Shown here in pieces: positions 1 through 64,000 of a DNA stretch of 64,000 nt (position 1 is the stretch's first letter; every line of letters starts with the position of its first letter). Position numbers and translations under genes: made by a program. This DNA comes from Lachnospiraceae bacterium (GTDB lineage: Bacteria; Bacillota; Clostridia; Lachnospirales; Lachnospiraceae). The notes under the pieces were generated by a model. It searched no databases. It saw nothing but the letters and a program-made list of their open reading frames with translations, and was not told the origin of the DNA. The DNA is taken from contig JAFZVZ010000040.1 of assembly GCA_017617545.1 (NCBI GenBank), forward strand, positions 1-64,000, written 5' to 3'.

Positions 1-229
1 AATATATACTCTGTCAGAGAAGGTAAGGTGTTTACCGTTACCCTTAAGATTATGACTCATATGGGCATCCTTTCCGACAGACAGATAACCTTGTATAGGA
101 TACATGCCCAAAAGAGGCTGTGCAAGAGAAACTTCTACTTTGGCGGAAAACATGTAGAAATTAAAAATTCACTTTACGGCTGTAAGGCCACAGAAAGTGA
201 ATTTGTCACATAAATTAGGGTAAAATATA
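1..229. other. leading stretch without a supported gene; one AT-rich hairpin
   Basis: No reading frame here has a convincing ribosome binding site or family resemblance. A 61-codon open frame at 28-213 is read as chance. An imperfect hairpin at about 168-209 pairs AAATTCACTTT with AAAGTGAATTT around an inner CTGT/ACAG pairing. It could be the terminator of a gene to the left of the window or a transcript-end structure, but it lacks a clean T-run. Confidence 0.4.
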
Positions 230-258
230 TTGACGCGCAGGGAAAGGTCTGTTATACT
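230..258 (+). promoter_or_regulatory. sigma-A type promoter
   Basis: TTGACG at 230-235 and TATACT at 253-258 are separated by exactly 17 bases. The transcript would start near 265 and run through the hairpin at 273-316 into the membrane protein gene at 369. Confidence 0.75.
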
Positions 259-272
259 TCCCCTGTAATTTG

Positions 273-316
273 TTTCGGAAAATGAGCCGCCCGACGCGAG
301 GGGGCATTTTCCGAAA
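273..316. repeat. hairpin made by an inverted pair of the GGAAAATG motif
   Basis: TTTCGGAAAATG at 273-284 is followed 20 bases later by its exact reverse complement CATTTTCCGAAA at 305-316, giving a perfect 12-bp stem with a GC-rich loop. It lies in the 5' leader between the promoter at 230-258 and the gene at 369. There is no T-run, so it is not an obvious terminator. Confidence 0.7.
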
Positions 317-368
317 GATCCGGAGGGGTTTCGGATCGGTCAACGCAGAGATTGAGAAAGGGAAAGTT

Positions 369-1127
369 ATGGCAGATGAATACCAGCAGGGCCAGGTGCC
401 CGCAGGAGCCGCTCCGGCAGGCGTGATGCCGGATGGGACGCAGCAGATCCCGCAGTTTACACAGCAGCAGTTCACACAGCAGCCGGTGAAGAAGGCAAAG
501 AAGATCAACTTCAAGCTGATATTCTTTTTTCTGGTGATCATCGCGGCAGTCGGATACTACGGATACCAGTACTTCCTGGCACCGACGCCGGAGTTCACGG
601 TGAACGGTACGAAGTTTACGATGAAGAGCACCCCGGATGATTTTATGAAGGCAGGCCTTGTGATCTGTGACAGCAAGGGCAAAGTCGTTGATCTTACCGG
701 CAACAGCGTGCTGCCCAAGACGGTGCTCAATACCGAGTACCAGATCGGGCTTCCGCTCAGCGACAGCTACGCAACGCCCACCGGTATTTTCTTCAAGGTC
801 ATGAACACAGCGACCAACGCGAAGGGTGTGAAGAACTGTCAGGTGTATTCCGTTACGTATTGGCCGGGTCAGGATAAGACCGGCGGTGCGGTCAAGTTCA
901 ACGGACAGGACCTTACGGACCTTGATCCGAAAAAGTGGGTTGAGGCGTTCAAGGCTGCTAAATATCCGTTCTCCGACAAGGAGCTCGGACAGTTTGAGAC
1001 CGGCGGCACGACGATCGTCCTCGGCGAGCGCGGACAGTACAAGTATGAGGCGAAAACGGAGACAGGTTCCGGTACGCCTTCGTTTATCAAGTTTACAAAC
1101 GGGATCAAGACGGAGACAAGCAAGTAA
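369..1127 (+). CDS. single-pass membrane protein with Q/P-rich N terminus, function unknown
   Basis: 252 residues from the ATG at 369, which follows a purine-rich GAGAAAGGGAAAG stretch; an upstream in-frame ATG at 270 lies in the hairpin and was not used. Residues 1-45 are low complexity, rich in Gln, Pro and Ala, and end in a Lys-rich patch. One hydrophobic segment at about 48-68 (LIFFFLVIIAAVGYYGYQYF) is followed by an outward-facing domain of about 180 residues with no family I recognise. It has its own promoter and a terminator, so it is probably monocistronic. The architecture (disordered cytoplasmic head, one membrane span, extracellular domain) resembles the zinc-ribbon protein at 21041. 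I do not assign a function. Confidence 0.8.
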   Translation: MADEYQQGQVPAGAAPAGVMPDGTQQIPQFTQQQFTQQPVKKAKKINFKLIFFFLVIIAAVGYYGYQYFLAPTPEFTVNGTKFTMKSTPDDFMKAGLVICDSKGKVVDLTGNSVLPKTVLNTEYQIGLPLSDSYATPTGIFFKVMNTATNAKGVKNCQVYSVTYWPGQDKTGGAVKFNGQDLTDLDPKKWVEAFKAAKYPFSDKELGQFETGGTTIVLGERGQYKYEAKTETGSGTPSFIKFTNGIKTETSK

Positions 1128-1150
1128 TACGGATAATCAGGACAATAGGA

Positions 1151-1182
1151 GAGCCCGGTGCAATGTGCGCCGGGCTCTTTTG
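1151..1182 (+). terminator. Rho-independent terminator
   Basis: GAGCCCGG at 1151-1158 pairs with CCGGGCTC at 1170-1177, followed by TTTTGG. It closes the gene ending at 1127. Confidence 0.8.
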
Positions 1183-1237
1183 GTGTGTCGTGAAATTGTG
1201 TTAATGAACGGTTGATCGCTTCCGCGCGATCAGTGCA

Positions 1238-2293
1238 TCACTCGGCCGTCTTGAACGCCAGCTGCGCGAAGTTGTAGAAGCCGAGGTACCAGATGTTGAA
1301 ATCGTGGTTGCCGGCCTTCTCCTGCCACATGAAGTTCTCGCCGTCGACGAGCTTGTCCGTGTACTTCGGCAGGTTCTTGGCAGCGGCCGAGGCGCTCGCG
1401 TACGCGATGTTGTCCTGCAGACCGCAGATGTTGTACATGTAGTTGATCTTGTACTGCGCGAACTGTTCGCCGTCAATGATCGAAGCGATCTTGTCGGACG
1501 TATAGGATGTCGGCGCAGCGGAAAATGTACCGAACCAGCTGATGATGTCCAGGCACTCACACATGCCGATGTTGATCGTCTGCATGCCGCCCATGGACAG
1601 GCCGGCCATCGCGCGGTGATCGCGAACAGCGGTCGGATCGGCGTCGTCGTGGTACACTGCGAAATTGCTCTCGATGTACGGGATCAGATCGTTTCGGAGC
1701 TCCTGTCCGAAGACGTAGAAGGAAGCGTAGTCGCCGTCCTTGTTCGCAAAATCATAGTAGGAGCGTCCGTTCGGCGCAACCACGATGAACGGCTCGATGT
1801 CGCCGTAGCGGATCAGGTTGTCCATGATGGCCTTGACCGTGGAGGACAGACCCGTCATGCCCCACTCGGTTTCGTCTCCGCCGATGCCGTGCATCAGGTA
1901 GAGCACGTTGTACTGCTTCGTCTCGTCGTAATCCGGCGGGAGATAAACGTACGCCGGCTTGGTGAGCGTTGCCTGATCGTTCAGGTAGTCCTTCGTCTCA
2001 TAGGTGATCTGCACGATCTCTCCGCAGTTCTTAAGACGATACGTCGAGTAGTCGGTAGGGATGCGGGTGTCGATCTTTGCGTGAGGTCCGATCGTCGGCG
2101 TGGGCGTCGGATCCTCCTCGGGCGCCGTCGGCGTCGGAGTGTCGGCAGCGGGCGCTTCCGTCGGCGTTGCCGGCGTTTCGGACGGAGCCTCCGTTGCGGC
2201 GGGGGTTCCATTTTCCGAAGAAGAGTCCTTGCCGCAGGCAATGAAAAGCGCTGCCATGGCAATAATTAACAATACAAGAGACAGTTGTTTCAT
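1238..2293 (-). CDS. secreted lipoprotein esterase, carbohydrate esterase family 1 / esterase D type
   Basis: 351 residues. The start is the ATG at 2293, whose ATGA overlaps the stop of the upstream MarR gene; a TTG four codons further out is possible. The N terminus is a signal peptide ending in FIAC, a lipoprotein cleavage box. A Thr/Pro/Glu-rich linker of about 60 residues follows. The alpha/beta-hydrolase domain has YVYLPPDY, LYLMHGIGGDETEW (oxyanion region), nucleophile elbow GLSMGG, and a late HDFNIW His typical of feruloyl/acetyl xylan esterases. It probably removes ester-linked side groups from plant polysaccharide at the cell surface; the substrate is inferred. It is transcribed behind the MarR regulator. 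In Butyrivibrio a MarR-family protein (CinR) is known to control the cinnamoyl esterase CinB, a suggestive parallel. Confidence 0.85.
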   Translation of the reverse strand: MKQLSLVLLIIAMAALFIACGKDSSSENGTPAATEAPSETPATPTEAPAADTPTPTAPEEDPTPTPTIGPHAKIDTRIPTDYSTYRLKNCGEIVQITYETKDYLNDQATLTKPAYVYLPPDYDETKQYNVLYLMHGIGGDETEWGMTGLSSTVKAIMDNLIRYGDIEPFIVVAPNGRSYYDFANKDGDYASFYVFGQELRNDLIPYIESNFAVYHDDADPTAVRDHRAMAGLSMGGMQTINIGMCECLDIISWFGTFSAAPTSYTSDKIASIIDGEQFAQYKINYMYNICGLQDNIAYASASAAAKNLPKYTDKLVDGENFMWQEKAGNHDFNIWYLGFYNFAQLAFKTAE

Positions 2294-2760
2294 AGTGACT
2301 TCCAATGTTCCTCCCAGGTTCCCTCGAGTTTACCTTCGATGTTTTTGCGTGCTTTTTGCATGAGTGTGATCAGTTGGGAGGCTTCCTCCGGAGTCATCCC
2401 TTCGAGCGCGATCCGGTCTGCCTGCGCGGCCTTTTCGGACACCTGGTGGGCCAGCTTGCGACCGTGGTCGGTCAGGTAGATCGCGTAGGCTCTCTTGCCG
2501 CCGGAGACATAGACGGTCTCCTTCTTGATCATGTCCTGCTTCTCCATCTTGGCGAGAAGCGAGGTCATCGTGGCCGGCTCCACACGGCACCTCGCTGCGA
2601 GATCCTTCTGCAGATACCCCTCCTCCTCAAACAGCACATTGAGAACCTTCGGCTGACCGCTGGTCAGACCGAGCGCGGCATAGTAGCGGGTGTTGTACGA
2701 CCTGTGCGCGTAATAGAGCGACAGCATTTCGCGAAAGAAGCGAGCATTTTCCTCAGCCAT
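2290..2760 (-). CDS. MarR-family transcriptional regulator
   Basis: 156 residues from the ATG at 2760, which has AGGAAAGGAG upstream at good spacing; a longer frame to 2793 lacks a site. It has the winged-helix pattern of MarR proteins: helical N terminus, GLTSGQPKVLNVLFEEEGYLQKDLAARC, then MTSLLAKMEKQDMIKK (recognition helix) and a wing ending in YAIYLTDHG. Its stop overlaps the esterase start (ATGA), so the two are translationally coupled. A palindromic operator candidate lies just upstream at 2792-2807 in its own promoter region, suggesting autorepression that also controls the esterase, perhaps relieved by an aromatic ligand. Confidence 0.9.
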   Translation of the reverse strand: MAEENARFFREMLSLYYAHRSYNTRYYAALGLTSGQPKVLNVLFEEEGYLQKDLAARCRVEPATMTSLLAKMEKQDMIKKETVYVSGGKRAYAIYLTDHGRKLAHQVSEKAAQADRIALEGMTPEEASQLITLMQKARKNIEGKLEGTWEEHWKSL

Positions 2761-2791
2761 GGTGGTAACTCCTTTCCTCTGATCAGCGTTC

Positions 2792-2807
2792 AATTAGACA
2801 TCTAATT
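2792..2807. promoter_or_regulatory. palindromic MarR operator candidate
   Basis: AATTAGA-CA-TCTAATT is a perfect 7-bp inverted repeat with a 2-base spacer, the size and TTAG/CTAA shape of many MarR sites. It lies about 10 bases downstream of the -10 box at 2818-2823 (minus strand), overlapping the expected transcription start. A weaker TTA...TAA repeat adjoins it at 2806-2817. Confidence 0.65.
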
Positions 2808-2817
2808 AAGCGCCTAA

Positions 2818-2846
2818 ATCATAGCACAGGGCAAGGGCACTGTCAA
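2818..2846 (-). promoter_or_regulatory. sigma-A promoter of the MarR-esterase operon
   Basis: On the minus strand TTGACA (2846-2841) and TATGAT (2823-2818) are separated by 17 bases, a near-consensus promoter reading toward the MarR gene. The operator palindrome lies immediately downstream. Confidence 0.85.
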
Positions 2847-2889
2847 TGCGGAAACGGTGATTCGTAGACGGAAATGGATGAAACAGCGA

Positions 2890-2921
2890 AAAATGCGCCC
2901 TCACCGTATTTCGGCGAGGGC
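2890..2921 (-). terminator. Rho-independent terminator after metY
   Basis: On the minus strand GCCCTCGCCG pairs with CGGTGAGGGC (2897-2921), followed by GCATTTTT. It ends the gene whose stop is at 2962. Confidence 0.8.
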
Positions 2922-2961
2922 GTAAGTTTGTCGTTGCTGAGAAACAGGGGGGTAATGGCAG

Positions 2962-4233
2962 TTATTCCCCGAATGCCTGCTTCAGATCCGCAAGGATGTC
3001 GTCGATGTTCTCGAGACCGACGGAGAGGCGGATGAGATCCGGTGCAACGCCTGCCTCGATGAGCTGCTCATCGGTGAGCTGACGGTGCGTGTGGCTTGCC
3101 GGATGAAGAAGGCAGGTCTTCGCGTCCGCAACGTGCGTCACGATCGTGATGAACTTGAGGCTGTCCATGAAGTCAATGGAAGCCTGACGGCCGCCCTTGA
3201 TACCGAAGGCGATGACGCCGCACGTGCCGTTCGGGCAGTATTTCTCGGCGAGAGCGTGGTTCGGATCGTTCTCGAGGCCTGCAAAATGAACCCATGCAAC
3301 CTTGTCGTTGCTCTCGAGGTACTTCGCAACCGCGAGGGCGTTGCTGCAGTGGCGCTCCATGCGAAGCGGAAGGCTCTCAAGGCCGAGGTTGAGGTAGAAC
3401 GCGTTCTGCGGCGACTGGATCGAACCGAAGTCGCGCATCAGCTGGCTCGTAGCCTTGGTGATGTAAGCGGCCTTGCCGAACTTCTTCGTGTAGGTTAGGC
3501 CGTGGTAGGACTCGTCGGGCGTCGTGAGACCCGGGAAACGCTCCGCGTTGGCTTCCCAGTCAAAGTTACCGCTGTCAACGATGGCGCCGCCGACGCAAAC
3601 CGCGTGGCCGTCCATGTACTTCGTGGTCGAGTGCGTTACGATGTCGCAGCCCCATTCGATCGGGCGGCAGTTCACCGGCGTCGCGAACGTGTTGTCCACG
3701 ATGAGCGGCATGCCGTGCTTGTGAGCAAGCTTCGCAAATCGCTCGATATCGAAGATCGTGACGGTCGGGTTTGTGATCGTCTCGCCGAAAATGCACTTGG
3801 TGTTGGGCTTGATCAGCGCCTCAATCTCCTCGTCGGATGCGTTCTGATCGAAGAAAATGCACTCGATGCCCATCTTCTTCATCGTCACGCCGAAGAGGTT
3901 GTAGGTGCCGCCGTAGATGGCGGTCGAAGCGAGGAAGCTGTCGCCGCACTCGCAGATGTTGAACACCGCATAGAAGTTTGCAGCCTGGCCCGAGGACGTC
4001 AGCATGCCCGCGAAACCGCCCTCCATCGCAGTGATCTTCGCAGCAACGGCGTCGTTGGTCGGGTTCTGCAGTCTGGTATAGAAGTAGCCCGAAGCCTCAA
4101 GGTCGAACAGGGCGCCCATGGCGTCGCTCGAATCATATTTGAATGTTGTGCTCTGGTAGATCGGAAGCTGTCTCGGTTCCCCCTGCGTGGGCTTCCAGCC
4201 CTCGTGGATACATTTGGTTTCAATCTTGGACAT
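2962..4233 (-). CDS. metY: O-acetylhomoserine sulfhydrylase (aminocarboxypropyltransferase)
   Basis: 423 residues, the usual length. It starts at the ATG at 4233 (MSKIETK), preceded by AAGGAGGAG; an extension to 4254 lacks a site. It belongs to the Cys/Met metabolism PLP-dependent family: YTRLQNPTND early, TSSGQAAN, GGTYNLFG, VDNTFATP, and the PLP lysine in HSTTKYMDGH, followed by a C-terminal AKTCLLHPASHTHRQL substrate region. The enzyme makes homocysteine from O-acetylhomoserine and sulfide in the cytoplasm, feeding metH and metK elsewhere in this window. It is monocistronic, with its own promoter at 4327-4355 and a terminator. No SAM riboswitch or T-box was recognised in its leader. A cystathionine gamma-synthase role is less likely given the length and TSSGQA motif. 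Confidence 0.93.
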   Translation of the reverse strand: MSKIETKCIHEGWKPTQGEPRQLPIYQSTTFKYDSSDAMGALFDLEASGYFYTRLQNPTNDAVAAKITAMEGGFAGMLTSSGQAANFYAVFNICECGDSFLASTAIYGGTYNLFGVTMKKMGIECIFFDQNASDEEIEALIKPNTKCIFGETITNPTVTIFDIERFAKLAHKHGMPLIVDNTFATPVNCRPIEWGCDIVTHSTTKYMDGHAVCVGGAIVDSGNFDWEANAERFPGLTTPDESYHGLTYTKKFGKAAYITKATSQLMRDFGSIQSPQNAFYLNLGLESLPLRMERHCSNALAVAKYLESNDKVAWVHFAGLENDPNHALAEKYCPNGTCGVIAFGIKGGRQASIDFMDSLKFITIVTHVADAKTCLLHPASHTHRQLTDEQLIEAGVAPDLIRLSVGLENIDDILADLKQAFGE

Positions 4234-4326
4234 AAACTCCTCCTTCAGTCGCATTATCGCGGTCGTAGTTTCGTATTTTCTAAGCAGTACGGTTTCGCCT
4301 GTTTGCGCGAATCCGCTATGGAAAAT

Positions 4327-4355
4327 AAGATACCACAGCAGTGGGCGTTTGACAA
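4327..4355 (-). promoter_or_regulatory. promoter of metY
   Basis: On the minus strand TTGTCA (4355-4350) and TATCTT (4332-4327) are 17 bases apart, about 90 bases upstream of the start codon. The roughly 90-base leader shows no recognised riboswitch. Confidence 0.6.
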
Positions 4356-4472
4356 CTGTTTTTGATTGCGGGAGGCAATTGCTTTTTCGGATGCTTCATC
4401 ATAGACTGCGCCTATCGAGGCACAAGGCGCATAGAAAACCATGATCCAATCTGTCCCGGGATGGTTCATAAC

Positions 4473-4507
4473 AAAAAGAGAGGCTGCCGCTGTGCGACAA
4501 CCTCTCT
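4473..4507 (-). terminator. Rho-independent terminator after the flotillin-like gene
   Basis: On the minus strand AGAGAGG at 4507-4501 pairs with CCTCTCT at 4483-4477 around a GC-rich loop, followed by TTTTTG. Confidence 0.85.
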
Positions 4508-4536
4508 GTAGGTTTCTTTAATTGTTTGACGGAAGA

Positions 4537-6108
4537 TCACTCCGTTGCCGGAACGATCGGTTCTGCGTCATCCGCAGCGCCTGTGATGGTCTTGCCGTCC
4601 GTAACGATGGTCGTTGCGTTCTCAAGTCCGGTCACGTTGATGTTGCGGTTCACCTTGGCATCGTAGGACTCAGCGTTGATGATGTTGGCAAGGTCGATGC
4701 CGGTAGCCTGCTTCATGGATTCGAATACCTTAGCCATGACAACGGGTACATTGCCTGCGACCTGATCCACACCGTTCGCGCCGCCTTCGCCGCCGCCGAT
4801 GATCGTGATCTTGTCGATCTGCTGAAGAGGAGCGGCAACCTGAGCTGCGATCTCGGGAAGAACCCGGATCATCATCTCGGCTACGGCAGCCTTGTTGTAC
4901 TTCGCGTACGCCTCAGCCTTCTTCTCCATCGCCTGAGCCTCAGCAAGACCCTTGGCCTCGATCGCCTTAGCTTCTGCCTCACCTACGGCACGGATACCTT
5001 CAGCCTCCTGCTCCTTCGCGAAACGATCCGCAGCAGCCTGAGCCTTGCGGGCCTCAGCTTCACGCTGTGCCTCGAACTGCTTAGCTTCTGCGTCTTTCTG
5101 GCGCTGATACAGGATTGCGTCGGCCTTCTGCTGTGCAGCATACTTGTCGGCCTCGGCCTGCTTCTTGATCTCTGCTTCGAGGGCGCGCTCCTTGACGGCT
5201 ACGGCCTTCTCCTGCAATTCGATCTCACGCTCCTGACGGGCGATGTTTGCGTTAGCGGTCGTGATCTCGATCGTCTTACGCTGCTCTTCCTTCTGGATCT
5301 CGTATGCCGCGTCGGCCATAGCCTTCTTGGTGTCGGCATCGAGCTGCAGCTCGGATTTCTTGATCGCGAGTTCGTTCTGCTTCTTTGCGATCTCGGTCTG
5401 TGCGAGAACAGCTGCATCGTTGGACTCTTTGTCCGCGGCAGCCTGAGCGACCTTGATGTCTCTCTCGGACTCGGCACGCGCGATCGCAGCAGCCTTCTTG
5501 ATCTTTACGATATTGTCAATACCGAGGTTCTCAATGACTTCATTGCCGTCCACGAAATTCTGAACGTTGAAGGAGATGATGTCGAGACCCATGGCCGCGA
5601 GGTCGGGCTCAGCATTTTCCTTAACAAGGTTTGCGAACTTTTGGCGGTCGGAAACCATTTCCTCGAGCTTCATCTTACCGACGATCTCACGAACGTTACC
5701 TTCGAGCACCTCGCGCGCTACCGCAGCTACGTAATCGGTGGGTTTGTTCAGGAAGTTCTCGGCAGCCAGACGAAGCTTGTCGGGCTCGTTGCTGATCTTT
5801 ACGTTGACGGTCGCGTCAACATTGATATTGATGTAATCCGCGGTCGGGACGGCGTTGCTGGTCTTAACGTCGATCGGGATCAGACGAAGGTTCAGCTTAT
5901 CCATACGCTCGAAGAACGGAAAGCGGAAGGATGCGCGTCCGATGACTACCTTGGACTTGTGCTTCATACCGGAGATGATGTATGCCATGTCCGGCGGAGC
6001 CTTGACGTAGCCTGCAATGAAGATCAGAACTGCGGCTATGATAATGCAGATCACTACAATGCCGGCAGGCGACTGTATGAAATCTGCAAAGGACAGAAAT
6101 GATACCAT
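4537..6108 (-). CDS. flotillin-like SPFH/Band 7 membrane scaffold protein
   Basis: 523 residues from the ATG at 6108, which has GGGGGA nine bases upstream; an upstream in-frame ATG at 6129 is less likely. One hydrophobic segment (about 12-33, GIVVICIIIAAVLIFIAGYV) anchors it in the membrane. An SPFH domain follows (VKAPPDMAYIISG, then VDATVNVKISNEPDKLRLAAENFL), then a long Ala/Glu/Lys-rich coiled coil at about 200-420 with EAEAKAIEAKGLAEAQAMEKKAEA repeats, and a C-terminal segment with IIGGGEGG. This matches FloT/YuaG-type flotillins, which organise membrane microdomains. No NfeD partner gene adjoins it. It is probably monocistronic, with its own terminator and a perfect palindrome about 110 bases upstream. 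Confidence 0.9.
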   Translation of the reverse strand: MVSFLSFADFIQSPAGIVVICIIIAAVLIFIAGYVKAPPDMAYIISGMKHKSKVVIGRASFRFPFFERMDKLNLRLIPIDVKTSNAVPTADYININVDATVNVKISNEPDKLRLAAENFLNKPTDYVAAVAREVLEGNVREIVGKMKLEEMVSDRQKFANLVKENAEPDLAAMGLDIISFNVQNFVDGNEVIENLGIDNIVKIKKAAAIARAESERDIKVAQAAADKESNDAAVLAQTEIAKKQNELAIKKSELQLDADTKKAMADAAYEIQKEEQRKTIEITTANANIARQEREIELQEKAVAVKERALEAEIKKQAEADKYAAQQKADAILYQRQKDAEAKQFEAQREAEARKAQAAADRFAKEQEAEGIRAVGEAEAKAIEAKGLAEAQAMEKKAEAYAKYNKAAVAEMMIRVLPEIAAQVAAPLQQIDKITIIGGGEGGANGVDQVAGNVPVVMAKVFESMKQATGIDLANIINAESYDAKVNRNINVTGLENATTIVTDGKTITGAADDAEPIVPATE

Positions 6109-6215
6109 GGATGTAAATCCCCCTTTCATTACTACAAACGTGACACCTTCCAAATCATACACGTTTGCGTTTCAATCATTATAATCTATGGGAGAGGAAA
6201 AAGGAAGAGCAAAAT

Positions 6216-6234
6216 TGTTAAATATTATTTAACA
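6216..6234. promoter_or_regulatory. perfect AT-rich palindrome between divergent-looking units
   Basis: TGTTAAATATTATTTAACA is a perfect 9+1+9 inverted repeat in the gap between the genes starting at 6108 and ending at 6299 (both minus strand). It could be a repressor site for the flotillin-like gene. No cognate regulator is adjacent. Confidence 0.4.
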
Positions 6235-6298
6235 TTTGTAAAAGATATTTCCTATCAGAGTTTTGGGAAAATGATTCCCGTGCTGTAAAACAGGTCTT

Positions 6299-7126
6299 TC
6301 AGGAGAAATTTCGTCTTCGGTAAATGTAATTGCGGCCGGAGGTTCCGGTGCGCTCGAGCACGCCCAGGGACGTCAGCACGCGCACGCACGTCTGCGCCAT
6401 GTTGCGGTGGATGCCGCAGCAGGAGGCGTAGTCGGCGGAGGTGAATTCTTCCGGCAGCGTATCGGGCAGAAAATACGCGTAATCCTCGGGGCAGCGCAGG
6501 TCCACCTCGGCCACGAGCTCCTGCGGAAAACCGTCGCTCCGCGAGGCGCGGATCTTCCGGTCCTTGCCGTAGCCGTCGAGAAGCTTGTACTCTTCGACAT
6601 CGAGCAGTGCGAGTTTCACGGAGAGGCCGTCGTGGGGGAACAGATCGCCGAGGCCTTCGAGTTCGGTCAGCACGCGGTGGCCGAAATCGATCTTGCCGGT
6701 GCGGCGGGCCTTGGAGACGGTGCCGTCCGCGGGATCAACCCAGCGCAGCGTCTTGCGGTGGGCGACGGGGTAGACGATCGTCACGGGAGAGACGGCGAGA
6801 AATGCCGCCAGTTTTTTCTTAAGAAGATAGAAGTGTCGTGTCTGGATTTCGAAAATGCCGTCGGGGCGGGCAACGTCGGCGACGAAACCGGTGCCGCGTC
6901 CTGCGGGCGGAAGAACGCGAAGCTCCTCGTATTCCGGCGAACCTGCGTAAAAATGCTTCAGCACGGAGTGGATCGTTTTCTCCGCGAGCGTACCGATGCC
7001 GTTTAAGGCGGTCAGCTCCTCCTCGGTGCGGTCGCAGACCTCCGTAAACAATTGTTGCCGCACCTCGCTTATGAAGTGCGGCTCCAGAAGGTCGTACATC
7101 GGTTGTTTGAGAGGGGGCTTCTTCAT
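6299..7126 (-). CDS. conserved protein, possible restriction-endonuclease-like fold plus winged helix
   Basis: 275 residues, starting at the ATG at 7126. I do not recognise a named family. Residues about 40-55 contain LNGIGTLAEKTIHSVLKHFY, helix-hairpin-helix-like. Residues 80-120 read FVADVARPDGIFEIQTRHF followed by a Lys-rich helix and VSPVTIVYP. The order D...E-I-Q-T...K...hydrophobic strand resembles the PD-(D/E)XK nuclease core. Residues 200-275 look like a winged-helix domain (FTSADYASCCGIHRNMAQTCVRVLTSLGVLERTG). This would suggest a DNA- or RNA-acting protein, but it is inference from motif order only. It stands alone between the flotillin-like and bactofilin-like genes. Confidence 0.75.
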   Translation of the reverse strand: MKKPPLKQPMYDLLEPHFISEVRQQLFTEVCDRTEEELTALNGIGTLAEKTIHSVLKHFYAGSPEYEELRVLPPAGRGTGFVADVARPDGIFEIQTRHFYLLKKKLAAFLAVSPVTIVYPVAHRKTLRWVDPADGTVSKARRTGKIDFGHRVLTELEGLGDLFPHDGLSVKLALLDVEEYKLLDGYGKDRKIRASRSDGFPQELVAEVDLRCPEDYAYFLPDTLPEEFTSADYASCCGIHRNMAQTCVRVLTSLGVLERTGTSGRNYIYRRRNFS

Positions 7127-7168
7127 GGTGATCTCATTTTCCGCGCGATGATAACGGATCTACGGATT

Positions 7169-7903
7169 TCAGGTCTGTTTAGGGGTGTCCGGGAGCGGTT
7201 CATACCAGCTGACAAACGCGGCTTCGTCGATGTAGATGTGGTCGCGGTAGTAGACTTTGTTGACCTTGCATCCGGGGCCTATGATGACATCGTTGCCGGA
7301 GACAGTGTTGGTGATGACGTGCTCCAGGACGATATTGTCGCCCGTGATGCCCTCCGACACGGTGAGGAATGTATTGTTCACCGACCGCGGGGGCAGGAAC
7401 ATCCGCTCCAGGATGCCCGGCTTGCGGGGAACAAGGACGATCTGTTTGCCTTTGATCCCGGCACAGAGGCCTCTCTCCGAAAAGCCAAGATGGATCGCGT
7501 TGGCGTCCAATTGCCCGAGCGTCAATGTTCCGTAGGCGGTGATCTCCTTGGCAGTGATGGGGCCGCTGTAGGAGACGGTGCCGTTCATCCGCACGACGGG
7601 CGCGATGATGGAGCCTTCGCCGATAAACTGGCCGCTGATGGAGAGATGCTGGGAAACCTGCAGCTTGGTCCTGACGGCGGAGTTTCCGTACCAGAAGGCG
7701 CTTGTGCAGCGCATCTGCGGAACGCGCATGGAGCCGGTTGCGTGCAGGGTGCCGACCTTGAGGGTGTACTCTCCGAAGAAGTCGCCGTTCATCCGCATGA
7801 CGTCGACCTTGATGGGGCCGAGCATGCTGACGGAGCCGCTCAGATGCAGATCCTCATAGCTGCCGCCGCGAAGCTTGTTTCGATTGTAATAATACGACGG
7901 CAT
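7169..7903 (-). CDS. bactofilin-like / polymer-forming beta-helix protein
   Basis: 244 residues from the ATG at 7903, with GGAGGG 11 bases upstream; longer frames would run into the divergent metG leader and were rejected. The protein is a run of short beta-strand repeats with Gly and hydrophobic residues at regular spacing (for example LSGSVSMLGPIKVDVMRMNG, LHATGSMRVPQM, LSISGQFIGEGSIIAPVVRM, ITAKEITAYGTLTLGQ). That is the pattern of bactofilins and the YhbE/YhbF-type proteins of Firmicutes, which form cytoskeletal filaments. The C-terminal 90 residues have a second set of turns (VSGNDVIIGPGCKVNKVYY) reminiscent of left-handed beta-helices. Assignment rests on repeat pattern, not on catalytic residues. 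Confidence 0.7.
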   Translation of the reverse strand: MPSYYYNRNKLRGGSYEDLHLSGSVSMLGPIKVDVMRMNGDFFGEYTLKVGTLHATGSMRVPQMRCTSAFWYGNSAVRTKLQVSQHLSISGQFIGEGSIIAPVVRMNGTVSYSGPITAKEITAYGTLTLGQLDANAIHLGFSERGLCAGIKGKQIVLVPRKPGILERMFLPPRSVNNTFLTVSEGITGDNIVLEHVITNTVSGNDVIIGPGCKVNKVYYRDHIYIDEAAFVSWYEPLPDTPKQT

Positions 7904-8084
7904 CGGTGACGAAACCCTCCTTGTGCGCAACGAAATCGTGTCGAAGGCCGCCGCGGGATGCCCCGTGACGACGACCAAACCTATTATACATAATCTTCGC
8001 GACAATTGCATCGTTATTTTTCGGAAAATGAGCCGCGACCCGTGAGATGCGCGCGTACAGCCCGCTCCCGTGGGGAAAAAACAG

Positions 8085-8114
8085 TTGACAACAATTTGAA
8101 AACAGGTGTATATT
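8085..8114 (+). promoter_or_regulatory. promoter of the metG T-box leader
   Basis: TTGACA at 8085-8090 and TATATT at 8109-8114 are 18 bases apart. The expected start is near 8121, so the leader is about 390 bases. Confidence 0.8.
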
Positions 8115-8120
8115 GTTGAC

Positions 8121-8452
8121 AATCTGATACTTTTCGGCGATGAAGGGAAGAGTACCGATGCGAATCCGCCACAGAGAATCCGGGTAGCTGAGAACGGAGC
8201 GGGGAACGACATCGCGAACATGGTCCCGGAGCTGCGGGGGCGAGGCGCGAAAGCGCTTAGGTTCCGCCGGGTGCGCCCGTTAGAGCGCAGGGCTGTCGAT
8301 GATCGGCATAGGTGCGGTTTGCGTCGGAAACGCAACAGGAGGACCGCGCGAAGCAGGATTTTCCGCAGCTGCTGAGGCATAGAACTATGCGAAATAAAGT
8401 GGTACCACGAAGTCACGGACTCTCGTCTTTATGTAAGACGGGAGTCCTTTAC
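8121..8452 (+). promoter_or_regulatory. T-box leader, predicted specifier AUG (methionine)
   Basis: Stem I has the AGAGAATCCGGGTAGCTGAGA-like landmark at about 8174 and a candidate AUG specifier at 8220-8222 in GAACATGG. The T-box core AATAAAGTGGTACCACG is at 8393-8409. It is followed by the terminator stem 8417-8429 / 8435-8447 (GGACTCTCGTCTT with AAGACGGGAGTCC) and a T-rich run. Uncharged tRNA-Met would stabilise the antiterminator and allow metG expression. The downstream gene is methionyl-tRNA synthetase, which fits the specifier. A copy of CATTTTCC sits directly after the terminator stem at 8452. Confidence 0.93.
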
Positions 8453-8512
8453 ATTTTCCGGCTGAAGGTATCGGAGCAAATCAGGAGTATCAATCAAGCA
8501 GGAGGACGAACA

Positions 8513-10594
8513 ATGGCAGAGAAGAAACCTTACTACATCACAACCGCCATCGCGTACGCGTCGGGCAAGCCGCACATCGGCAACACCTACGAGGCGATCC
8601 TGGCGGATGCCATCGCGCGCTTTAAGCGCTACCAGGGCTACGACGTGTTCTTTCAGACGGGCACGGACGAGCATGGACAGAAGAACGAGATCAAGGCGTT
8701 CGAGGCGGAGCTGACGCCGAAGGAATTTGTCGACCGGACAGCCGGCGAGATCCGCAGGATCTGGGACCGCGTCAACACCTCGTACGACAAATTCATCCGC
8801 ACGACCGACGCGGACCACGAGCTTCAGATCCAGAAGATTTTCCGGAAAATGTATGAAAAGGGCGACATTTACAAGGGCAGCTACGAGGGCCTGTACTGTA
8901 CGCCCTGCGAGTCGTTCTGGACGGAGTCGCAGCTTGTGAACGGCTGCTGCCCGGACTGTGGGCGCCCGGTTCAGCCGGCGAAGGAGGAGGCATACTTCTT
9001 CAAGATGAGCAAGTATGCGGACCGCCTGATCGAGCACATCAACACGCATCCCGAGTTTATCCAGCCCGAGAGCCGAAAGAACGAGATGATGAACAACTTC
9101 CTGCTGCCCGGTCTGCAGGATCTGTGCGTATCGAGAACGTCATTCAAATGGGGCATTCCGGTGGATTTCGATGACAAGCACGTCGTGTACGTATGGCTCG
9201 ACGCGCTCTCGAACTATATCACGGGCATCGGTTATGACGCGGACGGCAACAGTACGGAGCAGTTTAACAAATTCTGGCCTGCCGACCTTCATCTGATCGG
9301 CAAGGACATCATCCGCTTCCATACGATCTACTGGCCGATCTTCCTGATGTCTCTCGACGTGCCGCTTCCGAAGCAGGTGTTCGGACACCCGTGGCTTCTG
9401 CAGGGCGGCGACAAGATGAGCAAATCGAAGGGCAACGTCATCTACGCGGACGATCTGATCGACCTGTTCGGTGTGGACGCGACGAGATATTTCGTGCTTC
9501 ATGAGATGCCGTTTGACAACGACGGCGTGATCACGTGGGAGCTTGTCGCGGAGCGCACAAACTCCGATCTCGCGAACACGCTCGGCAACCTCGTGAACCG
9601 CACGATCTCCATGAGCAACAAGTATTTTGACGGCGTTGTGAAGCAGACCGGAGCGACGGAGGAGGTCGACGACGATCTCAAGGCCGTGGTGACGGGAACG
9701 GCTGCGCGCGTGGCGGCAAAGATGGACAACCTTCGCGTTGCCGACGCGATCACCGAGATCTTCACGCTGTTCAAGCGCTGCAACAAATACATCGACGAGA
9801 CGACGCCGTGGGCGCTCGCGAAGGACGAGGCCAAGGCTGACCGCCTCGCGGAGGTTCTGTACAACCTGACCGAGTCGATCCTGATCGGCGCATCGCTTCT
9901 GAAGAGCTTCCTGCCCGAGACGGCGGACCGCATCGCTGCACAACTGAACGGTACGCTTCGCGGTTGCGAGGAGCTTGACAAGTTCGGTCTGTACGAAAGC
10001 GGCACGAAGGTAACCGCGACGCCCGAGATCCTGTTTGCCCGCATCGACTGGAAGGAGATCGAGCCGAAGATCGCCGAGATCCGCGCCGCGCAGAAGGCGG
10101 AGTACGAGGAGGAGCAGGCCCGCGTGGCAGCGGTTTACGCTAAGCACGGAAAGACGCCTCAGGGAACGCCGATCGCTGCGGCAACAGCCGATACTTCGAA
10201 AAATGAGACACCTGTCGCGCAAGGCGCCGACGGCGCTGCTGAGGGCGTGATCGATGTGGAGCCGAAGGCGGAGATCTCGTACGATGATTTTGCGAAGCTT
10301 CAGTTCCGCGTTGGCAAGATCATCGCCTGCGAGGAGGTTCCGAAGTCGAAGAAGCTGCTGTGCTCGAAGGTACAGGTCGGCAGCAAGGTGCTTCAGATCG
10401 TGTCCGGCATCAAGCAGCATTACAGCGCGGCGGAGATGGTCGGCAAGCGCGTGATGGTGCTCGCGAACCTGAAGCCGGCGACGCTGGCCGGGATCGTATC
10501 CGAGGGAATGCTTCTTTGCGCGGAGGATTCCGAGGGGAATCTGTCGCTCATGACACCCGAGAAGGCAATGCCCGCGGGAGCGGAGATCCTTTGA
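8513..10594 (+). CDS. metG: methionyl-tRNA synthetase with C-terminal tRNA-binding domain
   Basis: 693 residues from the ATG at 8513, just after GGAGGACGAACA. It joins methionine to tRNA-Met in the cytoplasm. Class I signatures are visible: the HIGH box as PHIGN near residues 20-24 and KMSKS at about 301-305. The zinc-knuckle Cys pattern CTPCE...CCPDC sits at about 125-155, and the anticodon-binding helical domain is in the second half. An Ala/Glu-rich linker leads to a C-terminal Trbp111-type domain (FAKLQFRVGKIIACEEVPKS to the end), which increases tRNA affinity. Expression is controlled by the T-box leader upstream. A hairpin terminator follows at 10612. Copies of GGAAAATG lie within it at 8844 and just before it at 8452. 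Confidence 0.97.
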   Translation: MAEKKPYYITTAIAYASGKPHIGNTYEAILADAIARFKRYQGYDVFFQTGTDEHGQKNEIKAFEAELTPKEFVDRTAGEIRRIWDRVNTSYDKFIRTTDADHELQIQKIFRKMYEKGDIYKGSYEGLYCTPCESFWTESQLVNGCCPDCGRPVQPAKEEAYFFKMSKYADRLIEHINTHPEFIQPESRKNEMMNNFLLPGLQDLCVSRTSFKWGIPVDFDDKHVVYVWLDALSNYITGIGYDADGNSTEQFNKFWPADLHLIGKDIIRFHTIYWPIFLMSLDVPLPKQVFGHPWLLQGGDKMSKSKGNVIYADDLIDLFGVDATRYFVLHEMPFDNDGVITWELVAERTNSDLANTLGNLVNRTISMSNKYFDGVVKQTGATEEVDDDLKAVVTGTAARVAAKMDNLRVADAITEIFTLFKRCNKYIDETTPWALAKDEAKADRLAEVLYNLTESILIGASLLKSFLPETADRIAAQLNGTLRGCEELDKFGLYESGTKVTATPEILFARIDWKEIEPKIAEIRAAQKAEYEEEQARVAAVYAKHGKTPQGTPIAAATADTSKNETPVAQGADGAAEGVIDVEPKAEISYDDFAKLQFRVGKIIACEEVPKSKKLLCSKVQVGSKVLQIVSGIKQHYSAAEMVGKRVMVLANLKPATLAGIVSEGMLLCAEDSEGNLSLMTPEKAMPAGAEIL

Positions 10595-10611
10595 TCAAAC
10601 GGTAAACCAGG

Positions 10612-10638
10612 GCGGGGGCCGCGTGCCCCCGCTTTTTG
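10612..10638 (+). terminator. Rho-independent terminator of metG
   Basis: GCGGGGGC at 10612-10619 pairs with GCCCCCGC at 10625-10632, followed directly by TTTTT. Confidence 0.85.
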
Positions 10639-10690
10639 CGCGCCCGCAAAGCGGGCATACCTTTGCGCATTCGTGCGATCCGTCGGAGAC

Positions 10691-10729
10691 ACAAATGAGG
10701 AAACGCCTGCACGGCGTTTCCTCATTTGT
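10691..10729. terminator. perfect 17-bp hairpin, possibly a second or bidirectional terminator
   Basis: ACAAATGAGGAAACGCC (10691-10707) pairs perfectly with its complement at 10713-10729 over a 5-base loop. The T-content downstream is low (TAAGTTTG), so termination is likely weaker than at 10612. It insulates metG from the permease gene. Confidence 0.6.
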
Positions 10730-10759
10730 TAAGTTTGTGTTACGATTCCCCGCCCCGCA

Positions 10760-10788
10760 TTGAAAAATAAGGCTTTATGATATATAGT
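10760..10788 (+). promoter_or_regulatory. promoter of the permease-ATPase pair
   Basis: TTGAAA at 10760-10765 and TATAGT at 10783-10788 with a 17-base spacer, about 70 bases upstream of the ATG at 10859. Confidence 0.7.
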
Positions 10789-10858
10789 GATATGGGTTTT
10801 TATCTGCCCGGCAAGGGGACCGGGAAAAACATACTGCGAATGTTGCGCGGAGGTAGTT

Positions 10859-12670
10859 ATGGCTAGGTTTTGGAAAGAGTTTAAATATTCGCTTCGCATG
10901 CGAAAACATCTATTCTTTCTGTTGATGATCATTATGGGGTTGACTTCGGCGGTATATCTGTTCCGGGAGAGCCTTGAGACCTCGCTGGAGAAGGCTTTTC
11001 CGAACGAGTACGGTCTCGTCACCGAGGGAAAGACGGAGGCCTATCACATCGAGGGTTCCTACGCTGAGCATGCAACCGCGAAGGATGTGGATATTCAGGC
11101 CGAGCTGACGATCAACCGGTCGCTGCACGACGCAGCATGGATGGACTACGAGGAAGGTTTCCTCTACGACCTGTACGTGAAGGACTACAGCGGCCCGGAC
11201 AACGCCGTGATCGGCTACGGCACCGACAAGTTGGACGCGAACAAGGCCGTGGATATGGATAAAGGCAAATACGGTAAGGTGCAATCAGCATGGCTTTCCC
11301 AGGAAGTGCTGGACGCCGCAGGGTTCGGCGGACTGACGAGCAGTCTCTTCTCGGCATCGAGCAGCTACACCGAGAGCATGTATGTCATGCTCGGCGCGGG
11401 CATGGCCGGCGGCAAATACGATGCCGGTACGAAGCTGACGCTCCGTGTTGAGGGTGTGAAGATGGAGGCTGTAGTGCTCGGATTTATGGATCCGGGAACG
11501 ACGCTTTTAGTAGGCAACAAGCCTGTGTGTCTTGACTTTTACGTGGTCTGCCCGCTGCTTGACCTCTCCGAGCTTTACGGAGGCGGCCTCGGCGAGACAG
11601 GGACACCGACCAACACGGATCCGCTCTATATTCAGGATACGCTGTTTACCGAGGACGGGCATTTTGAGGATACCGAGACTGCCCTCAGGGAGGTCGAGAA
11701 GGACGGTATCCGTTACGTGGCTGCCAAGTGCCTCTGGATCACGGATGAGGATATCGACGCGCTCGACGAGGTGCCGAGCTGGCTGCAGACGATGCGCAAC
11801 ACGAAGGCGTCGGGCGGAATGATGCCGGCGTGGTTCGGCAGCAATTATCAGGAAGCGGACATGGCTCTCGGCAGGCGCCTGACGACGATGACGCTCTACG
11901 ACGGAAAGAAGACCGTTGTGTGCAACGGCTTTATTCCGGGGGGCGAGAAGTTTACACTCGGTGATAAGACGTTTGATCTTGATGAATATATCGTAGTAGC
12001 GCTCAAGACATCGGACAGCTCGAACACTTCCAATGACGAGACGGGCGACAATTCGGGCGAAGGCGAGAAGGAGAGCGGGCTTCAGGTTGAGAAGCGCACG
12101 CTTCTGTTCCGTCTGCTGGTGAAGAAGAACAGCGGTGTCATCCGCACGAAGTACACGGCGGATGAGTCCCAGGTCAAGCTTGAGGGCATCCTTGAGGGCG
12201 CGTGGGAGAACTACCAGAAGGACAATCCCGATCTGGAGCGCACCTCGACCTATGTGGTGAAGGAAGCGGACAAGCCGGGCAGCGTCATCTATCGCGACAA
12301 GATCCGCGAGGTTCCGAAGAAGCTGACGAAGGTCGATTCCATCGGCTACCTGGTGTGTGTCGGACTGCTGCTTCTCTATGTGGTGTACAAATTCTTCAAG
12401 GGCTCGGATTACTATACGGCTCTCGTGCTGACGGGCGACACGAAGATCGAGATCGTGCTTCTGTTCCTTGCGGAGCTTGCGGTGCTCTTCGTATTTGCCT
12501 GCGGACTTGCGTTCGGCCTGTCATGGGTCGTCTGCAAGCTGTTGGGACTCGGAGCGGTTGTCATTAAGCCGATCATCACGAAGAACCTGCGCATCGTCGC
12601 GTTCCCGTTCGTGGCAGTCGTTGCGCTGGTGATCGCCAAGGACTTCGGCAAGATTTTCCGCAGACGGTAA
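10859..12670 (+). CDS. large membrane protein, ABC-type (FtsX/MacB-like) permease candidate
   Basis: 603 residues from the ATG at 10859 behind GGAGG; it ends 30 bases before the ATPase gene. One hydrophobic segment sits near the N terminus (about residues 17-40, HLFFLLMIIMGLTSAVYLF). It is followed by about 430 residues of soluble, probably extracellular, sequence, and then three hydrophobic segments near the C terminus (IGYLVCVGLLLLYVVYKFF, EIVLLFLAELAVLFVFACGLAFG, IVAFPFVAVVALVIAKDF). One plus three spans around a large outside domain is the FtsX/MacB topology, and the gene is followed by an ATPase gene, so an exporter or a mechanotransmission complex is likely. Sequence-level similarity to a named permease family is not obvious to me. 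Confidence 0.75.
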   Translation: MARFWKEFKYSLRMRKHLFFLLMIIMGLTSAVYLFRESLETSLEKAFPNEYGLVTEGKTEAYHIEGSYAEHATAKDVDIQAELTINRSLHDAAWMDYEEGFLYDLYVKDYSGPDNAVIGYGTDKLDANKAVDMDKGKYGKVQSAWLSQEVLDAAGFGGLTSSLFSASSSYTESMYVMLGAGMAGGKYDAGTKLTLRVEGVKMEAVVLGFMDPGTTLLVGNKPVCLDFYVVCPLLDLSELYGGGLGETGTPTNTDPLYIQDTLFTEDGHFEDTETALREVEKDGIRYVAAKCLWITDEDIDALDEVPSWLQTMRNTKASGGMMPAWFGSNYQEADMALGRRLTTMTLYDGKKTVVCNGFIPGGEKFTLGDKTFDLDEYIVVALKTSDSSNTSNDETGDNSGEGEKESGLQVEKRTLLFRLLVKKNSGVIRTKYTADESQVKLEGILEGAWENYQKDNPDLERTSTYVVKEADKPGSVIYRDKIREVPKKLTKVDSIGYLVCVGLLLLYVVYKFFKGSDYYTALVLTGDTKIEIVLLFLAELAVLFVFACGLAFGLSWVVCKLLGLGAVVIKPIITKNLRIVAFPFVAVVALVIAKDFGKIFRRR

Positions 12671-12700
12671 GCGGTGTGAGGGCACAGGAGGATACCGGTT

Positions 12701-13627
12701 ATGGCATTTGAGGTGAAAAAACTCAACAAATCGTTCGGCATCGGCGGCGCGCGCCGCAGAGTTGTCAAGAATTTTTCGATGAAGGTGCTGGACAACGAGA
12801 TGGTGGCGATCGTCGGCAAGAAGGGCAGCGGCAAGAGCACTCTCATGAATATGCTCGGCGGCCTGATCGCTCCGGACAGCGGCACGATCACCGTTGACGG
12901 ACGCCGGATCTACTTCTGGAATCCGTTCCAGAGAGCGATCCTGCGCAACAAGCGCGTCGGCATTGTGCCGCGCGACTCGCTGCTGATCTCCGATATGACG
13001 ATCTACGAGAACCTGCTGCTCCCGATGGGACACAAGTTCATGACTTCGAAGCGGAAAATGCGCCGCGCAAAGGAAGTTCTCCGCGCCGTCGGTCTCAAGG
13101 GCTTTGGCAAATACTACCCCGCCGACCTGGAGGAGTTTGAGATTCAGAAGGTCTGCCTGGCACGTGCCATCATGACCAACCCGAAATATTTGATCCTTGA
13201 CGAGCCCACCGGCAATCTGCAGTCCGCGGATGTCGACCGGTTCATGGATATCGTTGAGATCCTGCGCAGCAGCGGCTTTACCATCATCGTGCTCACGCAC
13301 TCCCGCCGCGTCGCGAGCCATTGCGAGCGTCTGATCCCGATCGCCCAGCCGAGAACCTCGGTACAGCAGGTGGCTGACGAGGACGATGAGGACGAGGATG
13401 ACGAGGAAGAGGAGATCGGCAAGACCGCGAAGATCCCCGAGACCTCCGTTGCCTCCGAGGATGAGGATGAGGAAGAGCCGTCCGAGGATGAGGACGACGA
13501 TGATGAGGATGTCACGCTCGCGAAGAAGTACGAGAGCGACGATGACGAAGACGATGATGACGACGAGGACGTTACCCTGGCGAAAAAATACGCGCAGGAG
13601 AACGAGGAGGACGCGGAGGACGAGTGA
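12701..13627 (+). CDS. ABC transporter ATP-binding protein with divergent signature motif and acidic tail
   Basis: 308 residues, starting at the ATG at 12701 behind an AGGAGG site. The first 220 residues form an ABC ATPase: Walker A GKKGSGKST, Walker B YLILDEPTG, and H-loop LTHS. The usual LSGGQ signature is missing; the equivalent stretch reads DLEEFEIQKVCLARAI. The Q-loop also looks changed (IVPRDSLL). Residues about 225-308 are almost entirely Asp and Glu, with the heptad VTLAKKY occurring twice. It is the obvious partner of the permease just upstream. The altered signature suggests slow or regulatory ATP use, or a partner-dependent pair. The acidic tail is low complexity and its role is unknown. 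Confidence 0.85.
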   Translation: MAFEVKKLNKSFGIGGARRRVVKNFSMKVLDNEMVAIVGKKGSGKSTLMNMLGGLIAPDSGTITVDGRRIYFWNPFQRAILRNKRVGIVPRDSLLISDMTIYENLLLPMGHKFMTSKRKMRRAKEVLRAVGLKGFGKYYPADLEEFEIQKVCLARAIMTNPKYLILDEPTGNLQSADVDRFMDIVEILRSSGFTIIVLTHSRRVASHCERLIPIAQPRTSVQQVADEDDEDEDDEEEEIGKTAKIPETSVASEDEDEEEPSEDEDDDDEDVTLAKKYESDDDEDDDDDEDVTLAKKYAQENEEDAEDE

Positions 13628-13661
13628 TCTTTCGCGCGACCGCGTAATATGATAAGAAAAT

Positions 13662-13687
13662 GCCCCGCGTTTTGCGGGGCAAATCTT
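13662..13687 (+). terminator. hairpin terminator after the ATPase gene
   Basis: GCCCCGC at 13662-13668 pairs with GCGGGGC at 13674-13680 over GTTTT, followed by AAATCTT. The weak T-run makes it a moderate terminator. Confidence 0.65.
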
Positions 13688-13707
13688 CCTTGTGAGGAAT
13701 GTTGTTT

Positions 13708-15249
13708 ATGAAACAAACCAAAACGGAACAAACGAAACGAAGTGCCGGCATTTTAATGCCGGTATTTTCACTGCCGAGCCCTTACGGCATCGGCACACTC
13801 GGCAAGGCGGCGAAGGAGTTCGTCGATTTCCTTGCGAAGATGAAGCACCGCTACTGGCAGGTGCTCCCGGTCGGCCCGACCGGCTACGGCGACAGCCCGT
13901 ACCAGTCGTACTCGGCGTTCGCGGGCAACCCGTATTTCATCGACCTTGATCTTCTGGTCGAGCAGGGACTGCTGACGCAGGACGAGATCCGCGAGGGATA
14001 CTTCGGCACGGAGCCGCGCTACGTTGACTACGGCGCGCAGTTCGGCAGCCGTTTCGCGGTCCTTCGAAAGGCGTTTGCGCGCAGCAATTTCCAGAAGACC
14101 GCGGAGTATGCCGCGTTCGCGAAGAAGGCGGAGTACTGGCTCGAGGACTACTGCCTCTTCATGGCGATCAAGGAGAGCGAGGGTTTCAAACCCTGGCAGG
14201 AGTGGAGCAACCACGATCTGAAGCTGCACAAGAAGGCCGCGCTCGCAGCGGCGGCGGAGGAGCTGGCCGACGAGGTCTCGTTCCAGAAGTTCATGCAGTT
14301 CACATTTTACGAGCAATGGCACGCCGTGCGCGCATACGCGTCGGCTAATGGCGTGGAGATCATCGGAGATATCCCGCTGTACGTGGCGATGGACAGCGCC
14401 GACACGTGGGCGTACAGCGAGCTCTTTGAGCTTGACATCGACCGCAACGCGACGAACATTGCCGGAGTTCCGCCGGATGCATTTTCCGACGAGGGACAGC
14501 GCTGGGGCAACCCGCTCTACCGCTGGGACGAGATGGAGAAGAAGAACTTCAAGTGGTGGCGCGAGCGCATGAAGGCCAACGCGGACCTCTACGACGTGAT
14601 CCGCATCGACCATTTCATCGGCATCGTCAACTACTGGTCGATCCCTGCCAAGTGCAAGACGGCTAAGGGCGGCAAATGGCTGAAGGGCCCGGGCAAGAAG
14701 CTCACCGACGTGATCGCCGAGTCCGTGAAGGGCGCGAAGATCATCGCCGAGGACCTCGGCGTTCTCACAAAGCCCGTGAAGGACCTGATCACGGCCTGCG
14801 GCTATCCCGGCATGAAGGTGATCGAGTTCGGCGTGGGCGGCGACCCGGAGAACCCGTATCTGCCGCACAATTACACGAATTCCAACTGCGTCGCCTACAT
14901 CGGCACGCATGACAACGAGACGCTCGCGGGCTTCCTCGCGGGCTGCCCCGAGTGGCAGATCAACTGGATGATGGGGTATTTCGGTATCCTGAAGCGCGAG
15001 GAGCTGCACGATCAGATGATCCGCCGTCTCTACGAGAGCGTTGCGGACACCGTGATCATCCAGATCCAGGACCTTCTGCATCTGGACAACTCGGCGCGCA
15101 TCAATCATCCGTCGACGCTCGGTTCGAACTGGCAGTGGAGACTTCTGCCGGGCGAGCTCGCGAAGATCGACACCGGGTACCGCGCATGGCTCTGTGACAT
15201 GTTCGGCAGAGCGCCGAAGACGGCGGCGCCGGCAGCTTCCGGGAAGTAA
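13708..15249 (+). CDS. malQ: 4-alpha-glucanotransferase (amylomaltase)
   Basis: 513 residues from the ATG at 13708; an ATG three codons earlier (13699) abuts the GAGGA ribosome site too closely. It is a GH77 enzyme that disproportionates maltodextrins in the cytoplasm. Family landmarks are GDSPYQSYSAFAGNPYFIDL near residue 55, EIIGDIPLYV, DAFSDEGQRWGNPLY, VIRIDHFIG (catalytic Asp region), IIAEDLG (acid/base Glu) and GTHDNET. Length matches the bacterial family. It stands alone here with no glycogen genes beside it, between a terminator and the oxidoreductase gene. A copy of CATTTTCC encodes the AFS of DAFSD. Confidence 0.96.
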   Translation: MKQTKTEQTKRSAGILMPVFSLPSPYGIGTLGKAAKEFVDFLAKMKHRYWQVLPVGPTGYGDSPYQSYSAFAGNPYFIDLDLLVEQGLLTQDEIREGYFGTEPRYVDYGAQFGSRFAVLRKAFARSNFQKTAEYAAFAKKAEYWLEDYCLFMAIKESEGFKPWQEWSNHDLKLHKKAALAAAAEELADEVSFQKFMQFTFYEQWHAVRAYASANGVEIIGDIPLYVAMDSADTWAYSELFELDIDRNATNIAGVPPDAFSDEGQRWGNPLYRWDEMEKKNFKWWRERMKANADLYDVIRIDHFIGIVNYWSIPAKCKTAKGGKWLKGPGKKLTDVIAESVKGAKIIAEDLGVLTKPVKDLITACGYPGMKVIEFGVGGDPENPYLPHNYTNSNCVAYIGTHDNETLAGFLAGCPEWQINWMMGYFGILKREELHDQMIRRLYESVADTVIIQIQDLLHLDNSARINHPSTLGSNWQWRLLPGELAKIDTGYRAWLCDMFGRAPKTAAPAASGK

Positions 15250-15349
15250 AGCGGGAGCTGAGGACAATGCGTTTAAAAATGGCGCAGCGGTCGTTCACGG
15301 CAGGAGTTTCGGATAGACCTAGGGGTGTTTTGAAAGAATAGGGGTTTTT

Positions 15350-16741
15350 ATGAAAAATAAGTATGATGTAGTTATCGTCGGCGCAGGCCCGGCCGGTATA
15401 TTCACGGCGTATGAGATGATCACGAGAGGCTCCAAGAAGTCGATCCTGATGATCGAGAAGGGCCAGCCGATCGAGAAGAGAAGCTGCCCGAAGGCGAAGA
15501 CAGGTCACTGCGTCGGCTGCAAGCCGTGCAATATTACCACGGGTTTCTCCGGCGCGGGAGCATTTTCCGACGGAAAATTATCCCTGAGCTACGAGGTCGG
15601 CGGTGATTTTCCGGAGCTGATCGGAGCGGACGCCGCGCAGGCGCTGATCGATTACACGGATTCGGTGTATCTGTCCTTCGGCGCGGACACACATGTGGAG
15701 GGCGTCAGCGAGCCCGACAAGGTGAAGGAGATCCGCAGGCGCGCGATCCAGGCGGGACTGAAGCTTGTCGACTGCCCGATCCGCCATCTCGGCACGGAGA
15801 AGGCGCAGGAGCTTTACAAGAAATTGGAGCATTTTCTGCAGGAGCACGGTGTGGACATGATCTTCGGCTGCACCTGTGAGGATTTGATCATCAACGACGG
15901 CGTGTGCAAGGGCGTGGTCATCAACCTGCCCGGCGGACGCACGGAGTACGCGGCGGACAGCGTTGTCGTCGCGACCGGCCGCCGCGGCGCGGAGTGGCTG
16001 GAGAAGCTGTGCGCGCGCTACGACATCGCGCACAAGCCCGGCACGGTTGACATCGGCGTTCGAGTCGAGGTCCGCAACGAGGTCATGGAGGAAGTCAACG
16101 AGGTGCTCTACGAGTCCAAGCTCGTGGGCTACCCGGCGCCGTTCAAGAACAAGGTGCGTACATTCTGCCAGAACCCGGGAGGATTTGTCTCCCAGGAGAA
16201 CTACGACAACAACCTTGCGGTGGTCAACGGCCATTCCTACAAGGAGTTAAAGAGCAACAACACGAACCTTTCGATTTTGTGCTCGCACAATTTCTCGGTG
16301 CCCTTCAACAAACCCATCGAGTACGCACAGAAGGTCGGCGAGCTCACAAACATGCTTGCCAACGGCCAGATCCTCGTGCAGCGCTACGGCGACATCCTCT
16401 CCGGAAAGCGCACCTGGGCCAAGGAGCTGGCGCAGTCCAACGTCCGTCCGACGCTGCCTGACGCGGTGGCCGGCGATATCACGGCGGCGATGCCGTACCG
16501 CGCGATGACGAACATCATCAACTTCATCCAGGCGGTGGACATGGTCGTTCCGGGCTTCGCGAGCTACGAGACGCTTCTGTATTCGCCGGAGCTGAAGTTC
16601 TACAGCAACAAGGTGAAAATGGAGCCCGACCTCACCACGAACGTGGCCGGTCTCTACTGTTTAGGCGACTCCTCGGGCTGGACCAGGGGTCTCATGATGG
16701 CGTCCTCCATGGGCGTTCTGATGGGGCGGAAGCTGGTATAG
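15350..16741 (+). CDS. FAD-dependent oxidoreductase (uncharacterised NAD(FAD) dehydrogenase family)
   Basis: 463 residues from the ATG at 15350 behind GGGG. The N terminus has the dinucleotide-binding fold VVIVGAGPAGIFTAYEM. A Cys-rich segment CPKAKTGHCVGCKPCN at about 44-60 follows, then GFSGAGAFSDGKLSLS. The C-terminal region has a second FAD contact, GLYCLGDSSGWTRGLMMASSMG. This matches a widespread family of about 460-residue FAD proteins in Clostridia and other bacteria whose substrate is unknown. The conserved cysteines may bind metal or take part in redox. It is followed by a strong terminator and is not obviously in an operon with malQ (100-base gap). Confidence 0.88.
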   Translation: MKNKYDVVIVGAGPAGIFTAYEMITRGSKKSILMIEKGQPIEKRSCPKAKTGHCVGCKPCNITTGFSGAGAFSDGKLSLSYEVGGDFPELIGADAAQALIDYTDSVYLSFGADTHVEGVSEPDKVKEIRRRAIQAGLKLVDCPIRHLGTEKAQELYKKLEHFLQEHGVDMIFGCTCEDLIINDGVCKGVVINLPGGRTEYAADSVVVATGRRGAEWLEKLCARYDIAHKPGTVDIGVRVEVRNEVMEEVNEVLYESKLVGYPAPFKNKVRTFCQNPGGFVSQENYDNNLAVVNGHSYKELKSNNTNLSILCSHNFSVPFNKPIEYAQKVGELTNMLANGQILVQRYGDILSGKRTWAKELAQSNVRPTLPDAVAGDITAAMPYRAMTNIINFIQAVDMVVPGFASYETLLYSPELKFYSNKVKMEPDLTTNVAGLYCLGDSSGWTRGLMMASSMGVLMGRKLV

Positions 16742-16783
16742 CGACACACCCGGTGCTCGCACACATTTTCCGAATAAAAAGAA

Positions 16784-16827
16784 GGCCTGTCGTCAGGATG
16801 GTTTCATCCCGGCGGCAGGCCGTTTTT
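16784..16827 (+). terminator. Rho-independent terminator
   Basis: GGCCTGTCGTCAGGATGG pairs with a near-complement ending GGCAGGCC at 16821, followed by GTTTTT. It lies between convergent genes and may serve mainly the oxidoreductase gene. Confidence 0.85.
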
Positions 16828-16861
16828 GCGCATATTGGTATTCGTACCGTTGTTCGTGCCG

Positions 16862-17362
16862 TTATTCGTACCGCTTTTCCTTGAAGGAGATGATCAGCGC
16901 GATGACGGTGCAGACCGCGGCGACAAGACAGATGAAGAACCATAGGAGGATCTCCGCCGTGAGGTGGGCATCGGAAATGTCAGTTGTATCGGCCAGGCCG
17001 GAAAGCATAGAGAACAGAATGGCGTAGATGAGGAGCGTCGAAGCCTCGGAAACGGTGTATTTCCAGTACAGCGCGTAGGTTTCCTCCGACAGGGCGTTCT
17101 GCAGTTTCTTCCAAAGGTTCTTCGTGTGGAAAATGAGATACACAATGGTAAAAAGCATTAGTCCGATGCCGAAGATGACCAAAGGACGCCCGATCAATGC
17201 GGAAAGGGCACCGAGACCTTCGTCATGGGACTCCTGTCCGAGCTCCTTGAACGCCCGGATCATCTTCGGAATGCTGAACAGGCAGAAGAGCACCGCGGAA
17301 GCGCCGGTGATCGCAATGGCACCGAAGACTGCGATGGAGAGATTGCGGAGTTTCTGTTTCAT
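16862..17362 (-). CDS. small four-span membrane protein, function unknown
   Basis: 166 residues from the ATG at 17362 behind AAGGAG. Hydrophobic segments lie at about 8-30, 58-80, 105-125 and 135-160, giving four predicted spans, and the protein ends in a Lys/Arg-rich tail (SFKEKRYE). No family recognised. It is followed on the same strand, upstream, by the carboxypeptidase gene, whose stop is about 90 bases away, so the two could share a transcript. Confidence 0.75.
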   Translation of the reverse strand: MKQKLRNLSIAVFGAIAITGASAVLFCLFSIPKMIRAFKELGQESHDEGLGALSALIGRPLVIFGIGLMLFTIVYLIFHTKNLWKKLQNALSEETYALYWKYTVSEASTLLIYAILFSMLSGLADTTDISDAHLTAEILLWFFICLVAAVCTVIALIISFKEKRYE

Positions 17363-17417
17363 GGGGAGCTCCTTTCTGCGTTGCATGCATCCGGCCGCGA
17401 GGGCATTTTGATCTCTA

Positions 17418-17470
17418 TTACAGGCGTTTGGTTATGTGTGAATTTTTTCGGGGTTACAGGCGTTTGGTTA
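17418..17470. repeat. 17-bp direct repeat duplicating the end of the carboxypeptidase gene
   Basis: TTACAGGCGTTTGGTTA occurs at 17418-17434 and again at 17454-17470, period 36. The second copy encodes the last codons and stop (VTKRL-stop) of the minus-strand carboxypeptidase gene, and the first lies just beyond the stop. It looks like a small local duplication. Confidence 0.8.
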
Positions 17471-19094
17471 CGCGGTTTTTTCTGCGGTGTCTGCGCGGCA
17501 GCACGATGAAAATGATGATCACGCACGGGAGGAAGAGCCCTCCGAAGATGACACCGCCGAGAAGGCGGGCCTTCGCTTTGATCGACCATCCGGCGAGGAA
17601 GCCGGTGTCATCCTCCGTCTTCGCTTTGGTGCCGGGCATGGGAAGCGGGGTCGTGGTCGGCGTCGGCGCGATTTCTCCGCCCGGGTTGTCGCCTTCGGCC
17701 GGTGTCGGTGTCGGCGTTGCCTCCGGTGTCGGAGTGATGCTCGGCACCAGGTAGGAGGTGTCGAGGACAACGCCCGTGCCGCCCAGCGACGGCAGCATCG
17801 ACGGCGGAACGAGGAAAATCGGCCACACGGCGTCAAATTCCTCCTGCGACATCGGATACTCCGGATTGTTGTAGAGAATACCGGCGTTGCCCACGCGGTG
17901 CCCCTGGTAGAGGTACACGACGCGGCCTATGATATTTTCCCCGTGAACGTACTCGTCGGGAAGGTTGTACTCAACGGTCTTCGTGAGCGTCGAAGGATCG
18001 GCGCCGCGGGGAAGCACGATCGTGGAATTGCGGTCGATGTACACGAGATCGCCGCTTCCGTCATCGAACATCGGGCAGTAGTCGAAGAGGCCCGAGTAGT
18101 CCTCGTTGACGGCATTTTCAATCTCCTTCATCGCGTGAGCCTTGTAGTTCTCGAACGCGTAGTTGATGATGGAGACGGTGTCGTCGTAGGAGCTGTCGGA
18201 GGTCGGGCTGCCGAGCACGATCGCGACGACGGTCATGCCCTCGCGGGACGCGTAGGTGCACAGCGAATATGTCTTGTCCTCCGCCTGGCCGCCGGATTTG
18301 CCGGCAGTGGCGTACTCGTATTTCTTGGTCTTGCGGATGAACTGGTGCGTCTGCGCGAGCATTCGGCTTTCCTTGAGGTTCGTCACGGGGATCTCATACC
18401 AGCTCGACGAAGCGATCTTGTTGAACAGCGGATACTGCGAGAGAGCGCAGGCGACAAGCCCGAGGTCGTACGCGCAGGACGTCTGCTTCGCGCCGCCGGT
18501 TCCGGTCGCGCTCGAAAACTCGGAGTTCACACCGCCGAGCGCCTGCACGCGCTCGTTCATCATCGTGTAGAAATTCTTGATCTTACCGCCGCCCATCTTC
18601 TCACCGAGCGCATAAGCGACTTCGTCGGCGGACGCGACGAGCATGGCGTAGAGGCCGTCCTGAACGGTGATGCGCTCATTTTCCACGATACCGACGCGCG
18701 TCACATTGGTGCCGATGCCGTGGATGGCCTGGTAGGAAAATGAAAGCGTGTCCGTCACGGAGAGCTTCTCCAACGCGAGCAGCGCGGTCAGAAGCTTGGT
18801 CAGGCTCATCGGCGAGCAGGATTCCGTCGCGCTCTTGGAGTACAGCACGGCTCCGGAGCCGACCTCCATGACGACGGCGTATTTGGCGCCGATCTGCGGG
18901 CCGCCCTCCAAAACGGGGTCCGCGACGCCGCGCAATGCCGGGACAGGGGAGCTGCCGGAAGGTGCCGTGGCGCTGCTTGCGGCCAGGGCCATGCCGGTAT
19001 CCATCGGAAGCATGCCGAAAACGGCGGTTCCCAACATGATCAGAACCGCCGCAAGGGCGCATAAGCGAATTCGAATGTTCCGTCGGTATTTCAC
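17454..19094 (-). CDS. D-alanyl-D-alanine carboxypeptidase, PBP5/DacA family
   Basis: 546 residues. The start is taken as the GTG at 19094, five bases after AGGAG; a GTG two codons earlier is also possible. A signal peptide at 1-40 leads to a serine-type transpeptidase fold. Active-site motifs are S97-L-T-K100, S155-A-D157 in place of the usual SxN, and K266-S-G in place of KTG. This enzyme trims the terminal D-Ala of peptidoglycan side chains outside the cell. After the catalytic domain comes a Thr/Pro-rich linker (PTPEATPTPTP), a hydrophobic segment (GGVIFGGLFLPCVIIIFIVL) and a basic tail, so the anchor is a true membrane span, not the amphipathic helix of classic PBP5. The SAD replacement is worth checking for activity. 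Confidence 0.9.
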   Translation of the reverse strand: MKYRRNIRIRLCALAAVLIMLGTAVFGMLPMDTGMALAASSATAPSGSSPVPALRGVADPVLEGGPQIGAKYAVVMEVGSGAVLYSKSATESCSPMSLTKLLTALLALEKLSVTDTLSFSYQAIHGIGTNVTRVGIVENERITVQDGLYAMLVASADEVAYALGEKMGGGKIKNFYTMMNERVQALGGVNSEFSSATGTGGAKQTSCAYDLGLVACALSQYPLFNKIASSSWYEIPVTNLKESRMLAQTHQFIRKTKKYEYATAGKSGGQAEDKTYSLCTYASREGMTVVAIVLGSPTSDSSYDDTVSIINYAFENYKAHAMKEIENAVNEDYSGLFDYCPMFDDGSGDLVYIDRNSTIVLPRGADPSTLTKTVEYNLPDEYVHGENIIGRVVYLYQGHRVGNAGILYNNPEYPMSQEEFDAVWPIFLVPPSMLPSLGGTGVVLDTSYLVPSITPTPEATPTPTPAEGDNPGGEIAPTPTTTPLPMPGTKAKTEDDTGFLAGWSIKAKARLLGGVIFGGLFLPCVIIIFIVLPRRHRRKNRVTKRL

Positions 19095-19142
19095 GGGCAC
19101 TCCTCTGTGTCAGGGATGGTTATGTCAGTGATCGCGGGGCGA

Positions 19143-19838
19143 TCAGTTCTGTCCGTAGTAAGCGTTCGGACCGTGCTTTCTTAAGAAATGCTTGTCCAGA
19201 AGCTCCTGCTGCATGCAGGGCGCGTCGCCGATGAGCATCTGGCTGTGCATTGCCATGTAGGCAAGCTCCTCCAAAACAACGGCGTTGTGAACGGCCTCGG
19301 CCGGCGAGGTTCCCCAGGTGAACGGACCGTGGGAACGGACGAGCACGGCGGGAATGTTGAGGGGCTCGATGCCGCGCTTCGCGAACGTCTCGATGATGAC
19401 GTTGCCGGTCTCAAGCTCGTAGTCGCCGGCGATTTCCTCCGGCGTCATGTAGCGCGTGCACGGGATGTCCCCGTAGAAGTAGTCACCGTGCGTCGTGCCG
19501 CCCGCGACGATGTCGAGGCAGGCCTGCGCGTAGGTGGTGGCGTTGCGGCTGTGCGTGTGAACGACGCCGCGGACACCGGGCCATGCGCGGTAGAGCGCGA
19601 GGTGCGTGGGCGTGTCCGAGGAAGGCTTCTTCGTGCCCTCGACGATGTCGCCCTGAAGGTCGACAACGACCATGTCATCCACGGTCATGCCGTCGTACGA
19701 AACGCCCGAGGGCTTGATCACGACGAGGCCCGACTCCGGGTCGTAGCCCGAGACGTTGCCCCAGGTGAACGTTACCAAACCGTATTTGGGAAGCTCAAGG
19801 TTGGCTTCCAGAACTTCTTTCTTCAGCTGTTCCAGCAT
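19143..19838 (-). CDS. araD: L-ribulose-5-phosphate 4-epimerase
   Basis: 231 residues, standard length, starting at the ATG at 19838 with GGAG upstream. It is a class II aldolase/adducin family enzyme that converts L-ribulose-5-phosphate to D-xylulose-5-phosphate. Motifs are [32 protein letters not shown], the zinc ligands in [14 protein letters not shown], and [10 protein letters not shown] with the third metal His. The closing HGPNAYYGQ is typical of AraD. No araA or araB lies in the window, so the gene is either isolated or belongs to a scattered pentose regulon. UlaF/SgbE-type paralogues cannot be excluded by eye. Confidence 0.93.
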
Positions 19839-19927
19839 ATGTGTGTCTCCGATCTGTAGTCTTATAGTTTACGCGCACTGCGCAGTGTTGCATTTCCGCT
19901 TGTTCCGTGCCTTGTTTTATCGCGTCC

Positions 19928-20662
19928 TTACTCGTCCGCCGGGAAGAAGAGCTTCGCCTCCTCGCTCGCCATGTACTGCGCGGTGGTTCCGAAAAATGCG
20001 GTCTCACCGGCGATGTGCAGGATCTTCGAGGAGTTCACGACCGCGCTGTTGATGTCGTGCGTGACCATGATGATGGTCATTCCGTCGTTCCGGTTCAGCT
20101 CGCGGAGCGTCTCGTAGAGCTCTGCGGCAGCGGCCGGATCAAGTCCCGTGATGGGCTCGTCGAGCATCAGGATCTCATGCGCCGCCAGGAGGCTCCGCGC
20201 GAGAAGAACTCGCTGCTGCTGTCCTCCGGAGAGCTCGCGGTAGCTGCGGCCCGCCAGATTCTCAATGTGAAGCTTGGTGAGCACTTCCGCGGCCTGCAGC
20301 TTCTCCTTCTTGGTGAAGAACGGCCACCAGCCCTTGTGCCCGAGAAGGCCGGTCATGACGACCTCGCGCACCGTCGCCGGAAAATCCCTCTGCATCTCGC
20401 TCATCTGCGGCAGATATCCGATACAGCCGCTTCCCTTGCTGCAGTTGATGCGGATCTCGCCCTTGAGCGGATGGATCAGACCGAGCATGGTCTTCATGAG
20501 AGTGGATTTGCCGGAGCCGTTCTCGCCGACGATACTCACGTAGTCGCCGGGGAAGATCTCAAAGCTTAAGTCCGGGATCACCGTCTGGTTGTCGTACCCG
20601 AGAGCCGCGTGCTCGCAGCTGATGATGGGAGTGTGCTTGTCGCAACAGCAATTGTCCTGCAT
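19928..20662 (-). CDS. metal (zinc/manganese-type) ABC transporter ATP-binding protein
   Basis: 244 residues from the ATG at 20662 behind GGAGG; a longer frame to 20755 is unsupported. Walker A GENGSGKS, Q-loop YLPQMSE, signature LSGGQQQR, Walker B ILMLDEP and H-loop VTHD are all canonical. The spacing and YLPQ style match ZnuC/MntB ATPases. The N terminus is Cys/His-rich (MQDNCCCDKHTP), which might bind metal. Membrane subunit and binding-protein genes would be expected next to it, but neither flank carries them (araD on one side, a zinc-ribbon protein on the other). It is therefore an orphan here. Confidence 0.88.
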   Translation of the reverse strand: MQDNCCCDKHTPIISCEHAALGYDNQTVIPDLSFEIFPGDYVSIVGENGSGKSTLMKTMLGLIHPLKGEIRINCSKGSGCIGYLPQMSEMQRDFPATVREVVMTGLLGHKGWWPFFTKKEKLQAAEVLTKLHIENLAGRSYRELSGGQQQRVLLARSLLAAHEILMLDEPITGLDPAAAAELYETLRELNRNDGMTIIMVTHDINSAVVNSSKILHIAGETAFFGTTAQYMASEEAKLFFPADE

Positions 20663-20810
20663 GATTATCCTCCGTGGGAAAACAGGGAATGATTCCCTTG
20701 TTTTATCGCATAAAATCCCGCATATCATCATACCCGCAAGCGGTCGGAAAGTCAATACATCGGCGGTGTTTCCGGGGCATTTTCAAAGGTGCGGTTTTTT
20801 GTGTTGAAAG

Positions 20811-20845
20811 CGGAAAATGAAGCGGCGCGGAGCCGCATTTTCCGA
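20811..20845. repeat. hairpin made by an inverted pair of the GGAAAATG motif
   Basis: CGGAAAATG at 20811-20819 faces CATTTTCCG at 20836-20844, with GCGGC/GCCG extending the stem inward. The right arm continues into AAG, as in the copies at 62427 and 63788. Confidence 0.7.
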
Positions 20846-20916
20846 AGAATGATACGAAAAATGCCCCCGCGCGGCGTTTTTTGGGTCTCAATACACGGAA
20901 GATACAAGGAAACTAC

Positions 20917-20945
20917 TTGCAAAACTTAGAAAAATAAGGTATATT
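20917..20945 (+). promoter_or_regulatory. promoter of the zinc-ribbon membrane protein gene
   Basis: TTGCAA at 20917-20922 and TATATT at 20940-20945 with a 17-base spacer, about 95 bases upstream of the start. Confidence 0.75.
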
Positions 20946-21040
20946 TGGGGTGTATGGGTGTCGGCGTGTGTCTCGGGGGAATTTGTCCGCGGCAGGCCTG
21001 CCCGAATACTTGAGAATACTATGAGAAAGGAAGAAATGTT

Positions 21041-21799
21041 ATGTTCTGTACAAAATGTGGTAATCAGATCCCTGACGGTTCTGCTGTATGCCCGATCTGT
21101 GGTGCGCAGTTCGCAGCTCCTCAGGCAGCTCCTCAGGTAGCTCCTCAGGTAGCACCTCAGCCGGTTCCGCAGGCAGCACCTCAGCAGTTCGCTCAGGTTC
21201 CCCCTGTAGCTCCTGCTCCTGCTCCTAAGGCTAAGAAGGCCGGCAACAACAAGCTGCCTCTGATCATCGCTGCTGTTGCAGCAGTTGCTGTTATCGCAGT
21301 AGTTCTCATCCTGCTTCTCTCCGGCGGCGCAAAGGGCGTTGTCAAGAAGTACCTTAAGGCTGCTGAGGCGGCTGATGAGGTTGAGGGCGAGGCTAACAAG
21401 TATCTTGCTCTTAAGAGCTCCAAGGCTCGCAAGGCTCTGAAGCTCGACAAGGACGACAAGGATGATGACGATGATCTCGAGTACAGCTGGAAGATCAGCG
21501 ACTCCGAGTCCTACGGCAAGGATGACAAGGAATTCAAGGGCATGATCAAGTACCTTGAGAAGAGCAAGGAAGCTGAAGTTAAGAAAGTAACCAAGATGGC
21601 TATCGTTGAGGTTAAGTACTACGCTTCCAAGGGCAAGGACAAGGACGATGCTAAGGATCAGTACATGTACTTCACCTGCATCAAGGTTGACGGCAACTGG
21701 TACATCCTTGACATGGACGGCGGCGAGAAGATCAAGACCATCGCTAACAAGTGGGCTGATATGGCCGGCTCCAGCAAGAGCGACGATGATGATGATTGA
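21041..21799 (+). CDS. zinc-ribbon single-span membrane protein, probably highly expressed
   Basis: 252 residues from the ATG at 21041. It opens with a zinc ribbon MFCTKCGNQIPDGSAVCPICGA (CxxC...CxxC), then a Pro/Ala/Gln-rich stretch with AAPQ/VAPQ repeats to about residue 60, and a hydrophobic span at about 70-95. The external domain is rich in Lys and Asp and ends in DDDDD. The codons differ from the neighbours: GCT, GTT, CCT and CTT are frequent, like the HU gene nearby, which is the usual mark of high expression. Zinc-ribbon proteins of this layout are common in Lachnospiraceae; the function is unknown. It has its own promoter and terminator. Confidence 0.85.
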   Translation: MFCTKCGNQIPDGSAVCPICGAQFAAPQAAPQVAPQVAPQPVPQAAPQQFAQVPPVAPAPAPKAKKAGNNKLPLIIAAVAAVAVIAVVLILLLSGGAKGVVKKYLKAAEAADEVEGEANKYLALKSSKARKALKLDKDDKDDDDDLEYSWKISDSESYGKDDKEFKGMIKYLEKSKEAEVKKVTKMAIVEVKYYASKGKDKDDAKDQYMYFTCIKVDGNWYILDMDGGEKIKTIANKWADMAGSSKSDDDDD

Positions 21800-21888
21800 T
21801 CATCCCGTAAGCATGTGATCACATCGGAAGATGCGTAACGGCGGCGTGAGCATGCCGAAGGCATCGGTACGATAACAACGAGAACATT

Positions 21889-21922
21889 CCCCGGGCCGCA
21901 TCGCGGTCCGGGGGATATTTTT
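21889..21922 (+). terminator. Rho-independent terminator
   Basis: CCCCGGGCCGC at 21889-21899 pairs with GCGGTCCGGGG at 21903-21913 over a 3-base loop, followed by GATATTTTT. It lies only about 10 bases upstream of the next start codon, so it may also act as an attenuator for that gene. Confidence 0.8.
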
Positions 21923-21934
21923 AGGAAAATGACC

Positions 21935-22522
21935 ATGAAGAACAAGAAGAAACTGTCCGGAACGACCAAAGCGCTGATCGCGATCGGAGCCGTTGCCCTG
22001 GTCGCGGCGATTATTGTGATCGTGTTGCTCAAGACCGTTCTCGCACCGCACGCGAGCGCGAAGAACGCGAGCAACCGGGCATTTGACGCGGTATACGGGG
22101 GCAATTACGACGATTTCGTCGAGGTTACCATCTACAACGCCGACTGTATGGTGGATCTGGGGCTGACACTCTCGGGAGAACTGCACAACCAGATCGAGCC
22201 GTTTTTTGAGACGCTGAAGGCCTCGCTCAAGGACAGTCAACTGCAGTACCGCCGCACTAAGACTACGGTGGAGGAGTATGCGAGGGGCGAGGAAGGCTTC
22301 GAGAAGGGCGTCGAGTTGCTCCGTGGGGAATACTTCGATGTGTACGACGGCCGTATCGAGCGCATGGCGCGAGCCGTCATCGAGTTTAACTGGAGCTTCC
22401 TGGACGCGAACGGAAAGAGGCTGAACGGCAAGGACAGCGATGTCTACTGGAGCATCTGTATCGACGGCAAATGGTACGCGATCCCGAACATTGATGAACT
22501 GGAGGAAACGACGTCGGAATAA
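21935..22522 (+). CDS. single-pass membrane protein, function unknown
   Basis: 195 residues from the ATG at 21935; an ATG at 21929 is two bases from the AGGA site and less likely. A Lys-rich head is followed by a hydrophobic span at about 10-35 (ALIAIGAVALVAAIIVIVLL) and an external domain of about 155 residues ending in the acidic ELEETTSE. No family recognised; the layout (span plus domain ending in a short DGKWYAIP strand) is shared with the zinc-ribbon protein upstream, whose end reads DGNWYILDMDGG. The two may be distant relatives carrying the same extracellular domain. A copy of GGAAAATG overlaps its ribosome site and first ATG. Confidence 0.8.
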   Translation: MKNKKKLSGTTKALIAIGAVALVAAIIVIVLLKTVLAPHASAKNASNRAFDAVYGGNYDDFVEVTIYNADCMVDLGLTLSGELHNQIEPFFETLKASLKDSQLQYRRTKTTVEEYARGEEGFEKGVELLRGEYFDVYDGRIERMARAVIEFNWSFLDANGKRLNGKDSDVYWSICIDGKWYAIPNIDELEETTSE

Positions 22523-22670
22523 CCGCGGCCCGCGGCGCGGAAAATGCGTGAAAACGGCGCGTTTGCGGTGAATTTTCCGAAAACGGAGAGTTTTTTCGGA
22601 GAATCCGTTCCGGAAAGCTCGAAAAATGCCGAAAAACCGCGGTTTTCCTTGCGTTTCGGCATATTTTTGC

Positions 22671-22699
22671 TTGACTTTGCCTCGGATTTCCTTTATAAC
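22671..22699 (+). promoter_or_regulatory. promoter of the HU gene
   Basis: TTGACT at 22671-22676 and TATAAC at 22694-22699 with a 17-base spacer. The start codon is about 90 bases downstream. Confidence 0.8.
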
Positions 22700-22788
22700 T
22701 TAACTGTGAGTATGATTTGCGTACAGATAAGGCTTTATGCCGTTTACGCACGTCATGGAGATAAAATTTTCACAGGAGGAATCACGTA

Positions 22789-23076
22789 ATGAATAAGACA
22801 GAATTGGTTGCTGCTATTGCTGAGAAGGCCGGCGTTAAGAAGGAAGACGCTAAGAAGATGGTTGATGCGTTCATCGGAACCGTTACCGAGACGCTCGTAG
22901 CTGAGAAGAAGGTTGTCCTTGTTGGTTTTGGTACCTTCGAAGTAAACAAGAGACCTGCTCGCAAGGGCCGCAATCCTCTTACCAAGGAGACGATCACGAT
23001 CAAGGCTTCCAAGCAGCCGAAGTTCAAGGCCGGCAGCGCTCTGAAGGATGCTGTTAACAAGAAGAAAAAGAAATAA
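22789..23076 (+). CDS. hup: HU family DNA-binding protein
   Basis: 95 residues from the ATG at 22789, preceded by AGGAGG. It compacts and bends DNA in the nucleoid. The sequence follows the family: NKTELVAAIAEKAGVKKEDAKK, VDAFIGTVTETL, the signature VGFGTFEVNKRPARKGRNPLT at the DNA-binding arm, and KFKAGSALKDAVN near the end, followed by a short all-Lys tail. Codons are strongly biased (GCT, CTT, AAG), consistent with high expression. It heads the block that continues with rqcP, divIC and tilS, although a hairpin at 23115-23139 separates it from rqcP. Confidence 0.97.
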   Translation: MNKTELVAAIAEKAGVKKEDAKKMVDAFIGTVTETLVAEKKVVLVGFGTFEVNKRPARKGRNPLTKETITIKASKQPKFKAGSALKDAVNKKKKK

Positions 23077-23114
23077 TTGTTAACGGGTGCCTTGTTGCAT
23101 AAAGAAGACATCAT

Positions 23115-23145
23115 GGGCCGGTCGGTTACTGACCGGCCCATTGTT
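23115..23145 (+). terminator. hairpin between HU and rqcP
   Basis: GGGCCGGTC (23115-23123) pairs perfectly with GACCGGCCC (23131-23139). The following ATTGTT is a weak T-run, so partial termination would let some transcripts continue into rqcP and lower its expression relative to HU. Confidence 0.65.
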
Positions 23146-23163
23146 CATAATGGACGGTTACTC

Positions 23164-23403
23164 ATGAGACTTGACAAATATCTGAAAGTATCCCGGCTGA
23201 TCAAGCGCAGGACGGTTGCCAACGAAGCCTGCGACGCCGGGCGTGTCTCGGTGAACGGCAAGGTCGCGAGGGCTTCCCTCGAGGTGAAGGTCGGCGACAT
23301 CATCGAGATCGGGTTCGGCAACAAAGACGTAAAGGTTGAGGTGGTCTCGGTCACGGAGACCGTGCGCAAGGATGACGCGAAGGAGTTGTTTCGCTATCTG
23401 TAG
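23164..23403 (+). CDS. rqcP: S4-domain RNA-binding protein RqcP (YabO)
   Basis: 79 residues from the ATG at 23164. It is a minimal S4 domain: MRLDKYLKVSRLIKRRTVANEACDAGRVSVNGKVA, then VKVGDIIEIGFG. RqcP works with RqcH in ribosome-associated quality control, helping to add alanine tails on stalled 50S subunits. Identification as RqcP, not Hsp15, rests on its short length and its place between HU and divIC, which matches the Bacillus yabO location. The ribosome site is weak. Confidence 0.92.
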   Translation: MRLDKYLKVSRLIKRRTVANEACDAGRVSVNGKVARASLEVKVGDIIEIGFGNKDVKVEVVSVTETVRKDDAKELFRYL

Positions 23404-23421
23404 CGCGACGCAGGGGGCGTT

Positions 23422-23772
23422 ATGAAGAAAGGAATTGTTCCGAAAAAACATATGCTTGCGAAGAGAGCTCTCTCGATTCTCATTCTCCTTGTCCTCGTCG
23501 GCGGGATCGGAGCGGCGAGCGTGATCGCTCTGCACGGAGCGCAGGACGATTATCAGAAGAAGCTGGAGGAGAAGGAGCGGCTGATCCGCCTGAAAGCACA
23601 GGAGGAGGCGCGCTCAGAGGAGATCGAGCAGTACCGCGCCTACGTGAAGACGCGCGGATACATGGAAGAGGTCGCGCGCGAGGTTTTGGGACTGGTTTAC
23701 AAGGATGAGATCCTGTTCCACGCGGAGGAGGGTGACGGAGTGACGCCGTCGGTGACTCCCGAGGGAGACTGA
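23422..23772 (+). CDS. divIC: septum formation initiator, DivIC/FtsB family
   Basis: 116 residues from the ATG at 23422. A short basic cytoplasmic head, one membrane span at about 16-38 (ALSILILLVLVGGIGAASVIAL), an external coiled coil (DDYQKKLEEKERLIRLKAQEEARSEEIEQY) and the closing motif RGYMEEVAREVLGLVYKDEILF are those of the family. With FtsL and DivIB/FtsQ it forms the division-site complex that activates septal wall synthesis. It sits 18 bases after rqcP and 24 before tilS, and is probably in one operon with both. Confidence 0.92.
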   Translation: MKKGIVPKKHMLAKRALSILILLVLVGGIGAASVIALHGAQDDYQKKLEEKERLIRLKAQEEARSEEIEQYRAYVKTRGYMEEVAREVLGLVYKDEILFHAEEGDGVTPSVTPEGD

Positions 23773-23796
23773 TCGGCACGGAGAACGGAGGGCCAT

Positions 23797-25275
23797 ATGG
23801 AGACTGAGGCACTGAAGAGAGTTCGTGAACTGGTGGAGCGGAAACAACTGCTGACGCAGGGAACCGGTGTTGTCGTGGGATTTTCCGGCGGCAGCGATTC
23901 GCTGTGTCTTCTTTTGTTATTGAGGGAGCTTGCGGAGGAACTTTCGCTGTCGCTCACGGCGGTACATATCAACCATGCGATCCGCGGTGAGGAGGCCGAC
24001 CGCGACGAGGCCTTCTGCAGGGAAACCTGTGAGAAGTGGAACATCCCGTTCCGCAGTGTCCACATCGATATCCCGGCGCTTGCCGCGGAGCGCGGCACGG
24101 GCGTCGAGGAGACCGGCCGGACGGAGAGATACCGCATCTTCGCGGAGATCGCGGAGGAGGTCGGTGCTACGCGCGTTGCCGTTGCCCACCACGCGGACGA
24201 CAACGCGGAGACGATCCTGATGCACCTTGTCCGGGGCAGCGGATTGCGCGGGCTCACGGGCATCGCCGCGGACAGCACTCCATTTTCCGACACAAAGGTC
24301 CACCTGATCCGGCCGCTCCTGTCCATCGGCAAGAGCGACATCCTCGAGGAACTTCGCCGCCGCGGCGTTGAATACTGCGAGGACGCGACCAACTACGAGT
24401 CGGAGGGCGACCGCAACACGCTTCGAAACCGCGTGATGCCGTTGCTCGCGGAACTCAATCCCCGCGCCGGAGAGCACATCGCGTCGGCGGGGGCGCATCT
24501 GACGGCGGCATGGCAGCTGCTGGACGATTTCGCGGAGAAGGAATTCAAGCGCCTGTACCGCGGGCGTGACGAGGCGGCAGAGGCCGGGGACACGGCAGCC
24601 GCAGGGAACGGACGCGGCCATCACGAGCTCGATGCCGCCGGCTTTCTCGCGCTTCCCTACGCGCTGCGCGGCGAGGTGGCGATGCGCTTCCTGACAGCCG
24701 TCTGCGGGCGCAGAAAGAACCTGAAGGACGAGCACGCGGAGATGGTGGAGCGGCTCTGTGAGAGCAGCGTTTCCGCGGAGGCGACGTTCCCGTACGGAGT
24801 GACGCTGGTGCGCGGGTACCAGAGCGTTCATCCGAAGGGGGAGAAGGAAACCTTTGACGGAAGACATGAGATCGCGCGCCGGGAGCTGGAGCGCGGCGTG
24901 AAGGTGACATTTTTCGGAGCCAAAACAAGAGTGTTTACCTTCGCGGTACGCAATCGTGAAGATTGCATTAAAAATCCCGACAATCCCTATACGAAATGGT
25001 TTGATTATGATACAATGGGCAAGGCTTGCGTCGTACGCACCAGGCGGCCGGGCGACCGGATCACGGTGACCCTTGACGGACATACGCAGTCCGTGCAGGA
25101 CGTGTTTGTCAACCGCAAGGTGCCGCGCGCGGAGCGGGACGCGCTCCCGATCATCCTCACAGCGGATGAGAGCGCGGTCATCTGGATACCCGGTGTCCGC
25201 AGCAGTGAAGCCTTCCGCGTGACGGATGACACGCAGCGTGTGCTGGTGATCACCGTCGAGGAAAAGGAATCGTAA
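23797..25275 (+). CDS. tilS: tRNA(Ile)-lysidine synthase
   Basis: 492 residues, starting at the ATG at 23797 behind GGAGG. The N-terminal PP-loop ATPase motif is GFSGGSDSLCLL (about 27-38), followed by HINHAIRGEEADRDEAFC and VAVAHHADDNAETILMHLVRGSGLRGLTG, all characteristic. The C-terminal third contains the TilS substrate-binding domain, ending RSSEAFRVTDDTQRVLVI. It converts the CAU anticodon C34 of tRNA-Ile to lysidine, so AUA is read as Ile; it is essential. The next gene hpt is 16 bases away, the standard arrangement. Confidence 0.96.
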   Translation: METEALKRVRELVERKQLLTQGTGVVVGFSGGSDSLCLLLLLRELAEELSLSLTAVHINHAIRGEEADRDEAFCRETCEKWNIPFRSVHIDIPALAAERGTGVEETGRTERYRIFAEIAEEVGATRVAVAHHADDNAETILMHLVRGSGLRGLTGIAADSTPFSDTKVHLIRPLLSIGKSDILEELRRRGVEYCEDATNYESEGDRNTLRNRVMPLLAELNPRAGEHIASAGAHLTAAWQLLDDFAEKEFKRLYRGRDEAAEAGDTAAAGNGRGHHELDAAGFLALPYALRGEVAMRFLTAVCGRRKNLKDEHAEMVERLCESSVSAEATFPYGVTLVRGYQSVHPKGEKETFDGRHEIARRELERGVKVTFFGAKTRVFTFAVRNREDCIKNPDNPYTKWFDYDTMGKACVVRTRRPGDRITVTLDGHTQSVQDVFVNRKVPRAERDALPIILTADESAVIWIPGVRSSEAFRVTDDTQRVLVITVEEKES

Positions 25276-25291
25276 ACGAAGGAGAGGATCC

Positions 25292-25830
25292 ATGGAAACG
25301 GTCAGTGTGATGATCCCGGAGGAACGTCTTCTTGCGCGCGTTCGCGAGATGGCGGAGCAGATCACGGCGGATTACGAGGGCTGCGAGCTGAAGCTCGTGT
25401 GCATCCTCAAGGGAAGTGTATTTTTCACGACGGAGCTTGCCAAGCGCATCAATCTGCCGATCAAGCTGGACTTTATGTCGGTGTCGAGCTACGGCGACGA
25501 CACGGAGAGTTCAGGGCGCGTGCGCATCGTCAAGGACCTTGACGAGAGCATCCGCGGCCAGCATGTGATCGTGGTTGAGGATATCGTGGACTCCGGCAGA
25601 ACGCTTGAGTTTTTGCTGGAGATGCTGAAGAGCCGCCAGCCGGAATCGCTTCGGCTGTGCACGCTTTTAGACAAGCCGTCGCGCCGTGTGACGGATGTGA
25701 AAGTGGATTACACGGGATTTGAGATCCCGGATGAATTTGTCGTGGGCTTCGGGCTGGACTACGCTCAGAAGTACCGCGCGCTGCCGTTCATCGGCAAATT
25801 GAGCATTACCAAGGAAGACGGAGAGGCTGA

Positions 25831-25834
<4 letters not shown>
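25292..25834 (+). CDS. hpt: hypoxanthine-guanine phosphoribosyltransferase
   Basis: 180 residues, normal length, from the ATG at 25292 behind GGAGAGG. Visible motifs are LVCILKGSVFFTTELAKRI, VSSYGDDTESSG, the PRPP-binding loop VVEDIVDSGRTLEFLLEML, and KVDYTGFEIPDEFVVGFGLDYAQKYR. It salvages hypoxanthine and guanine to IMP and GMP. In Bacillus the homologous tilS-hpt pair also regulates ftsH expression. Its TGA overlaps the ATG of ftsH (ATGA), so the two are translationally coupled. Confidence 0.97.
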
Positions 25835-27699
<1,865 letters not shown>

Positions 27700-27750
27700 C
27701 AAGCCACCCGGTGTGCTTGCAAAAACCATAAGAGGATATAACCGGAAACG

Positions 27751-27787
27751 AATGCCGGGGCAATCGACAGGATTGCCCCGGCATTTT
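27751..27787 (+). terminator. Rho-independent terminator of ftsH operon
   Basis: A perfect 15-bp stem: AATGCCGGGGCAATC (27751-27765) with GATTGCCCCGGCATT (27771-27785), followed by TT and a short AT-rich stretch. Confidence 0.85.
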
Positions 27788-27805
27788 CACCGTGTTGGCT
27801 GAACT

Positions 27806-28065
27806 TTGCTACGGAATTCGGCGCACCGGAGTATAGGCGTAGCAAAATCTTCGCAATTTGCCGGAATGTTTTGGCCCGAAACGCAAAAATGCTACGGGAG
27901 ACGCAGAACTGTACGCTTCCCGTAGCACAAACTGGCGATCGGAATTGTTAGGGAGAGAAGAAACCGGAAAAGAATGCTACGGAATTCTTTCCTCCGTGAA
28001 TGATATGTAGCAAAAAGACAGAGAGCGCAGGGATAACAAGAGAGTGTGTGCTACTGAAATCAGCA
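27806..28065. repeat. degenerate array of hairpin units, about 80-bp spacing, no gene
   Basis: This gene-free stretch has four related units starting near 27808, 27890, 27974 and 28053. Each of the first three opens with GCTACGG and closes with GTAGCA about 30 bases later, so each can form a stem-loop (for example TTTGCTACG with CGTAGCAAA at about 27806-27845). The fourth has GCTACTG only. The spacing is 82, 84 and 79 bases. The unit could be a degenerating tandem repeat or a small structured RNA; I see no promoter for it. Confidence 0.5.
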
Positions 28066-28121
28066 AAGGATGAAGATTGCGTTGCAAAACAGCCCGCGCG
28101 TCTGATAAGGCATTCAATCGT

Positions 28122-28520
28122 CTATCGAACTGAGCTTCCGGGATCGCTTCCGCCATGAAGGTATCGTGCGCGGTGATTCTTGATACATTGGAACGTCTCA
28201 TCGCTGATGTCGTGCTCGATGCGGCAGGCATCCTCAGCGGCGACCTCGGGGGTTACGCCGAGCGAGACAAGCAGCTCGGAGAGCACCTGATGACGCTCGT
28301 AGATCTTCTCCGCGATGGAGCGGCCTTTCTCCGTGAAGGCGATGCGTCCGCTCGCGTCGATGATGATGCAGTTCTCGTCCTTGAGGCGCCCGAGCGCGCG
28401 GCTGACAGAAGGCTTCGAGATGTTCATCTCGGCGGCGATATCCACCGCGTGAACCTCCGGATGCGCCTGTGCGAGGATCAAAATGGTTTCCAGATACATT
28501 TCACCGGATTCGTAGATCAT
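28122..28520 (-). CDS. DtxR/MntR-family metal-dependent regulator
   Basis: 132 residues from the ATG at 28520, with GGAGG 11 bases upstream. The N-terminal winged helix reads YLETILILAQAHPEVHAVDIAAEMNISKPSVSRALGRLKDE, and the dimerisation/metal-binding region follows with E/H/C residues (SLGVTPEVAAEDACRIEHDISDETFQCIKNH), the usual ligand positions. There is no SH3-like third domain, so it is closer in length to MntR than to full DtxR. It is divergent from the feo operon and has its own promoter at 28647-28676. Iron-dependent repression of feo is the simplest reading; manganese sensing is possible. Confidence 0.92.
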   Translation of the reverse strand: MIYESGEMYLETILILAQAHPEVHAVDIAAEMNISKPSVSRALGRLKDENCIIIDASGRIAFTEKGRSIAEKIYERHQVLSELLVSLGVTPEVAAEDACRIEHDISDETFQCIKNHRARYLHGGSDPGSSVR

Positions 28521-28646
28521 GGTAGTGTAAACCTCCAATCTGAAGTCTGTTTATGATTCGCGTCAGTTATCGATTACGGTTATCGATGTCGGGGCGGAAA
28601 ATGCAATTGCATAATAAAGAGTGTTCGTTATAGGGAACTTTCTTTG

Positions 28647-28676
28647 ATTATATGATACAAACAGGGGAAGCGTCAA
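28647..28676 (-). promoter_or_regulatory. promoter of the DtxR-family gene
   Basis: On the minus strand TTGACG (28676-28671) and TATAAT (28652-28647) with an 18-base spacer. Confidence 0.75.
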
Positions 28677-28731
28677 GCAACAGTTCCATGAATTGTTCAC
28701 GACTATCCCTTATTTTTGTGCAAAAACCCAC

Positions 28732-28760
28732 TTGACAAGTTACCCAATGGTAACTATAAT
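28732..28760 (+). promoter_or_regulatory. promoter of the feo operon
   Basis: TTGACA at 28732-28737 and TATAAT at 28755-28760 with a 17-base spacer: full consensus, so expression must be held down by a repressor. Confidence 0.92.
28739..28754. promoter_or_regulatory. operator candidate for the DtxR-family regulator
   Basis: GTTACCCAATGGTAAC is a perfect 6-4-6 palindrome filling the spacer between the -35 and -10 boxes of the feo promoter. A half-site GTTACC recurs at about 28771. Position and form fit repression by the adjacent metal-dependent regulator. Confidence 0.75.
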
Positions 28761-28820
28761 TACGGCGGAAGTTACCTATAGACAACCGCAAGCGCGGAAT
28801 ATGTCAAGGGAGGTGTACAT

Positions 28821-29033
28821 ATGATCCCGTTGTGTGTGGCAGACCCCAATGTTGACCTGACGGTGCGACGCATCGCAGGAAATCCGGAATTGCGGCTGCA
28901 TCTGGAAACGCTCGGTTTTGTTGCCGGAGCAACGGTGCGCGTCGTGGCGGAACACAGCGGCAACGTGATCGTGAACGTGAAGGAATCGCGTGTCGCGATC
29001 AGCGATGAGGCTGCGCGTCACATTTACGTGTGA
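28821..29033 (+). CDS. feoA: FeoA-family protein, first copy
   Basis: 70 residues from the ATG at 28821 behind GGGAGGTG. It is an SH3-like beta-barrel domain: LRLHLETLGFVAGATVRVVAEHSGNVIVNVKESRVAISDEAARHIYV. FeoA acts with FeoB in ferrous iron uptake, at the cytoplasmic face. It is the first gene behind the feo promoter. Two feoA copies in tandem are common in Clostridia; the copies here are clearly diverged from each other. Confidence 0.93.
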   Translation: MIPLCVADPNVDLTVRRIAGNPELRLHLETLGFVAGATVRVVAEHSGNVIVNVKESRVAISDEAARHIYV

Positions 29034-29139
29034 AGCCGCGTGACCGCGCGTGGTCCCGGAGTGAAGTGAGCCGGAACGAAATGCGGTCGGACAGGAACAG
29101 GAAAGAGCTGCTTCGGCGGCAGAAAGGAAAGAATACAAC

Positions 29140-29361
29140 ATGAAGACATTGCGTGAAACAGGAATCGGTGAGACCGTGCGCGTCGTCCGCCTGAGCGGGC
29201 AGGGCGCGGTGCGCCGCAGGATCATGGACATGGGCATCACCCGCGGAACGTCGGTGTACGTGCGCAAGGTTGCCCCTCTCGGCGATCCGATCGAGGTGAC
29301 CGTGCGCGGCTACGAGCTCAGTCTGCGCAAGGAAGACGCGGAAATGATCCTTGTTGAGTAG
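29140..29361 (+). CDS. feoA: FeoA-family protein, second copy
   Basis: 73 residues from the ATG at 29140 with AAAGGAAAG upstream. MKTLRETGIGETVRVVRLSG, then RRRIMDMGITRGTSVYVRKVAPLGDPIEVTVRGYELSLRKEDAEMI is the canonical FeoA sequence, closer to the family than the first copy. It lies 106 bases after that copy and 90 before feoB. Confidence 0.95.
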   Translation: MKTLRETGIGETVRVVRLSGQGAVRRRIMDMGITRGTSVYVRKVAPLGDPIEVTVRGYELSLRKEDAEMILVE

Positions 29362-29451
29362 GATACGATCCTGGCGCCGGCAAGAGGCGTTTCTTTTTTT
29401 CAACAGCGGTTACCGTAAGGCAACCGTCAACCCACGGAAAGGACAAGACTT

Positions 29452-31977
29452 ATGAACATCAGAATCGCGCTGGCGGGCAATCCCAACAGCGGTAAGACAA
29501 CGCTTTTTAATGCGCTGACCGGTTCCAATCAGTTCGTCGGAAACTGGCCGGGCGTAACGGTCGAGAAGAAGGAGGGAAAGCTGAAGAAGCAGGACAACGT
29601 GACGATCGTCGACCTGCCCGGCATTTACTCACTCTCCCCGTATACCCTTGAGGAGGTCGTCGCGAGAAACTACCTGCTCGGCGAGCGGCCGGAGGCTATC
29701 CTCAACATCGTGGACGGCACGAACCTCGAGAGAAACCTCTACCTCACGACACAGCTGCTCGAGACCGGCATCCCGGTCGTTGTGGCAGTCAACATGATGG
29801 ATGTCGTCGAAAAGAACGGCGACAAGATCGACACGAAGAAGCTCGCGAAGGCACTCGGCTGCGAGGTCGTGGAGATCTCGGCGCTCAAGGAGACCGGCAT
29901 CGACGAGGCGGCCAAGGCGGCTGTGGCAGCGGCGGGAAAGCCTGCCGGCATACCGCAGCACTCATTTTCCGGACCTGTTGAGCACGCGATCGCGCACATC
30001 GAGGAGGCGGTCGTGCACAACATGCCCGAGGAGCAGCAGAGATTTTACGCGGTCAAGATCTTCGAGCGCGACGAGAAGATCCTCGAGAGCCTGAAGATCC
30101 CGCAGGAGACGCTTGCGCACATCGAGAAGGACATCGCGGCGGCAGAGAAAGAGCTCGACGACGACGCGGAGAGCATCATCACGAACGACCGCTACGTATA
30201 TATCGCGGACGTGATCAAATCGTGCAGCAAGAAGGCGAAGAGCGGCAGCCTGACGACCTCGGACAAGATCGACAAGATCGTGACGAACCGCTGGCTCGGC
30301 CTTCCGATCTTCGCGCTTGTCATGTTTTTGATCTACTGGATCGCCATGGTCGGCGTCGGCGCGCCGGCAACCGACTGGGCGAACGACGGACTGTTCGGCG
30401 ACGGCTGGCACCTTCTGGGCATCGGCTCCGGCGACACGGAGGATGCGGAGGAGGAGTACGGTGACACCGACGCGATCCTTGAGGGACTGCTCGCGAAGGC
30501 TTCCGAAGCCGGTGTTGACACAGAGGCAGCGGAAAATGCGATGGATTCTGAGGCGGAGGATTACGACGCCGCAGCGGCCGTTGCCGCCCTGCGCGAGGTG
30601 CTGAAGAGCTATCAGGCGACCGACGGCGCCGATACAGCGGAGATCCCGTACACGGTGGTCGACGAGGAAACGCTCGAGGAGAGCGAGGAGACAGCATCGC
30701 TTGCGGATGTGAATGACGCCATCGCTGCGTACGAAAAGTACGAGGGCGGCGTGGATCCCGCGAACTACGGCGTGTGGGTGCCCGGCATCCCCTCACTGGT
30801 CGAGTCGCTTCTTGACAAGATCGGCTGTGCGGACTGGCTCAAGGGTCTGATCCTCGACGGTATTGTGGCCGGCGTCGGCGCGGTGCTCGGCTTTGTTCCG
30901 CAGATGCTCGTTCTGTTCTTCCTGCTCGCCTTCCTGGAGGCGTGCGGCTACATGGCGCGTATCGCGTTTGTCCTTGACCGTGTGTTCCGCAAGTTCGGTC
31001 TCTCCGGCAAATCCTTCATCCCGATGCTGGTCGGCGTCGGATGCGGTGTGCCCGGCATTATGGCATCGCGCACGATCGAAAATGAGCGCGACCGCCGTAT
31101 GACCATTATGACAACAACATTCATCCCGTGCGGCGCCAAGGTTCCGTTCATCGCGATGATCGCGGGCGCGATCTTCGGAGGCAGCGCGTGGATCAGCACC
31201 TCCGCGTATTTCATCGGCATGGCGGCGATCGTCATCTCGGGTATCATTTTGAAGAAGACGAAGATCTTCGCGGGCAACCCTGCGCCGTTCGTCATGGAGC
31301 TTCCGGCGTACCACATGCCGACACTCGGCAACGTGCTCCGCTCCATGTGGGAGCGCGGCTGGTCGTTCATCAAGAAGGCAGGCACCATCATTTTGCTCTC
31401 GACGATCGTTGTGTGGTTCACCTCGTACTTCGGATGGGTGGACGGAAGCTTCCGCATGCTCGCCGAGGATGAGATCGACAGCTCCATCCTGGCTGCGATC
31501 GGCGGTGGCATCGCATGGATCTTCAAGCCTCTTGGGTTCGGCAACTGGCAGGCGGCCGTGGCGTCCGTCACCGGTCTTGTGGCGAAGGAAAATATCGTCG
31601 GTACGATGGGTATCCTCTACGGCGACATCGCCGGCGTAGGCGCTGCGTTCACAAAGATCACGGGCTTTGCGTTCCTCGTGTTCAACCTTCTGTGCGCACC
31701 TTGCTTCGCGGCGATCGGTGCGATCCGTCGTGAGATGAACAGCGCAAAATGGACCTGGTTCGCAATCCTGTACCAGTGCGGCTTCGCGTATGCGATCGCT
31801 CTGATGGTGACGCAGTTCGGCCGGATCTTCGCGGGCGGCATGAACATCATCGGTGTGATCGTCGCGGCGGCAATTCTGGCGGGAATGCTTTACATGCTGT
31901 TCGTAAAGAAGTATTATGAAGCTACCACACTGACCACGAGCGATGCGAAGAAGATCGAGGCGGTCGGTAAGAAATGA
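29452..31977 (+). CDS. feoB: ferrous iron transporter B, with an acidic insertion
   Basis: 841 residues from the ATG at 29452, long for the family. The N-terminal G domain has G1 GNPNSGKTT (about 8-16), G3 DLPG and G4 NMMD, followed by the helical guanine-dissociation region. The membrane part has the two Gate segments: MLVGVGCGVPGIMASRTI with its conserved Cys, and a later repeat including LLCAPCFAAIGAI. Between the first span (about 290-310) and the next is an insert at about residues 325-430, rich in Asp, Glu and Ala (GSGDTEDAEEEYGDTD...). It transports Fe2+ across the membrane. It is in an operon with the feoA copies and the Cys-rich protein. Confidence 0.96.
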   Translation: MNIRIALAGNPNSGKTTLFNALTGSNQFVGNWPGVTVEKKEGKLKKQDNVTIVDLPGIYSLSPYTLEEVVARNYLLGERPEAILNIVDGTNLERNLYLTTQLLETGIPVVVAVNMMDVVEKNGDKIDTKKLAKALGCEVVEISALKETGIDEAAKAAVAAAGKPAGIPQHSFSGPVEHAIAHIEEAVVHNMPEEQQRFYAVKIFERDEKILESLKIPQETLAHIEKDIAAAEKELDDDAESIITNDRYVYIADVIKSCSKKAKSGSLTTSDKIDKIVTNRWLGLPIFALVMFLIYWIAMVGVGAPATDWANDGLFGDGWHLLGIGSGDTEDAEEEYGDTDAILEGLLAKASEAGVDTEAAENAMDSEAEDYDAAAAVAALREVLKSYQATDGADTAEIPYTVVDEETLEESEETASLADVNDAIAAYEKYEGGVDPANYGVWVPGIPSLVESLLDKIGCADWLKGLILDGIVAGVGAVLGFVPQMLVLFFLLAFLEACGYMARIAFVLDRVFRKFGLSGKSFIPMLVGVGCGVPGIMASRTIENERDRRMTIMTTTFIPCGAKVPFIAMIAGAIFGGSAWISTSAYFIGMAAIVISGIILKKTKIFAGNPAPFVMELPAYHMPTLGNVLRSMWERGWSFIKKAGTIILLSTIVVWFTSYFGWVDGSFRMLAEDEIDSSILAAIGGGIAWIFKPLGFGNWQAAVASVTGLVAKENIVGTMGILYGDIAGVGAAFTKITGFAFLVFNLLCAPCFAAIGAIRREMNSAKWTWFAILYQCGFAYAIALMVTQFGRIFAGGMNIIGVIVAAAILAGMLYMLFVKKYYEATTLTTSDAKKIEAVGKK

Positions 31978-32017
31978 GAAAAGCACATGCGATGAGGACG
32001 AAAGGAGGCGGTGACGA

Positions 32018-32215
32018 ATGGCATGGCTTATGGATAATCTGGCAACGATCATACTGTCGCTGGCTCTTGTCGCCATCGTCGTACTGATCATACGGAAGCA
32101 GATCCGCGACCGGCTGGCAGGCAGGACCTCCTGCGGCTGCGGCTGTGAGAACTGTGCCTCGCGCGGATTGTGTCATCCGGACAAGGTGGGCAAAGACGGG
32201 CCGAAAACCGGCTGA
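32018..32215 (+). CDS. FeoB-associated Cys-rich membrane protein
   Basis: 65 residues from the ATG at 32018 behind AAAGGAGG. One span at about 7-27 (LATIILSLALVAIVVLIIR) is followed by a Cys cluster SCGCGCENCASRGLCH. This matches the small FeoB-associated Cys-rich family found at the end of feo operons in Firmicutes. The role may be to assist FeoB or bind iron; it is not established. It is the last gene of the feo transcript. Confidence 0.92.
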   Translation: MAWLMDNLATIILSLALVAIVVLIIRKQIRDRLAGRTSCGCGCENCASRGLCHPDKVGKDGPKTG

Positions 32216-32576
32216 AAAGAGGGGTCAAAATGGCCCGATTGTGCAACATGACGGGAAAGCTCAAAAAATAACGCCATATTTTGATGTGATTCAGACACAT
32301 TGACGAAAGACATGTGTCAAACTGCACAAAAACTTTTTATGCTTTTTGTAATGTTTGTGCACACATCCGTGTTGGTCGGTGGTATTATAATGAGCGTAAA
32401 CCCCAATACATTATATAGTTTTTGCTACACCCCAAGTAACAAAAATACCTTCTCCGGAAAACGCCCTCGCAGCGATGCGAGGGCGTTTTTCTGCGCGCAG
32501 TTCGCGCACTGCCGGCAGGCTTCACCTACGCGCTGCGCGCGCGTGTTTATACAGACTTCTTACCTTGTTATTCTGG
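32216..32576. other. gap with a terminator; no gene seen
   Basis: The first 200 bases are AT-rich and contain no frame with a convincing ribosome site. The terminator at 32458-32490 is the only clear element. The next promoter is that of the SRP RNA at 32577. Confidence 0.6.
32458..32490 (+). terminator. Rho-independent terminator
   Basis: AAACGCCCTCGC (32459-32470) pairs with GCGAGGGCGTTT over AGCGAT, followed by further T residues. It probably ends the feo transcript, about 240 bases after the last gene. Confidence 0.85.
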
Positions 32577-32605
32577 TTGACAATTATATAGAAAAACAGT
32601 ATACT
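32577..32605 (+). promoter_or_regulatory. promoter of the SRP RNA
   Basis: TTGACA at 32577-32582 and TATACT at 32600-32605 with a 17-base spacer, ending just before the RNA 5' end. Confidence 0.9.
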
Positions 32606-32609
32606 TATT

Positions 32610-32879
32610 GTGCCGTGCAACCGGGGAGATAGCGGTGCCCTGTACCTGCAATCCGCTACAGCAGGGGTGATGATGTGCCGAGGGGCGTCCGATTTGGAGC
32701 TGCCCGTAGTAAGTAACGTTGAAGCTTGGGCCTCGCGCGATGGGAATTTGTGAACCGTGTCAGGGTAGGAATACAGCAGCACTAAGCGAACCCTCTCATG
32801 CGCCGCGAGTACACCTGGGCCGAGTCAACTGCTATGGTAACGTCCGGAAAGGCGTTTCGACGCACTTCGCACGGCTTTT
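32610..32879 (+). ncRNA. ffs: signal recognition particle RNA, large (Bacillus/Clostridium) type
   Basis: About 265 bases. The 5' GTGCCGTGC pairs with the 3' GCACGGC, and the 5' half has GGTGCCCTGTACCTGCAATCC (in part) typical of the Alu domain. Domain IV is clear: GTCAGG, a short GTA/TAC stem with GGAA tetraloop, then AGCAGCA (near 32758-32785), followed by AACCCTCTCATGCGCCGCG. The ends are set by the terminal pairing and the promoter; a TTTT run closes it. It forms the SRP with Ffh. Confidence 0.95.
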
Positions 32880-32951
32880 GTATTGGTTTGTCGAAAGATT
32901 TCGCAATGCCGGCGGAGGACCGCCGGAGGTTTCCCAGGAGAGGAGAAAGTC

Positions 32952-34922
32952 ATGTTACTGACAACGACCGCCAAAGTCAATGCAGTAAAGAAGCTGGTTC
33001 GTGCCAAGAAGTACGACGAGGCGCTGGAGATCGCGGATAAGATCAATCCCGCGAGAGTGGCGTCCGTGTACGATCTGTCCGCGATCGCAGAAGTATACAT
33101 GAGAACGGGACGACTTGAGGACGCGAAGGAGCTGTATCTCGAGATGTACGGCCGGAACAAGACCCACAAGGTGATGACCGGTCTGATTGAGATCTGCCTG
33201 AAACTCAAGGAGCCAAAGGAGGCGGAGCAGTATCTGCGCGAGTTCCGCCGGATGGAGCCGGACAATCCGGAGCGTCTGGTGTATCGCTACCGCGTGGACT
33301 GCATGCTCGGCAAGGATCCGGAGTTCCTGATCAAGAGCCTGGCGAAGCTGAAGAACGAAGAGTACACCGATGTCTGGGCGCTTGAGCTCGCCAAGGCATA
33401 TTACAAGAACAGCGACCGCGAATCGTGCGCGAAGGAATGCCACCAGATCATGAAGTATTTTCCGGATTCCGAGGTGGCGTCCAAGGCACAGGTTCTGCTC
33501 GGTGCCTGCGAGACGGATGAGGCACCGGAGAGCGTCGTGACGGAAGCGACCGAGGAGCCGTTCGATACGACCGCCAACGTCGAATCGCTGATGGATGACG
33601 TGTCTGCCCTCTTGGAGGAAAATGCCCGCGCCGAGGCCGTGGCGAACGAGACCGTCGACGAGAAGGTGATGGCACAGGCGATGCCGGCGCATCCCGAACC
33701 GTACCTTCGCACTCCCGAGTTTCTGTCGCTGCACCAGCCTGCCGGCGAGGATCGCTCGATCTTCGGAGGAGACGAGGCAGCGGAGGCAACGGAAGCCGCA
33801 GCGGAGGTTGCCGAGGAAGCACCTGCTGAGCAGGAGACGGAAGCCGTCGAGGAAGAGGTCGTTGAGGCAGTGTCCGGGGAAGCTTCGGATGACGATGATG
33901 ACGACGATGACGACGAGCTGACCGGAGATGAACTCGAGGAGTACCGCCGCACGTACGTGCTGCCGGAGACGCTCGAGGGCAAGATCGACAGAGTCATTTT
34001 CGACGACGATGACGATGATGACGACGATGACGATGATGACGCTGAGGCTGCGGAGGAAACCGAAGAAGCAGCTGAAGCTGAAACGATAGAAGATACCGCG
34101 GAAGCCGTGATCGATGCGGCAGCTGAGGAAACAGCCGAAGTGATCGAGGAGGCTGAGGAAGCTGCAGAGAATACGGCAACGGAGATCGCGGAAGCTGCGG
34201 AGGAAGCAGTGAGCGATGCTGCGGAAGAGATCGCGGAGACAGCCGAGGAGGTTGTCGGGGAAGCGGCTGATGAGGTTACCGAAGCAGTTGAGGCTGCGGA
34301 GGAAGCGGTTGAGGCAGTCGCGGAGACAGAGGACGACGCGGAAGCGGAAACCGAAGAGGATGAAACCGATGAGGAGGAAGAAAGCCTCCCCACGGAAGAG
34401 CCTGAATCTGACGATGACGAAGCGGACGAATTTTCCGAAGACGAGTTAGAAGACGAGTGGGACGAAGATGAGGACGCGGAGGATGACCTCGAATTCGAGG
34501 ACGACGCGGAAGAGGACGGCGAGGACAGCGAAGAAGACGAGACCGAACACTGGAACAGTGCCGACGACATCTTCGGCGACGAGGATGATGCGGAGGATGA
34601 GGACGAGGTATACGACGAGGAAAATTTTCCGGAGGAAGAAACCGGGGACTCGACTGACGGGGATGATGTAGTGATCGCGGAAAGCGATTTTGCGGATGCG
34701 GAGCTGGAGGCGGTAGCCGAGCGGCTCGGCAATGAGGTTTGCAGCGCGACAGAGGAAGCAAAGGGACGGCCGGCGGACGCGGAGGAAGACGACGCGGCGA
34801 AGATGATGGCCGACACGCAGGTGGTGCCGTTCGTTCGGGAGAAGCAGGACATTCCCGACGAGGACATGGAGAAGATGCTTTTTAACCTGCTCAAGGATAT
34901 CGGCGGCAAGGACACGAAGTAA
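32952..34922 (+). CDS. TPR-like protein with a very long acidic Ala/Glu/Asp tail
   Basis: 656 residues from the ATG at 32952, with GGAGAGGAGAAAG upstream; a longer frame back to 32883 starts inside the SRP RNA end and is rejected. Residues 1-195 are helical-repeat-like (YDEALEIADKI, RLEDAKELYLEMY, KEPKEAEQYLREFRRMEPDNPER), consistent with tetratricopeptide repeats. Residues about 200-600 are dominated by Glu, Asp and Ala, with pure Asp runs and repeated EEAAE/TAEE modules. The last 45 residues (VVPFVREKQDIPDEDMEKMLFNLLKDIGGKD) regain normal composition and may be a docking helix. No signal or membrane span. Function unknown; a scaffold is possible. Confidence 0.85.
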   Translation: MLLTTTAKVNAVKKLVRAKKYDEALEIADKINPARVASVYDLSAIAEVYMRTGRLEDAKELYLEMYGRNKTHKVMTGLIEICLKLKEPKEAEQYLREFRRMEPDNPERLVYRYRVDCMLGKDPEFLIKSLAKLKNEEYTDVWALELAKAYYKNSDRESCAKECHQIMKYFPDSEVASKAQVLLGACETDEAPESVVTEATEEPFDTTANVESLMDDVSALLEENARAEAVANETVDEKVMAQAMPAHPEPYLRTPEFLSLHQPAGEDRSIFGGDEAAEATEAAAEVAEEAPAEQETEAVEEEVVEAVSGEASDDDDDDDDDELTGDELEEYRRTYVLPETLEGKIDRVIFDDDDDDDDDDDDDAEAAEETEEAAEAETIEDTAEAVIDAAAEETAEVIEEAEEAAENTATEIAEAAEEAVSDAAEEIAETAEEVVGEAADEVTEAVEAAEEAVEAVAETEDDAEAETEEDETDEEEESLPTEEPESDDDEADEFSEDELEDEWDEDEDAEDDLEFEDDAEEDGEDSEEDETEHWNSADDIFGDEDDAEDEDEVYDEENFPEEETGDSTDGDDVVIAESDFADAELEAVAERLGNEVCSATEEAKGRPADAEEDDAAKMMADTQVVPFVREKQDIPDEDMEKMLFNLLKDIGGKDTK

Positions 34923-34993
34923 CCCGCGAACAGCGGACACGCAAGGGAATCATTAACAGTTTGGAGGACAGTCGGGTAGCCTGACGGAACAGT

Positions 34994-36289
34994 ATGAATC
35001 GGTATATCATTAACGGCGGCAAGCCGTTGCACGGCGAAGTGGTCATCGGCGGCGCGAAGAACGCGGCGCTCGGTATCATCGCAGGTGCAATCCTGACAGA
35101 CGAACCGGTCACGATTGAGAATTTACCGGATGTCAGCGACATCAACGTGTTGCTGGATGCCATCCGCGGCATCGGCGCCACAGTGGAGCGCATCGATGCG
35201 CACAAGGCGGTGATCTGCGGCAAAACGATCAATTCGGTGGTCGTCAATTCGGAAGTCATACAGAAGATACGCGCATCCTATTACTTGCTCGGCGCGCTCG
35301 TCGGCAAGAAGGGGAAAGCGCAGGTTGCGATGCCGGGCGGATGCGAGATCGGTGCGAGACCGATCGACCAGCATCTTAAAGGATTGCGCGCTCTCGGCGT
35401 CAAATGCGACGAGAACGACGCGGAAAATTGCATCTATGCCAGTGTCACCAACCTGCACGGCAGCGGCATTTTCCTCGACGTAGCGAGCGTCGGCGCGACC
35501 ATCAACATTATGCTCGCGGCAGTTCTTGCCAAGGGCACGACAACGATCGAGAACGCGGCGAAGGAGCCTCACATCGTAGATGTGGCGAACTTCCTGAACA
35601 GTATGGGAGCACGCATCAAGGGCGCCGGAACCGATGTCATCCGTATCTTCGGTGTGGAATCGCTGAAGGGCACGGAATATACGGTTATTCCCGACCAGAT
35701 CGAGGCGGGCACGTTCATGTGCGCTGTCGCGGCTGCGAAGGGCGATGTGACGTTGAAAAATGTCATCCCGAGACACCTCGAGGCCATCTCTTCCAAGCTT
35801 GAGGAGATCGGTGTGACGGTGACCGAGTCCGAGGACGGCACCGAGGTGCGCGTCGTGTCGGATGTGAATGCGAGACTTGGGGCCTCGACGGTCCGCACCC
35901 GCGTGTATCCCGGCTTCCCGACGGATATGCAGCCGCAGATCACGGTTGTACTGATGCTCGGCGACGGCGACAGCACGGTTTACGAGACGATCTTCGAGAA
36001 CCGCTTCCGCTATGTGGACGAGCTTGTGAAAATGGGTGCCGAGATCAAGGTGAAGAACAATGAGACGGCGAAGATCCACGGTGTGGAGGCTGTCCACGGA
36101 ACGCATATCGATGTTCCCGACCTTCGCGCGGGCGCTGCGCTGACGATCGCAGCGTTGGCGGCGGACGGACAGACCGTGATGGATTGGATCGATTATATTG
36201 AGCGCGGCTACGAGGATTTCGACGGCAAGCTGCGCGGTATCGGCGCGGACATCGTCAAGGAGACCGTGAACGATATTGAAGAAGCATAA
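34994..36289 (+). CDS. murA: UDP-N-acetylglucosamine 1-carboxyvinyltransferase
   Basis: 431 residues, standard. It transfers enolpyruvyl from PEP to UDP-GlcNAc, the first committed step of peptidoglycan synthesis. Motifs: GGAKNAAL near the N terminus, the active-site Cys at about residue 117 in MPGGCEIGARPIDQHLKGL, VGATINIMLAAVLAKGTT, and YPGFPTDMQPQ; the C-terminal half continues in the usual pattern. The ATG at 34994 has only a weak upstream ribosome site. Cys at position 117 predicts sensitivity to fosfomycin. One of possibly two murA copies, since Firmicutes often have two. metK follows 32 bases later. Confidence 0.96.
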   Translation: MNRYIINGGKPLHGEVVIGGAKNAALGIIAGAILTDEPVTIENLPDVSDINVLLDAIRGIGATVERIDAHKAVICGKTINSVVVNSEVIQKIRASYYLLGALVGKKGKAQVAMPGGCEIGARPIDQHLKGLRALGVKCDENDAENCIYASVTNLHGSGIFLDVASVGATINIMLAAVLAKGTTTIENAAKEPHIVDVANFLNSMGARIKGAGTDVIRIFGVESLKGTEYTVIPDQIEAGTFMCAVAAAKGDVTLKNVIPRHLEAISSKLEEIGVTVTESEDGTEVRVVSDVNARLGASTVRTRVYPGFPTDMQPQITVVLMLGDGDSTVYETIFENRFRYVDELVKMGAEIKVKNNETAKIHGVEAVHGTHIDVPDLRAGAALTIAALAADGQTVMDWIDYIERGYEDFDGKLRGIGADIVKETVNDIEEA

Positions 36290-36321
36290 TCAGCGGAAGG
36301 ATCCGCTGGAGGAGATGAGCC

Positions 36322-37521
36322 ATGGAAAAGAGGTTGTTTACTTCGGAGTCGGTAACCGAAGGACATCCCGATAAGATCTGCGACCAGATTTCGGACGCAG
36401 TGCTTGATGCGATGATCGCACAGGACCCGATGAGCCGTGTCGCCTGCGAGACGGCGATCACGACCGGACTTGTGCTTGTGATGGGTGAGGTTACGACCGA
36501 AGCCTATGTGGATATTCAGAAGACCGTGCGTGACACGATCCGCGAGATCGGATACACGCGCGCCAAGTATGGATTTGACGCCGACACGTGCGGCGTCATT
36601 GTCGCGCTTGATGAGCAGTCGGCGGACATCGCGATGGGCGTCAACAAGGCGCTCGAGGCGAAGCAGGACGGGTCCACGGATGCGGGCAGCCGCATGGAGG
36701 ACACCAACGTCGGCGCCGGCGACCAGGGTATGATGTTCGGTTACGCGACGAACGAGACGCCCGAGTTGATGCCGTACCCGATCAGCCTTGCGCACAAGCT
36801 GACGAGAAAGCTCTCCGAGGTTCGCAAGAACGGGACGCTCCCGTATCTTCGTCCGGACGGCAAGTCCCAGGTGACCGTGGAGTACGACGAGAACGGCAAG
36901 CCCGTGCATCTGCACGCGGTCGTGCTCTCGACGCAGCATGACCCGGATATCACGCAGGAGCAGCTTCACGCGGATGTTCGCAAGTACGTCCTCGACCCGG
37001 TTCTGCCGGCGGAGATGGTGGACGACGATACGATCTTCTACATCAATCCGACCGGTCGTTTCGTGATCGGCGGTCCGAACGGTGACTCCGGTCTGACCGG
37101 CCGCAAGATCATCGTGGATACCTACGGCGGATATGCGCGCCACGGCGGCGGAGCATTTTCCGGAAAGGACTGCACGAAGGTGGACCGTTCCGCAAGCTAC
37201 GCGGCTCGCTATGTTGCGAAAAATGTTGTAGCCGCAGGCCTCGCGGACCGCTGTGAGGTTCAGCTCTCCTACGCCATCGGCGTTGCGGAGCCCACCTCGG
37301 TGATGCTGGATACCTTCGGCACCGGCAAGATTTCCGATGTTGAGCTCACGAAGATCGTCCGCAAGGTCTTCGACCTTCGCCCGGGCGGCATCATCAAGAT
37401 GCTCGACCTGCGCCGGCCGATTTACAAGCAGACTGCGGCGTACGGCCACTTCGGGCGCACGGATGTGGATCTGCCTTGGGAGCGCACCGACAAGATCGAG
37501 GAGCTGCGCAAGTTCCTGTAG
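36322..37521 (+). CDS. metK: S-adenosylmethionine synthetase
   Basis: 399 residues, standard. It starts at the ATG at 36322 behind GGAGGAG. The motifs are [45 protein letters not shown] and [12 protein letters not shown]. It makes SAM from methionine and ATP in the cytoplasm. It is followed by a terminator, then metF and metH. No SAM riboswitch was recognised upstream; the leader is only 32 bases behind murA, so it is probably cotranscribed with it. A CATTTTCC copy lies in the codons for AFSG at 37154. Confidence 0.97.
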
Positions 37522-37605
37522 GACGCTGGCGTCACATGTCGGTAATGTAAATCGAATCAGGATCGGCTGCACGCCAAGTCTGCGCAGCCAATGAATATGT
37601 GCAGA

Positions 37606-37642
37606 ACGGGCAAGCGGGGTACATCCGGCTTGCCCGTGTTTT
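37606..37642 (+). terminator. Rho-independent terminator of metK
   Basis: ACGGGCAAGC (37606-37615) pairs with GCTTGCCCGT (37628-37637), followed by GTTTTGG. Confidence 0.8.
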
Positions 37643-37723
37643 GGCATGTATAGGATATGGTTTTTAAGGCCGGAAACGGCCCGGAGAGACCGCAAAGAAC
37701 ACGCATTGAGGAGTGGCAACGGG

Positions 37724-38614
37724 ATGAAACTGACAGACATCATGAAAAACGGACGCACGGCATTTACTTTTGAGATTTTCCCTCCGAAGAAGGATATGCC
37801 GATCGAGACGATCTACAAGACGCTGGACGGACTTCAGGGCCTGCATCCGGATTTCATCAGCGTGACGTACGGTGCCGGCGGAAGCGCTGCCGACACGAAG
37901 ACCGCGGACATCGCGGAGATCATCGAGAAGCAGTACGGCATCGCCTCGGCGGTGCATCTGACGTGTCTGTACAACTCGAAAGAGGACATCGACATGATCT
38001 GCGAGCAGCTGAAGGCGCGCGGGATCGAGAACATCCTGGCGCTGCGCGGCGACCGCAATCCGAACGCCGAGAGGGAGATACAGACCGATTTTAAGCATGC
38101 TTCCGATCTGATCGCGTACCTGAAGACGAAGGGCGAGTTCCACATCATGGGCGCCTGCTACCCCGAAGGCCACATGGAGGCGTCGTCGCTCGACGCGGAC
38201 ATTGAGAACCTGAAGAAGAAGGTGGACGCGGGCGCGGATCATCTGCTGTCGCAGCTGTTTTTCGACAACGATGCGTACTTTCGCTTCCTTGACAAGGCGC
38301 GCGCGGCAGGCATCAACGTGCCGATCGAGGCAGGCATCATGCCGTGTACGAGCAAGACGTCGATCGAGCGCATGGTCACGATGTGCGGCGCGAGTATTCC
38401 CGCGAAGTTTGCACGCATGATGGCGCGCTACGAGGCGTATCCGGACTCGGTTCGCGAGGGCGGCATCGCCTACGCGATCGACCAGATCATCGATCTCGTG
38501 TCGCGCGGCGTGGACGGCATCCACCTTTACACAATGAACAATCCCTATGTGGCGAAGCGCATCACCGATGCGGTTGCGCCGATGATCAACCCGGGCCTGA
38601 TCCGGGAGGAGTGA
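37724..38614 (+). CDS. metF: methylenetetrahydrofolate reductase
   Basis: 296 residues from the ATG at 37724, preceded by GGAG; an extension to 37646 overlaps the terminator region. It reduces 5,10-methylene-THF to 5-methyl-THF with a flavin cofactor. Landmarks: TFEIFPPKK (catalytic Glu), DFISVTYGAGGS, HLTCLYNSKEDI, NILALRGDRN, CYPEGHMEA, GADHLLSQLFFDNDAYFRFLDKAR, VPIEAGIMP. It is cotranscribed with the activation protein and metH, giving a one-carbon to methionine unit. Confidence 0.96.
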   Translation: MKLTDIMKNGRTAFTFEIFPPKKDMPIETIYKTLDGLQGLHPDFISVTYGAGGSAADTKTADIAEIIEKQYGIASAVHLTCLYNSKEDIDMICEQLKARGIENILALRGDRNPNAEREIQTDFKHASDLIAYLKTKGEFHIMGACYPEGHMEASSLDADIENLKKKVDAGADHLLSQLFFDNDAYFRFLDKARAAGINVPIEAGIMPCTSKTSIERMVTMCGASIPAKFARMMARYEAYPDSVREGGIAYAIDQIIDLVSRGVDGIHLYTMNNPYVAKRITDAVAPMINPGLIREE

Positions 38615-38619
38615 GATCT

Positions 38620-39360
38620 ATGGTTGAACTGAAACCGATCCGGATGGATGAAGCCGCGCGGTATTTGGGCTACGGCGATCAGACGCCGGACGAGACGATC
38701 CTGACGCTCATGAAGGAGTGCGAGGCGCCTCTGATGGAGGCGTGCCACCCCGCGTACAGCGTCGGCATCTTTGAACTGGAATGCTGCAGCGAGGATGAGG
38801 TCCGGCTTGCGGACTGCGCGCTCACACTGACAGGCAAGGACATCGTGAAGCATCTCGTGGGCTGCACGAAGGTGGCGATCGTAGCGGCGACGCTCGGCAG
38901 CGGCGTGGACACGCTGATGCGGCGGCTGCAGCTGACGAACATGCCCAAGGCGCTTTTGACAGACGCGATGGCGGGCGCAGCGATCGAGCAGATCTGCGAC
39001 GACATCCAGTCGGAGATTCAGGGGAAAATGCCCCTCTTCCGCCAGACCTGGCGCTTCTCGCCGGGATACGGCGACCTTCCTCTTGCGCTGCAGGACGAGC
39101 TCCTCGCGGCGGTGGAGGCGAACAAGAGAATTGGTCTGATGACGACGGACAGCCACATGCTGACGCCGCTCAAGTCGGTCACGGCGATCATCGGCTTGCA
39201 GGATATGACGAAGGAGCTGCGCAAGGTGGCGACGGAGGACGGGGACGCGATCTCCGCGCCGGTCGGAGCCTGTGCCGCGGGGGCGTGCGCGGGCTGCGCG
39301 TACCATGACAGCTGCCTGACGAGGCAGGATAAGACGGCGGAGGAGCCGCAGGACACGTAA
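38620..39360 (+). CDS. methionine synthase activation-domain protein
   Basis: 246 residues from the ATG at 38620, five bases after metF. The sequence resembles the C-terminal reactivation domain of MetH as a separate protein: EAARYLGYGDQTPDE, VAIVAATLGSGVDTLMRRL, MAGAAIEQICDDIQ, RFSPGYGDLPLALQ (the RFSPGYGD motif binds SAM in MetH), and MLTPLKSVTAIIGLQ. It ends in a Cys-rich tail with CAAGACAGCAYHDSC that may bind metal or iron-sulfur. It would reactivate oxidised cobalamin on MetH, encoded next, which lacks the domain. Confidence 0.9.
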   Translation: MVELKPIRMDEAARYLGYGDQTPDETILTLMKECEAPLMEACHPAYSVGIFELECCSEDEVRLADCALTLTGKDIVKHLVGCTKVAIVAATLGSGVDTLMRRLQLTNMPKALLTDAMAGAAIEQICDDIQSEIQGKMPLFRQTWRFSPGYGDLPLALQDELLAAVEANKRIGLMTTDSHMLTPLKSVTAIIGLQDMTKELRKVATEDGDAISAPVGACAAGACAGCAYHDSCLTRQDKTAEEPQDT

Positions 39361-39393
39361 GATATTGGTGACGGAACAGTCACAGAGGTGAAC

Positions 39394-41928
39394 ATGGCAG
39401 AGAACAGACAAATCTTGATACTCGACGGCGCGATGGGCACGGAGCTGCAGGCGGCGGGACTTCCCGTCGGCGGCATTCCCGAGGTGTGGAACATTGAGCA
39501 CCCCGAGGAGGTCACGGCGATCCATCGGCGGTACATTGAGGCCGGTTCCCAGGTCGTGTATACGAACACGTTCGGCGCGAACCGTCTGAAGATGGCAAAG
39601 GCCGGCTATCCGCTGCAGGCGCTGATCGTCTCCGCGATCGGCAATGCGCGCGCGGCGGTCGTTGAGACCGGCAGACCGGATGTGAAGGTCGCGATGGACA
39701 TCGGCCCGATCGGCCGGTTGATCGAGCCGCTCGGAGACATGTCCTTCGACGAGGCGTACGATATCTTCGCCGAGGAAATGCGCGCGGCGAAGGGCGCTGA
39801 CATGATCGTCATCGAGACGATGAGCGACCTGAGTGAGACGAAAGCAGCGGTGCTTGCCGCGAAAGAGAACACCGACCTTCCGGTTTTCGTGACGATGAGC
39901 TTCGAGGCGAACTCGAGAACCTTCACAGGCACGAGCATCGCGTCGATGGCACTGACATTTTCCGACATGGGCATCGACGGAATCGGCATGAACTGCTCGC
40001 TCGGACCGGAAGAGCTGCTGCCGATGGTGAAGGAGCTCTACACCTGTACGAAGCTGCCGCTCGTGGTCAAGCCGAACGCCGGCTTGCCCGATCCGGCGAC
40101 GAACACCTACAACGTGTTGCCCGAGGAATTCGGCGCGATCATGCGGAAAATGCTCCCCTACGGCGTCTGCGCGGTCGGCGGCTGCTGCGGTACCTCGCCT
40201 GAGTATATCCGTGAGCTTGTACGCGTCGTGCGCGAGTGGGAGGCGGAGAGAGACGCGGTTGAGGCGGGGAAGAACGGCAGCGACGAGGCTGCGAAGAGCT
40301 TCTACCCCGACGATTACGAGGAGCTCACGACACTTCGCAACACGCGCCCGACGGGTATCGCGTCGGCGAGCAAGGCCGTGTGGTTCACGGAGCCGCGCTG
40401 CATCGGCGAGCGCATCAACCCGACCGGCAAGAAGCGCTTCAAGGAGGCGCTGCAGAACGGTGATATGGATTATATTCTCGGACAGGCCATCTCCCAGGTG
40501 GAGGCGGGCGCCGAGATTTTGGATGTCAATGTCGGACTGCCCGGCATCGACGAGACCGCGATGATGGTCCGCGTGATCCGCGAGCTGCAGGCGGTTGTCG
40601 ATGTGCCGCTGCAGATCGACTCGAACAAGCCCGAGGTGCTGGAGGCGGCGTTGCGCATCTACTGCGGCAAGCCGCTCGTGAACAGCGTCAACGGTGAGGA
40701 GAAGAGCCTTACGTCGATCCTGCCGCTTGTGAAGAAGTACGGCGCGGCCGTGGTCGGCCTGACGCTCGATGAGAACGGGATCGGCAAGACGGCGGAGGAG
40801 CGCTTCGCGGTTGCGGAGAAGATCGTGTCCCGCGCGGAGGCGGCAGGCATCCGCCGCGAGAACCTTCAGATCGACTGCCTCACGCTCACGGCGAGCGCGG
40901 AGCAGGCGGGCGTCGCGGAGACATTGAAGGCGGTCGCGATGGTGCATGACAGACTGCATTTGGGCGCGGTGCTCGGCGTTTCGAACGTGAGCTTCGGACT
41001 TCCGAACCGCGACGTGATCAACACGGCATTTCTCACGATGGCGCTGCAGAACGGTCTTACTTTGCCGATCATGAACCCGAACTCCGAGGGCATGATGGGC
41101 GCGCTGCGCGCGTATCGCGTATTAATGAATATTGACAAGAACTCCCTTGCGTACATGGATGCGTATCGCGACTGGCAGCCGGCACAGACTGTTGTCGTCG
41201 CGGCCGGGGCGGCCGGTGCAGCAGGCGCTGTGGCCAATGCCGGCGTGAGCGCTCCTACGGGTGACACGGTAGCCGCGGACATCGCGGCAAAGCTCGGCGA
41301 CGGCGCGGCTTCGCTGTACACGGCAGTTGTCCGCGGACTTGCGGCGCAGGGTACGGAGCTTACGAAGAGCCTTCTCGGGACGATGGACTCGATGGATATC
41401 GTCAACGGTGTTTTGATCCCCGCGCTCGACACGGTCGGTGCCGGCTTTGAGAAGGGAAGGATTTTCCTTCCTCAGCTGATCTTGTCCGCCTCCGTGGTGC
41501 AGGGCGCATTTTCCGAGATCAAGAACCATATGCGCGCAAGCGGCGCTGACGCGGTCAGCAAGGGCACGATCGTGCTCGCGACCGTCAAGGGCGACATCCA
41601 CGACATCGGCAAGAACATTGTGAAGGTGTTGTTGGAAAACTACGGATTTACGGTTGTCGACCTCGGTCGCGACGTTGAGATCGAGGCGGTCGTGAAGGCA
41701 GCGCGGGAGACGGGCACGCCGCTCGTCGGGTTGAGCGCGCTGATGACGACGACGCTGCCGAGCATGCGCGACACGATCGTTGCGCTCCGCGAGGCGGGCC
41801 TTCCGTGCAAGGTTGTCGTGGGCGGCGCGGTACTGACACCGGAGTACGCGGCGGAGATCGGCGCGGATTACTACGGGCGCGACGCGAAAGCGACGGTCGA
41901 TATCGCTCGGGAAGTGTTCGGGGTCTGA
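39394..41928 (+). CDS. metH: cobalamin-dependent methionine synthase, lacking the C-terminal activation domain
   Basis: 844 residues from the ATG at 39394 behind GAGG; a GTG two codons earlier is possible. The homocysteine-binding domain has zinc ligands C201, C264 and C265 (MNCSLGPEE and VGGCCGTSP). The pterin-binding domain follows (IGERINPTGKKRFKEAL, then DSNKPEVLEAAL). An Ala/Gly-rich linker leads to the cap and B12-binding domains with DIHDIGKNI, where His736 is the lower cobalt ligand. The reactivation domain of full-length MetH is absent and is supplied by the upstream gene. It transfers methyl from 5-methyl-THF to homocysteine. Confidence 0.96.
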   Translation: MAENRQILILDGAMGTELQAAGLPVGGIPEVWNIEHPEEVTAIHRRYIEAGSQVVYTNTFGANRLKMAKAGYPLQALIVSAIGNARAAVVETGRPDVKVAMDIGPIGRLIEPLGDMSFDEAYDIFAEEMRAAKGADMIVIETMSDLSETKAAVLAAKENTDLPVFVTMSFEANSRTFTGTSIASMALTFSDMGIDGIGMNCSLGPEELLPMVKELYTCTKLPLVVKPNAGLPDPATNTYNVLPEEFGAIMRKMLPYGVCAVGGCCGTSPEYIRELVRVVREWEAERDAVEAGKNGSDEAAKSFYPDDYEELTTLRNTRPTGIASASKAVWFTEPRCIGERINPTGKKRFKEALQNGDMDYILGQAISQVEAGAEILDVNVGLPGIDETAMMVRVIRELQAVVDVPLQIDSNKPEVLEAALRIYCGKPLVNSVNGEEKSLTSILPLVKKYGAAVVGLTLDENGIGKTAEERFAVAEKIVSRAEAAGIRRENLQIDCLTLTASAEQAGVAETLKAVAMVHDRLHLGAVLGVSNVSFGLPNRDVINTAFLTMALQNGLTLPIMNPNSEGMMGALRAYRVLMNIDKNSLAYMDAYRDWQPAQTVVVAAGAAGAAGAVANAGVSAPTGDTVAADIAAKLGDGAASLYTAVVRGLAAQGTELTKSLLGTMDSMDIVNGVLIPALDTVGAGFEKGRIFLPQLILSASVVQGAFSEIKNHMRASGADAVSKGTIVLATVKGDIHDIGKNIVKVLLENYGFTVVDLGRDVEIEAVVKAARETGTPLVGLSALMTTTLPSMRDTIVALREAGLPCKVVVGGAVLTPEYAAEIGADYYGRDAKATVDIAREVFGV

Positions 41929-42101
41929 CGAGGTTAAGGGCTTACAATATCGGGAGAAGAGACATGTGTATCACACGGCTTCGGAGATGGCTTCGAAGGA
42001 AACAAGGCGACGGTTCCGGGAATCCCGCGACGGCGGTTGCGGAAGGAACGGGCAGCTCCGGCGCGGCAGACAATTTCACGGAAACAGAAGGTAAGGACAG
42101 A

Positions 42102-42665
42102 ATGTTTTTGATCATCGGTCTCGGCAACCCCGGGACAAAATACGCGGGCACGAGGCACAACATCGGATGGGACGCGGTGACGGCGATCGCGGACGCAACC
42201 GGCATCGCCCTCAAGACGAAGGAGTGCAAGGGCATCACCGGCACGGGCGTCATCGACGGCGTGAAGGTGAAACTTGTGCAGCCGCAGACGTTTATGAACA
42301 ACAGCGGGGAGTGCGTGCGCGCTCTCATGGATTTTTACAAGGTTCCGGCGGACGACATCCTCATCATCTGCGATGAGGTTTCGCTGGCGACCGGGCGGCT
42401 TCGCATCCGTGCCAAGGGAAGCGCGGGTGGTCACAACGGAATGAAGAGCATCATTCAGCACATCGGCACGAGCGATTTTGCGAGACTTCGCATCGGTGTC
42501 GGGGAGAAGCCCGAAGGGTGGGATCTCGCCGACCATGTGCTGGCTCATTTTCCGAAGGAGGAGGAACCGACGGTGCGGGAAGCGCTCGCGAAGGCGCGTG
42601 ACGCCGTGCGGTGCATTCTCTCGGACGGTGTGGAAGAGGCGATGAACCGCTACAACGGCGGTTGA
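42102..42665 (+). CDS. pth: peptidyl-tRNA hydrolase
   Basis: 187 residues from the ATG at 42102, eight bases after AAGGA. The family pattern starts exactly there: MFLIIGLGNPGTKYAGTRHNIGWDAV (catalytic His20 and Asn10), VQPQTFMNNSGECV, ICDEVSLATGRLRIRAKGSAGGHNGMKSI and LRIGVGEKP. It frees tRNA from stalled peptidyl-tRNA. An in-frame ATG at 41964 behind GGGAGAAGAG would add a 46-residue basic leader (MCITRLRRWLRRKQGDG...); I prefer the family start. mfd begins 93 bases downstream. Confidence 0.94.
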   Translation: MFLIIGLGNPGTKYAGTRHNIGWDAVTAIADATGIALKTKECKGITGTGVIDGVKVKLVQPQTFMNNSGECVRALMDFYKVPADDILIICDEVSLATGRLRIRAKGSAGGHNGMKSIIQHIGTSDFARLRIGVGEKPEGWDLADHVLAHFPKEEEPTVREALAKARDAVRCILSDGVEEAMNRYNGG

Positions 42666-42757
42666 GAAGGAACGATTGAAGGAAATGTGCCGCTGCGGCG
42701 GCTGACGGTTTTGGCGCGGGCGTTTGCGTCGGGGGATCAGGTAACAGGAGCGCAGGA

Positions 42758-45700
42758 ATGAAGACATTTACGGAGCCCATGCGGGCGTCCAACGAGTTTG
42801 AAGCGGTCGGGGAGCACCTTCGCCGCGGCGAGACGCCCGTTATGGTGACGGGCTGCACGCCGGTGCAGAAGGCGCAGTTTATGTATGCTCTCGGCGAGCC
42901 GTATCAGTACCGCCTGATCATCGCGGAGGACGACCTGAAGGCGAAAATCCTGTACGAGGACTACCGCGAGTTCGACCCGGACACGGTGTACATGCCGGAC
43001 AAGGATCTGATCTTCTTCAGCGCGGGCGTGCAGGGCAATATGACACTGCGCGAGCGCATGAGCGTGCTGCGGCGCCTCGCGGAGACGCAGGAAAATGGTG
43101 GGCGGCTCACGGTCGTGACGACCATCCGCATCGGTCTTGAGCGGCTTCAGCCGCTTGAGGAGATCCTCGCCGCGCGACTGACGATCGCGAGGGATTCGGA
43201 GATCTCCCTGACGGAGCTTACAAAGCGGCTCACGGAGATGTGCTACCGGCGCGTGGACCAGGTCGAGATGGCGGGAGAATTTGCCGTGCGAGGAGGTATC
43301 CTCGACGTGTTCCCGATCTCGCAGGACAACCCGTACCGCATCGAGTTCTGGGGAGATGAGATCGATGACATCAAGGTCTTCGACTCGGCGAGCCAGCGCT
43401 CGATCGAATCGGCCGACGGGCTGACGATCTACCCCGCGGTGGAGCTCGTGCTGAGCGAGGAGGAGCGGGAGGCCAGTCTTGCGCGCATGGAGCGCGACGT
43501 GAAGCAGACCGCGGACAAACTCGATGCCGCGAAGCATTACGACGAGTCGCACCATCTGCGCGTGATGGCGTCGGAGCTGGCGGACAACATCCGCTACCTG
43601 CCCGGGAGCGTGAACCTCGGGGCATTTATCGACTATTTCAAGAAGGACACCGCGACGTTCTTCTCTTATTTTCCGAAGGACACGATCGTGTTCCTCGACG
43701 AGCCTACCAATCAGGCGGAAAATGCGGAGGCCGTCGTCGCGGAGTACACGGAGAGCATGACGGCGCGCCTCGCGGCGGGAAGCCTGCTGCCGGGGCAGCT
43801 GCGCGCGATCAACGATAACAGGCGCATGTTCGCGGAGCTGGCGGCGCGCAAGACGGTGGCGTTGGCGGCATTTGTCGTCCGCGACACCATGATCGATTAC
43901 CGCCACCGGTACGACCTCGGCGTGCGCGCGATCTCGTCGTACGGGAAGAACCTGGAGGCGCTTGCCAAGGACCTTTCGACGTATAAGAAAAAGGGCTACC
44001 GCATGCTGCTCGTCTGCCCGTCGCACACGAGGGCGAAGCACCTGGTGCAGGAACTCGAGGAGTACGGCGTGATCTCCTTCTACACGGAGGATCCCGCGCG
44101 CGTTGTCGGAGAGCGCGAGGTCATGATCGTGTACGGCAAGCTGCGGAGCGGTTTTGAGTATCCGCTGCTTCGCTTTGTCGTCATCACGGAGAGCGACATT
44201 TTCGGGCGCGAGCGCGCGAAGGTCGAGAGGAAGAAGAGCAACCGCAAGGCGCTCGACTACCATGAGCTGTCGAACGGCGACTATGTGATCCATGAAAATA
44301 ACGGCATCGGCATTTACCGGGGCCTTGTACAGCTTGAAACCGAGGGCGTGACGAAGGATTACGTGAAGGTCGAGTACGAAGGCGGAACGTGCTACGTGCC
44401 GGCGACGGGGCTTGACGTGCTGCAGAAGTACGCGGACGCCGACGTCGAGAAGAAACCGAAGCTCAACCGCCTCGGCGGGGCGGAATGGAAGAAGACCAAG
44501 GCGAAGGTGCAGAAGAGCGTGAACAACATCGCGCAGGAGCTTGTCAACCTGTACGCGATCCGCTCGAGCAGAAAGGGCTTCGCCTACGAGAAGGACAACG
44601 AGTGGCAGCGCGAGTTTGAGGAGCTGTTCCCGTTCGAGGAGACGGACGACCAGCTTCGCGCCATCGCGGACACCAAGCGCGATATGGAGAGCGACCGGAT
44701 CATGGACCGCCTGATCTGCGGCGACGTCGGCTACGGCAAGACGGAGATCGCGCTCCGCGCCGCGTTTAAGGCGGTGCTGAACGGCAAGCAGGTGGCGGTT
44801 CTGGTGCCGACGACCATCCTCGCGCAGCAGCATTATAATACCTTCATGCAGCGGCTGATGAATTTTCCGTGCCGCGTTGATATGCTATCCCGCTTCCGCA
44901 CGCCGAAGGAACAGGCGCGGACGATCGCGGACATCCGCAAGGGTATGGTGGACATCGTGATCGGCACGCACCGCATTCTTTCCAAGGATGTGCAGTTTAA
45001 AAATCTCGGGCTGCTGATCGTCGACGAGGAGCAGCGATTCGGCGTCACGCACAAGGAGAAGATCAAGCAGCTGCGAAACGATGTCGACGCGCTCACGCTG
45101 ACGGCAACGCCCATCCCGCGCACGCTCCACATGAGCCTGATCGGCATCCGCGACATGAGCATCCTTGAGGAGCCGCCGCTTGACCGCCTGCCGATCCAGA
45201 CCTTTGTCATGGAGTACAGCCCGGAGATCGCGCGAGAGGCGATCAACAGAGAACTTGCAAGAGAAGGGCAAGTGTATTATATTTACAACAGGGTGAAGGA
45301 TATCTCTGACGTTGCGGCCAAGCTGCAGGAGCTCTGTCCCGAGGCCAACATCGCGTACGCGCACGGTCAGATGGAAGAGCGTGTTCTCGAGAAGATCATG
45401 ACGCGGTTCATCAACCGCGAGATTGACGTGCTTGTCTCAACGACGATCGTGGAGACGGGCATGGACATCAGCAATGTCAACACGATGATCATCGACGGAG
45501 CGGAGCGGCTCGGACTGTCGCAGATGTATCAGCTCCGCGGGCGCGTCGGCCGTTCCAACCGTATCGCCTACGCGTTTCTGATGTACCGTCGTGACAAGAT
45601 GCTGACGGAGACGGCGGAGAAGCGCCTCAGCGCGATCCGCGACTACACGGAGCTCGGCGCGGGGTACCGCATTTCCCTTCGCGACCTTGAGATCCGCGGC

Positions 45701-46291
45701 GCCGGAAACCTTCTCGGCGCGGAGCAGCACGGGCAGATCGCGGCGGTCGGCTACGAGCTGTATTGTAAAATGCTCAACGAGGCCATCCGCGCGATGAAGG
45801 GTGACACGGAGGTTCGTGAGCTGTTCGAGACGCAGATAGATGCGGACGTAGACGCGTATATTCCCGCGACCTACATCCGCAACGAGATACAGAAGCTTGA
45901 CATGTACAAGCGCATCGCATCCATTGAATCGGAGGATGATGTGGAGGAGATGCAGGATGAGCTGACCGACCGGTTCGGCGACATGCCGGACAGTGTGGAT
46001 CTGCTGATCCGCGTCGCATACCTCAAGGCGCTTGCGCATAAGGCATATGTCGAAAAATTAACGATCCGCGATGGGTTCCTTGTGCTTCGCATGTTCGCTA
46101 AGGCAGCGCTTCATGCGGAGGGAATCCCCGAGGTGGTGGAGCAGTTCCGCGGACGGCTGCATGTGCAGACGGGCGAGGTTCCGGTGTTCACCTACACGCT
46201 GCAGGGGAAGAAGCAGGGCAACCCGGATTTCGGGGCGCAGTTCCGCGAGACGGAGAGCGTGCTGAAGGAGCTCGGGAAGCTGGCGGAGTGA
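42758..46291 (+). CDS. mfd: transcription-repair coupling factor
   Basis: 1177 residues, full length. The N-terminal UvrB-homology part includes VMVTGCTPVQKAQF and RGGILDVFPI. The RNA-polymerase-interacting domain follows (GDYVIHENNGIGIYRGL). The helicase motor has Walker A CGDVGYGKTEIALRAAFKA, motif II DEEQRFG, VDALTLTATPIPRTLHMS, and TGMDISNVNTMIID, and the TRG motif is recognisable in GRVGRSNRIAYAF. The C-terminal domain is intact. It removes stalled RNA polymerase and recruits UvrA. The next gene, a PrsA/SurA-like lipoprotein, starts 48 bases later, the order seen in many Clostridia. Confidence 0.97.
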   Translation: MKTFTEPMRASNEFEAVGEHLRRGETPVMVTGCTPVQKAQFMYALGEPYQYRLIIAEDDLKAKILYEDYREFDPDTVYMPDKDLIFFSAGVQGNMTLRERMSVLRRLAETQENGGRLTVVTTIRIGLERLQPLEEILAARLTIARDSEISLTELTKRLTEMCYRRVDQVEMAGEFAVRGGILDVFPISQDNPYRIEFWGDEIDDIKVFDSASQRSIESADGLTIYPAVELVLSEEEREASLARMERDVKQTADKLDAAKHYDESHHLRVMASELADNIRYLPGSVNLGAFIDYFKKDTATFFSYFPKDTIVFLDEPTNQAENAEAVVAEYTESMTARLAAGSLLPGQLRAINDNRRMFAELAARKTVALAAFVVRDTMIDYRHRYDLGVRAISSYGKNLEALAKDLSTYKKKGYRMLLVCPSHTRAKHLVQELEEYGVISFYTEDPARVVGEREVMIVYGKLRSGFEYPLLRFVVITESDIFGRERAKVERKKSNRKALDYHELSNGDYVIHENNGIGIYRGLVQLETEGVTKDYVKVEYEGGTCYVPATGLDVLQKYADADVEKKPKLNRLGGAEWKKTKAKVQKSVNNIAQELVNLYAIRSSRKGFAYEKDNEWQREFEELFPFEETDDQLRAIADTKRDMESDRIMDRLICGDVGYGKTEIALRAAFKAVLNGKQVAVLVPTTILAQQHYNTFMQRLMNFPCRVDMLSRFRTPKEQARTIADIRKGMVDIVIGTHRILSKDVQFKNLGLLIVDEEQRFGVTHKEKIKQLRNDVDALTLTATPIPRTLHMSLIGIRDMSILEEPPLDRLPIQTFVMEYSPEIAREAINRELAREGQVYYIYNRVKDISDVAAKLQELCPEANIAYAHGQMEERVLEKIMTRFINREIDVLVSTTIVETGMDISNVNTMIIDGAERLGLSQMYQLRGRVGRSNRIAYAFLMYRRDKMLTETAEKRLSAIRDYTELGAGYRISLRDLEIRGAGNLLGAEQHGQIAAVGYELYCKMLNEAIRAMKGDTEVRELFETQIDADVDAYIPATYIRNEIQKLDMYKRIASIESEDDVEEMQDELTDRFGDMPDSVDLLIRVAYLKALAHKAYVEKLTIRDGFLVLRMFAKAALHAEGIPEVVEQFRGRLHVQTGEVPVFTYTLQGKKQGNPDFGAQFRETESVLKELGKLAE

Positions 46292-46339
46292 CGGAACATT
46301 TTCCGAGAGACAGGATTACCTATTGTGGGAGGTATCAGT

Positions 46340-47347
46340 ATGCGAATCAGACCGGGATTTCGGCGCATCTGCGCGGTGATTCTTGCGTTTGTGCTCGCGG
46401 CCGCGATGTGTGGCTGCGGCAAGAACAATGAGGATGAGAAAAAACTTCCGACAAGCGAAGGCTTCACGAACGATGTGCTGCTGCGCATCGGCGGGTCCGA
46501 GGTGAGTTACGCGGAGGCCAACATTTACCTTTTGAGTATGCGCGAGGAGGTCGAGGCGCTCTACGGCGCGGAGATCTGGGACATCAAGTTTACGCGGGAG
46601 CAGCGGCCGTACTCGGAGCTGATGAAGGAGCGCCTTCTCGAGAAGCTGATCTACATCAAGCTTGTGTGCCACATGGCCGATGAGTTCGACGTAAAATTGG
46701 AGGCCGATGACATTCTCAACGTCAACGATTATACGCAGCAGTATCTCTCCGGCATCACGGAGTCGACAGCGAAGAAATACGGCATCACCGAGGATCTGGT
46801 GCGTTCCATCTACAATGACAACGTGCTTGCGGAGAAGACGTACCGCACGATCACGCTGAACGCGGACATCTCCGAGATCACCGAGGCGGAAGTGCTTCGC
46901 GCCAAATTCTGCTATATATTCCTGAACAAATATTACGAGGACGCTGAGGGCAACCGCACGCCGCTCTCCGAGGAGGATATGCGCGCGCTGTGGACAAAGG
47001 CGGAAGGCTATCGCGCCGCCGCAGCGGAATCCAAGGATTTCTATAACTACGCCAAGGGCGTTTCCGCGGCGAGCACGATCGAGATCACGGTCGGCCGCGC
47101 GGACCTGCCGGTGAAGAGCCGCAACGCCGCGTTTGCCCTTCACACGGGCGAGATGAGCGAGATCGTCGAGGAGGACGACGGCCTGTACATCTTCTACTGC
47201 GTCGACGAGAAGGACAAGGCAGCCACGCAGGCGGCCGAAGAGGCTCGCATCGACGAGGTTTCCCGAGCATATTTCGAGAGCCTCTACGAAAAATGGAAGG
47301 TGAATATACCGATTGAAGTGAATGAGGCGCTGTGGGATGCTATGTAG
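46340..47347 (+). CDS. PrsA/SurA-like peptidyl-prolyl isomerase-type lipoprotein
   Basis: 335 residues from the ATG at 46340 behind GGGAGG. A signal peptide ends in AAMCGC, a lipobox. The body resembles SurA/PrsA N-terminal chaperone regions (VLLRIGGSEVSYAEANIYLL, then RLLEKLIYIKLVCHMADEF). A parvulin-like segment near 230-300 (AKGVSAASTIEITVGRADLP, HTGEMSEIVEEDDGLYIFYCVDEKD) matches the family. It probably folds exported proteins on the outer face of the membrane. It directly follows mfd. Confidence 0.85.
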   Translation: MRIRPGFRRICAVILAFVLAAAMCGCGKNNEDEKKLPTSEGFTNDVLLRIGGSEVSYAEANIYLLSMREEVEALYGAEIWDIKFTREQRPYSELMKERLLEKLIYIKLVCHMADEFDVKLEADDILNVNDYTQQYLSGITESTAKKYGITEDLVRSIYNDNVLAEKTYRTITLNADISEITEAEVLRAKFCYIFLNKYYEDAEGNRTPLSEEDMRALWTKAEGYRAAAAESKDFYNYAKGVSAASTIEITVGRADLPVKSRNAAFALHTGEMSEIVEEDDGLYIFYCVDEKDKAATQAAEEARIDEVSRAYFESLYEKWKVNIPIEVNEALWDAM

Positions 47348-47368
47348 ATGCCTATCGGCATCTTGGAT

Positions 47369-47410
47369 AAATCAAGCGAAAACGTCCGTAGTTTTCGCTT
47401 GATTTATTTT
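47369..47410 (+). terminator. Rho-independent terminator
   Basis: A perfect 15-bp stem: AAATCAAGCGAAAAC (47369-47383) with its complement at 47391-47405, followed by ATTTT. Confidence 0.88.
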
Positions 47411-47504
47411 CCGGGTTTCATGTGGTACGAAAAGAAACACAACAATACCAAAGGGGCTGCCTGTCGGAAGCCCCTTCTGTTTTATATCGTCATTTAGTTG
47501 TGGT

Positions 47505-48179
47505 CTACTTGGTCTCTTTTGCCTCAGGCTCGTTCTTGCCTGCGCACAACCCATAGTACAACGCTGCGAGCGCTGCTGCGAGGAGCACGCCGCCGACGAT
47601 GTCGATGAACCAGTGGACGCCGCAGGCGAGCCGGCCGACGGTGACAACGGCTGCGATTGCTACGCAGGCTGCCGTGAGGGCGAAACGAAGTCCGGCAGAG
47701 CGGACGCGGCGCGCGATCTGCATCACGGCGGTAGCCATCACGAAGACGAGCATCAGCGTGTGCGAGGACGGATAGGAGGCTTCAAGCACTCCCTCGTCCC
47801 AGGGGTACGCCGGGCGGTAGTTGAGCGGCAGCTTGTCGAAGAGCACGTAGAACACGAGCATCACGGCGTAGCCGATCCCGAGAAGGATGATGTCGCGGTC
47901 AACCTTCAGGAGCGACTTGCGATGGACCAGCTGCGACAGGCCGATCAGACCGAAGAACGCGACGACCAGCCAGGTCAGGTAACCGAGGACCTCGGTCAGC
48001 GTGTAGATCGTCTTGTGAGCGCCGAAGAACTCGTTCACGTCCTTGTTGATCGACGCGAAGCCGACATTGGAGGCTGCAACGCCGATCGGCTGCACGTCCA
48101 CATAACAGATGAGCAGCGTGAACACGAGAAATGCCGCCAGCAGCACGAGGCCGGGTACAATACTGCGAATGGATTTCAT
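47505..48179 (-). CDS. PAP2-type membrane phosphatase
   Basis: 224 residues from the ATG at 48179 behind GGAGG. Five to six membrane spans. The phosphatase motifs are NYRPAYPW (first), SYPSSHT (second, catalytic His) and GRLACGVHWFIDI (third, nucleophilic His). It may act on undecaprenyl pyrophosphate or on lipid phosphate at the outer face of the membrane. It lies upstream of nothing else on its strand; the small membrane gene at 48213 is the next one back and probably in the same transcript. Confidence 0.88.
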   Translation of the reverse strand: MKSIRSIVPGLVLLAAFLVFTLLICYVDVQPIGVAASNVGFASINKDVNEFFGAHKTIYTLTEVLGYLTWLVVAFFGLIGLSQLVHRKSLLKVDRDIILLGIGYAVMLVFYVLFDKLPLNYRPAYPWDEGVLEASYPSSHTLMLVFVMATAVMQIARRVRSAGLRFALTAACVAIAAVVTVGRLACGVHWFIDIVGGVLLAAALAALYYGLCAGKNEPEAKETK

Positions 48180-48212
48180 ACGAAAGTTTCCTCCTTCTCA
48201 CGCGAAGGTATA

Positions 48213-48644
48213 TTAGTGCTTTTTATTTGTGAGCCCCGCGGCCTTGCGCACGCAGAGGTACAAACCGCCGAGAACAAGGATGAAGACGCCGTACGCAAGG
48301 ATGATCAGGATCGCAGGCACGAGCATCTTCACCTGCGGCCGGTGAAGGCCGTAATGGATGAACTGAAAGTAGACAACCTCCGCGATGAAACCGACCAGCG
48401 CGACAATCCCCAGATTGCTGAACAGGAACTTAAGATCGCTGCGGAACTTCGGGCGGAGCAGATACATCACCGAGTCCGCGAACAGCAGGATGCCGGGGAT
48501 GGTGATCGCCATCGTGTCGATGACATTTTCATCGACCGCGACATCGGTGTCAACCGCGGCCTCTTTGAGTCCGAACACGAACAGAGCAATGCCGCACGCG
48601 GCGGACAGAATGGCAAAAACAATGTTGATGGTGCGTTCTTTCAT
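48213..48644 (-). CDS. four-span membrane protein, function unknown
   Basis: 143 residues from the ATG at 48644, with AAAGGATCC upstream. Hydrophobic segments at about 8-26, 48-64, 78-98 and 112-134. It starts 17 bases after the LTA-synthase-like gene stops, and ends 33 bases before the PAP2 gene, so the three probably form one transcript. No family recognised. Confidence 0.8.
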   Translation of the reverse strand: MKERTINIVFAILSAACGIALFVFGLKEAAVDTDVAVDENVIDTMAITIPGILLFADSVMYLLRPKFRSDLKFLFSNLGIVALVGFIAEVVYFQFIHYGLHRPQVKMLVPAILIILAYGVFILVLGGLYLCVRKAAGLTNKKH

Positions 48645-48661
48645 GGAAATGGATCCTTTTC

Positions 48662-50872
48662 TTATTTGGTCTCGGTCTGGTCTTCCGGAGTGAACGTGAT
48701 CGGGTTGGACTCCCGAAGCGTCGTCGAATCGTCGATCGGCATCGCAACGGAGATGACGTCACCCTCCTTCAGCGATACAGCCGGCAGGAACAGCTCCGTG
48801 TCAGAGACGGCGATGGTATCGCGGTATCGTGTTCCGTTAATATAGATGTCGGTATACGGCGTAAAATGAGCCCCGTGTACCGTCAGATAGTAGTTGTCGC
48901 CTGTCGCGTTGTAGATCGCGTGGTAGGAGGACAGCGTGACCGGGTGGAAGCCGAACGTCATCTGCGTCGGCTCGTACGGTTCCCGGTCTTCCCAGAGGTA
49001 CTGCTCGCCGTAGAGCATGTCGTAGGAAAGCAGCTGCAGCTCAGCAAGATAATCCGTGGAATCCTCAAGTGCCATGTGGGTCTGGTGCAGCTTGGTGATC
49101 AGGCCGGTGTGGTAGCCGAGGAGATCCATGACATGGGCGCTCAGCTGGTACGCCTCGAGATCGCGGTGCTCCACCGGAAGGTCGAAGTTGCTCCAGATCA
49201 CGTATTCCGTCTGCAGGAGGCTGCCTTCGTTGAGGTTGTCCTCCGTGAAGTTGAACCCGGGCAGGTGATCGCCGTACAGCACGAGCACCGTCAGTGTGTC
49301 ACTGTCCTGAAAATGCTCGATCAGGCGGGCGATGAGCTCGTCCATCTCGTGCAGCTGGTTGATGTAATACTTGAGACCGTTGATGGTGTTGTCGCCGTAG
49401 GCGTCCATGACGTCGGTGAGCTCGATCGCATTTTCCAGAATATCCTCGTCGGGGTATTTGCCGTGGCCCTGGACGGACACGGTGAAGACGAGGTCGCTGC
49501 CCGGCGTGGAGTCAAGCGCGGTGAGGATCTCGTCGTAGAGGATGGAATCGCGCGCCCACCCGAGCTCGTTGCGCTCCACATTTTCCATCATCTCGATCGA
49601 ATCGTAGTCGTCGAAACCGAGGTTCGAGTAGACGATGTGGCGGCTGTAGAAGCCGGCCGTGTTGTTGTGGATCGCGTGCGCGCCGTAGCCGAGTTCCTTA
49701 AGGTTGTAGGCGATGCTCTCGCAAGTCTTCTCCCGAAGGATCGTCTTGTACGGGTACTCGCCGGTACCGAAATCGGCCATGTTCATGCCGGTCAGGACCT
49801 CAAACTCGGTGTTCGAGGTGCCGGCGCTGATGCTCGGAACGCCCAGAAGTCCGGAATTGTAATTCTTTCTCAGGTAGGAAAATGTGGGGATCGGATCCGT
49901 CTCGAAGTCGATGCCCTTGATGCGCTTCGGGTCGAAGAAGGATTCGAGCTGTATAAAAATGATGTTCGGTTTCTGTGCCTCAATCTCCGGTCCGGGTGTC
50001 ACCGGGTTGTCGGTGCCGGTCGGCGCCGGCGAGGGACTCGGCGAGGTCACCTTGTCGATAACCTCCTTCACCTTGTCGCGCGAGTAGTTCGATGGCTTGT
50101 CGATACCCTTGTCGACAATACTGCAGACAAAGCAGTACGGAAGGCCGTAATCGTGGTAGGCATTTGCGATGTTCGGGAACGTCTTGGCCATGATACCGAC
50201 ACTGCGGCTTCCGATGATCAGCAGGATAAAGCCGAAAATGATGGACAGGTTGAGCGGAACCGCATAACGGTACTGCACGGGCTCCTTTTGCTTCGGGAAT
50301 TTCAGGTAGGCGATGACAACAAGGAGCACGCCGAACAGGATCAGCAGCGCGAGACCGATGGCCTGCAGAACGTTATAGTATTTGAACAACACGTTCCAGG
50401 CGTCGTCAAGCATGCGGAAGTCGTTCGCGTTGAACGGCGTGACGCGGTTGTGCAGCACGACGAAGTCGATGACGCCGACAGCGATCCACAGGATACAGCC
50501 GAAGAAGTAGAAGAAGCTTCTGCGGCGGAACAGGATCGCAGGCGCGAGCGTGATCGCGATGATCAGCATGTTGACCAGGAAGATCAGCGGATGCGTGAAC
50601 AGAAACACGAAGGGCTTCCAGAAGGAAAATCTGGAAAAGCCGTCCGCGATGAGGTTGACAAAGAATGCCAGGATCAGAATCTGGACAATGGAATAGCAGA
50701 ACGGTTTTCTGCCGAGAAACTGTCTTGCCGAAGCGGAAAATGCGGCGCGACGGTCCGCGAAGGTACGCTTGGACGCAGTGACCTCCGAGGCTTGCGCCTT
50801 CGCCATTGCCTGAGCCTGCTGAGCCTTCGGCAAGGTTGAGATTGATTTCTTTTTCTTCTTGTTCTTACCCAT
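48662..50872 (-). CDS. LTA synthase family sulfatase (phosphoglycerol transferase) with a C-terminal IPT/Ig-like domain
   Basis: 736 residues from the ATG at 50872; a frame extending to 51193 is unsupported. A Lys-rich head (GKNKKKKKS) leads to five membrane spans at about 60-265, then a Ser/Pro linker and the external sulfatase domain: NIIFIQLESFFDP, the catalytic Thr at about 352 in AGTSNTEFEVLTG, and YGDHLPG metal ligands. The domain is that of LtaS, which polymerises glycerol phosphate, but about 90 residues at the C terminus look like an IPT/TIG domain (NYYLTVHGAHFTPYTDIYINGT). Its product could be a lipoteichoic acid or another phosphoglycerol polymer. Confidence 0.88.
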   Translation of the reverse strand: MGKNKKKKKSISTLPKAQQAQAMAKAQASEVTASKRTFADRRAAFSASARQFLGRKPFCYSIVQILILAFFVNLIADGFSRFSFWKPFVFLFTHPLIFLVNMLIIAITLAPAILFRRRSFFYFFGCILWIAVGVIDFVVLHNRVTPFNANDFRMLDDAWNVLFKYYNVLQAIGLALLILFGVLLVVIAYLKFPKQKEPVQYRYAVPLNLSIIFGFILLIIGSRSVGIMAKTFPNIANAYHDYGLPYCFVCSIVDKGIDKPSNYSRDKVKEVIDKVTSPSPSPAPTGTDNPVTPGPEIEAQKPNIIFIQLESFFDPKRIKGIDFETDPIPTFSYLRKNYNSGLLGVPSISAGTSNTEFEVLTGMNMADFGTGEYPYKTILREKTCESIAYNLKELGYGAHAIHNNTAGFYSRHIVYSNLGFDDYDSIEMMENVERNELGWARDSILYDEILTALDSTPGSDLVFTVSVQGHGKYPDEDILENAIELTDVMDAYGDNTINGLKYYINQLHEMDELIARLIEHFQDSDTLTVLVLYGDHLPGFNFTEDNLNEGSLLQTEYVIWSNFDLPVEHRDLEAYQLSAHVMDLLGYHTGLITKLHQTHMALEDSTDYLAELQLLSYDMLYGEQYLWEDREPYEPTQMTFGFHPVTLSSYHAIYNATGDNYYLTVHGAHFTPYTDIYINGTRYRDTIAVSDTELFLPAVSLKEGDVISVAMPIDDSTTLRESNPITFTPEDQTETK

Positions 50873-51139
50873 GATAAAAACTCCGTACTCCCCACAAGGA
50901 AGCATCGGCGCGCAGCCGGCTTCCGAACCATACCTCTGCGTCGGCCCCGATCCAACCCCGCGGATCAAAAGGCCATACACAATAATGATACCACATTTTC
51001 CGTGGCAAATCAACTGTTGCGGGTGTGGGGAAGGTGACCATGCGCGGATGAAAAAAAGTATGAAAAAAGACAGACATGCGGTATAGTTGAAATAAGAAAT
51101 CCCGGAAGTTTTAGTAAGTAAAAGATAAGTGAAGGAGAA

Positions 51140-51196
51140 ATGGCTATGAAAGACTATATCGGAATCGCATTGTGGCAGGGAACGACAGGACAATGA
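51140..51196 (+). CDS. possible 18-residue peptide with a strong ribosome site
   Basis: GAAGGAG at 51131-51137 precedes ATG at 51140. Reading on gives MAMKDYIGIALWQGTTGQ and a TGA at 51194-51196. An inner ATG at 51146 would give 16 residues. A TATAGT at about 51081 could be a -10 box without a clear -35. It sits alone 30 bases before the lipoprotein gene, so it could be a leader peptide or a small secreted peptide. No family recognised; it may also be chance. Confidence 0.35.
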   Translation: MAMKDYIGIALWQGTTGQ

Positions 51197-51226
51197 TGGG
51201 GGATGTTCGATGAGGAGGTGATCATT

Positions 51227-52297
51227 ATGGATAGACGAGTGAGACCGAGGACTTGGTTATTGCTTCTGTTTGGGTGGATGATCTTGTTTGGGACTGCCTG
51301 TAGTGCGGGAACGTTTCAGAATACAAAACCTTCTGTCGAACCGACGAATACAGCGGAAGCAACAAAGTCTGTCGAACCGACGAATACAGCGACACCGATA
51401 CCGACAGCAGAACCGACCAAACCAATGGAACTGCAGCCTGTGGAGAAACTTACACTTCAGATCGAAGGGGAGATCCGCGAGGAAAAACTCGACGAAGGAT
51501 TGAAGAAGTACGAGGATACCGGCGTAGATATCACCATTGCCGTGGACTTCGGGGATGCTCCGCCGGTAGAAGCGAAGAAGGCATTCCTGGAACAATATCC
51601 GGAACTGGATCATTATCGCGTTCTGGGCATTACCGGAACGGATCGTCCGGAGCCGGATGAGCTGCTGCTCAGGATTCCTTACGCGGCAGCGAAAGAGCTG
51701 ACAAAGGATGATGCGGTAGCATCGGTTTCTCTGTTTGTACACCCGGATAATGAGGCTTTTTATTCGGATTGCGTTACTGTTGTAGGAACAATCAATGGGA
51801 AAAATGTTTACGATGCATTGAAAGATCCCGGCTTTCGTTTTATGACGGACGATGAAAGGGCCTGGGCAGATGTCGTTTATTCCGGCAAACTGATGGTAGC
51901 TGAATTTCAGCTGGCGGATGACGAATTTGCGAGGGTTGTGGTAATCCCGAAGGCAAAGTACGAACCAATGGAAGAGAGACTGAATCTGGCATGGAAAGAA
52001 AGCGGTGTGGCGAATAAGAACGAATGGCTTATCGGAGAAGAAGGGGAGGCAGCATCTCGCCGGATACAAGCCGAATTGATTCAGGATTCGCTGCAGATTC
52101 TCTATGATGCCGGATGGATCGTGACGGAAGAAAACGCGGTGAATGGTCTTCCTTCATTTCGTTACCTTTGCGCGATCGTAACCGGACGTCAGCTCAGGAA
52201 TCTGAAAATCCCCGAAGGAGCAACATACCGATACGAGATTCTCTTCGACGGATTGTGGCGAAAGGAACTGCCGCTGAGAGAAGAATTCATCAAATGA
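51227..52297 (+). CDS. lipoprotein with PT repeats, function unknown, lower GC
   Basis: 356 residues from the ATG at 51227 behind AGGAGG; an in-frame ATG at 51203 lacks a site. The signal peptide ends in LFGTAC, a lipobox. The next 45 residues contain the repeat SVEPTNTA twice, then a globular domain with no family I know. The base composition is clearly more AT-rich than the neighbours. The 17-codon frame begins one base after its stop. Confidence 0.8.
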   Translation: MDRRVRPRTWLLLLFGWMILFGTACSAGTFQNTKPSVEPTNTAEATKSVEPTNTATPIPTAEPTKPMELQPVEKLTLQIEGEIREEKLDEGLKKYEDTGVDITIAVDFGDAPPVEAKKAFLEQYPELDHYRVLGITGTDRPEPDELLLRIPYAAAKELTKDDAVASVSLFVHPDNEAFYSDCVTVVGTINGKNVYDALKDPGFRFMTDDERAWADVVYSGKLMVAEFQLADDEFARVVVIPKAKYEPMEERLNLAWKESGVANKNEWLIGEEGEAASRRIQAELIQDSLQILYDAGWIVTEENAVNGLPSFRYLCAIVTGRQLRNLKIPEGATYRYEILFDGLWRKELPLREEFIK

Positions 52298-52587
52298 ATG
52301 AGTGACCTTATGAAGTATAAGTTTTTTGACGATAAGGAGCTTTCTAGATGATGGGGAAGAGTATATATGAGGAGATCGCGGACATCGAGGATCAAGACAT
52401 TCTCGATGCGGAAAATGTTGTGAAACGCTGGGGTGGCAACTCGTGGTTGAGCGGCTGGGGTGAACGTAACCGGAGTTGTAGCACGGCGAAGAATAATCGG
52501 AAAATAATCAGAGGGAATGAGCGGCATTCCCTCATTTTTCGTAAATTCAACGATGCAGTTGTTTCACGTCCGTTGACGGCAAATTAG
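52298..52587 (+). pseudogene. two overlapping short frames, possibly one frameshifted small gene
   Basis: A 17-codon frame (MSDLMKYKFFDDKELSR, 52298-52351) ends in TGA that overlaps ATG at 52348 (ATGA), starting a 79-codon frame (MMGKSIYEEIADIEDQD..., 52348-52587). The second has AAGGAG upstream. Joined with a one-base shift, the two read as one acidic helical protein, so this may be a broken gene or a translationally coupled pair. A terminator lies within the second frame, so its last 20-25 residues are unlikely to be made. No family assigned. Confidence 0.4.
52511..52539 (+). terminator. Rho-independent terminator
   Basis: GAGGGAATG (52511-52519) pairs with CATTCCCTC (52525-52533), followed by ATTTTTC. 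It falls inside the 79-codon frame. Confidence 0.75.
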
Positions 52588-52597
52588 ATTTGTCGCG

Positions 52598-53977
52598 TCA
52601 GAATCGATCGCGGTTTTTGTGTAACCACCACAGGTAGACGATGCAGTGCAACACGATCGTGATGCACCAGCTGATCGGATAGGACATGTACAGCACGCGG
52701 AGCGTGTGGTGGGCGCGGAAATAGGTGTAGATCCAGGTGATGCGGAAGCCGCACACGCCGATAAGCGACGTCAGTGTCGGCAGGAGCGAGAAGCCGATGC
52801 CGCGCAGCGCGCCGACGATCACGTCCATGATACCGCACGTAAAATAGCACACGCAGATGACGCTCATTCGCACGCAGCCGTAAGCGATCGCCTCAGCGTC
52901 TTTCGTGTAGATGCTGATGAGCCGCGATTTCAGAAGGAGCGCGGTCCCGCCTAGGCCGGCGCCGAAGAGGAACACGAAGAGCAAGCCCCAGCGCAGGGCT
53001 TTGCGGATGCGGTCATACTGACCGGCGCCGTAGTTCTGGCCGGCAAAGCTCAGCGTCGTATGGTGCCATGCGTTCATTGATACGTAGATGAAACCCTCGA
53101 TGTTGACACCCGCGGAGTTGCCCGACATGGCGAGCTTGCCGAAGGAGTTGATGGAGGACTGGATCAATACGTTCGAGAGGGAGAAGATGCAGCCCTGCAG
53201 TCCGGCCGGAAGGCCGATCCTCGCGATGGCGGCAAGCTTCTTCGCGTGGATGCGCAGCTTTGAGTAGGACAGCCGGCAGGCGTTGTTCTGATGCGCGAGG
53301 TTGTTCACTACCAAGACGGCGGAGATGAGCTGCGAGATGACGGTCGCGTAGGCAACACCCTCGACGCCCATGCCGAAGACAAGGACGAACATCAGGTTCA
53401 GGGCGACGTTGACGCAGCCGGCGATGCTCAGGTAATACAGCGGACGGCGCGTGTCGCCGATGGCGCGCAGGATAGCGCTTCCGAAGTTGTAGAGCATCAT
53501 GATCGGCATGCCCAGGAAGTACACGCGCATGTAGTGAGCGGCGCCGGTGAGGACGTCTGCGGGAGTGTCCATCAGCTGAAGGAGCGGGCGCGCGAACAGA
53601 AAACCAACCAGAGCGAGGAAGGCACCGCTGATCACGCTGGTCAGGATAGCCGTGTGTACGGTCTCCTCCACATCCTTGTCGCGGCGTGCTCCGGTGAAGC
53701 GCGCGACAAGCACGTTGGCGCCCACGGAAAGGCCGATGAAGAGGTTGGTCAACAGGTTGATGAGCGCGCCGGTAGAGCCCACGGCCGCGAGAGCTTCGTC
53801 ACCCACGTACCGGCCGACGACGATCAGATCCGCGGCGTTGAACAGAAGCTGCAGGACACTGGAGAGGATCAAAGGCAACGCAAACAAGAGCATCTTCTTA
53901 GGCAGCGAACCGCTGCACATGTCGATGTTCGTCGAACGAAATTGTCTTGTCGGACGAGTTGTTTTTGCGTTGCTCAT
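52598..53977 (-). CDS. MATE-family multidrug/toxin efflux transporter
   Basis: 459 residues from the ATG at 53977 with AAGGAAAA upstream; an extension to 54031 overlaps a hairpin. About 12 spans in two related halves. The start MLLFALPLILSSVLQLLFNAADLIVVGRYVGDEALAAVGSTGALINLL is the MATE signature, and the second half repeats it (IARIGLPAGLQGCIFSLSNVLIQSSINSFGKLAMSGNSAG). It exports cationic drugs or metabolites using an ion gradient; substrate unknown. The upstream inverted repeat at 54001-54040 overlaps its promoter and may control expression. Confidence 0.93.
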   Translation of the reverse strand: MSNAKTTRPTRQFRSTNIDMCSGSLPKKMLLFALPLILSSVLQLLFNAADLIVVGRYVGDEALAAVGSTGALINLLTNLFIGLSVGANVLVARFTGARRDKDVEETVHTAILTSVISGAFLALVGFLFARPLLQLMDTPADVLTGAAHYMRVYFLGMPIMMLYNFGSAILRAIGDTRRPLYYLSIAGCVNVALNLMFVLVFGMGVEGVAYATVISQLISAVLVVNNLAHQNNACRLSYSKLRIHAKKLAAIARIGLPAGLQGCIFSLSNVLIQSSINSFGKLAMSGNSAGVNIEGFIYVSMNAWHHTTLSFAGQNYGAGQYDRIRKALRWGLLFVFLFGAGLGGTALLLKSRLISIYTKDAEAIAYGCVRMSVICVCYFTCGIMDVIVGALRGIGFSLLPTLTSLIGVCGFRITWIYTYFRAHHTLRVLYMSYPISWCITIVLHCIVYLWWLHKNRDRF

Positions 53978-54000
53978 AGAATTTTCCTTAAAACAAAAAC

Positions 54001-54040
54001 GGCGTATAGCTGCCGAAAGATTTTTCGACAACTATACGCC
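54001..54040. promoter_or_regulatory. inverted repeat in the MATE gene leader
   Basis: GGCGTATAG at 54001-54009 and CTATACGCC at 54032-54040 are exact complements, with a second stem CGAAA/TTTCG inside. On the minus strand the distal arm covers the -10 box, and the proximal arm is followed by GTTTTTGTTTT just before the ribosome site. It could be an operator or a terminator-type attenuator in the MATE leader. Confidence 0.55.
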
Positions 54041-54059
54041 TACTTTGTACAAAAGGCAA
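54031..54059 (-). promoter_or_regulatory. promoter of the MATE gene
   Basis: On the minus strand TTGCCT (54059-54054) and TATAGT (54036-54031) with a 17-base spacer; the -10 lies within one arm of the inverted repeat. Confidence 0.6.
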
Positions 54060-54091
54060 TATCCTTTTTTATCTTTTGCTGATAGACATCC

Positions 54092-54114
54092 TCGCGAGCA
54101 GAGCTCGCGAGGTG
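54092..54114 (-). terminator. hairpin after the HAD gene
   Basis: CCTCGCGAGC and GCTCGCGAGG form a 10-bp stem just beyond the HAD gene stop. T-run absent, so termination is uncertain. The CTCGCGAG core recurs at 56837-56856. Confidence 0.5.
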
Positions 54115-54127
54115 TACGTGCGCTCGG

Positions 54128-54982
54128 TTATTTTTTCGCGGCCTTCGTCTGCGCGGAGGAGCGGTCCACCAGCGTGTCCGTGAGGAGCATTTTCCGAAGG
54201 ATCGTCTTGACGGTGCTGTCGAGTTCACTGCCCTCGCGGTAGTCCGCAGGCTCGATGAAATTGACGCGGTTGTCGGTGAGCAGCGGCCGTACCTTCGGAA
54301 GCGTCTCGTCGCGGTACACGGCGATCGAGTAGCCGCCGTTGACCTTCACGAGCTTCATGCACGGCACGTCCGTCAGGCCGTCGCCGATGTAGATCATGTT
54401 GCGGAATGGCACGGGGCGCTCGTCCTCGGGAGTGTATGTGTTGAGAGTGGCGTCGTCGCTGATGTCGAGCACGCCCTTGTTGATGCGGAACAGAAACTGC
54501 GTCTTCGTCGTGTAGTTGACCGCGTTCTTCGGCCAGCACGCGACGCCGTTTTCGTCGTAGAGAAACTCGCAGGCAAATACCTCGCGGAACGCCTTGAAGA
54601 TCTCCGAGCCCTCGATGATCTCGCGCAGGCCGGAGGAGATGATGTAATGCTCCACGGTGACGCCGATCTCGTCGCCGAAGCGGCGGATGCGCTCAAACCA
54701 GTCCGTGACGCCGGGGAAGAACTCGAGGTCCTTGCCGTGCTCAACGAAATCTTCGCGGCGGATGCTGCGGTGCGCGTTGCGAGAACGGTCGAGCATCAGG
54801 TACATGTAGGCGAGGACGCTGTCCATTTTCCGCTCCGTGGCGAGTGCCTGCGCCTCCGCCCAGAACGCCTCGGCGGTCATGCCGACCTTGGGGATGAACG
54901 TGTACTCCTCCATATCCTTCGTGCAAAGTGTCTTGTCAAAATCATACATGATGGCCACGACCGGCCGTTCGGAAGTTTTCAT
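54128..54982 (-). CDS. HAD-superfamily hydrolase
   Basis: 284 residues from the ATG at 54982; a frame to 55099 is unsupported. Motif I is IMYDFDKTLCTKD with the nucleophilic Asp and its +2 Asp. Motif II is in the stretch VEHYIISSG, and motif III is NMIYIGDGLTDVPCMKL. A helical cap lies between motifs I and II (VGMTAEAFWAEAQALATERK...). It is a phosphatase-like enzyme of the phosphoserine phosphatase-like group; substrate unknown. Neighbour genes do not point to a pathway. Two motif copies lie in it (54188, 54824). Confidence 0.9.
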   Translation of the reverse strand: MKTSERPVVAIMYDFDKTLCTKDMEEYTFIPKVGMTAEAFWAEAQALATERKMDSVLAYMYLMLDRSRNAHRSIRREDFVEHGKDLEFFPGVTDWFERIRRFGDEIGVTVEHYIISSGLREIIEGSEIFKAFREVFACEFLYDENGVACWPKNAVNYTTKTQFLFRINKGVLDISDDATLNTYTPEDERPVPFRNMIYIGDGLTDVPCMKLVKVNGGYSIAVYRDETLPKVRPLLTDNRVNFIEPADYREGSELDSTVKTILRKMLLTDTLVDRSSAQTKAAKK

Positions 54983-55050
54983 GGGGCACCTCGTCGTAAG
55001 AGAATAAACCGATTGTTCCACAATCATTATATTGCATTTCGCGGACAATG

Positions 55051-55090
55051 CAAGGAAGAAACGGTTCGTTGCCTCAAGGAAGAAACGGTT
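55051..55090. repeat. 16-bp tandem direct repeat, period 24
   Basis: CAAGGAAGAAACGGTT occurs at 55051-55066 and 55075-55090. It lies at the left edge of a lower-GC gene and may be a slippage product or a scar. Confidence 0.8.
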
Positions 55091-55099
55091 GCCTCTCAA

Positions 55100-55128
55100 T
55101 TGATTTTATGGATAAGCAGTGTTATACT
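55100..55128 (+). promoter_or_regulatory. promoter of the lower-GC lipoprotein gene
   Basis: TTGATT at 55100-55105 and TATACT at 55123-55128 with a 17-base spacer. Confidence 0.75.
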
Positions 55129-55203
55129 TAGTAAATGCATGGGTGAAAAGAACGCAAAAAATGCATAGCAATAGCGTGTTGTGTGCAAAAGAAAGGTTGA
55201 AGG

Positions 55204-56247
55204 ATGAAAAAACATTGCGTGATATTTGTTTTATTGGTGCTAGCACTGATTTACTTCTGTTCATGCAGTGCAAAAACGACAAAACCAGAGGTTTCAATAA
55301 ACAGTGCTGTTACAGATTATTTGTTGTTACGAAATGTTAATGACAGCAGAATCATTACTGTTGATATGCAGTGGTTCGAAAATTATAAATTTAGCGAAAA
55401 CGGAGTTTCCTATTGGAATATTTGTGGTCGTGTAGATGAAGCTCTTCGTTTGTTTTATACATATTCGAGCGATACTGACAACATTATTTTGGAGGGAGAT
55501 GTCGTAAGGGCAGAAGTTGAGCTTTGTACCGAGACAGCAGTGGACACATCTAAACATGAATGTATAATCGTTATCGGAGCGGGAATGTTTAACATTGCGG
55601 CGGAGCGAGCATTATGTGGAAAAAAGTCGGGAGACGTGATACAAGTGCAACTTTCCGATGACGGAATAGTGAATTATCTTCAAATCAAGGACGTCAAGAC
55701 ATCCATTAAGGTTCTTTCGAGTGGAAGTTGTTATGCAGAAGAAGATGTGATAAAAGCGTTGGAAGCAGACGGTTTTTCTTCTTTTGAAGAGTTTTATTGT
55801 TATCTTTTTGATGTGAAACGGAACGAAGAATTGTTCTCGTGTCGTGAATTGAATAAAGCAACATTTTTCGAGGAGGCTTTTCGCATCTGCACTTTTGATC
55901 TGTCGGAAGAAGACATTAAGGATTATGCGCTGCAAATAGCTGGTGAGTACGAAAGAACAGCAGCGAATTTAAATATTGAACTTGAGGAATTCTATTCAGG
56001 TGTTTTGAATTTGGACGAAGATAGTTTTTTTTTACAATGCATTCAATCCGCCGAGTATGAGATCAAAAAGGCTCTGATTGTGGGACTCATCGCGGAGCAA
56101 TACGGTATTTCTGTCACGGAAGACGATTTTGTTGAGTTCTGCAGCGGCAAAGGAATTGATGCGAAAGACAGTGCTTCACGGGCGTCGGTCCGGTATGAGT
56201 GCCTGGAGGAAAAAGTACTTGTGAAATTCGGAGTTATTTTCCGATGA
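55204..56247 (+). CDS. lipoprotein with a trigger-factor-like C terminus, AT-rich
   Basis: 347 residues from the ATG at 55204. The signal peptide MKKHCVIFVLLVLALIYFCSCSA ends in a lipobox. The middle has FKBP-like features (EGDVVRAEVELCTET, GKKSGDVIQVQLSDD) and the C-terminal 150 residues are helical with AYGISVTEDDF-like ends (GLIAEQYGISVTEDDFVEFC) similar to trigger factor C-terminal domains. An extracytoplasmic chaperone of this kind is plausible. Base composition is much more AT-rich than all flanking genes, with many codons ending in A or T, so horizontal acquisition is possible. It has a strong promoter of its own. Confidence 0.78.
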   Translation: MKKHCVIFVLLVLALIYFCSCSAKTTKPEVSINSAVTDYLLLRNVNDSRIITVDMQWFENYKFSENGVSYWNICGRVDEALRLFYTYSSDTDNIILEGDVVRAEVELCTETAVDTSKHECIIVIGAGMFNIAAERALCGKKSGDVIQVQLSDDGIVNYLQIKDVKTSIKVLSSGSCYAEEDVIKALEADGFSSFEEFYCYLFDVKRNEELFSCRELNKATFFEEAFRICTFDLSEEDIKDYALQIAGEYERTAANLNIELEEFYSGVLNLDEDSFFLQCIQSAEYEIKKALIVGLIAEQYGISVTEDDFVEFCSGKGIDAKDSASRASVRYECLEEKVLVKFGVIFR

Positions 56248-56293
56248 TATGTTCCCCGGAACGATGATAGAAAAGAAAAGGAAAATGGTCTGT

Positions 56294-56875
56294 ATGGAGG
56301 AAAAAGAGACAATCGAAACAACGGGTTCGGGCTCGACGGAAGCGCGGGGAAACGGCAAAATCCTCAAGTGGATCCTGTTGGGCCTCGGCGCGGCATGCGC
56401 GGTGCTGGTGATCTTCCTGCTGGTGCTCGACAGCTCGGGCGCCAAATACCGCACGGAGCACTCGAAGGAGTTCGGCTACACGATCCAGTACGATGAGTCG
56501 CGGTATCAGAAGGACCGGATCCGGCTCGGCAACAATGAAAATCCGACCTATATGGACCGGTTCGGGTTCAAGACAAACCCGTACGCGAATTTCCTCGCGA
56601 TCTCGGAAGTGTCCGACGAGGCGGATGTCAACGAGGCGCTGGAGGTGTTCCAGTCGGACGGCAGCTACTCGTTCATCACCGAGGAGGATGCCGTGTTCGG
56701 CAGCGGCAATTACCGCGCGAAGAAGATCGTGTACACCGATACCGAGGGCGACGAACCGGTGGAGGTATCTTACTACTACATGGCGGACCGGAAGCTGTTC
56801 ATCACGGTCTCCTGCGACAAATCGCATAAAAAAGAGCTCGCGAGGATGCTCGCGAGCCTTACGCTTGATGATTGA
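56294..56875 (+). CDS. single-pass membrane protein, function unknown
   Basis: 193 residues from the ATG at 56294, 11 bases after AAAGGA; ATGs at 56285, 56264 and 56249 are in frame. A short acidic head, one span at about 24-45 (KWILLGLGAACAVLVIFLLVL) and an external domain of 145 residues (YTIQYDESRYQKDRI..., AKKIVYTDTEGDEPVEVSYYYMADRKLFI). No family recognised. Its stop abuts the stop of the convergent cysteine synthase gene with no gap, and the terminator of that gene lies inside its last codons. Confidence 0.78.
   Translation: MEEKETIETTGSGSTEARGNGKILKWILLGLGAACAVLVIFLLVLDSSGAKYRTEHSKEFGYTIQYDESRYQKDRIRLGNNENPTYMDRFGFKTNPYANFLAISEVSDEADVNEALEVFQSDGSYSFITEEDAVFGSGNYRAKKIVYTDTEGDEPVEVSYYYMADRKLFITVSCDKSHKKELARMLASLTLDD
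56827..56857 (-). terminator. terminator of the cysteine synthase gene, inside the convergent gene
   Basis: On the minus strand GCTCGCGAG and CTCGCGAGC form a 9-bp stem (56857-56836), followed by TCTTTTTTAT. It lies within the 3' end of the plus-strand gene and just past the stop of the minus-strand gene at 56876. Confidence 0.82.
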
Positions 56876-57808
56876 TCATTCCCCTTCGAACAGAGGCGTC
56901 GAAAAATATCTCTCGGCCGTGTCGGGCAGGACGGTGACCACCGTTTTGCCGCGGCCGAGTTTTTTTGCCATCGCGAGCGCAGCAGCGACGTTCGTGCCGC
57001 TCGAGATGCCGCAGAGGATGCCTTCCTTCGAGGCAAGGTCGCGCGAGGTCTGCAGCGCGACATCGTCCTCGACGATGAAGATCTCAGAGTAAATGTTCGT
57101 GTTGAGATTGTCGGGGATCAGGCCGTCGCCGATGCCCATCTGCAGGTGCGTTCCGATGGATCCGCCCGAGAGGATGGCAGCGTTGGCGGGCTCTACCGCC
57201 CAGATCGTGATGTCCGGATTTTGCGTGCGAAGAACTTCGCCGATGCCGGAGATCGTGCCGCCCGTGCCGATGCCGGAGCAGAAGCCGTGGATCGGGCCTG
57301 CGACCTGCTCGAGGATCTCCACGCCGGTGTGGTACTTGTGCACCAGAGGGTTGTTCGGGTTGGAGAACTGCTCGGGAACGAAGACGTTGGGATCTTCCTT
57401 CGCCATGCGGAACGCCGTGTTGATGCACTCCGCGATGCAGGCGCCGATGTCGCCGTCATCATGGACGAGGATGACTTCCGCGCCGTAGTGATGAACGAGC
57501 TTGCGGCGCTCCTCGCTGACCGAATCGGGCATGATGATGATCGTGCGGTAGCCGCGCACGGCGCCGACAAGCGCAAGGCCGATGCCCTGGTTGCCGCTCG
57601 TGGGCTCCACGATGATCGTGTCCTTCGTGATGCGGCCTTCCTTCTCCGCTGCGAGGATCATATTGTAAGCCGTGCGGGTCTTGATGGAACCGCCGACGTT
57701 CAAACCTTCGAATTTGACCAAAACCTCCGCGTCATCCGGGCCGGTCATGCGCTGCAGCCGGATAATGGGGGTGTGACCGATGGATTCGAGAATATTGTCG
57801 TAAATCAT
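56876..57808 (-). CDS. cysK: cysteine synthase family PLP enzyme
   Basis: 310 residues from the ATG at 57808. It is an O-acetylserine sulfhydrylase-type enzyme: the PLP Lys is in NVGGSIKTRTAY, followed by VEPTSGNQGIGLA, CSGIGTGGTISGIGEVL (phosphate loop) and GILCGISSGTNVAAALAMA. The usual residues after the catalytic Lys are DR (SVKDR); here they are TR, a slight change. It makes cysteine from O-acetylserine and sulfide. A terminator lies inside the convergent neighbour. It has no cysE next to it. Confidence 0.9.
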   Translation of the reverse strand: MIYDNILESIGHTPIIRLQRMTGPDDAEVLVKFEGLNVGGSIKTRTAYNMILAAEKEGRITKDTIIVEPTSGNQGIGLALVGAVRGYRTIIIMPDSVSEERRKLVHHYGAEVILVHDDGDIGACIAECINTAFRMAKEDPNVFVPEQFSNPNNPLVHKYHTGVEILEQVAGPIHGFCSGIGTGGTISGIGEVLRTQNPDITIWAVEPANAAILSGGSIGTHLQMGIGDGLIPDNLNTNIYSEIFIVEDDVALQTSRDLASKEGILCGISSGTNVAAALAMAKKLGRGKTVVTVLPDTAERYFSTPLFEGE

Positions 57809-57943
57809 GGGTATCCGTCCTTCGGGCGAAGTCGCAGTCGTGAGACTTCGCGTGATCTGACACTGTGCGTGCCTACGAAAGTGTATCGGATTGCACGGTA
57901 AATGTCAAGGAAAACATAGGCGCGCCGCGGGTGAAAACGGAGA

Positions 57944-58006
57944 CATTTTCCTTGCGAAACGGACGGTTTTATACTAATATGGTTTCGGGTGTGTAATCGG
58001 AAAATG
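57944..58006. repeat. paired GGAAAATG motif copies in an intergenic gap
   Basis: CATTTTCC at 57944-57951 and GGAAAATG at 57999-58006 face each other across 47 bases in the 285-base gap upstream of the rhomboid gene. The distance is larger than in the hairpin pairs, so folding is less certain. No gene is seen in the gap. Confidence 0.6.
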
Positions 58007-58093
58007 CCGGTGCCCGGTTCGGGAGACCGAAGAGTTTAATCGGTGTTTCCGGAGGAGTTCCGAAGGGGAATTCCGGGGGAAAGGAGCAGTCGT

Positions 58094-59275
58094 ATGTGGG
58101 AGAAACTGACGCAGTATTTCAGCGGGCGCGGGTTGAAGGAAGTGAACCTCAACCGTGACGATATGCGTCTTTACTATGCGTCGGAAGGCAAATCGGCAGA
58201 CCCCGTCTGGCTGATCAACGATGCCGCGGTCGCCGCTCTGACGAAAGAAAAATACAACAGATATATGGAGACGATCCGCAGCATTTTCCAAAAACAGGGC
58301 TTCGAGACCGTCTCGATGCTGACGCTTTTTGTCACGGGTCGGATCGGACAGTGCAAGGAAGTCGGCGAGGGGTCCGCGTTCTGGATCGTGGACGCGGATT
58401 ACGGCAGACTGATCGTATATGAAAACCAGCCGGAGGATTTCCTTGGGATCCGCTCGGTGATCGAGAACAATCTGCATTTCGGCGGACACAGCCGCAACGC
58501 GGAGGGCGCGCAGACGGACCTTGATCACGACAATTTTCGCGCGGCGAGCAGGGTTGCCGCGTACAGCCGCGATGCCGTGACGCGCGTTGACAAAACCAGG
58601 GCTGACGCTTACCTTGAGGAGCAGAGAAGACAGAACCGGTACCGCACGTCGCAGCGGCGGAGCGGCCTTCAGAACGTATGCATCGTGACGGCAGTGCTGA
58701 TCGGCATCAATCTGGTCATTTTCCTGCTCACCGACCTGTTTGAGCTGGTCGGCATCCTCGAGAAGGGCCAGATGAGCTGGCGAACGGTGGTCACGGAGCA
58801 CGGTTACTACCGGCTGTTCACATGCATGTTCCTGCATTACGGCATCGATCATGTCGGCGGTAACATGATCGCGCTGTATGCGCTCGGCGGCGAGCTTGAG
58901 AGGCAAATGTTCCGCGTCCGTTACATCATCCTCTACCTCGTGTCCGGCCTCGGCGCATCGGTGGTGTCGTGCATTTACTATCATTATTTTACGAATATCG
59001 ACCCGTATTCAGCAGGGGCATCCGGCGCGATCTACGGATTGATGGGCGCGTTCCTTGTGATGCTGATCATGCATCCCGAGCAGCGGCGGAGAAACAACGC
59101 GACGCGAGTCGTGATCTTCGCGGCGTACCTGATCTACAGCTTTGTCCGCGCGGACGCCAACGTCAACCTTGCCGCGCACTTCGGCGGCCTGGTGGTCGGC
59201 GCGCTTCTGTACCCGATCCTCGACGGCATCCGTACGAAGCGGATCCGCGAGTGGGATCGGAAGCGGAAAATGTAG
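58094..59275 (+). CDS. rhomboid-family intramembrane serine protease with a soluble N-terminal domain
   Basis: 393 residues from the ATG at 58094 behind AAAGGAG. The first 190 residues are soluble and end in a basic stretch (RRQNRYRTSQRRSG). The membrane part (about 200-375) has six to seven spans with GASGAIYGLMGAF (active Ser), NMIALYALGGELE and AAHFGGLVVGALLY (His partner). It cleaves membrane protein substrates. The N-terminal domain is of a type I do not recognise. It is followed by a small conserved gene on the same strand. Confidence 0.9.
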   Translation: MWEKLTQYFSGRGLKEVNLNRDDMRLYYASEGKSADPVWLINDAAVAALTKEKYNRYMETIRSIFQKQGFETVSMLTLFVTGRIGQCKEVGEGSAFWIVDADYGRLIVYENQPEDFLGIRSVIENNLHFGGHSRNAEGAQTDLDHDNFRAASRVAAYSRDAVTRVDKTRADAYLEEQRRQNRYRTSQRRSGLQNVCIVTAVLIGINLVIFLLTDLFELVGILEKGQMSWRTVVTEHGYYRLFTCMFLHYGIDHVGGNMIALYALGGELERQMFRVRYIILYLVSGLGASVVSCIYYHYFTNIDPYSAGASGAIYGLMGAFLVMLIMHPEQRRRNNATRVVIFAAYLIYSFVRADANVNLAAHFGGLVVGALLYPILDGIRTKRIREWDRKRKM

Positions 59276-59324
59276 GCGCATCTTAAGCGTGCAATGGAAA
59301 GCAGAGATCGGAGGAGAAGCAGCA

Positions 59325-59600
59325 ATGTTTCGCATGTGGATCAAACTTTGGAAAGACAACCGCCTTGTGAAGGACATGACTGTGGAAAATCCGGACCCGG
59401 TCAACCGCACAAAGAAGGTGTTTGACGCGGTAGAGCGCGCCTGCTCCGAGTGGAATCTGCCCAAACCGATCTGGCTCCAGAACAATGTGAAGGAATTCAA
59501 GAAGAGCGCAAGGACACGCTTCGGCTCGGATTCGTTCATTGAGGCAATCGATTTCGACTGGTTTGAATTGCATGTAATTGAGGAAGACCTGAATTACTAA
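59325..59600 (+). CDS. small conserved protein, function unknown
   Basis: 91 residues from the ATG at 59325 behind GGAGGAG. It has MWIKLWKDNRLVKDMTVENPDPVNRTKKVFDAVERACSEWNLPKPIWLQNNVKEFKK and an acidic end, with no span or signal. It looks like a compact alpha/beta protein. It lies 49 bases after the rhomboid gene and may share its transcript; dnaX follows with its own promoter. Confidence 0.8.
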   Translation: MFRMWIKLWKDNRLVKDMTVENPDPVNRTKKVFDAVERACSEWNLPKPIWLQNNVKEFKKSARTRFGSDSFIEAIDFDWFELHVIEEDLNY

Positions 59601-59680
59601 GGGCGCGCTGCAGAGCGAGACATATGAGCCGCCCCCGCCCAATTGTTAGCCTGATTGTCCGCGTGTGGCGCGTCTCGGTG

Positions 59681-59709
59681 TGGACTTTCCCGGGGCGGTG
59701 TGGTATAAT
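59681..59709 (+). promoter_or_regulatory. promoter candidate of dnaX
   Basis: TATAAT at 59704-59709 is consensus; the -35 TGGACT at 59681-59686 is one base off TTGACT, spacer 17. Confidence 0.6.
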
Positions 59710-59746
59710 GATAAGACACGAATGAGACCGAAGAAAGGAGCAAGGC

Positions 59747-61306
59747 ATGGCATATATAGCGCTGTATCGGAAATTCCGCCCGAGCACATTTGACGAAGTC
59801 AAAGGCCAGGACGCGGTCGTTACCACGCTGCGGAACCAGCTGCGGACGGGACGGATCGGCCATGCGTACTGCTTCAACGGAACACGCGGAACAGGAAAGA
59901 CGTCGGTAGCCAAAATACTGGCGAAGGCGATCAACTGCGAGAACCCGGTCGACGGAAATCCGTGCAACGAATGTGCGATGTGCAAGTCGATCAACGACGG
60001 AAGCTCCATGAACGTCGTCGAGCTCGACGCGGCGTCCAACAACGGCGTTGCGAACATCCGCGAGATCGTGGATGAGGTGCGGTATTATCCGACGGAAGGC
60101 AAATACAAAGTATACATCATCGACGAGGTCCACATGCTCTCGACAGGTGCATTTAACGCGCTGCTGAAGACGCTCGAGGAACCGCCGTCGTATGTGGTGT
60201 TCATATTGGCGACGACCGAGGTGCACGCGATCCCGATCACGATCCTCTCGCGCTGCCAGCGGTACGATTTCAAGCGTATCCGCGTCGAGACCATCACGGA
60301 CCGGCTGCTGGAGCTGTGCGATCGGGAAGAGATCGCGACGGAAGAGAAGGCGATGCGCTATGTGGCGCGGCTTGCGGACGGATCGATGCGTGACGCGCTC
60401 TCGTTGCTTGAGCGATGCGTCTCGTACTACGCGGGAGAGGAACTGACCTACGACCGCATTTTGGAGGTGCTCGGCACCGTCGATGTGGAGACATTTGCCT
60501 TGGCGCTTCGATATATTCACGACGGGAAGATCCCGAAGATCATTCGGCTTCTGGACGAGATGACCGTCGCGGGGCGCGAGCTTCCGCGGTTCATCGTCGA
60601 CCTGACATGGTATCTGCGAAATCTGCTGCTCGCCCAGTCCGGCGAGGACCTGAGCGAGGCGCTGGAGATGTCCGGCGAGCAGATGAAGCTCCTGGCGCAC
60701 GAGGCCAAGGTGTACGCACCGGAGGAGCTGATGCGCTACATCTCCGTGCTGTGCGAGCTGACCAACCGCCTGCGCCACGAGTCGCAGAAGCGGGTGCTCA
60801 TCGAGATGACGGTGGTGCGCCTGTGCCGGCCGCAGGTCGATATCGACAACGAGGCTGTGCTGGACCGCATCCGTCGTTTGGAAAATGAGCTGGCTGTCCT
60901 TCGCAAGACCGGCATCTCTGCCCCCGCGGCGGAGCCGGAGGAAGAGGAGGCACCGAAGGAGAAGCTGAAGATCGCGCTTCCCGAGGACATCCTGGATGTC
61001 GTGAAGAACTGGCCGACACTGTGCAACATGGCACCGCAGCCCGCGCGGCTGGCGATGAAGGTGTGCACGCCGAGCCTGAGCCGCAGCGGAAACCTGCTTT
61101 TGGTGTTCACGACGTCGACGGACTTCAACCTGATCAACTCGATGAACCATATCGAGCAGGTTGAGAAGACGATCGAGAAGGTCATCCACCACAAGGTTAC
61201 GGTGGAGGTTGAGCAGCTCAAGGAGGGCGAGGATCCCGGCAAGTACGTCGATCTGAGCGATGCCATCGCGGGCCGCCTCGGTGACGTGGAAGTGGAGATC
61301 ATTTAA
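59747..61306 (+). CDS. dnaX: DNA polymerase III subunit gamma/tau
   Basis: 519 residues from the ATG at 59747 behind AAAGGAG. It has the clamp-loader AAA+ domain: YIALYRKFRPSTFDEVKGQ, Walker A GTRGTGKT (about 43-50), the zinc-binding Cys cluster NPCNECAMC, Walker B VYIIDEVHMLS, and SRC motif ITILSRCQRYDF. Domain III follows, and a Glu/Pro-rich segment leads to the C-terminal tau part. It loads the sliding clamp. The order dnaX - ybaB - recR is the conserved recombination/replication cluster. Confidence 0.97.
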   Translation: MAYIALYRKFRPSTFDEVKGQDAVVTTLRNQLRTGRIGHAYCFNGTRGTGKTSVAKILAKAINCENPVDGNPCNECAMCKSINDGSSMNVVELDAASNNGVANIREIVDEVRYYPTEGKYKVYIIDEVHMLSTGAFNALLKTLEEPPSYVVFILATTEVHAIPITILSRCQRYDFKRIRVETITDRLLELCDREEIATEEKAMRYVARLADGSMRDALSLLERCVSYYAGEELTYDRILEVLGTVDVETFALALRYIHDGKIPKIIRLLDEMTVAGRELPRFIVDLTWYLRNLLLAQSGEDLSEALEMSGEQMKLLAHEAKVYAPEELMRYISVLCELTNRLRHESQKRVLIEMTVVRLCRPQVDIDNEAVLDRIRRLENELAVLRKTGISAPAAEPEEEEAPKEKLKIALPEDILDVVKNWPTLCNMAPQPARLAMKVCTPSLSRSGNLLLVFTTSTDFNLINSMNHIEQVEKTIEKVIHHKVTVEVEQLKEGEDPGKYVDLSDAIAGRLGDVEVEII

Positions 61307-61372
61307 CGCGGTGATAACCGTGAAGTTCACGGAATCCATAGAAAGAAACAGACAGGAAAAGGAGAAAACACA

Positions 61373-61732
61373 ATGGGTAAGAAGGGCGGATTTTCCGGCG
61401 GTATGCCGGGCAACATGAACAACCTGATGAAGCAGGCTCAGCGCATGCAGCGCCAGATGGAGGAGATGCAGAAGGAGCTTGAGACCAAGGAGTGGGAAGC
61501 AACCGCAGGCGGCGGCGCCGTGAAGGTTCGCGTTTCCGGACAGAAGGAAGTTACGGCGATCGAGATCTCGAAGGACGTTGTGGATCCCGATGATGTTGAA
61601 ATGCTCCAGGATCTGATCATGGCTGCGGTCAACGAAGCGTTCCGCAACATGGAGACGGAGACGAACGAGGCAATGAGCGGTATCGCGGGCGGCCTTACGG
61701 GCGGTCTCGGCGATTTCGGCGGCCTGTTCTAA
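61373..61732 (+). CDS. YbaB/EbfC nucleoid-associated protein
   Basis: 119 residues from the ATG at 61373 behind AAAGGAG. It has the Gly/Met-rich start, NMNNLMKQAQRMQRQMEEMQKELETKEWEATAGGGAVKVRVSGQKEVTAIEISKDVVDPDDVEMLQDLIMAAVNEAFR, typical. It binds DNA and is encoded between dnaX and recR as usual. Confidence 0.96.
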   Translation: MGKKGGFSGGMPGNMNNLMKQAQRMQRQMEEMQKELETKEWEATAGGGAVKVRVSGQKEVTAIEISKDVVDPDDVEMLQDLIMAAVNEAFRNMETETNEAMSGIAGGLTGGLGDFGGLF

Positions 61733-61817
61733 GTTACGCACGCTTGTAGGCTTGCGCACGGTTCGCGGCGATGAGCGCGAGCTCATCGATGAAAAAACGC
61801 TGGAGGATTGACCGGCC

Positions 61818-62414
61818 GTGGATTATTACAGCAAAACGACAACAAAACTGATCGCCGAGCTCGGGCATTTGCCAGGGATCGGCCAGAAGTCGGCGCAGCG
61901 GCTGGCGTTCCATATCCTTCACATGCCGGAGGAGCAGGTGCGCGACCTCTCGGCGGCAATTTTGGACGCGAGGACGAGCGCGCGGTTCTGCCGCGAGTGC
62001 TGCACGCTGACGGATGAGGACATATGCCCGATCTGCGCCAGCGACAAGCGTGACCACAAGACCATCATGGTCGTGGAGGACACGCGCGATCTCGTGGCGT
62101 ACGAGAAAACCGGCCAGTACAACGGCGTGTACCATGTGCTGCAGGGAGCGATCTCCCCGATGCAGGGCATCAATCCGACGGACATCCGTCTGAAGGAGCT
62201 GATGATCCGGCTGCAGGGGGACGTTGACGAGGTTATCCTCGCGACGAACTCTACGCTCGAGGGCGAGGCGACCGCGATGTACATCAGCAAGCTTCTAAAG
62301 GACACCGGCATCCGCGTGACGCGGATCGCGAGCGGTGTTCCGGTCGGCGGCGACCTTGAGTATGTCGACGAGGTGACGCTTTTGAAGGCGTTGGAAAATC
62401 GCACGGAACTGTAA
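61818..62414 (+). CDS. recR: recombination mediator RecR
   Basis: 198 residues, standard, from the GTG at 61818, with GGAGG 11 bases upstream. The helix-hairpin-helix LGHLPGIGQKSAQRLAFHIL, zinc finger CRECCTLTDEDICPIC and Toprim domain (VVEDTRDLVAYEKTGQYNGVYHVL) are all present. With RecO and RecF it loads RecA at gaps. The order is dnaX-ybaB-recR. Confidence 0.96.
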   Translation: MDYYSKTTTKLIAELGHLPGIGQKSAQRLAFHILHMPEEQVRDLSAAILDARTSARFCRECCTLTDEDICPICASDKRDHKTIMVVEDTRDLVAYEKTGQYNGVYHVLQGAISPMQGINPTDIRLKELMIRLQGDVDEVILATNSTLEGEATAMYISKLLKDTGIRVTRIASGVPVGGDLEYVDEVTLLKALENRTEL

Positions 62415-62487
62415 GGGAAGCGGGATCATTTTCCGAAGAAGAGACAGAACAGACAGCAATTAACCGAGGAGGAAAGGAGGGACCCCG

Positions 62488-63687
62488 TTGGACGAGGGAA
62501 CAAAGCAAGTCACAAAGGAATACACGGGGGAATCCCGCTTTCGTCCGATCTACATTTTGATCATTGCGGCTGTCATCATCCTGGTCGGCGTTGTGGTCGG
62601 CTGGATGATCAAGAGAAGCAAGGATCGCAAGACCTACGCCGCGTATGACGTGGTGAAGATGAAGCAGATGCCGTTCACGACGGTCAGCGGAATTCTTCCG
62701 ATCCGCGACGGCGTGCTCCGGTACGCGCGGGACGGCGCGGAGGCGGTCAACCAGGACGGCGAGAGCCTCTGGAACGTCTCCTACAACATGGCCAACCCGG
62801 TGGCGGACACCTGCGGCAAATTCGCAGCGGTCGGCGATGCCGGCGGCGTTTCTCTCTACATCATGGACGGTACGGGCTCGTTCAGCAACGTGACGACCGA
62901 CCATTCGATCGTTCGCGTCGCGGTGGCGGCGAACGGTGAGACCGCCGTTCTGATGGACGACGGCAAGGAGGATTATATCTCCATTTACCATGCGGACGGA
63001 ACCCGTGTGGTGGACATGAACACGGTTACGAACGTGAACGGTTTCCCGCTCGATATCGCGATCTCGGAGGACGGCGCCAAGCTTGTCGTGTCGTTCGCGT
63101 ACTTCGACGATGACGCGGTCCGCTCGCGGCTTGTATTTTACAATTTCGGAGGTGTCGGCCGGAGTTACTACGACGGCATGGTCGGCAAGGCGGAATCCGT
63201 GACAACGGACTACCCCGACAACCTCTATGCGGATGTGGAGTTTGTCACCAACGACCGCGTCGCGGTGTTCGGTGACCGCGGGCTTCTCGTGTACGAGATG
63301 GAGGAGATCCCGAACCTCGAGCCGAAGCAGATCACCTACACGGGAACGATCCGCAGGTTCACGTTCAGCGGCAAGTACATCGGTCTTCTGACCGAGAAGC
63401 GCGACGGCGGACGCATCCAGTATGAGGTTACGCTGTACGACACAAACGGAGCGCAGGTTGAGACGCGCACCATGGACAACTATTACAGCGGCTTCCGGAT
63501 CGACGGGGGCGATGTAATACTCTACAGCGATACGTCGCTGTACATTTACCGCATCAAGGGCAGGGACAAGTACAAAAACTCTGTTTCGCGGGCGGTAAGC
63601 TACTGCTTCGCCACGAGCGAAGACAACGGTTTCGTGCTGATCTTCGACAATCAGTTCAACCGGATCCGGCTGATCGGCGGGGAGTGA
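62488..63687 (+). CDS. DUF5711-like membrane-anchored beta-propeller protein
   Basis: 399 residues from the TTG at 62488, well placed after AAAGGAGGG. One membrane span at about 20-44 (IYILIIAAVIILVGVVVGWMI) is followed by a domain of repeated four-stranded blades (GESLWNVSYNM, GKFAAVGDAGGVSLYIMDGTG, GETAVLMDDGKEDYISIYHADGTRV...). That layout matches the DUF5711 family of Lachnospiraceae. The TTG start is unusual but the spacing is good. Probably cotranscribed with the following CvpA-like gene. Function unknown. Confidence 0.85.
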   Translation: MDEGTKQVTKEYTGESRFRPIYILIIAAVIILVGVVVGWMIKRSKDRKTYAAYDVVKMKQMPFTTVSGILPIRDGVLRYARDGAEAVNQDGESLWNVSYNMANPVADTCGKFAAVGDAGGVSLYIMDGTGSFSNVTTDHSIVRVAVAANGETAVLMDDGKEDYISIYHADGTRVVDMNTVTNVNGFPLDIAISEDGAKLVVSFAYFDDDAVRSRLVFYNFGGVGRSYYDGMVGKAESVTTDYPDNLYADVEFVTNDRVAVFGDRGLLVYEMEEIPNLEPKQITYTGTIRRFTFSGKYIGLLTEKRDGGRIQYEVTLYDTNGAQVETRTMDNYYSGFRIDGGDVILYSDTSLYIYRIKGRDKYKNSVSRAVSYCFATSEDNGFVLIFDNQFNRIRLIGGE

Positions 63688-63765
63688 CGTGTCACAACCG
63701 CGGTGACGCCGAAGACAGTTCTTTCCGCGCCGCTTTGTGAGGCCGGCGGGAGAGAACAGGGCAGG

Positions 63766-63796
63766 CGGAAAATGAAGCGGCTCCGCTCATTTTCCG
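63766..63796. repeat. hairpin made by an inverted pair of the GGAAAATG motif
   Basis: CGGAAAATG (63766-63774) and CATTTTCCG (63788-63796) pair, with AGCGG/CCGCT extending the stem inward and one bulged A. The loop is only CT. It lies between the DUF5711-like and CvpA-like genes, and resembles the hairpin at 20811. Confidence 0.75.
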
Positions 63797-63863
63797 AAGA
63801 AGTTGAGTTGGCGGACGTCCCTCGCGGGCGTGCGCATACCCCGTACCGGGAGAGGAGAGAACA

Positions 63864-64000
63864 ATGAATTGGATGGTAGTAGGATGCGGAGCGATCCTGT
63901 TGATCTGTGTGATCTGGGGCTGGCTCCGGGGTTTTGTGAAAATGGTGTTCCATTTTCTCGCGGTAGCGCTTGCGCTTGTGCTTGCGGCGTCGCTCTGTCA
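63864..64000 (+). CDS. CvpA-like membrane protein, 5' part only
   Basis: The first 45 codons from the ATG at 63864, which follows GGAGAGGAGAG; it runs off the window. MNWMVVGCGAILLICVIWGWLRGFVKMVFHFLAVALALVLAASLC has the CvpA/colicin V production family start: a first span, the short GxxRGF-type loop and a second span. Family call is tentative because the rest is missing. Confidence 0.6.
   Translation, partial: MNWMVVGCGAILLICVIWGWLRGFVKMVFHFLAVALALVLAASLC

What the first reader, a model, noticed from the sequence alone, without database searches (positions are those of the whole stretch)
277..63795. GGAAAATG is about 40-fold over-represented: an uptake-sequence-like or other genome-wide DNA signal
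By hand I count about 55 copies of GGAAAATG/CATTTTCC, one per 1.2 kb. Base composition predicts about 1.4 in 64 kb. The preceding base is C in about 36 copies, and the copies lie evenly on both strands (26/29). Such density and lack of orientation are known for DNA uptake sequences in Neisseria and Pasteurellaceae, but I know of no such sequence described in Lachnospiraceae-like Firmicutes. Chi-like, segregation-signal, methylation-site or nucleoid-protein-site explanations remain open. No competence genes are in the window.
Basis: partly seen in the sequence, partly recalled or inferred. Interest (0 to 1): 0.9.

Follow-up and report, generated by a model that had tools for sequence, protein, structure and literature searches.

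The report
DNA-uptake-like word marking Lachnospiraceae genomes
A gut-type bacterium of the Firmicutes carries the short DNA word CGGAAAATG, whole or nearly so, about once every 1.6 kilobases, its relatives carry altered spellings of it, and the pattern looks like the self-recognition tags that some Gram-negative bacteria use to take up their own DNA.

Summary
In detail: 55 copies in the window (26/29 by strand; shuffles give 2.3) and 1672 in the 2.73-Mb genome (821/851; reversed word 29). The core is CGGAAAATG; the outer bases and third base vary, the inner G and AAAAT hardly do. Most of the genus is enriched; two sister species show none in samples. Spellings follow a tree: CGGAAAATG, mixed GG[AC]AAATG, and CGG[GTC]CAATG in another genus (GGNCAATG 2302 against 162). 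Density, lack of replication orientation, 33% of sites in the 13% noncoding DNA, excess of inverted pairs (some hairpins), depletion from one of two prophage samples, and synonymous-codon conservation (138/169 against 91 expected) match DNA uptake sequences (DUS/USS). The genome has a type IV pilus operon, ComEA and ComEC. Chi, inserted repeats, codon bias and start-site explanations are disfavoured. Uptake itself is untested. Against: the two motif-less species keep pilus, ComEA and ComEC; one motif-rich genome (87% complete) shows no PilB; density peaks between divergent genes. The abstracts and passages I saw place uptake sequences in Neisseriaceae and Pasteurellaceae. Best reading: an independently evolved uptake-sequence system in Lachnospiraceae, about 65% likely.

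The parts
276..313 (.). convergent inverted pair CGGAAAATG ... CATTTTCCG (sites 277-284 + and 305-312 -), intergenic, hairpin/terminator-like
   Evidence: RNA fold -22.2 kcal/mol, z -3.6
20811..20844 (.). convergent inverted pair (sites 20812-20819 + and 20836-20843 -), hairpin, intergenic
   Evidence: fold -18.6, z -3.1
63766..63796 (.). convergent inverted pair (sites 63767-63774 + and 63788-63795 -), hairpin, intergenic
   Evidence: fold -17.7, z -2.9
57944..58006 (.). divergent pair (57944-57951 - and 57999-58006 +), between divergent genes; no special fold
   Evidence: fold z 0.04
18677..18742 (.). divergent pair (18677-18684 - and 18735-18742 +) inside a gene
1520..1527 (+). GGAAAATG site
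2209..2216 (-). GGAAAATG site
2745..2752 (-). GGAAAATG site
5613..5620 (-). GGAAAATG site
6266..6273 (+). GGAAAATG site
7135..7142 (-). GGAAAATG site
8023..8030 (+). GGAAAATG site
8452..8459 (-). GGAAAATG site
8844..8851 (+). GGAAAATG site
13053..13060 (+). GGAAAATG site
14480..14487 (-). GGAAAATG site
15561..15568 (-). GGAAAATG site
16764..16771 (-). GGAAAATG site
17128..17135 (+). GGAAAATG site
21924..21931 (+). GGAAAATG site
22539..22546 (+). GGAAAATG site
24281..24288 (-). GGAAAATG site
28596..28603 (+). GGAAAATG site
29963..29970 (-). GGAAAATG site
30531..30538 (+). GGAAAATG site
33617..33624 (+). GGAAAATG site
35467..35474 (-). GGAAAATG site
37154..37161 (-). GGAAAATG site
39023..39030 (+). 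GGAAAATG site
39956..39963 (-). GGAAAATG site
40145..40152 (+). GGAAAATG site
41507..41514 (-). GGAAAATG site; reads GGCAAATG in L037
42546..42553 (-). GGAAAATG site
43090..43097 (+). GGAAAATG site
43717..43724 (+). GGAAAATG site
46297..46304 (-). GGAAAATG site; differs by one base in L036 and in L037
49429..49436 (-). GGAAAATG site
49579..49586 (-). GGAAAATG site
49877..49884 (+). GGAAAATG site
50735..50742 (+). GGAAAATG site
50994..51001 (-). GGAAAATG site
52410..52417 (+). GGAAAATG site
54188..54195 (-). GGAAAATG site; differs by one base in L037
54824..54831 (-). GGAAAATG site
56280..56287 (+). GGAAAATG site
58282..58289 (-). GGAAAATG site
58717..58724 (-). GGAAAATG site
59265..59272 (+). 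GGAAAATG site
60880..60887 (+). GGAAAATG site
62427..62434 (-). GGAAAATG site

Best explanation
CGGAAAATG is a DNA-uptake-sequence-like self tag of this Lachnospiraceae genus. Proposed working: in competent cells a DNA-binding minor pilin on the type IV pilus, or another surface receptor, binds the word in free DNA; the pilus retracts (PilT); ComEA hands the DNA to ComEC; the strand recombines into the chromosome. Because fragments with the word enter more often, the word accumulates by biased uptake and recombination until limited by coding constraint. A slow change of receptor specificity then shifts the whole genome to a new dialect, and loss of the bias lets the word decay. Shown here: density, symmetry, tolerance pattern, point-mutation turnover with synonymous conservation, dialects on a tree with a motif-less sister pair, co-presence of pilus, ComEA and ComEC genes. 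Inferred: sequence-specific uptake, competence itself, the receptor, molecular drive.
For: 1672 copies, 821/851, reversed word 29; all 21 other genus members exceed their reversed-word control, though G006 and G017 stand at the Markov expectation. Little conserved flank beyond the word. 86 of 259 sites (33%) intergenic in DNA that is 13% noncoding, genic sites 89 same strand and 82 antisense; a reviewer reply in PMC2346458 cites 65% of H. influenzae USS in ORFs against about 86% coding (passage). Convergent pairs within 60 bp 17 against 8.5, divergent 22 against 8.5, tandem 10 against 17.8. Dialects: GGCAAATG co-enriched in G007, G013, G016, G018, G008, G004 (sampled except G013); CGG[GTC]CAATG in another genus, G118 (GGNCAATG 2302 against 162); on the Mfd tree spellings cluster by clade and the two motif-less species are sisters inside the genus. 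Codons inside sites identical in 138 of 169 cases where the residue is conserved, 91.3 expected from the same codons elsewhere. Prophage stretches of G005: 3 sites in 40 kb, 18 expected. Type IV pilus operon, ComEA 22 of 22 genomes, 21 over the cut-off, ComEC 20 of 22.
Against: No uptake data. G006 and G017 lack the word but keep the pilus operon, ComEA and ComEC. G199 (87% complete) is rich in GGNCAATG (1171 against 83) yet has no strong PilB match. 93 of 200 family genomes have a strong PilB match; by my reading of the two tables only G000, G002, G118 and G134 of them show a comparable excess of either word tried. G015 and G016 have ComEC in two pieces but keep a whole-genome excess of the word. 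The prophage stretch of G008 is not clearly depleted (6 sites, about 10.5 expected by my arithmetic). The pilus region of this genome has a 21-kb gap without any site. Sites are densest in divergent intergenic DNA (1.89 per kb against 0.50 in genes), which a regulatory or nucleoid site would also give. Conservation between species is seen in genes (62 of 110 aligned sites) but not between genes (3 of 14), and not in G014 (7 of 21 against 27%). In G118 sites are not enriched between genes (7 of 82, 18% noncoding). Synonymous conservation and dialects show DNA-level maintenance, not uptake as such.
Confidence: 0.65

Rival explanations
1. The word is the binding site of an abundant cytoplasmic DNA-binding protein (nucleoid or chromosome-organising protein, or global regulator) that needs about 1700 widely spread sites.
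For: Strand-symmetric, genome-wide, synonymous conservation, densest in divergent intergenic regions; gap CV 0.82 in 180 kb, slightly more even than random.
Against: 369 of 513 sites lie inside genes; no sharp position relative to start codons; most of about 1700 sites would have to change with each dialect shift (G007, G016/G018, G118), unlike most global regulators (recalled).
Confidence: 0.17
2. A Chi-like recombination or repair signal for AddAB/RecBCD.
For: Frequent short non-palindromic word.
Against: Known Chi sites are skewed with replication (recalled); here 74 + against 85 - where GC skew is positive in every bin. Inverted pairs in excess.
Confidence: 0.05
3. A restriction-modification or methylation target, or protection mark.
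For: None direct; methylation guiding uptake is known elsewhere (recalled).
Against: Strong over-representation of an 8-9-mer with tolerated positions and dialects is not expected of restriction targets (recalled); no methyltransferase was searched here.
Confidence: 0.05
4. Mainly a transcription-terminator or RNA feature, or a start-site (RBS+ATG) word.
For: Four of five convergent pairs within 80 bp in 423 kb are intergenic, and all four fold into hairpins better than shuffles (z -2.9 to -3.6). CATTTTCC is the more frequent orientation after stop codons (61 against 36).
Against: Convergent pairs are a small minority (17 pairs among 738 merged sites); 4 of 513 sites coincide with a predicted start codon; sense and antisense genic sites nearly equal.
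Confidence: 0.03
5. Debris of an inserted repeat (MITE/REP) or an effect of codon and amino-acid usage.
For: High copy number; one reading frame dominates on each strand.
Against: Hardly any conserved flank; some differences between species are single substitutions at tolerated positions; sites in both strands, all frames and between genes.
Confidence: 0.02

Closest known systems
DNA uptake sequence (DUS) and its dialects, Neisseriaceae, receptor ComP
   Same: short non-palindromic word, 1543 to 3770 copies in the four genomes named in the passage seen of PMC3630211, inverted pairs linked to terminators, dialects along the phylogeny with a constant core; minor-pilin receptor on a type IV pilus there, type IV pilus genes here
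   Different: unrelated word; Firmicutes family (monoderm, recalled) instead of betaproteobacteria; no uptake assay, no receptor shown
Uptake signal sequence (USS), Pasteurellaceae (receptor predicted to be ComN/PpdA, PMC12616744 passages)
   Same: 9-bp core, about two thirds of sites in genes (65% in H. influenzae per PMC2346458 passage; 66% here), evolution by point mutation (PMC7811141 passage)
   Different: no AT tracts seen in the flanks; unrelated sequence; different phylum
HIP1 (GCGATCGC) of cyanobacteria (recalled)
   Same: very frequent strand-neutral word
   Different: HIP1 is a palindrome; this word is not
Chi sites (recalled)
   Same: frequent short word
   Different: no replication orientation here

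Membership tests
DNA uptake sequences (DUS/USS) | hundreds to thousands of copies of a short non-palindromic word, far above chance, both strands | tested here: met
   1672 copies, 821/851, control 29
DNA uptake sequences (DUS/USS) | not inserted elements; arise by point mutation; kept at DNA level | tested here: met
   little flank; one-base differences; synonymous identity 138/169 against 91.3
DNA uptake sequences (DUS/USS) | excess between genes and in inverted pairs | tested here: met
   33% of sites in 13% noncoding DNA; convergent 17 and divergent 22 against 8.5 each; but G118 7 of 82 intergenic with 18% noncoding
DNA uptake sequences (DUS/USS) | dialects along the phylogeny around a fixed core | tested here: met
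   (tree of one protein)
DNA uptake sequences (DUS/USS) | type IV pilus plus ComEA and ComEC in motif bearers | tested here: inconclusive
   G000 has all three; ComEA 22/22, ComEC 20/22 in the genus; pilus operon read in G000, G011, G009, G002 and in part G018; but G199 shows no PilB and motif-less G006/G017 have all three
DNA uptake sequences (DUS/USS) | rare in recently acquired foreign DNA | tested here: inconclusive
   G005 prophage stretches 3 against 18; G008 stretch not clearly depleted
DNA uptake sequences (DUS/USS) | DNA carrying the word is taken up preferentially | not testable with these tools
   needs a culture and an uptake assay
DNA uptake sequences (DUS/USS) | a receptor that binds the word | not testable with these tools
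   candidate minor pilin only; in Pfam it matches only N_methyl, and its profile matches pilins, by their first part, in the PDB
Chi | orientation skew with replication | tested here: not met
   74 + and 85 - where GC skew is positive in every bin
HIP1-type palindromic word | palindrome | tested here: not met
   GGAAAATG is not its own reverse complement; flanks add no palindrome

The most novel reading that the evidence does not exclude
Lachnospiraceae independently evolved sequence-specific DNA uptake, the first in Firmicutes and in monoderm bacteria as far as I know, with genus-level dialects (CGGAAAATG, GGCAAATG, CGG[GTC]CAATG) that act as barriers or bridges to gene exchange in the gut and rumen.
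Probability: 0.55. Interest if true: 0.95.

Novelty: new variant of a known kind. Interest (0 to 1): 0.88.

Why it matters
In the abstracts and passages I saw, uptake sequences are placed in two Gram-negative families. A third, independent system in a dominant gut and rumen family would show that natural transformation with self-recognition is active there, would give a marker (motif density) for which uncultured species transform, and would separate the role of the outer membrane from that of the pilus in sequence recognition. The dialect series and the motif-less pair G006/G017 also give a natural experiment for finding the receptor.

Tried and rejected
Chi, inserted repeat, codon bias, start-site and terminator-only readings: see rivals. 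A CodY-box relation (AATTTTCWGAAAATT, recalled) was considered because of GAAAAT; set aside because the inner G and AAAAT are nearly fixed while neighbouring bases vary, and the flanks show no palindrome.

Minor-pilin charge as a sign of the receptor: the first minor pilin is basic or neutral in G000, G011, G009, G002, G016 (pI 6.9-9.3) but acidic in motif-bearing G001, G004, G008, G018 (5.3-5.8), near motif-less G006 (5.2) and G017 (4.8), so it does not separate them. The GspH/FimT-sized pilin (name mine, from size and position) is basic in the eight motif bearers in which I read it (pI 7.9-9.7; G000, G011, G009, G002, G018, G008, G016, G001) but also in motif-less G006 (8.8; G017 6.5), so this too is only a lead. 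PilB presence as a predictor is inconclusive. L066 (Md513_bin68) looked enriched for GGNCAATG (9 against 0) but the Markov expectation is 3.4: dropped as weak. G230 had a high genome count of GGNCAATG (631 against 62) but 1 in its 20-kb sample, which is full of repeats. (first tree) used wrong strands for several rows and is discarded.

Rows not used: the tree holds 20 of 22 genus genomes (G013 and G020, with Mfd in fragments, left out). K-mer spectra used samples (16-423 kb) of 18 of 22 genus genomes, not whole genomes; none was made of G003, G014, G020 or G021. G015 was sampled by 16 kb only (1 against 0.9), so its status rests on whole-genome counts. Structure prediction was not run because the proteins come from loci that its stated rule does not admit.
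Full report
1. The observation. GGAAAATG occurs 55 times in the window, 26 on + and 29 on -, against 2.28 in dinucleotide shuffles, none of 100 exceeding 6. CGGAAAAT also occurs 55 times and CGGAAAATG 36 times. In the whole genome (2.73 Mb, 45 contigs, 97.6% complete) there are 821 + 851 copies; the same word read backwards occurs 29 times.

2. The word. In 344 kb of this genome CGGAAAATG occurs 127 times against 9.2 expected by an order-3 Markov model. One-base variants at the first C (A 50/6.6, T 33/3.6, G 22/3.5), at the third base (T 34/4.0, A 32/6.6, C 12/4.8) and at the last G (A 41/6.9, C 30/7.7, T 25/6.1) are also in excess; variants at the inner G are only slightly above expectation (7-9 against 3.5-5.5) and those in AAAAT near or below it, but for one at the first A (C 17/6.2) and a small count at the last (G 5/2.3). 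Flanks carry little information (at most 0.31 bit, T at -1 and -5). So the unit is a 9-bp word with a rigid centre and soft edges, without the long shared flanks of an inserted element.

3. Where it sits. In 423 kb of this genome (my own gene caller, 86.7% coding) 259 sites divide into 86 between genes, 89 in genes on the coding strand, 82 on the other strand, 2 at edges; in genes one frame dominates on each strand (61 of 89 read xxG GAA AAT Gxx; 48 of 82 in one antisense frame). Over five genomes (513 sites, 859 kb) density is 0.50 per kb in genes, 1.05 in tandem, 0.83 in convergent and 1.89 in divergent intergenic DNA; 4 of 513 coincide with a predicted start codon. Pairs within 60 bp: convergent 17 (8.5 expected in 300 random placements), divergent 22 (8.5), tandem 10 (17.8). 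Three convergent pairs in this window (277/305, 20812/20836, 63767/63788) and one elsewhere (L033) fold into hairpins better than shuffles (z -2.9 to -3.6); a divergent pair (57944/57999) does not (z 0.04). Where GC skew is positive in every bin (window and 180 kb of contig C31) strands are 74 to 85.

4. Maintenance. Against seven motif-bearing relatives at 78-83% nucleotide identity, aligned window sites are conserved against the rate for 8-mers of like composition as follows: G011 13 of 20 (27%), G005 17 of 30 (30%), G009 14 of 23 (25%), G014 7 of 21 (27%, no excess), G019 4 of 7 (20%), G003 7 of 16 (17.5%), G002 3 of 7 (17%); in motif-less G006 and G017 0 of 5 each (5% and 9%). The excess is in genes (62 of 110), not between genes (3 of 14) (sums mine). 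A stricter control: where the residue is conserved, the codon inside a site is identical in 138 of 169 cases, 91.3 expected from the same codons elsewhere in the same alignments. These comparisons share sites between species, so they are not independent. Something acts on the DNA word itself, at least within genes.

5. Relatives and dialects. All 21 other genomes of the genus exceed their reversed-word control for GGAAAATG (221 to 1763 copies against 10 to 99); the 15 genomes of other genera of the family in that call exceed it 1.9 to 4.4 fold, the 24 of the order 0.7 to 4.3 fold. The reversed word is a crude control: samples of G023, G024, G052 and G043 show 4/3.0, 6/6.5, 5/5.6 and 7/3.6 against a Markov model. 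Part of the genus uses another spelling: GGCAAATG 622 copies in G007 (reversed 129; GGAAAATG 672), 614 in G013 (117; 491), 611 in G016 (185; 807), 512 in G018 (181; 728); sampled spectra of G007, G016 and G018 agree. G012 shows a further variant (GCAAAATGC, AAATGCGG) in 39 kb. G006 and G017 show none (7 against 6.8; 5 against 8.1). On an Mfd tree of 20 of 22 genus members G006 and G017 are sisters (99/98), next to G015 (an intermediate whole-genome excess, 374 against 59) and then G012 (clear motif bearer, but a long branch), so one loss is the simplest account; the mixed-spelling clade and the CGGAAAATG clade are each supported (100/100), and G007 is a later shift inside the latter (one protein only). 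In 200 family genomes (199 genera) CGGAAAATG stands out also in G118 (401 against 15) and G134 (337 against 20; sample GGAAAATG 31/6.7). In G118 the main word is CGG[GTC]CAATG: 82 GG[GTC]CAATG sites in 109 kb, and 2302 GGNCAATG genome-wide against 162; G199 has 1171 against 83, with GGGCAATG 10 against 0.5 in 20 kb. The series keeps C-G-G-x-x-A-A-T-G, as DUS dialects keep a core (PMC3630211, abstract and passages).

6. Machinery. This genome has an operon with PilB, PilT, PilC, two pilin genes, prepilin peptidase, PilM, a PilN/O-like protein and several minor pilins (contig C7; the PilN/O and peptidase names are mine from position and sequence), ComEA (SLBB and HHH domains) and, with three genes between, ComEC (748 aa from the first ATG). 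ComEA was found in 22 of 22 genus genomes (21 above the curated cut-off), ComEC in 20 of 22 (not found in two at 82% and 79% completeness; in two pieces in G015 and G016). DprA and other competence genes were not searched. Eight genomes of other genera tested all have ComEC. PilB matches are strong (E below 1e-90) in 93 of 200 family genomes, including G118 and G134 but not G199.

7. Foreign DNA. HK97-type capsid genes occur in 2 of 22 genus genomes. Two 20-kb stretches around them in G005 hold 3 sites where 18 are expected (P 2e-5); the stretch in G008 holds 6 of the two spellings where about 10.5 are expected, not a clear depletion, and its right part may be host DNA. Genes of these stretches were called but not identified one by one.

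8. Reading. An uptake sequence explains most of the set: density, symmetry, soft edges, gene/intergene split, inverted pairs, point-mutation turnover, dialects, a motif-less branch, and the machinery. The proportions resemble H. influenzae (65% of USS in ORFs, about 86% coding: reviewer reply in PMC2346458, passage). A nucleoid or regulatory protein site is the main rival; it fits the divergent-region density but not the dialect shifts. Not explained: retention of machinery in G006/G017, lack of PilB in G199, and a 21-kb gap without sites over the pilus operon (P about 2e-6 for one given gap).

9. Literature. Searches: four terms, 0 papers; 281 papers with either name, 30 listings seen; uptake sequence + Lachnospiraceae + competence: 1 paper, on Neisseria; 8 listings; the word itself: 0; 2, unrelated by their listings; no related listing among the 10 shown of 1,235. 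Passages seen: PMC13020248 (searched terminators of thousands of genomes and reports uptake sequences in Neisseriaceae and Pasteurellaceae), PMC12616744, PMC3630211, PMC2346458, PMC8897410, PMC7811141. None of these passages describes an uptake sequence in Firmicutes. The library holds open-licence papers only, so absence from print is not proven.

Noticed in passing
L123:13762 to L124:14877 (G000 contig C7): 21 kb without any GGAAAATG covers the type IV pilus operon and following genes; about 13 sites expected.
   Followed up: partly
G118 (L243-L247, L261) and G199 (L260): Two other Lachnospiraceae genera carry a different but related word, CGG[GTC]CAATG / GGGCAATG, at similar density; G199 shows no PilB.
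   Followed up: partly
L157, L172 (G012): G012 has a distinct word (GCAAAATGC / AAATGCGG) and two PilB-type ATPase genes on different contigs.
   Followed up: no
G015 contig C63, G016 contig C57: ComEC is in two pieces in both genomes, although whole-genome counts of the word are still above control.
   Followed up: no
G000 sample of 344 kb: Other words in excess: CTTGCCGA 98 against 32, AGGCTAAG 15 against 1.0; meaning unknown.
   Followed up: no
window 32613-32874: Bacterial large SRP RNA (RF01854, 172 bits).
   Followed up: no
G006 sample (L130, L137, L138, L238): A longer repeated sequence (words such as GATGAGAAGTGAAT) is the top outlier in this motif-less species.
   Followed up: no
L170, L171 (G043): Repeat with words CACACCTC / ACTCACAC in a genome of another family, looks like a local repeat family.
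   Followed up: no
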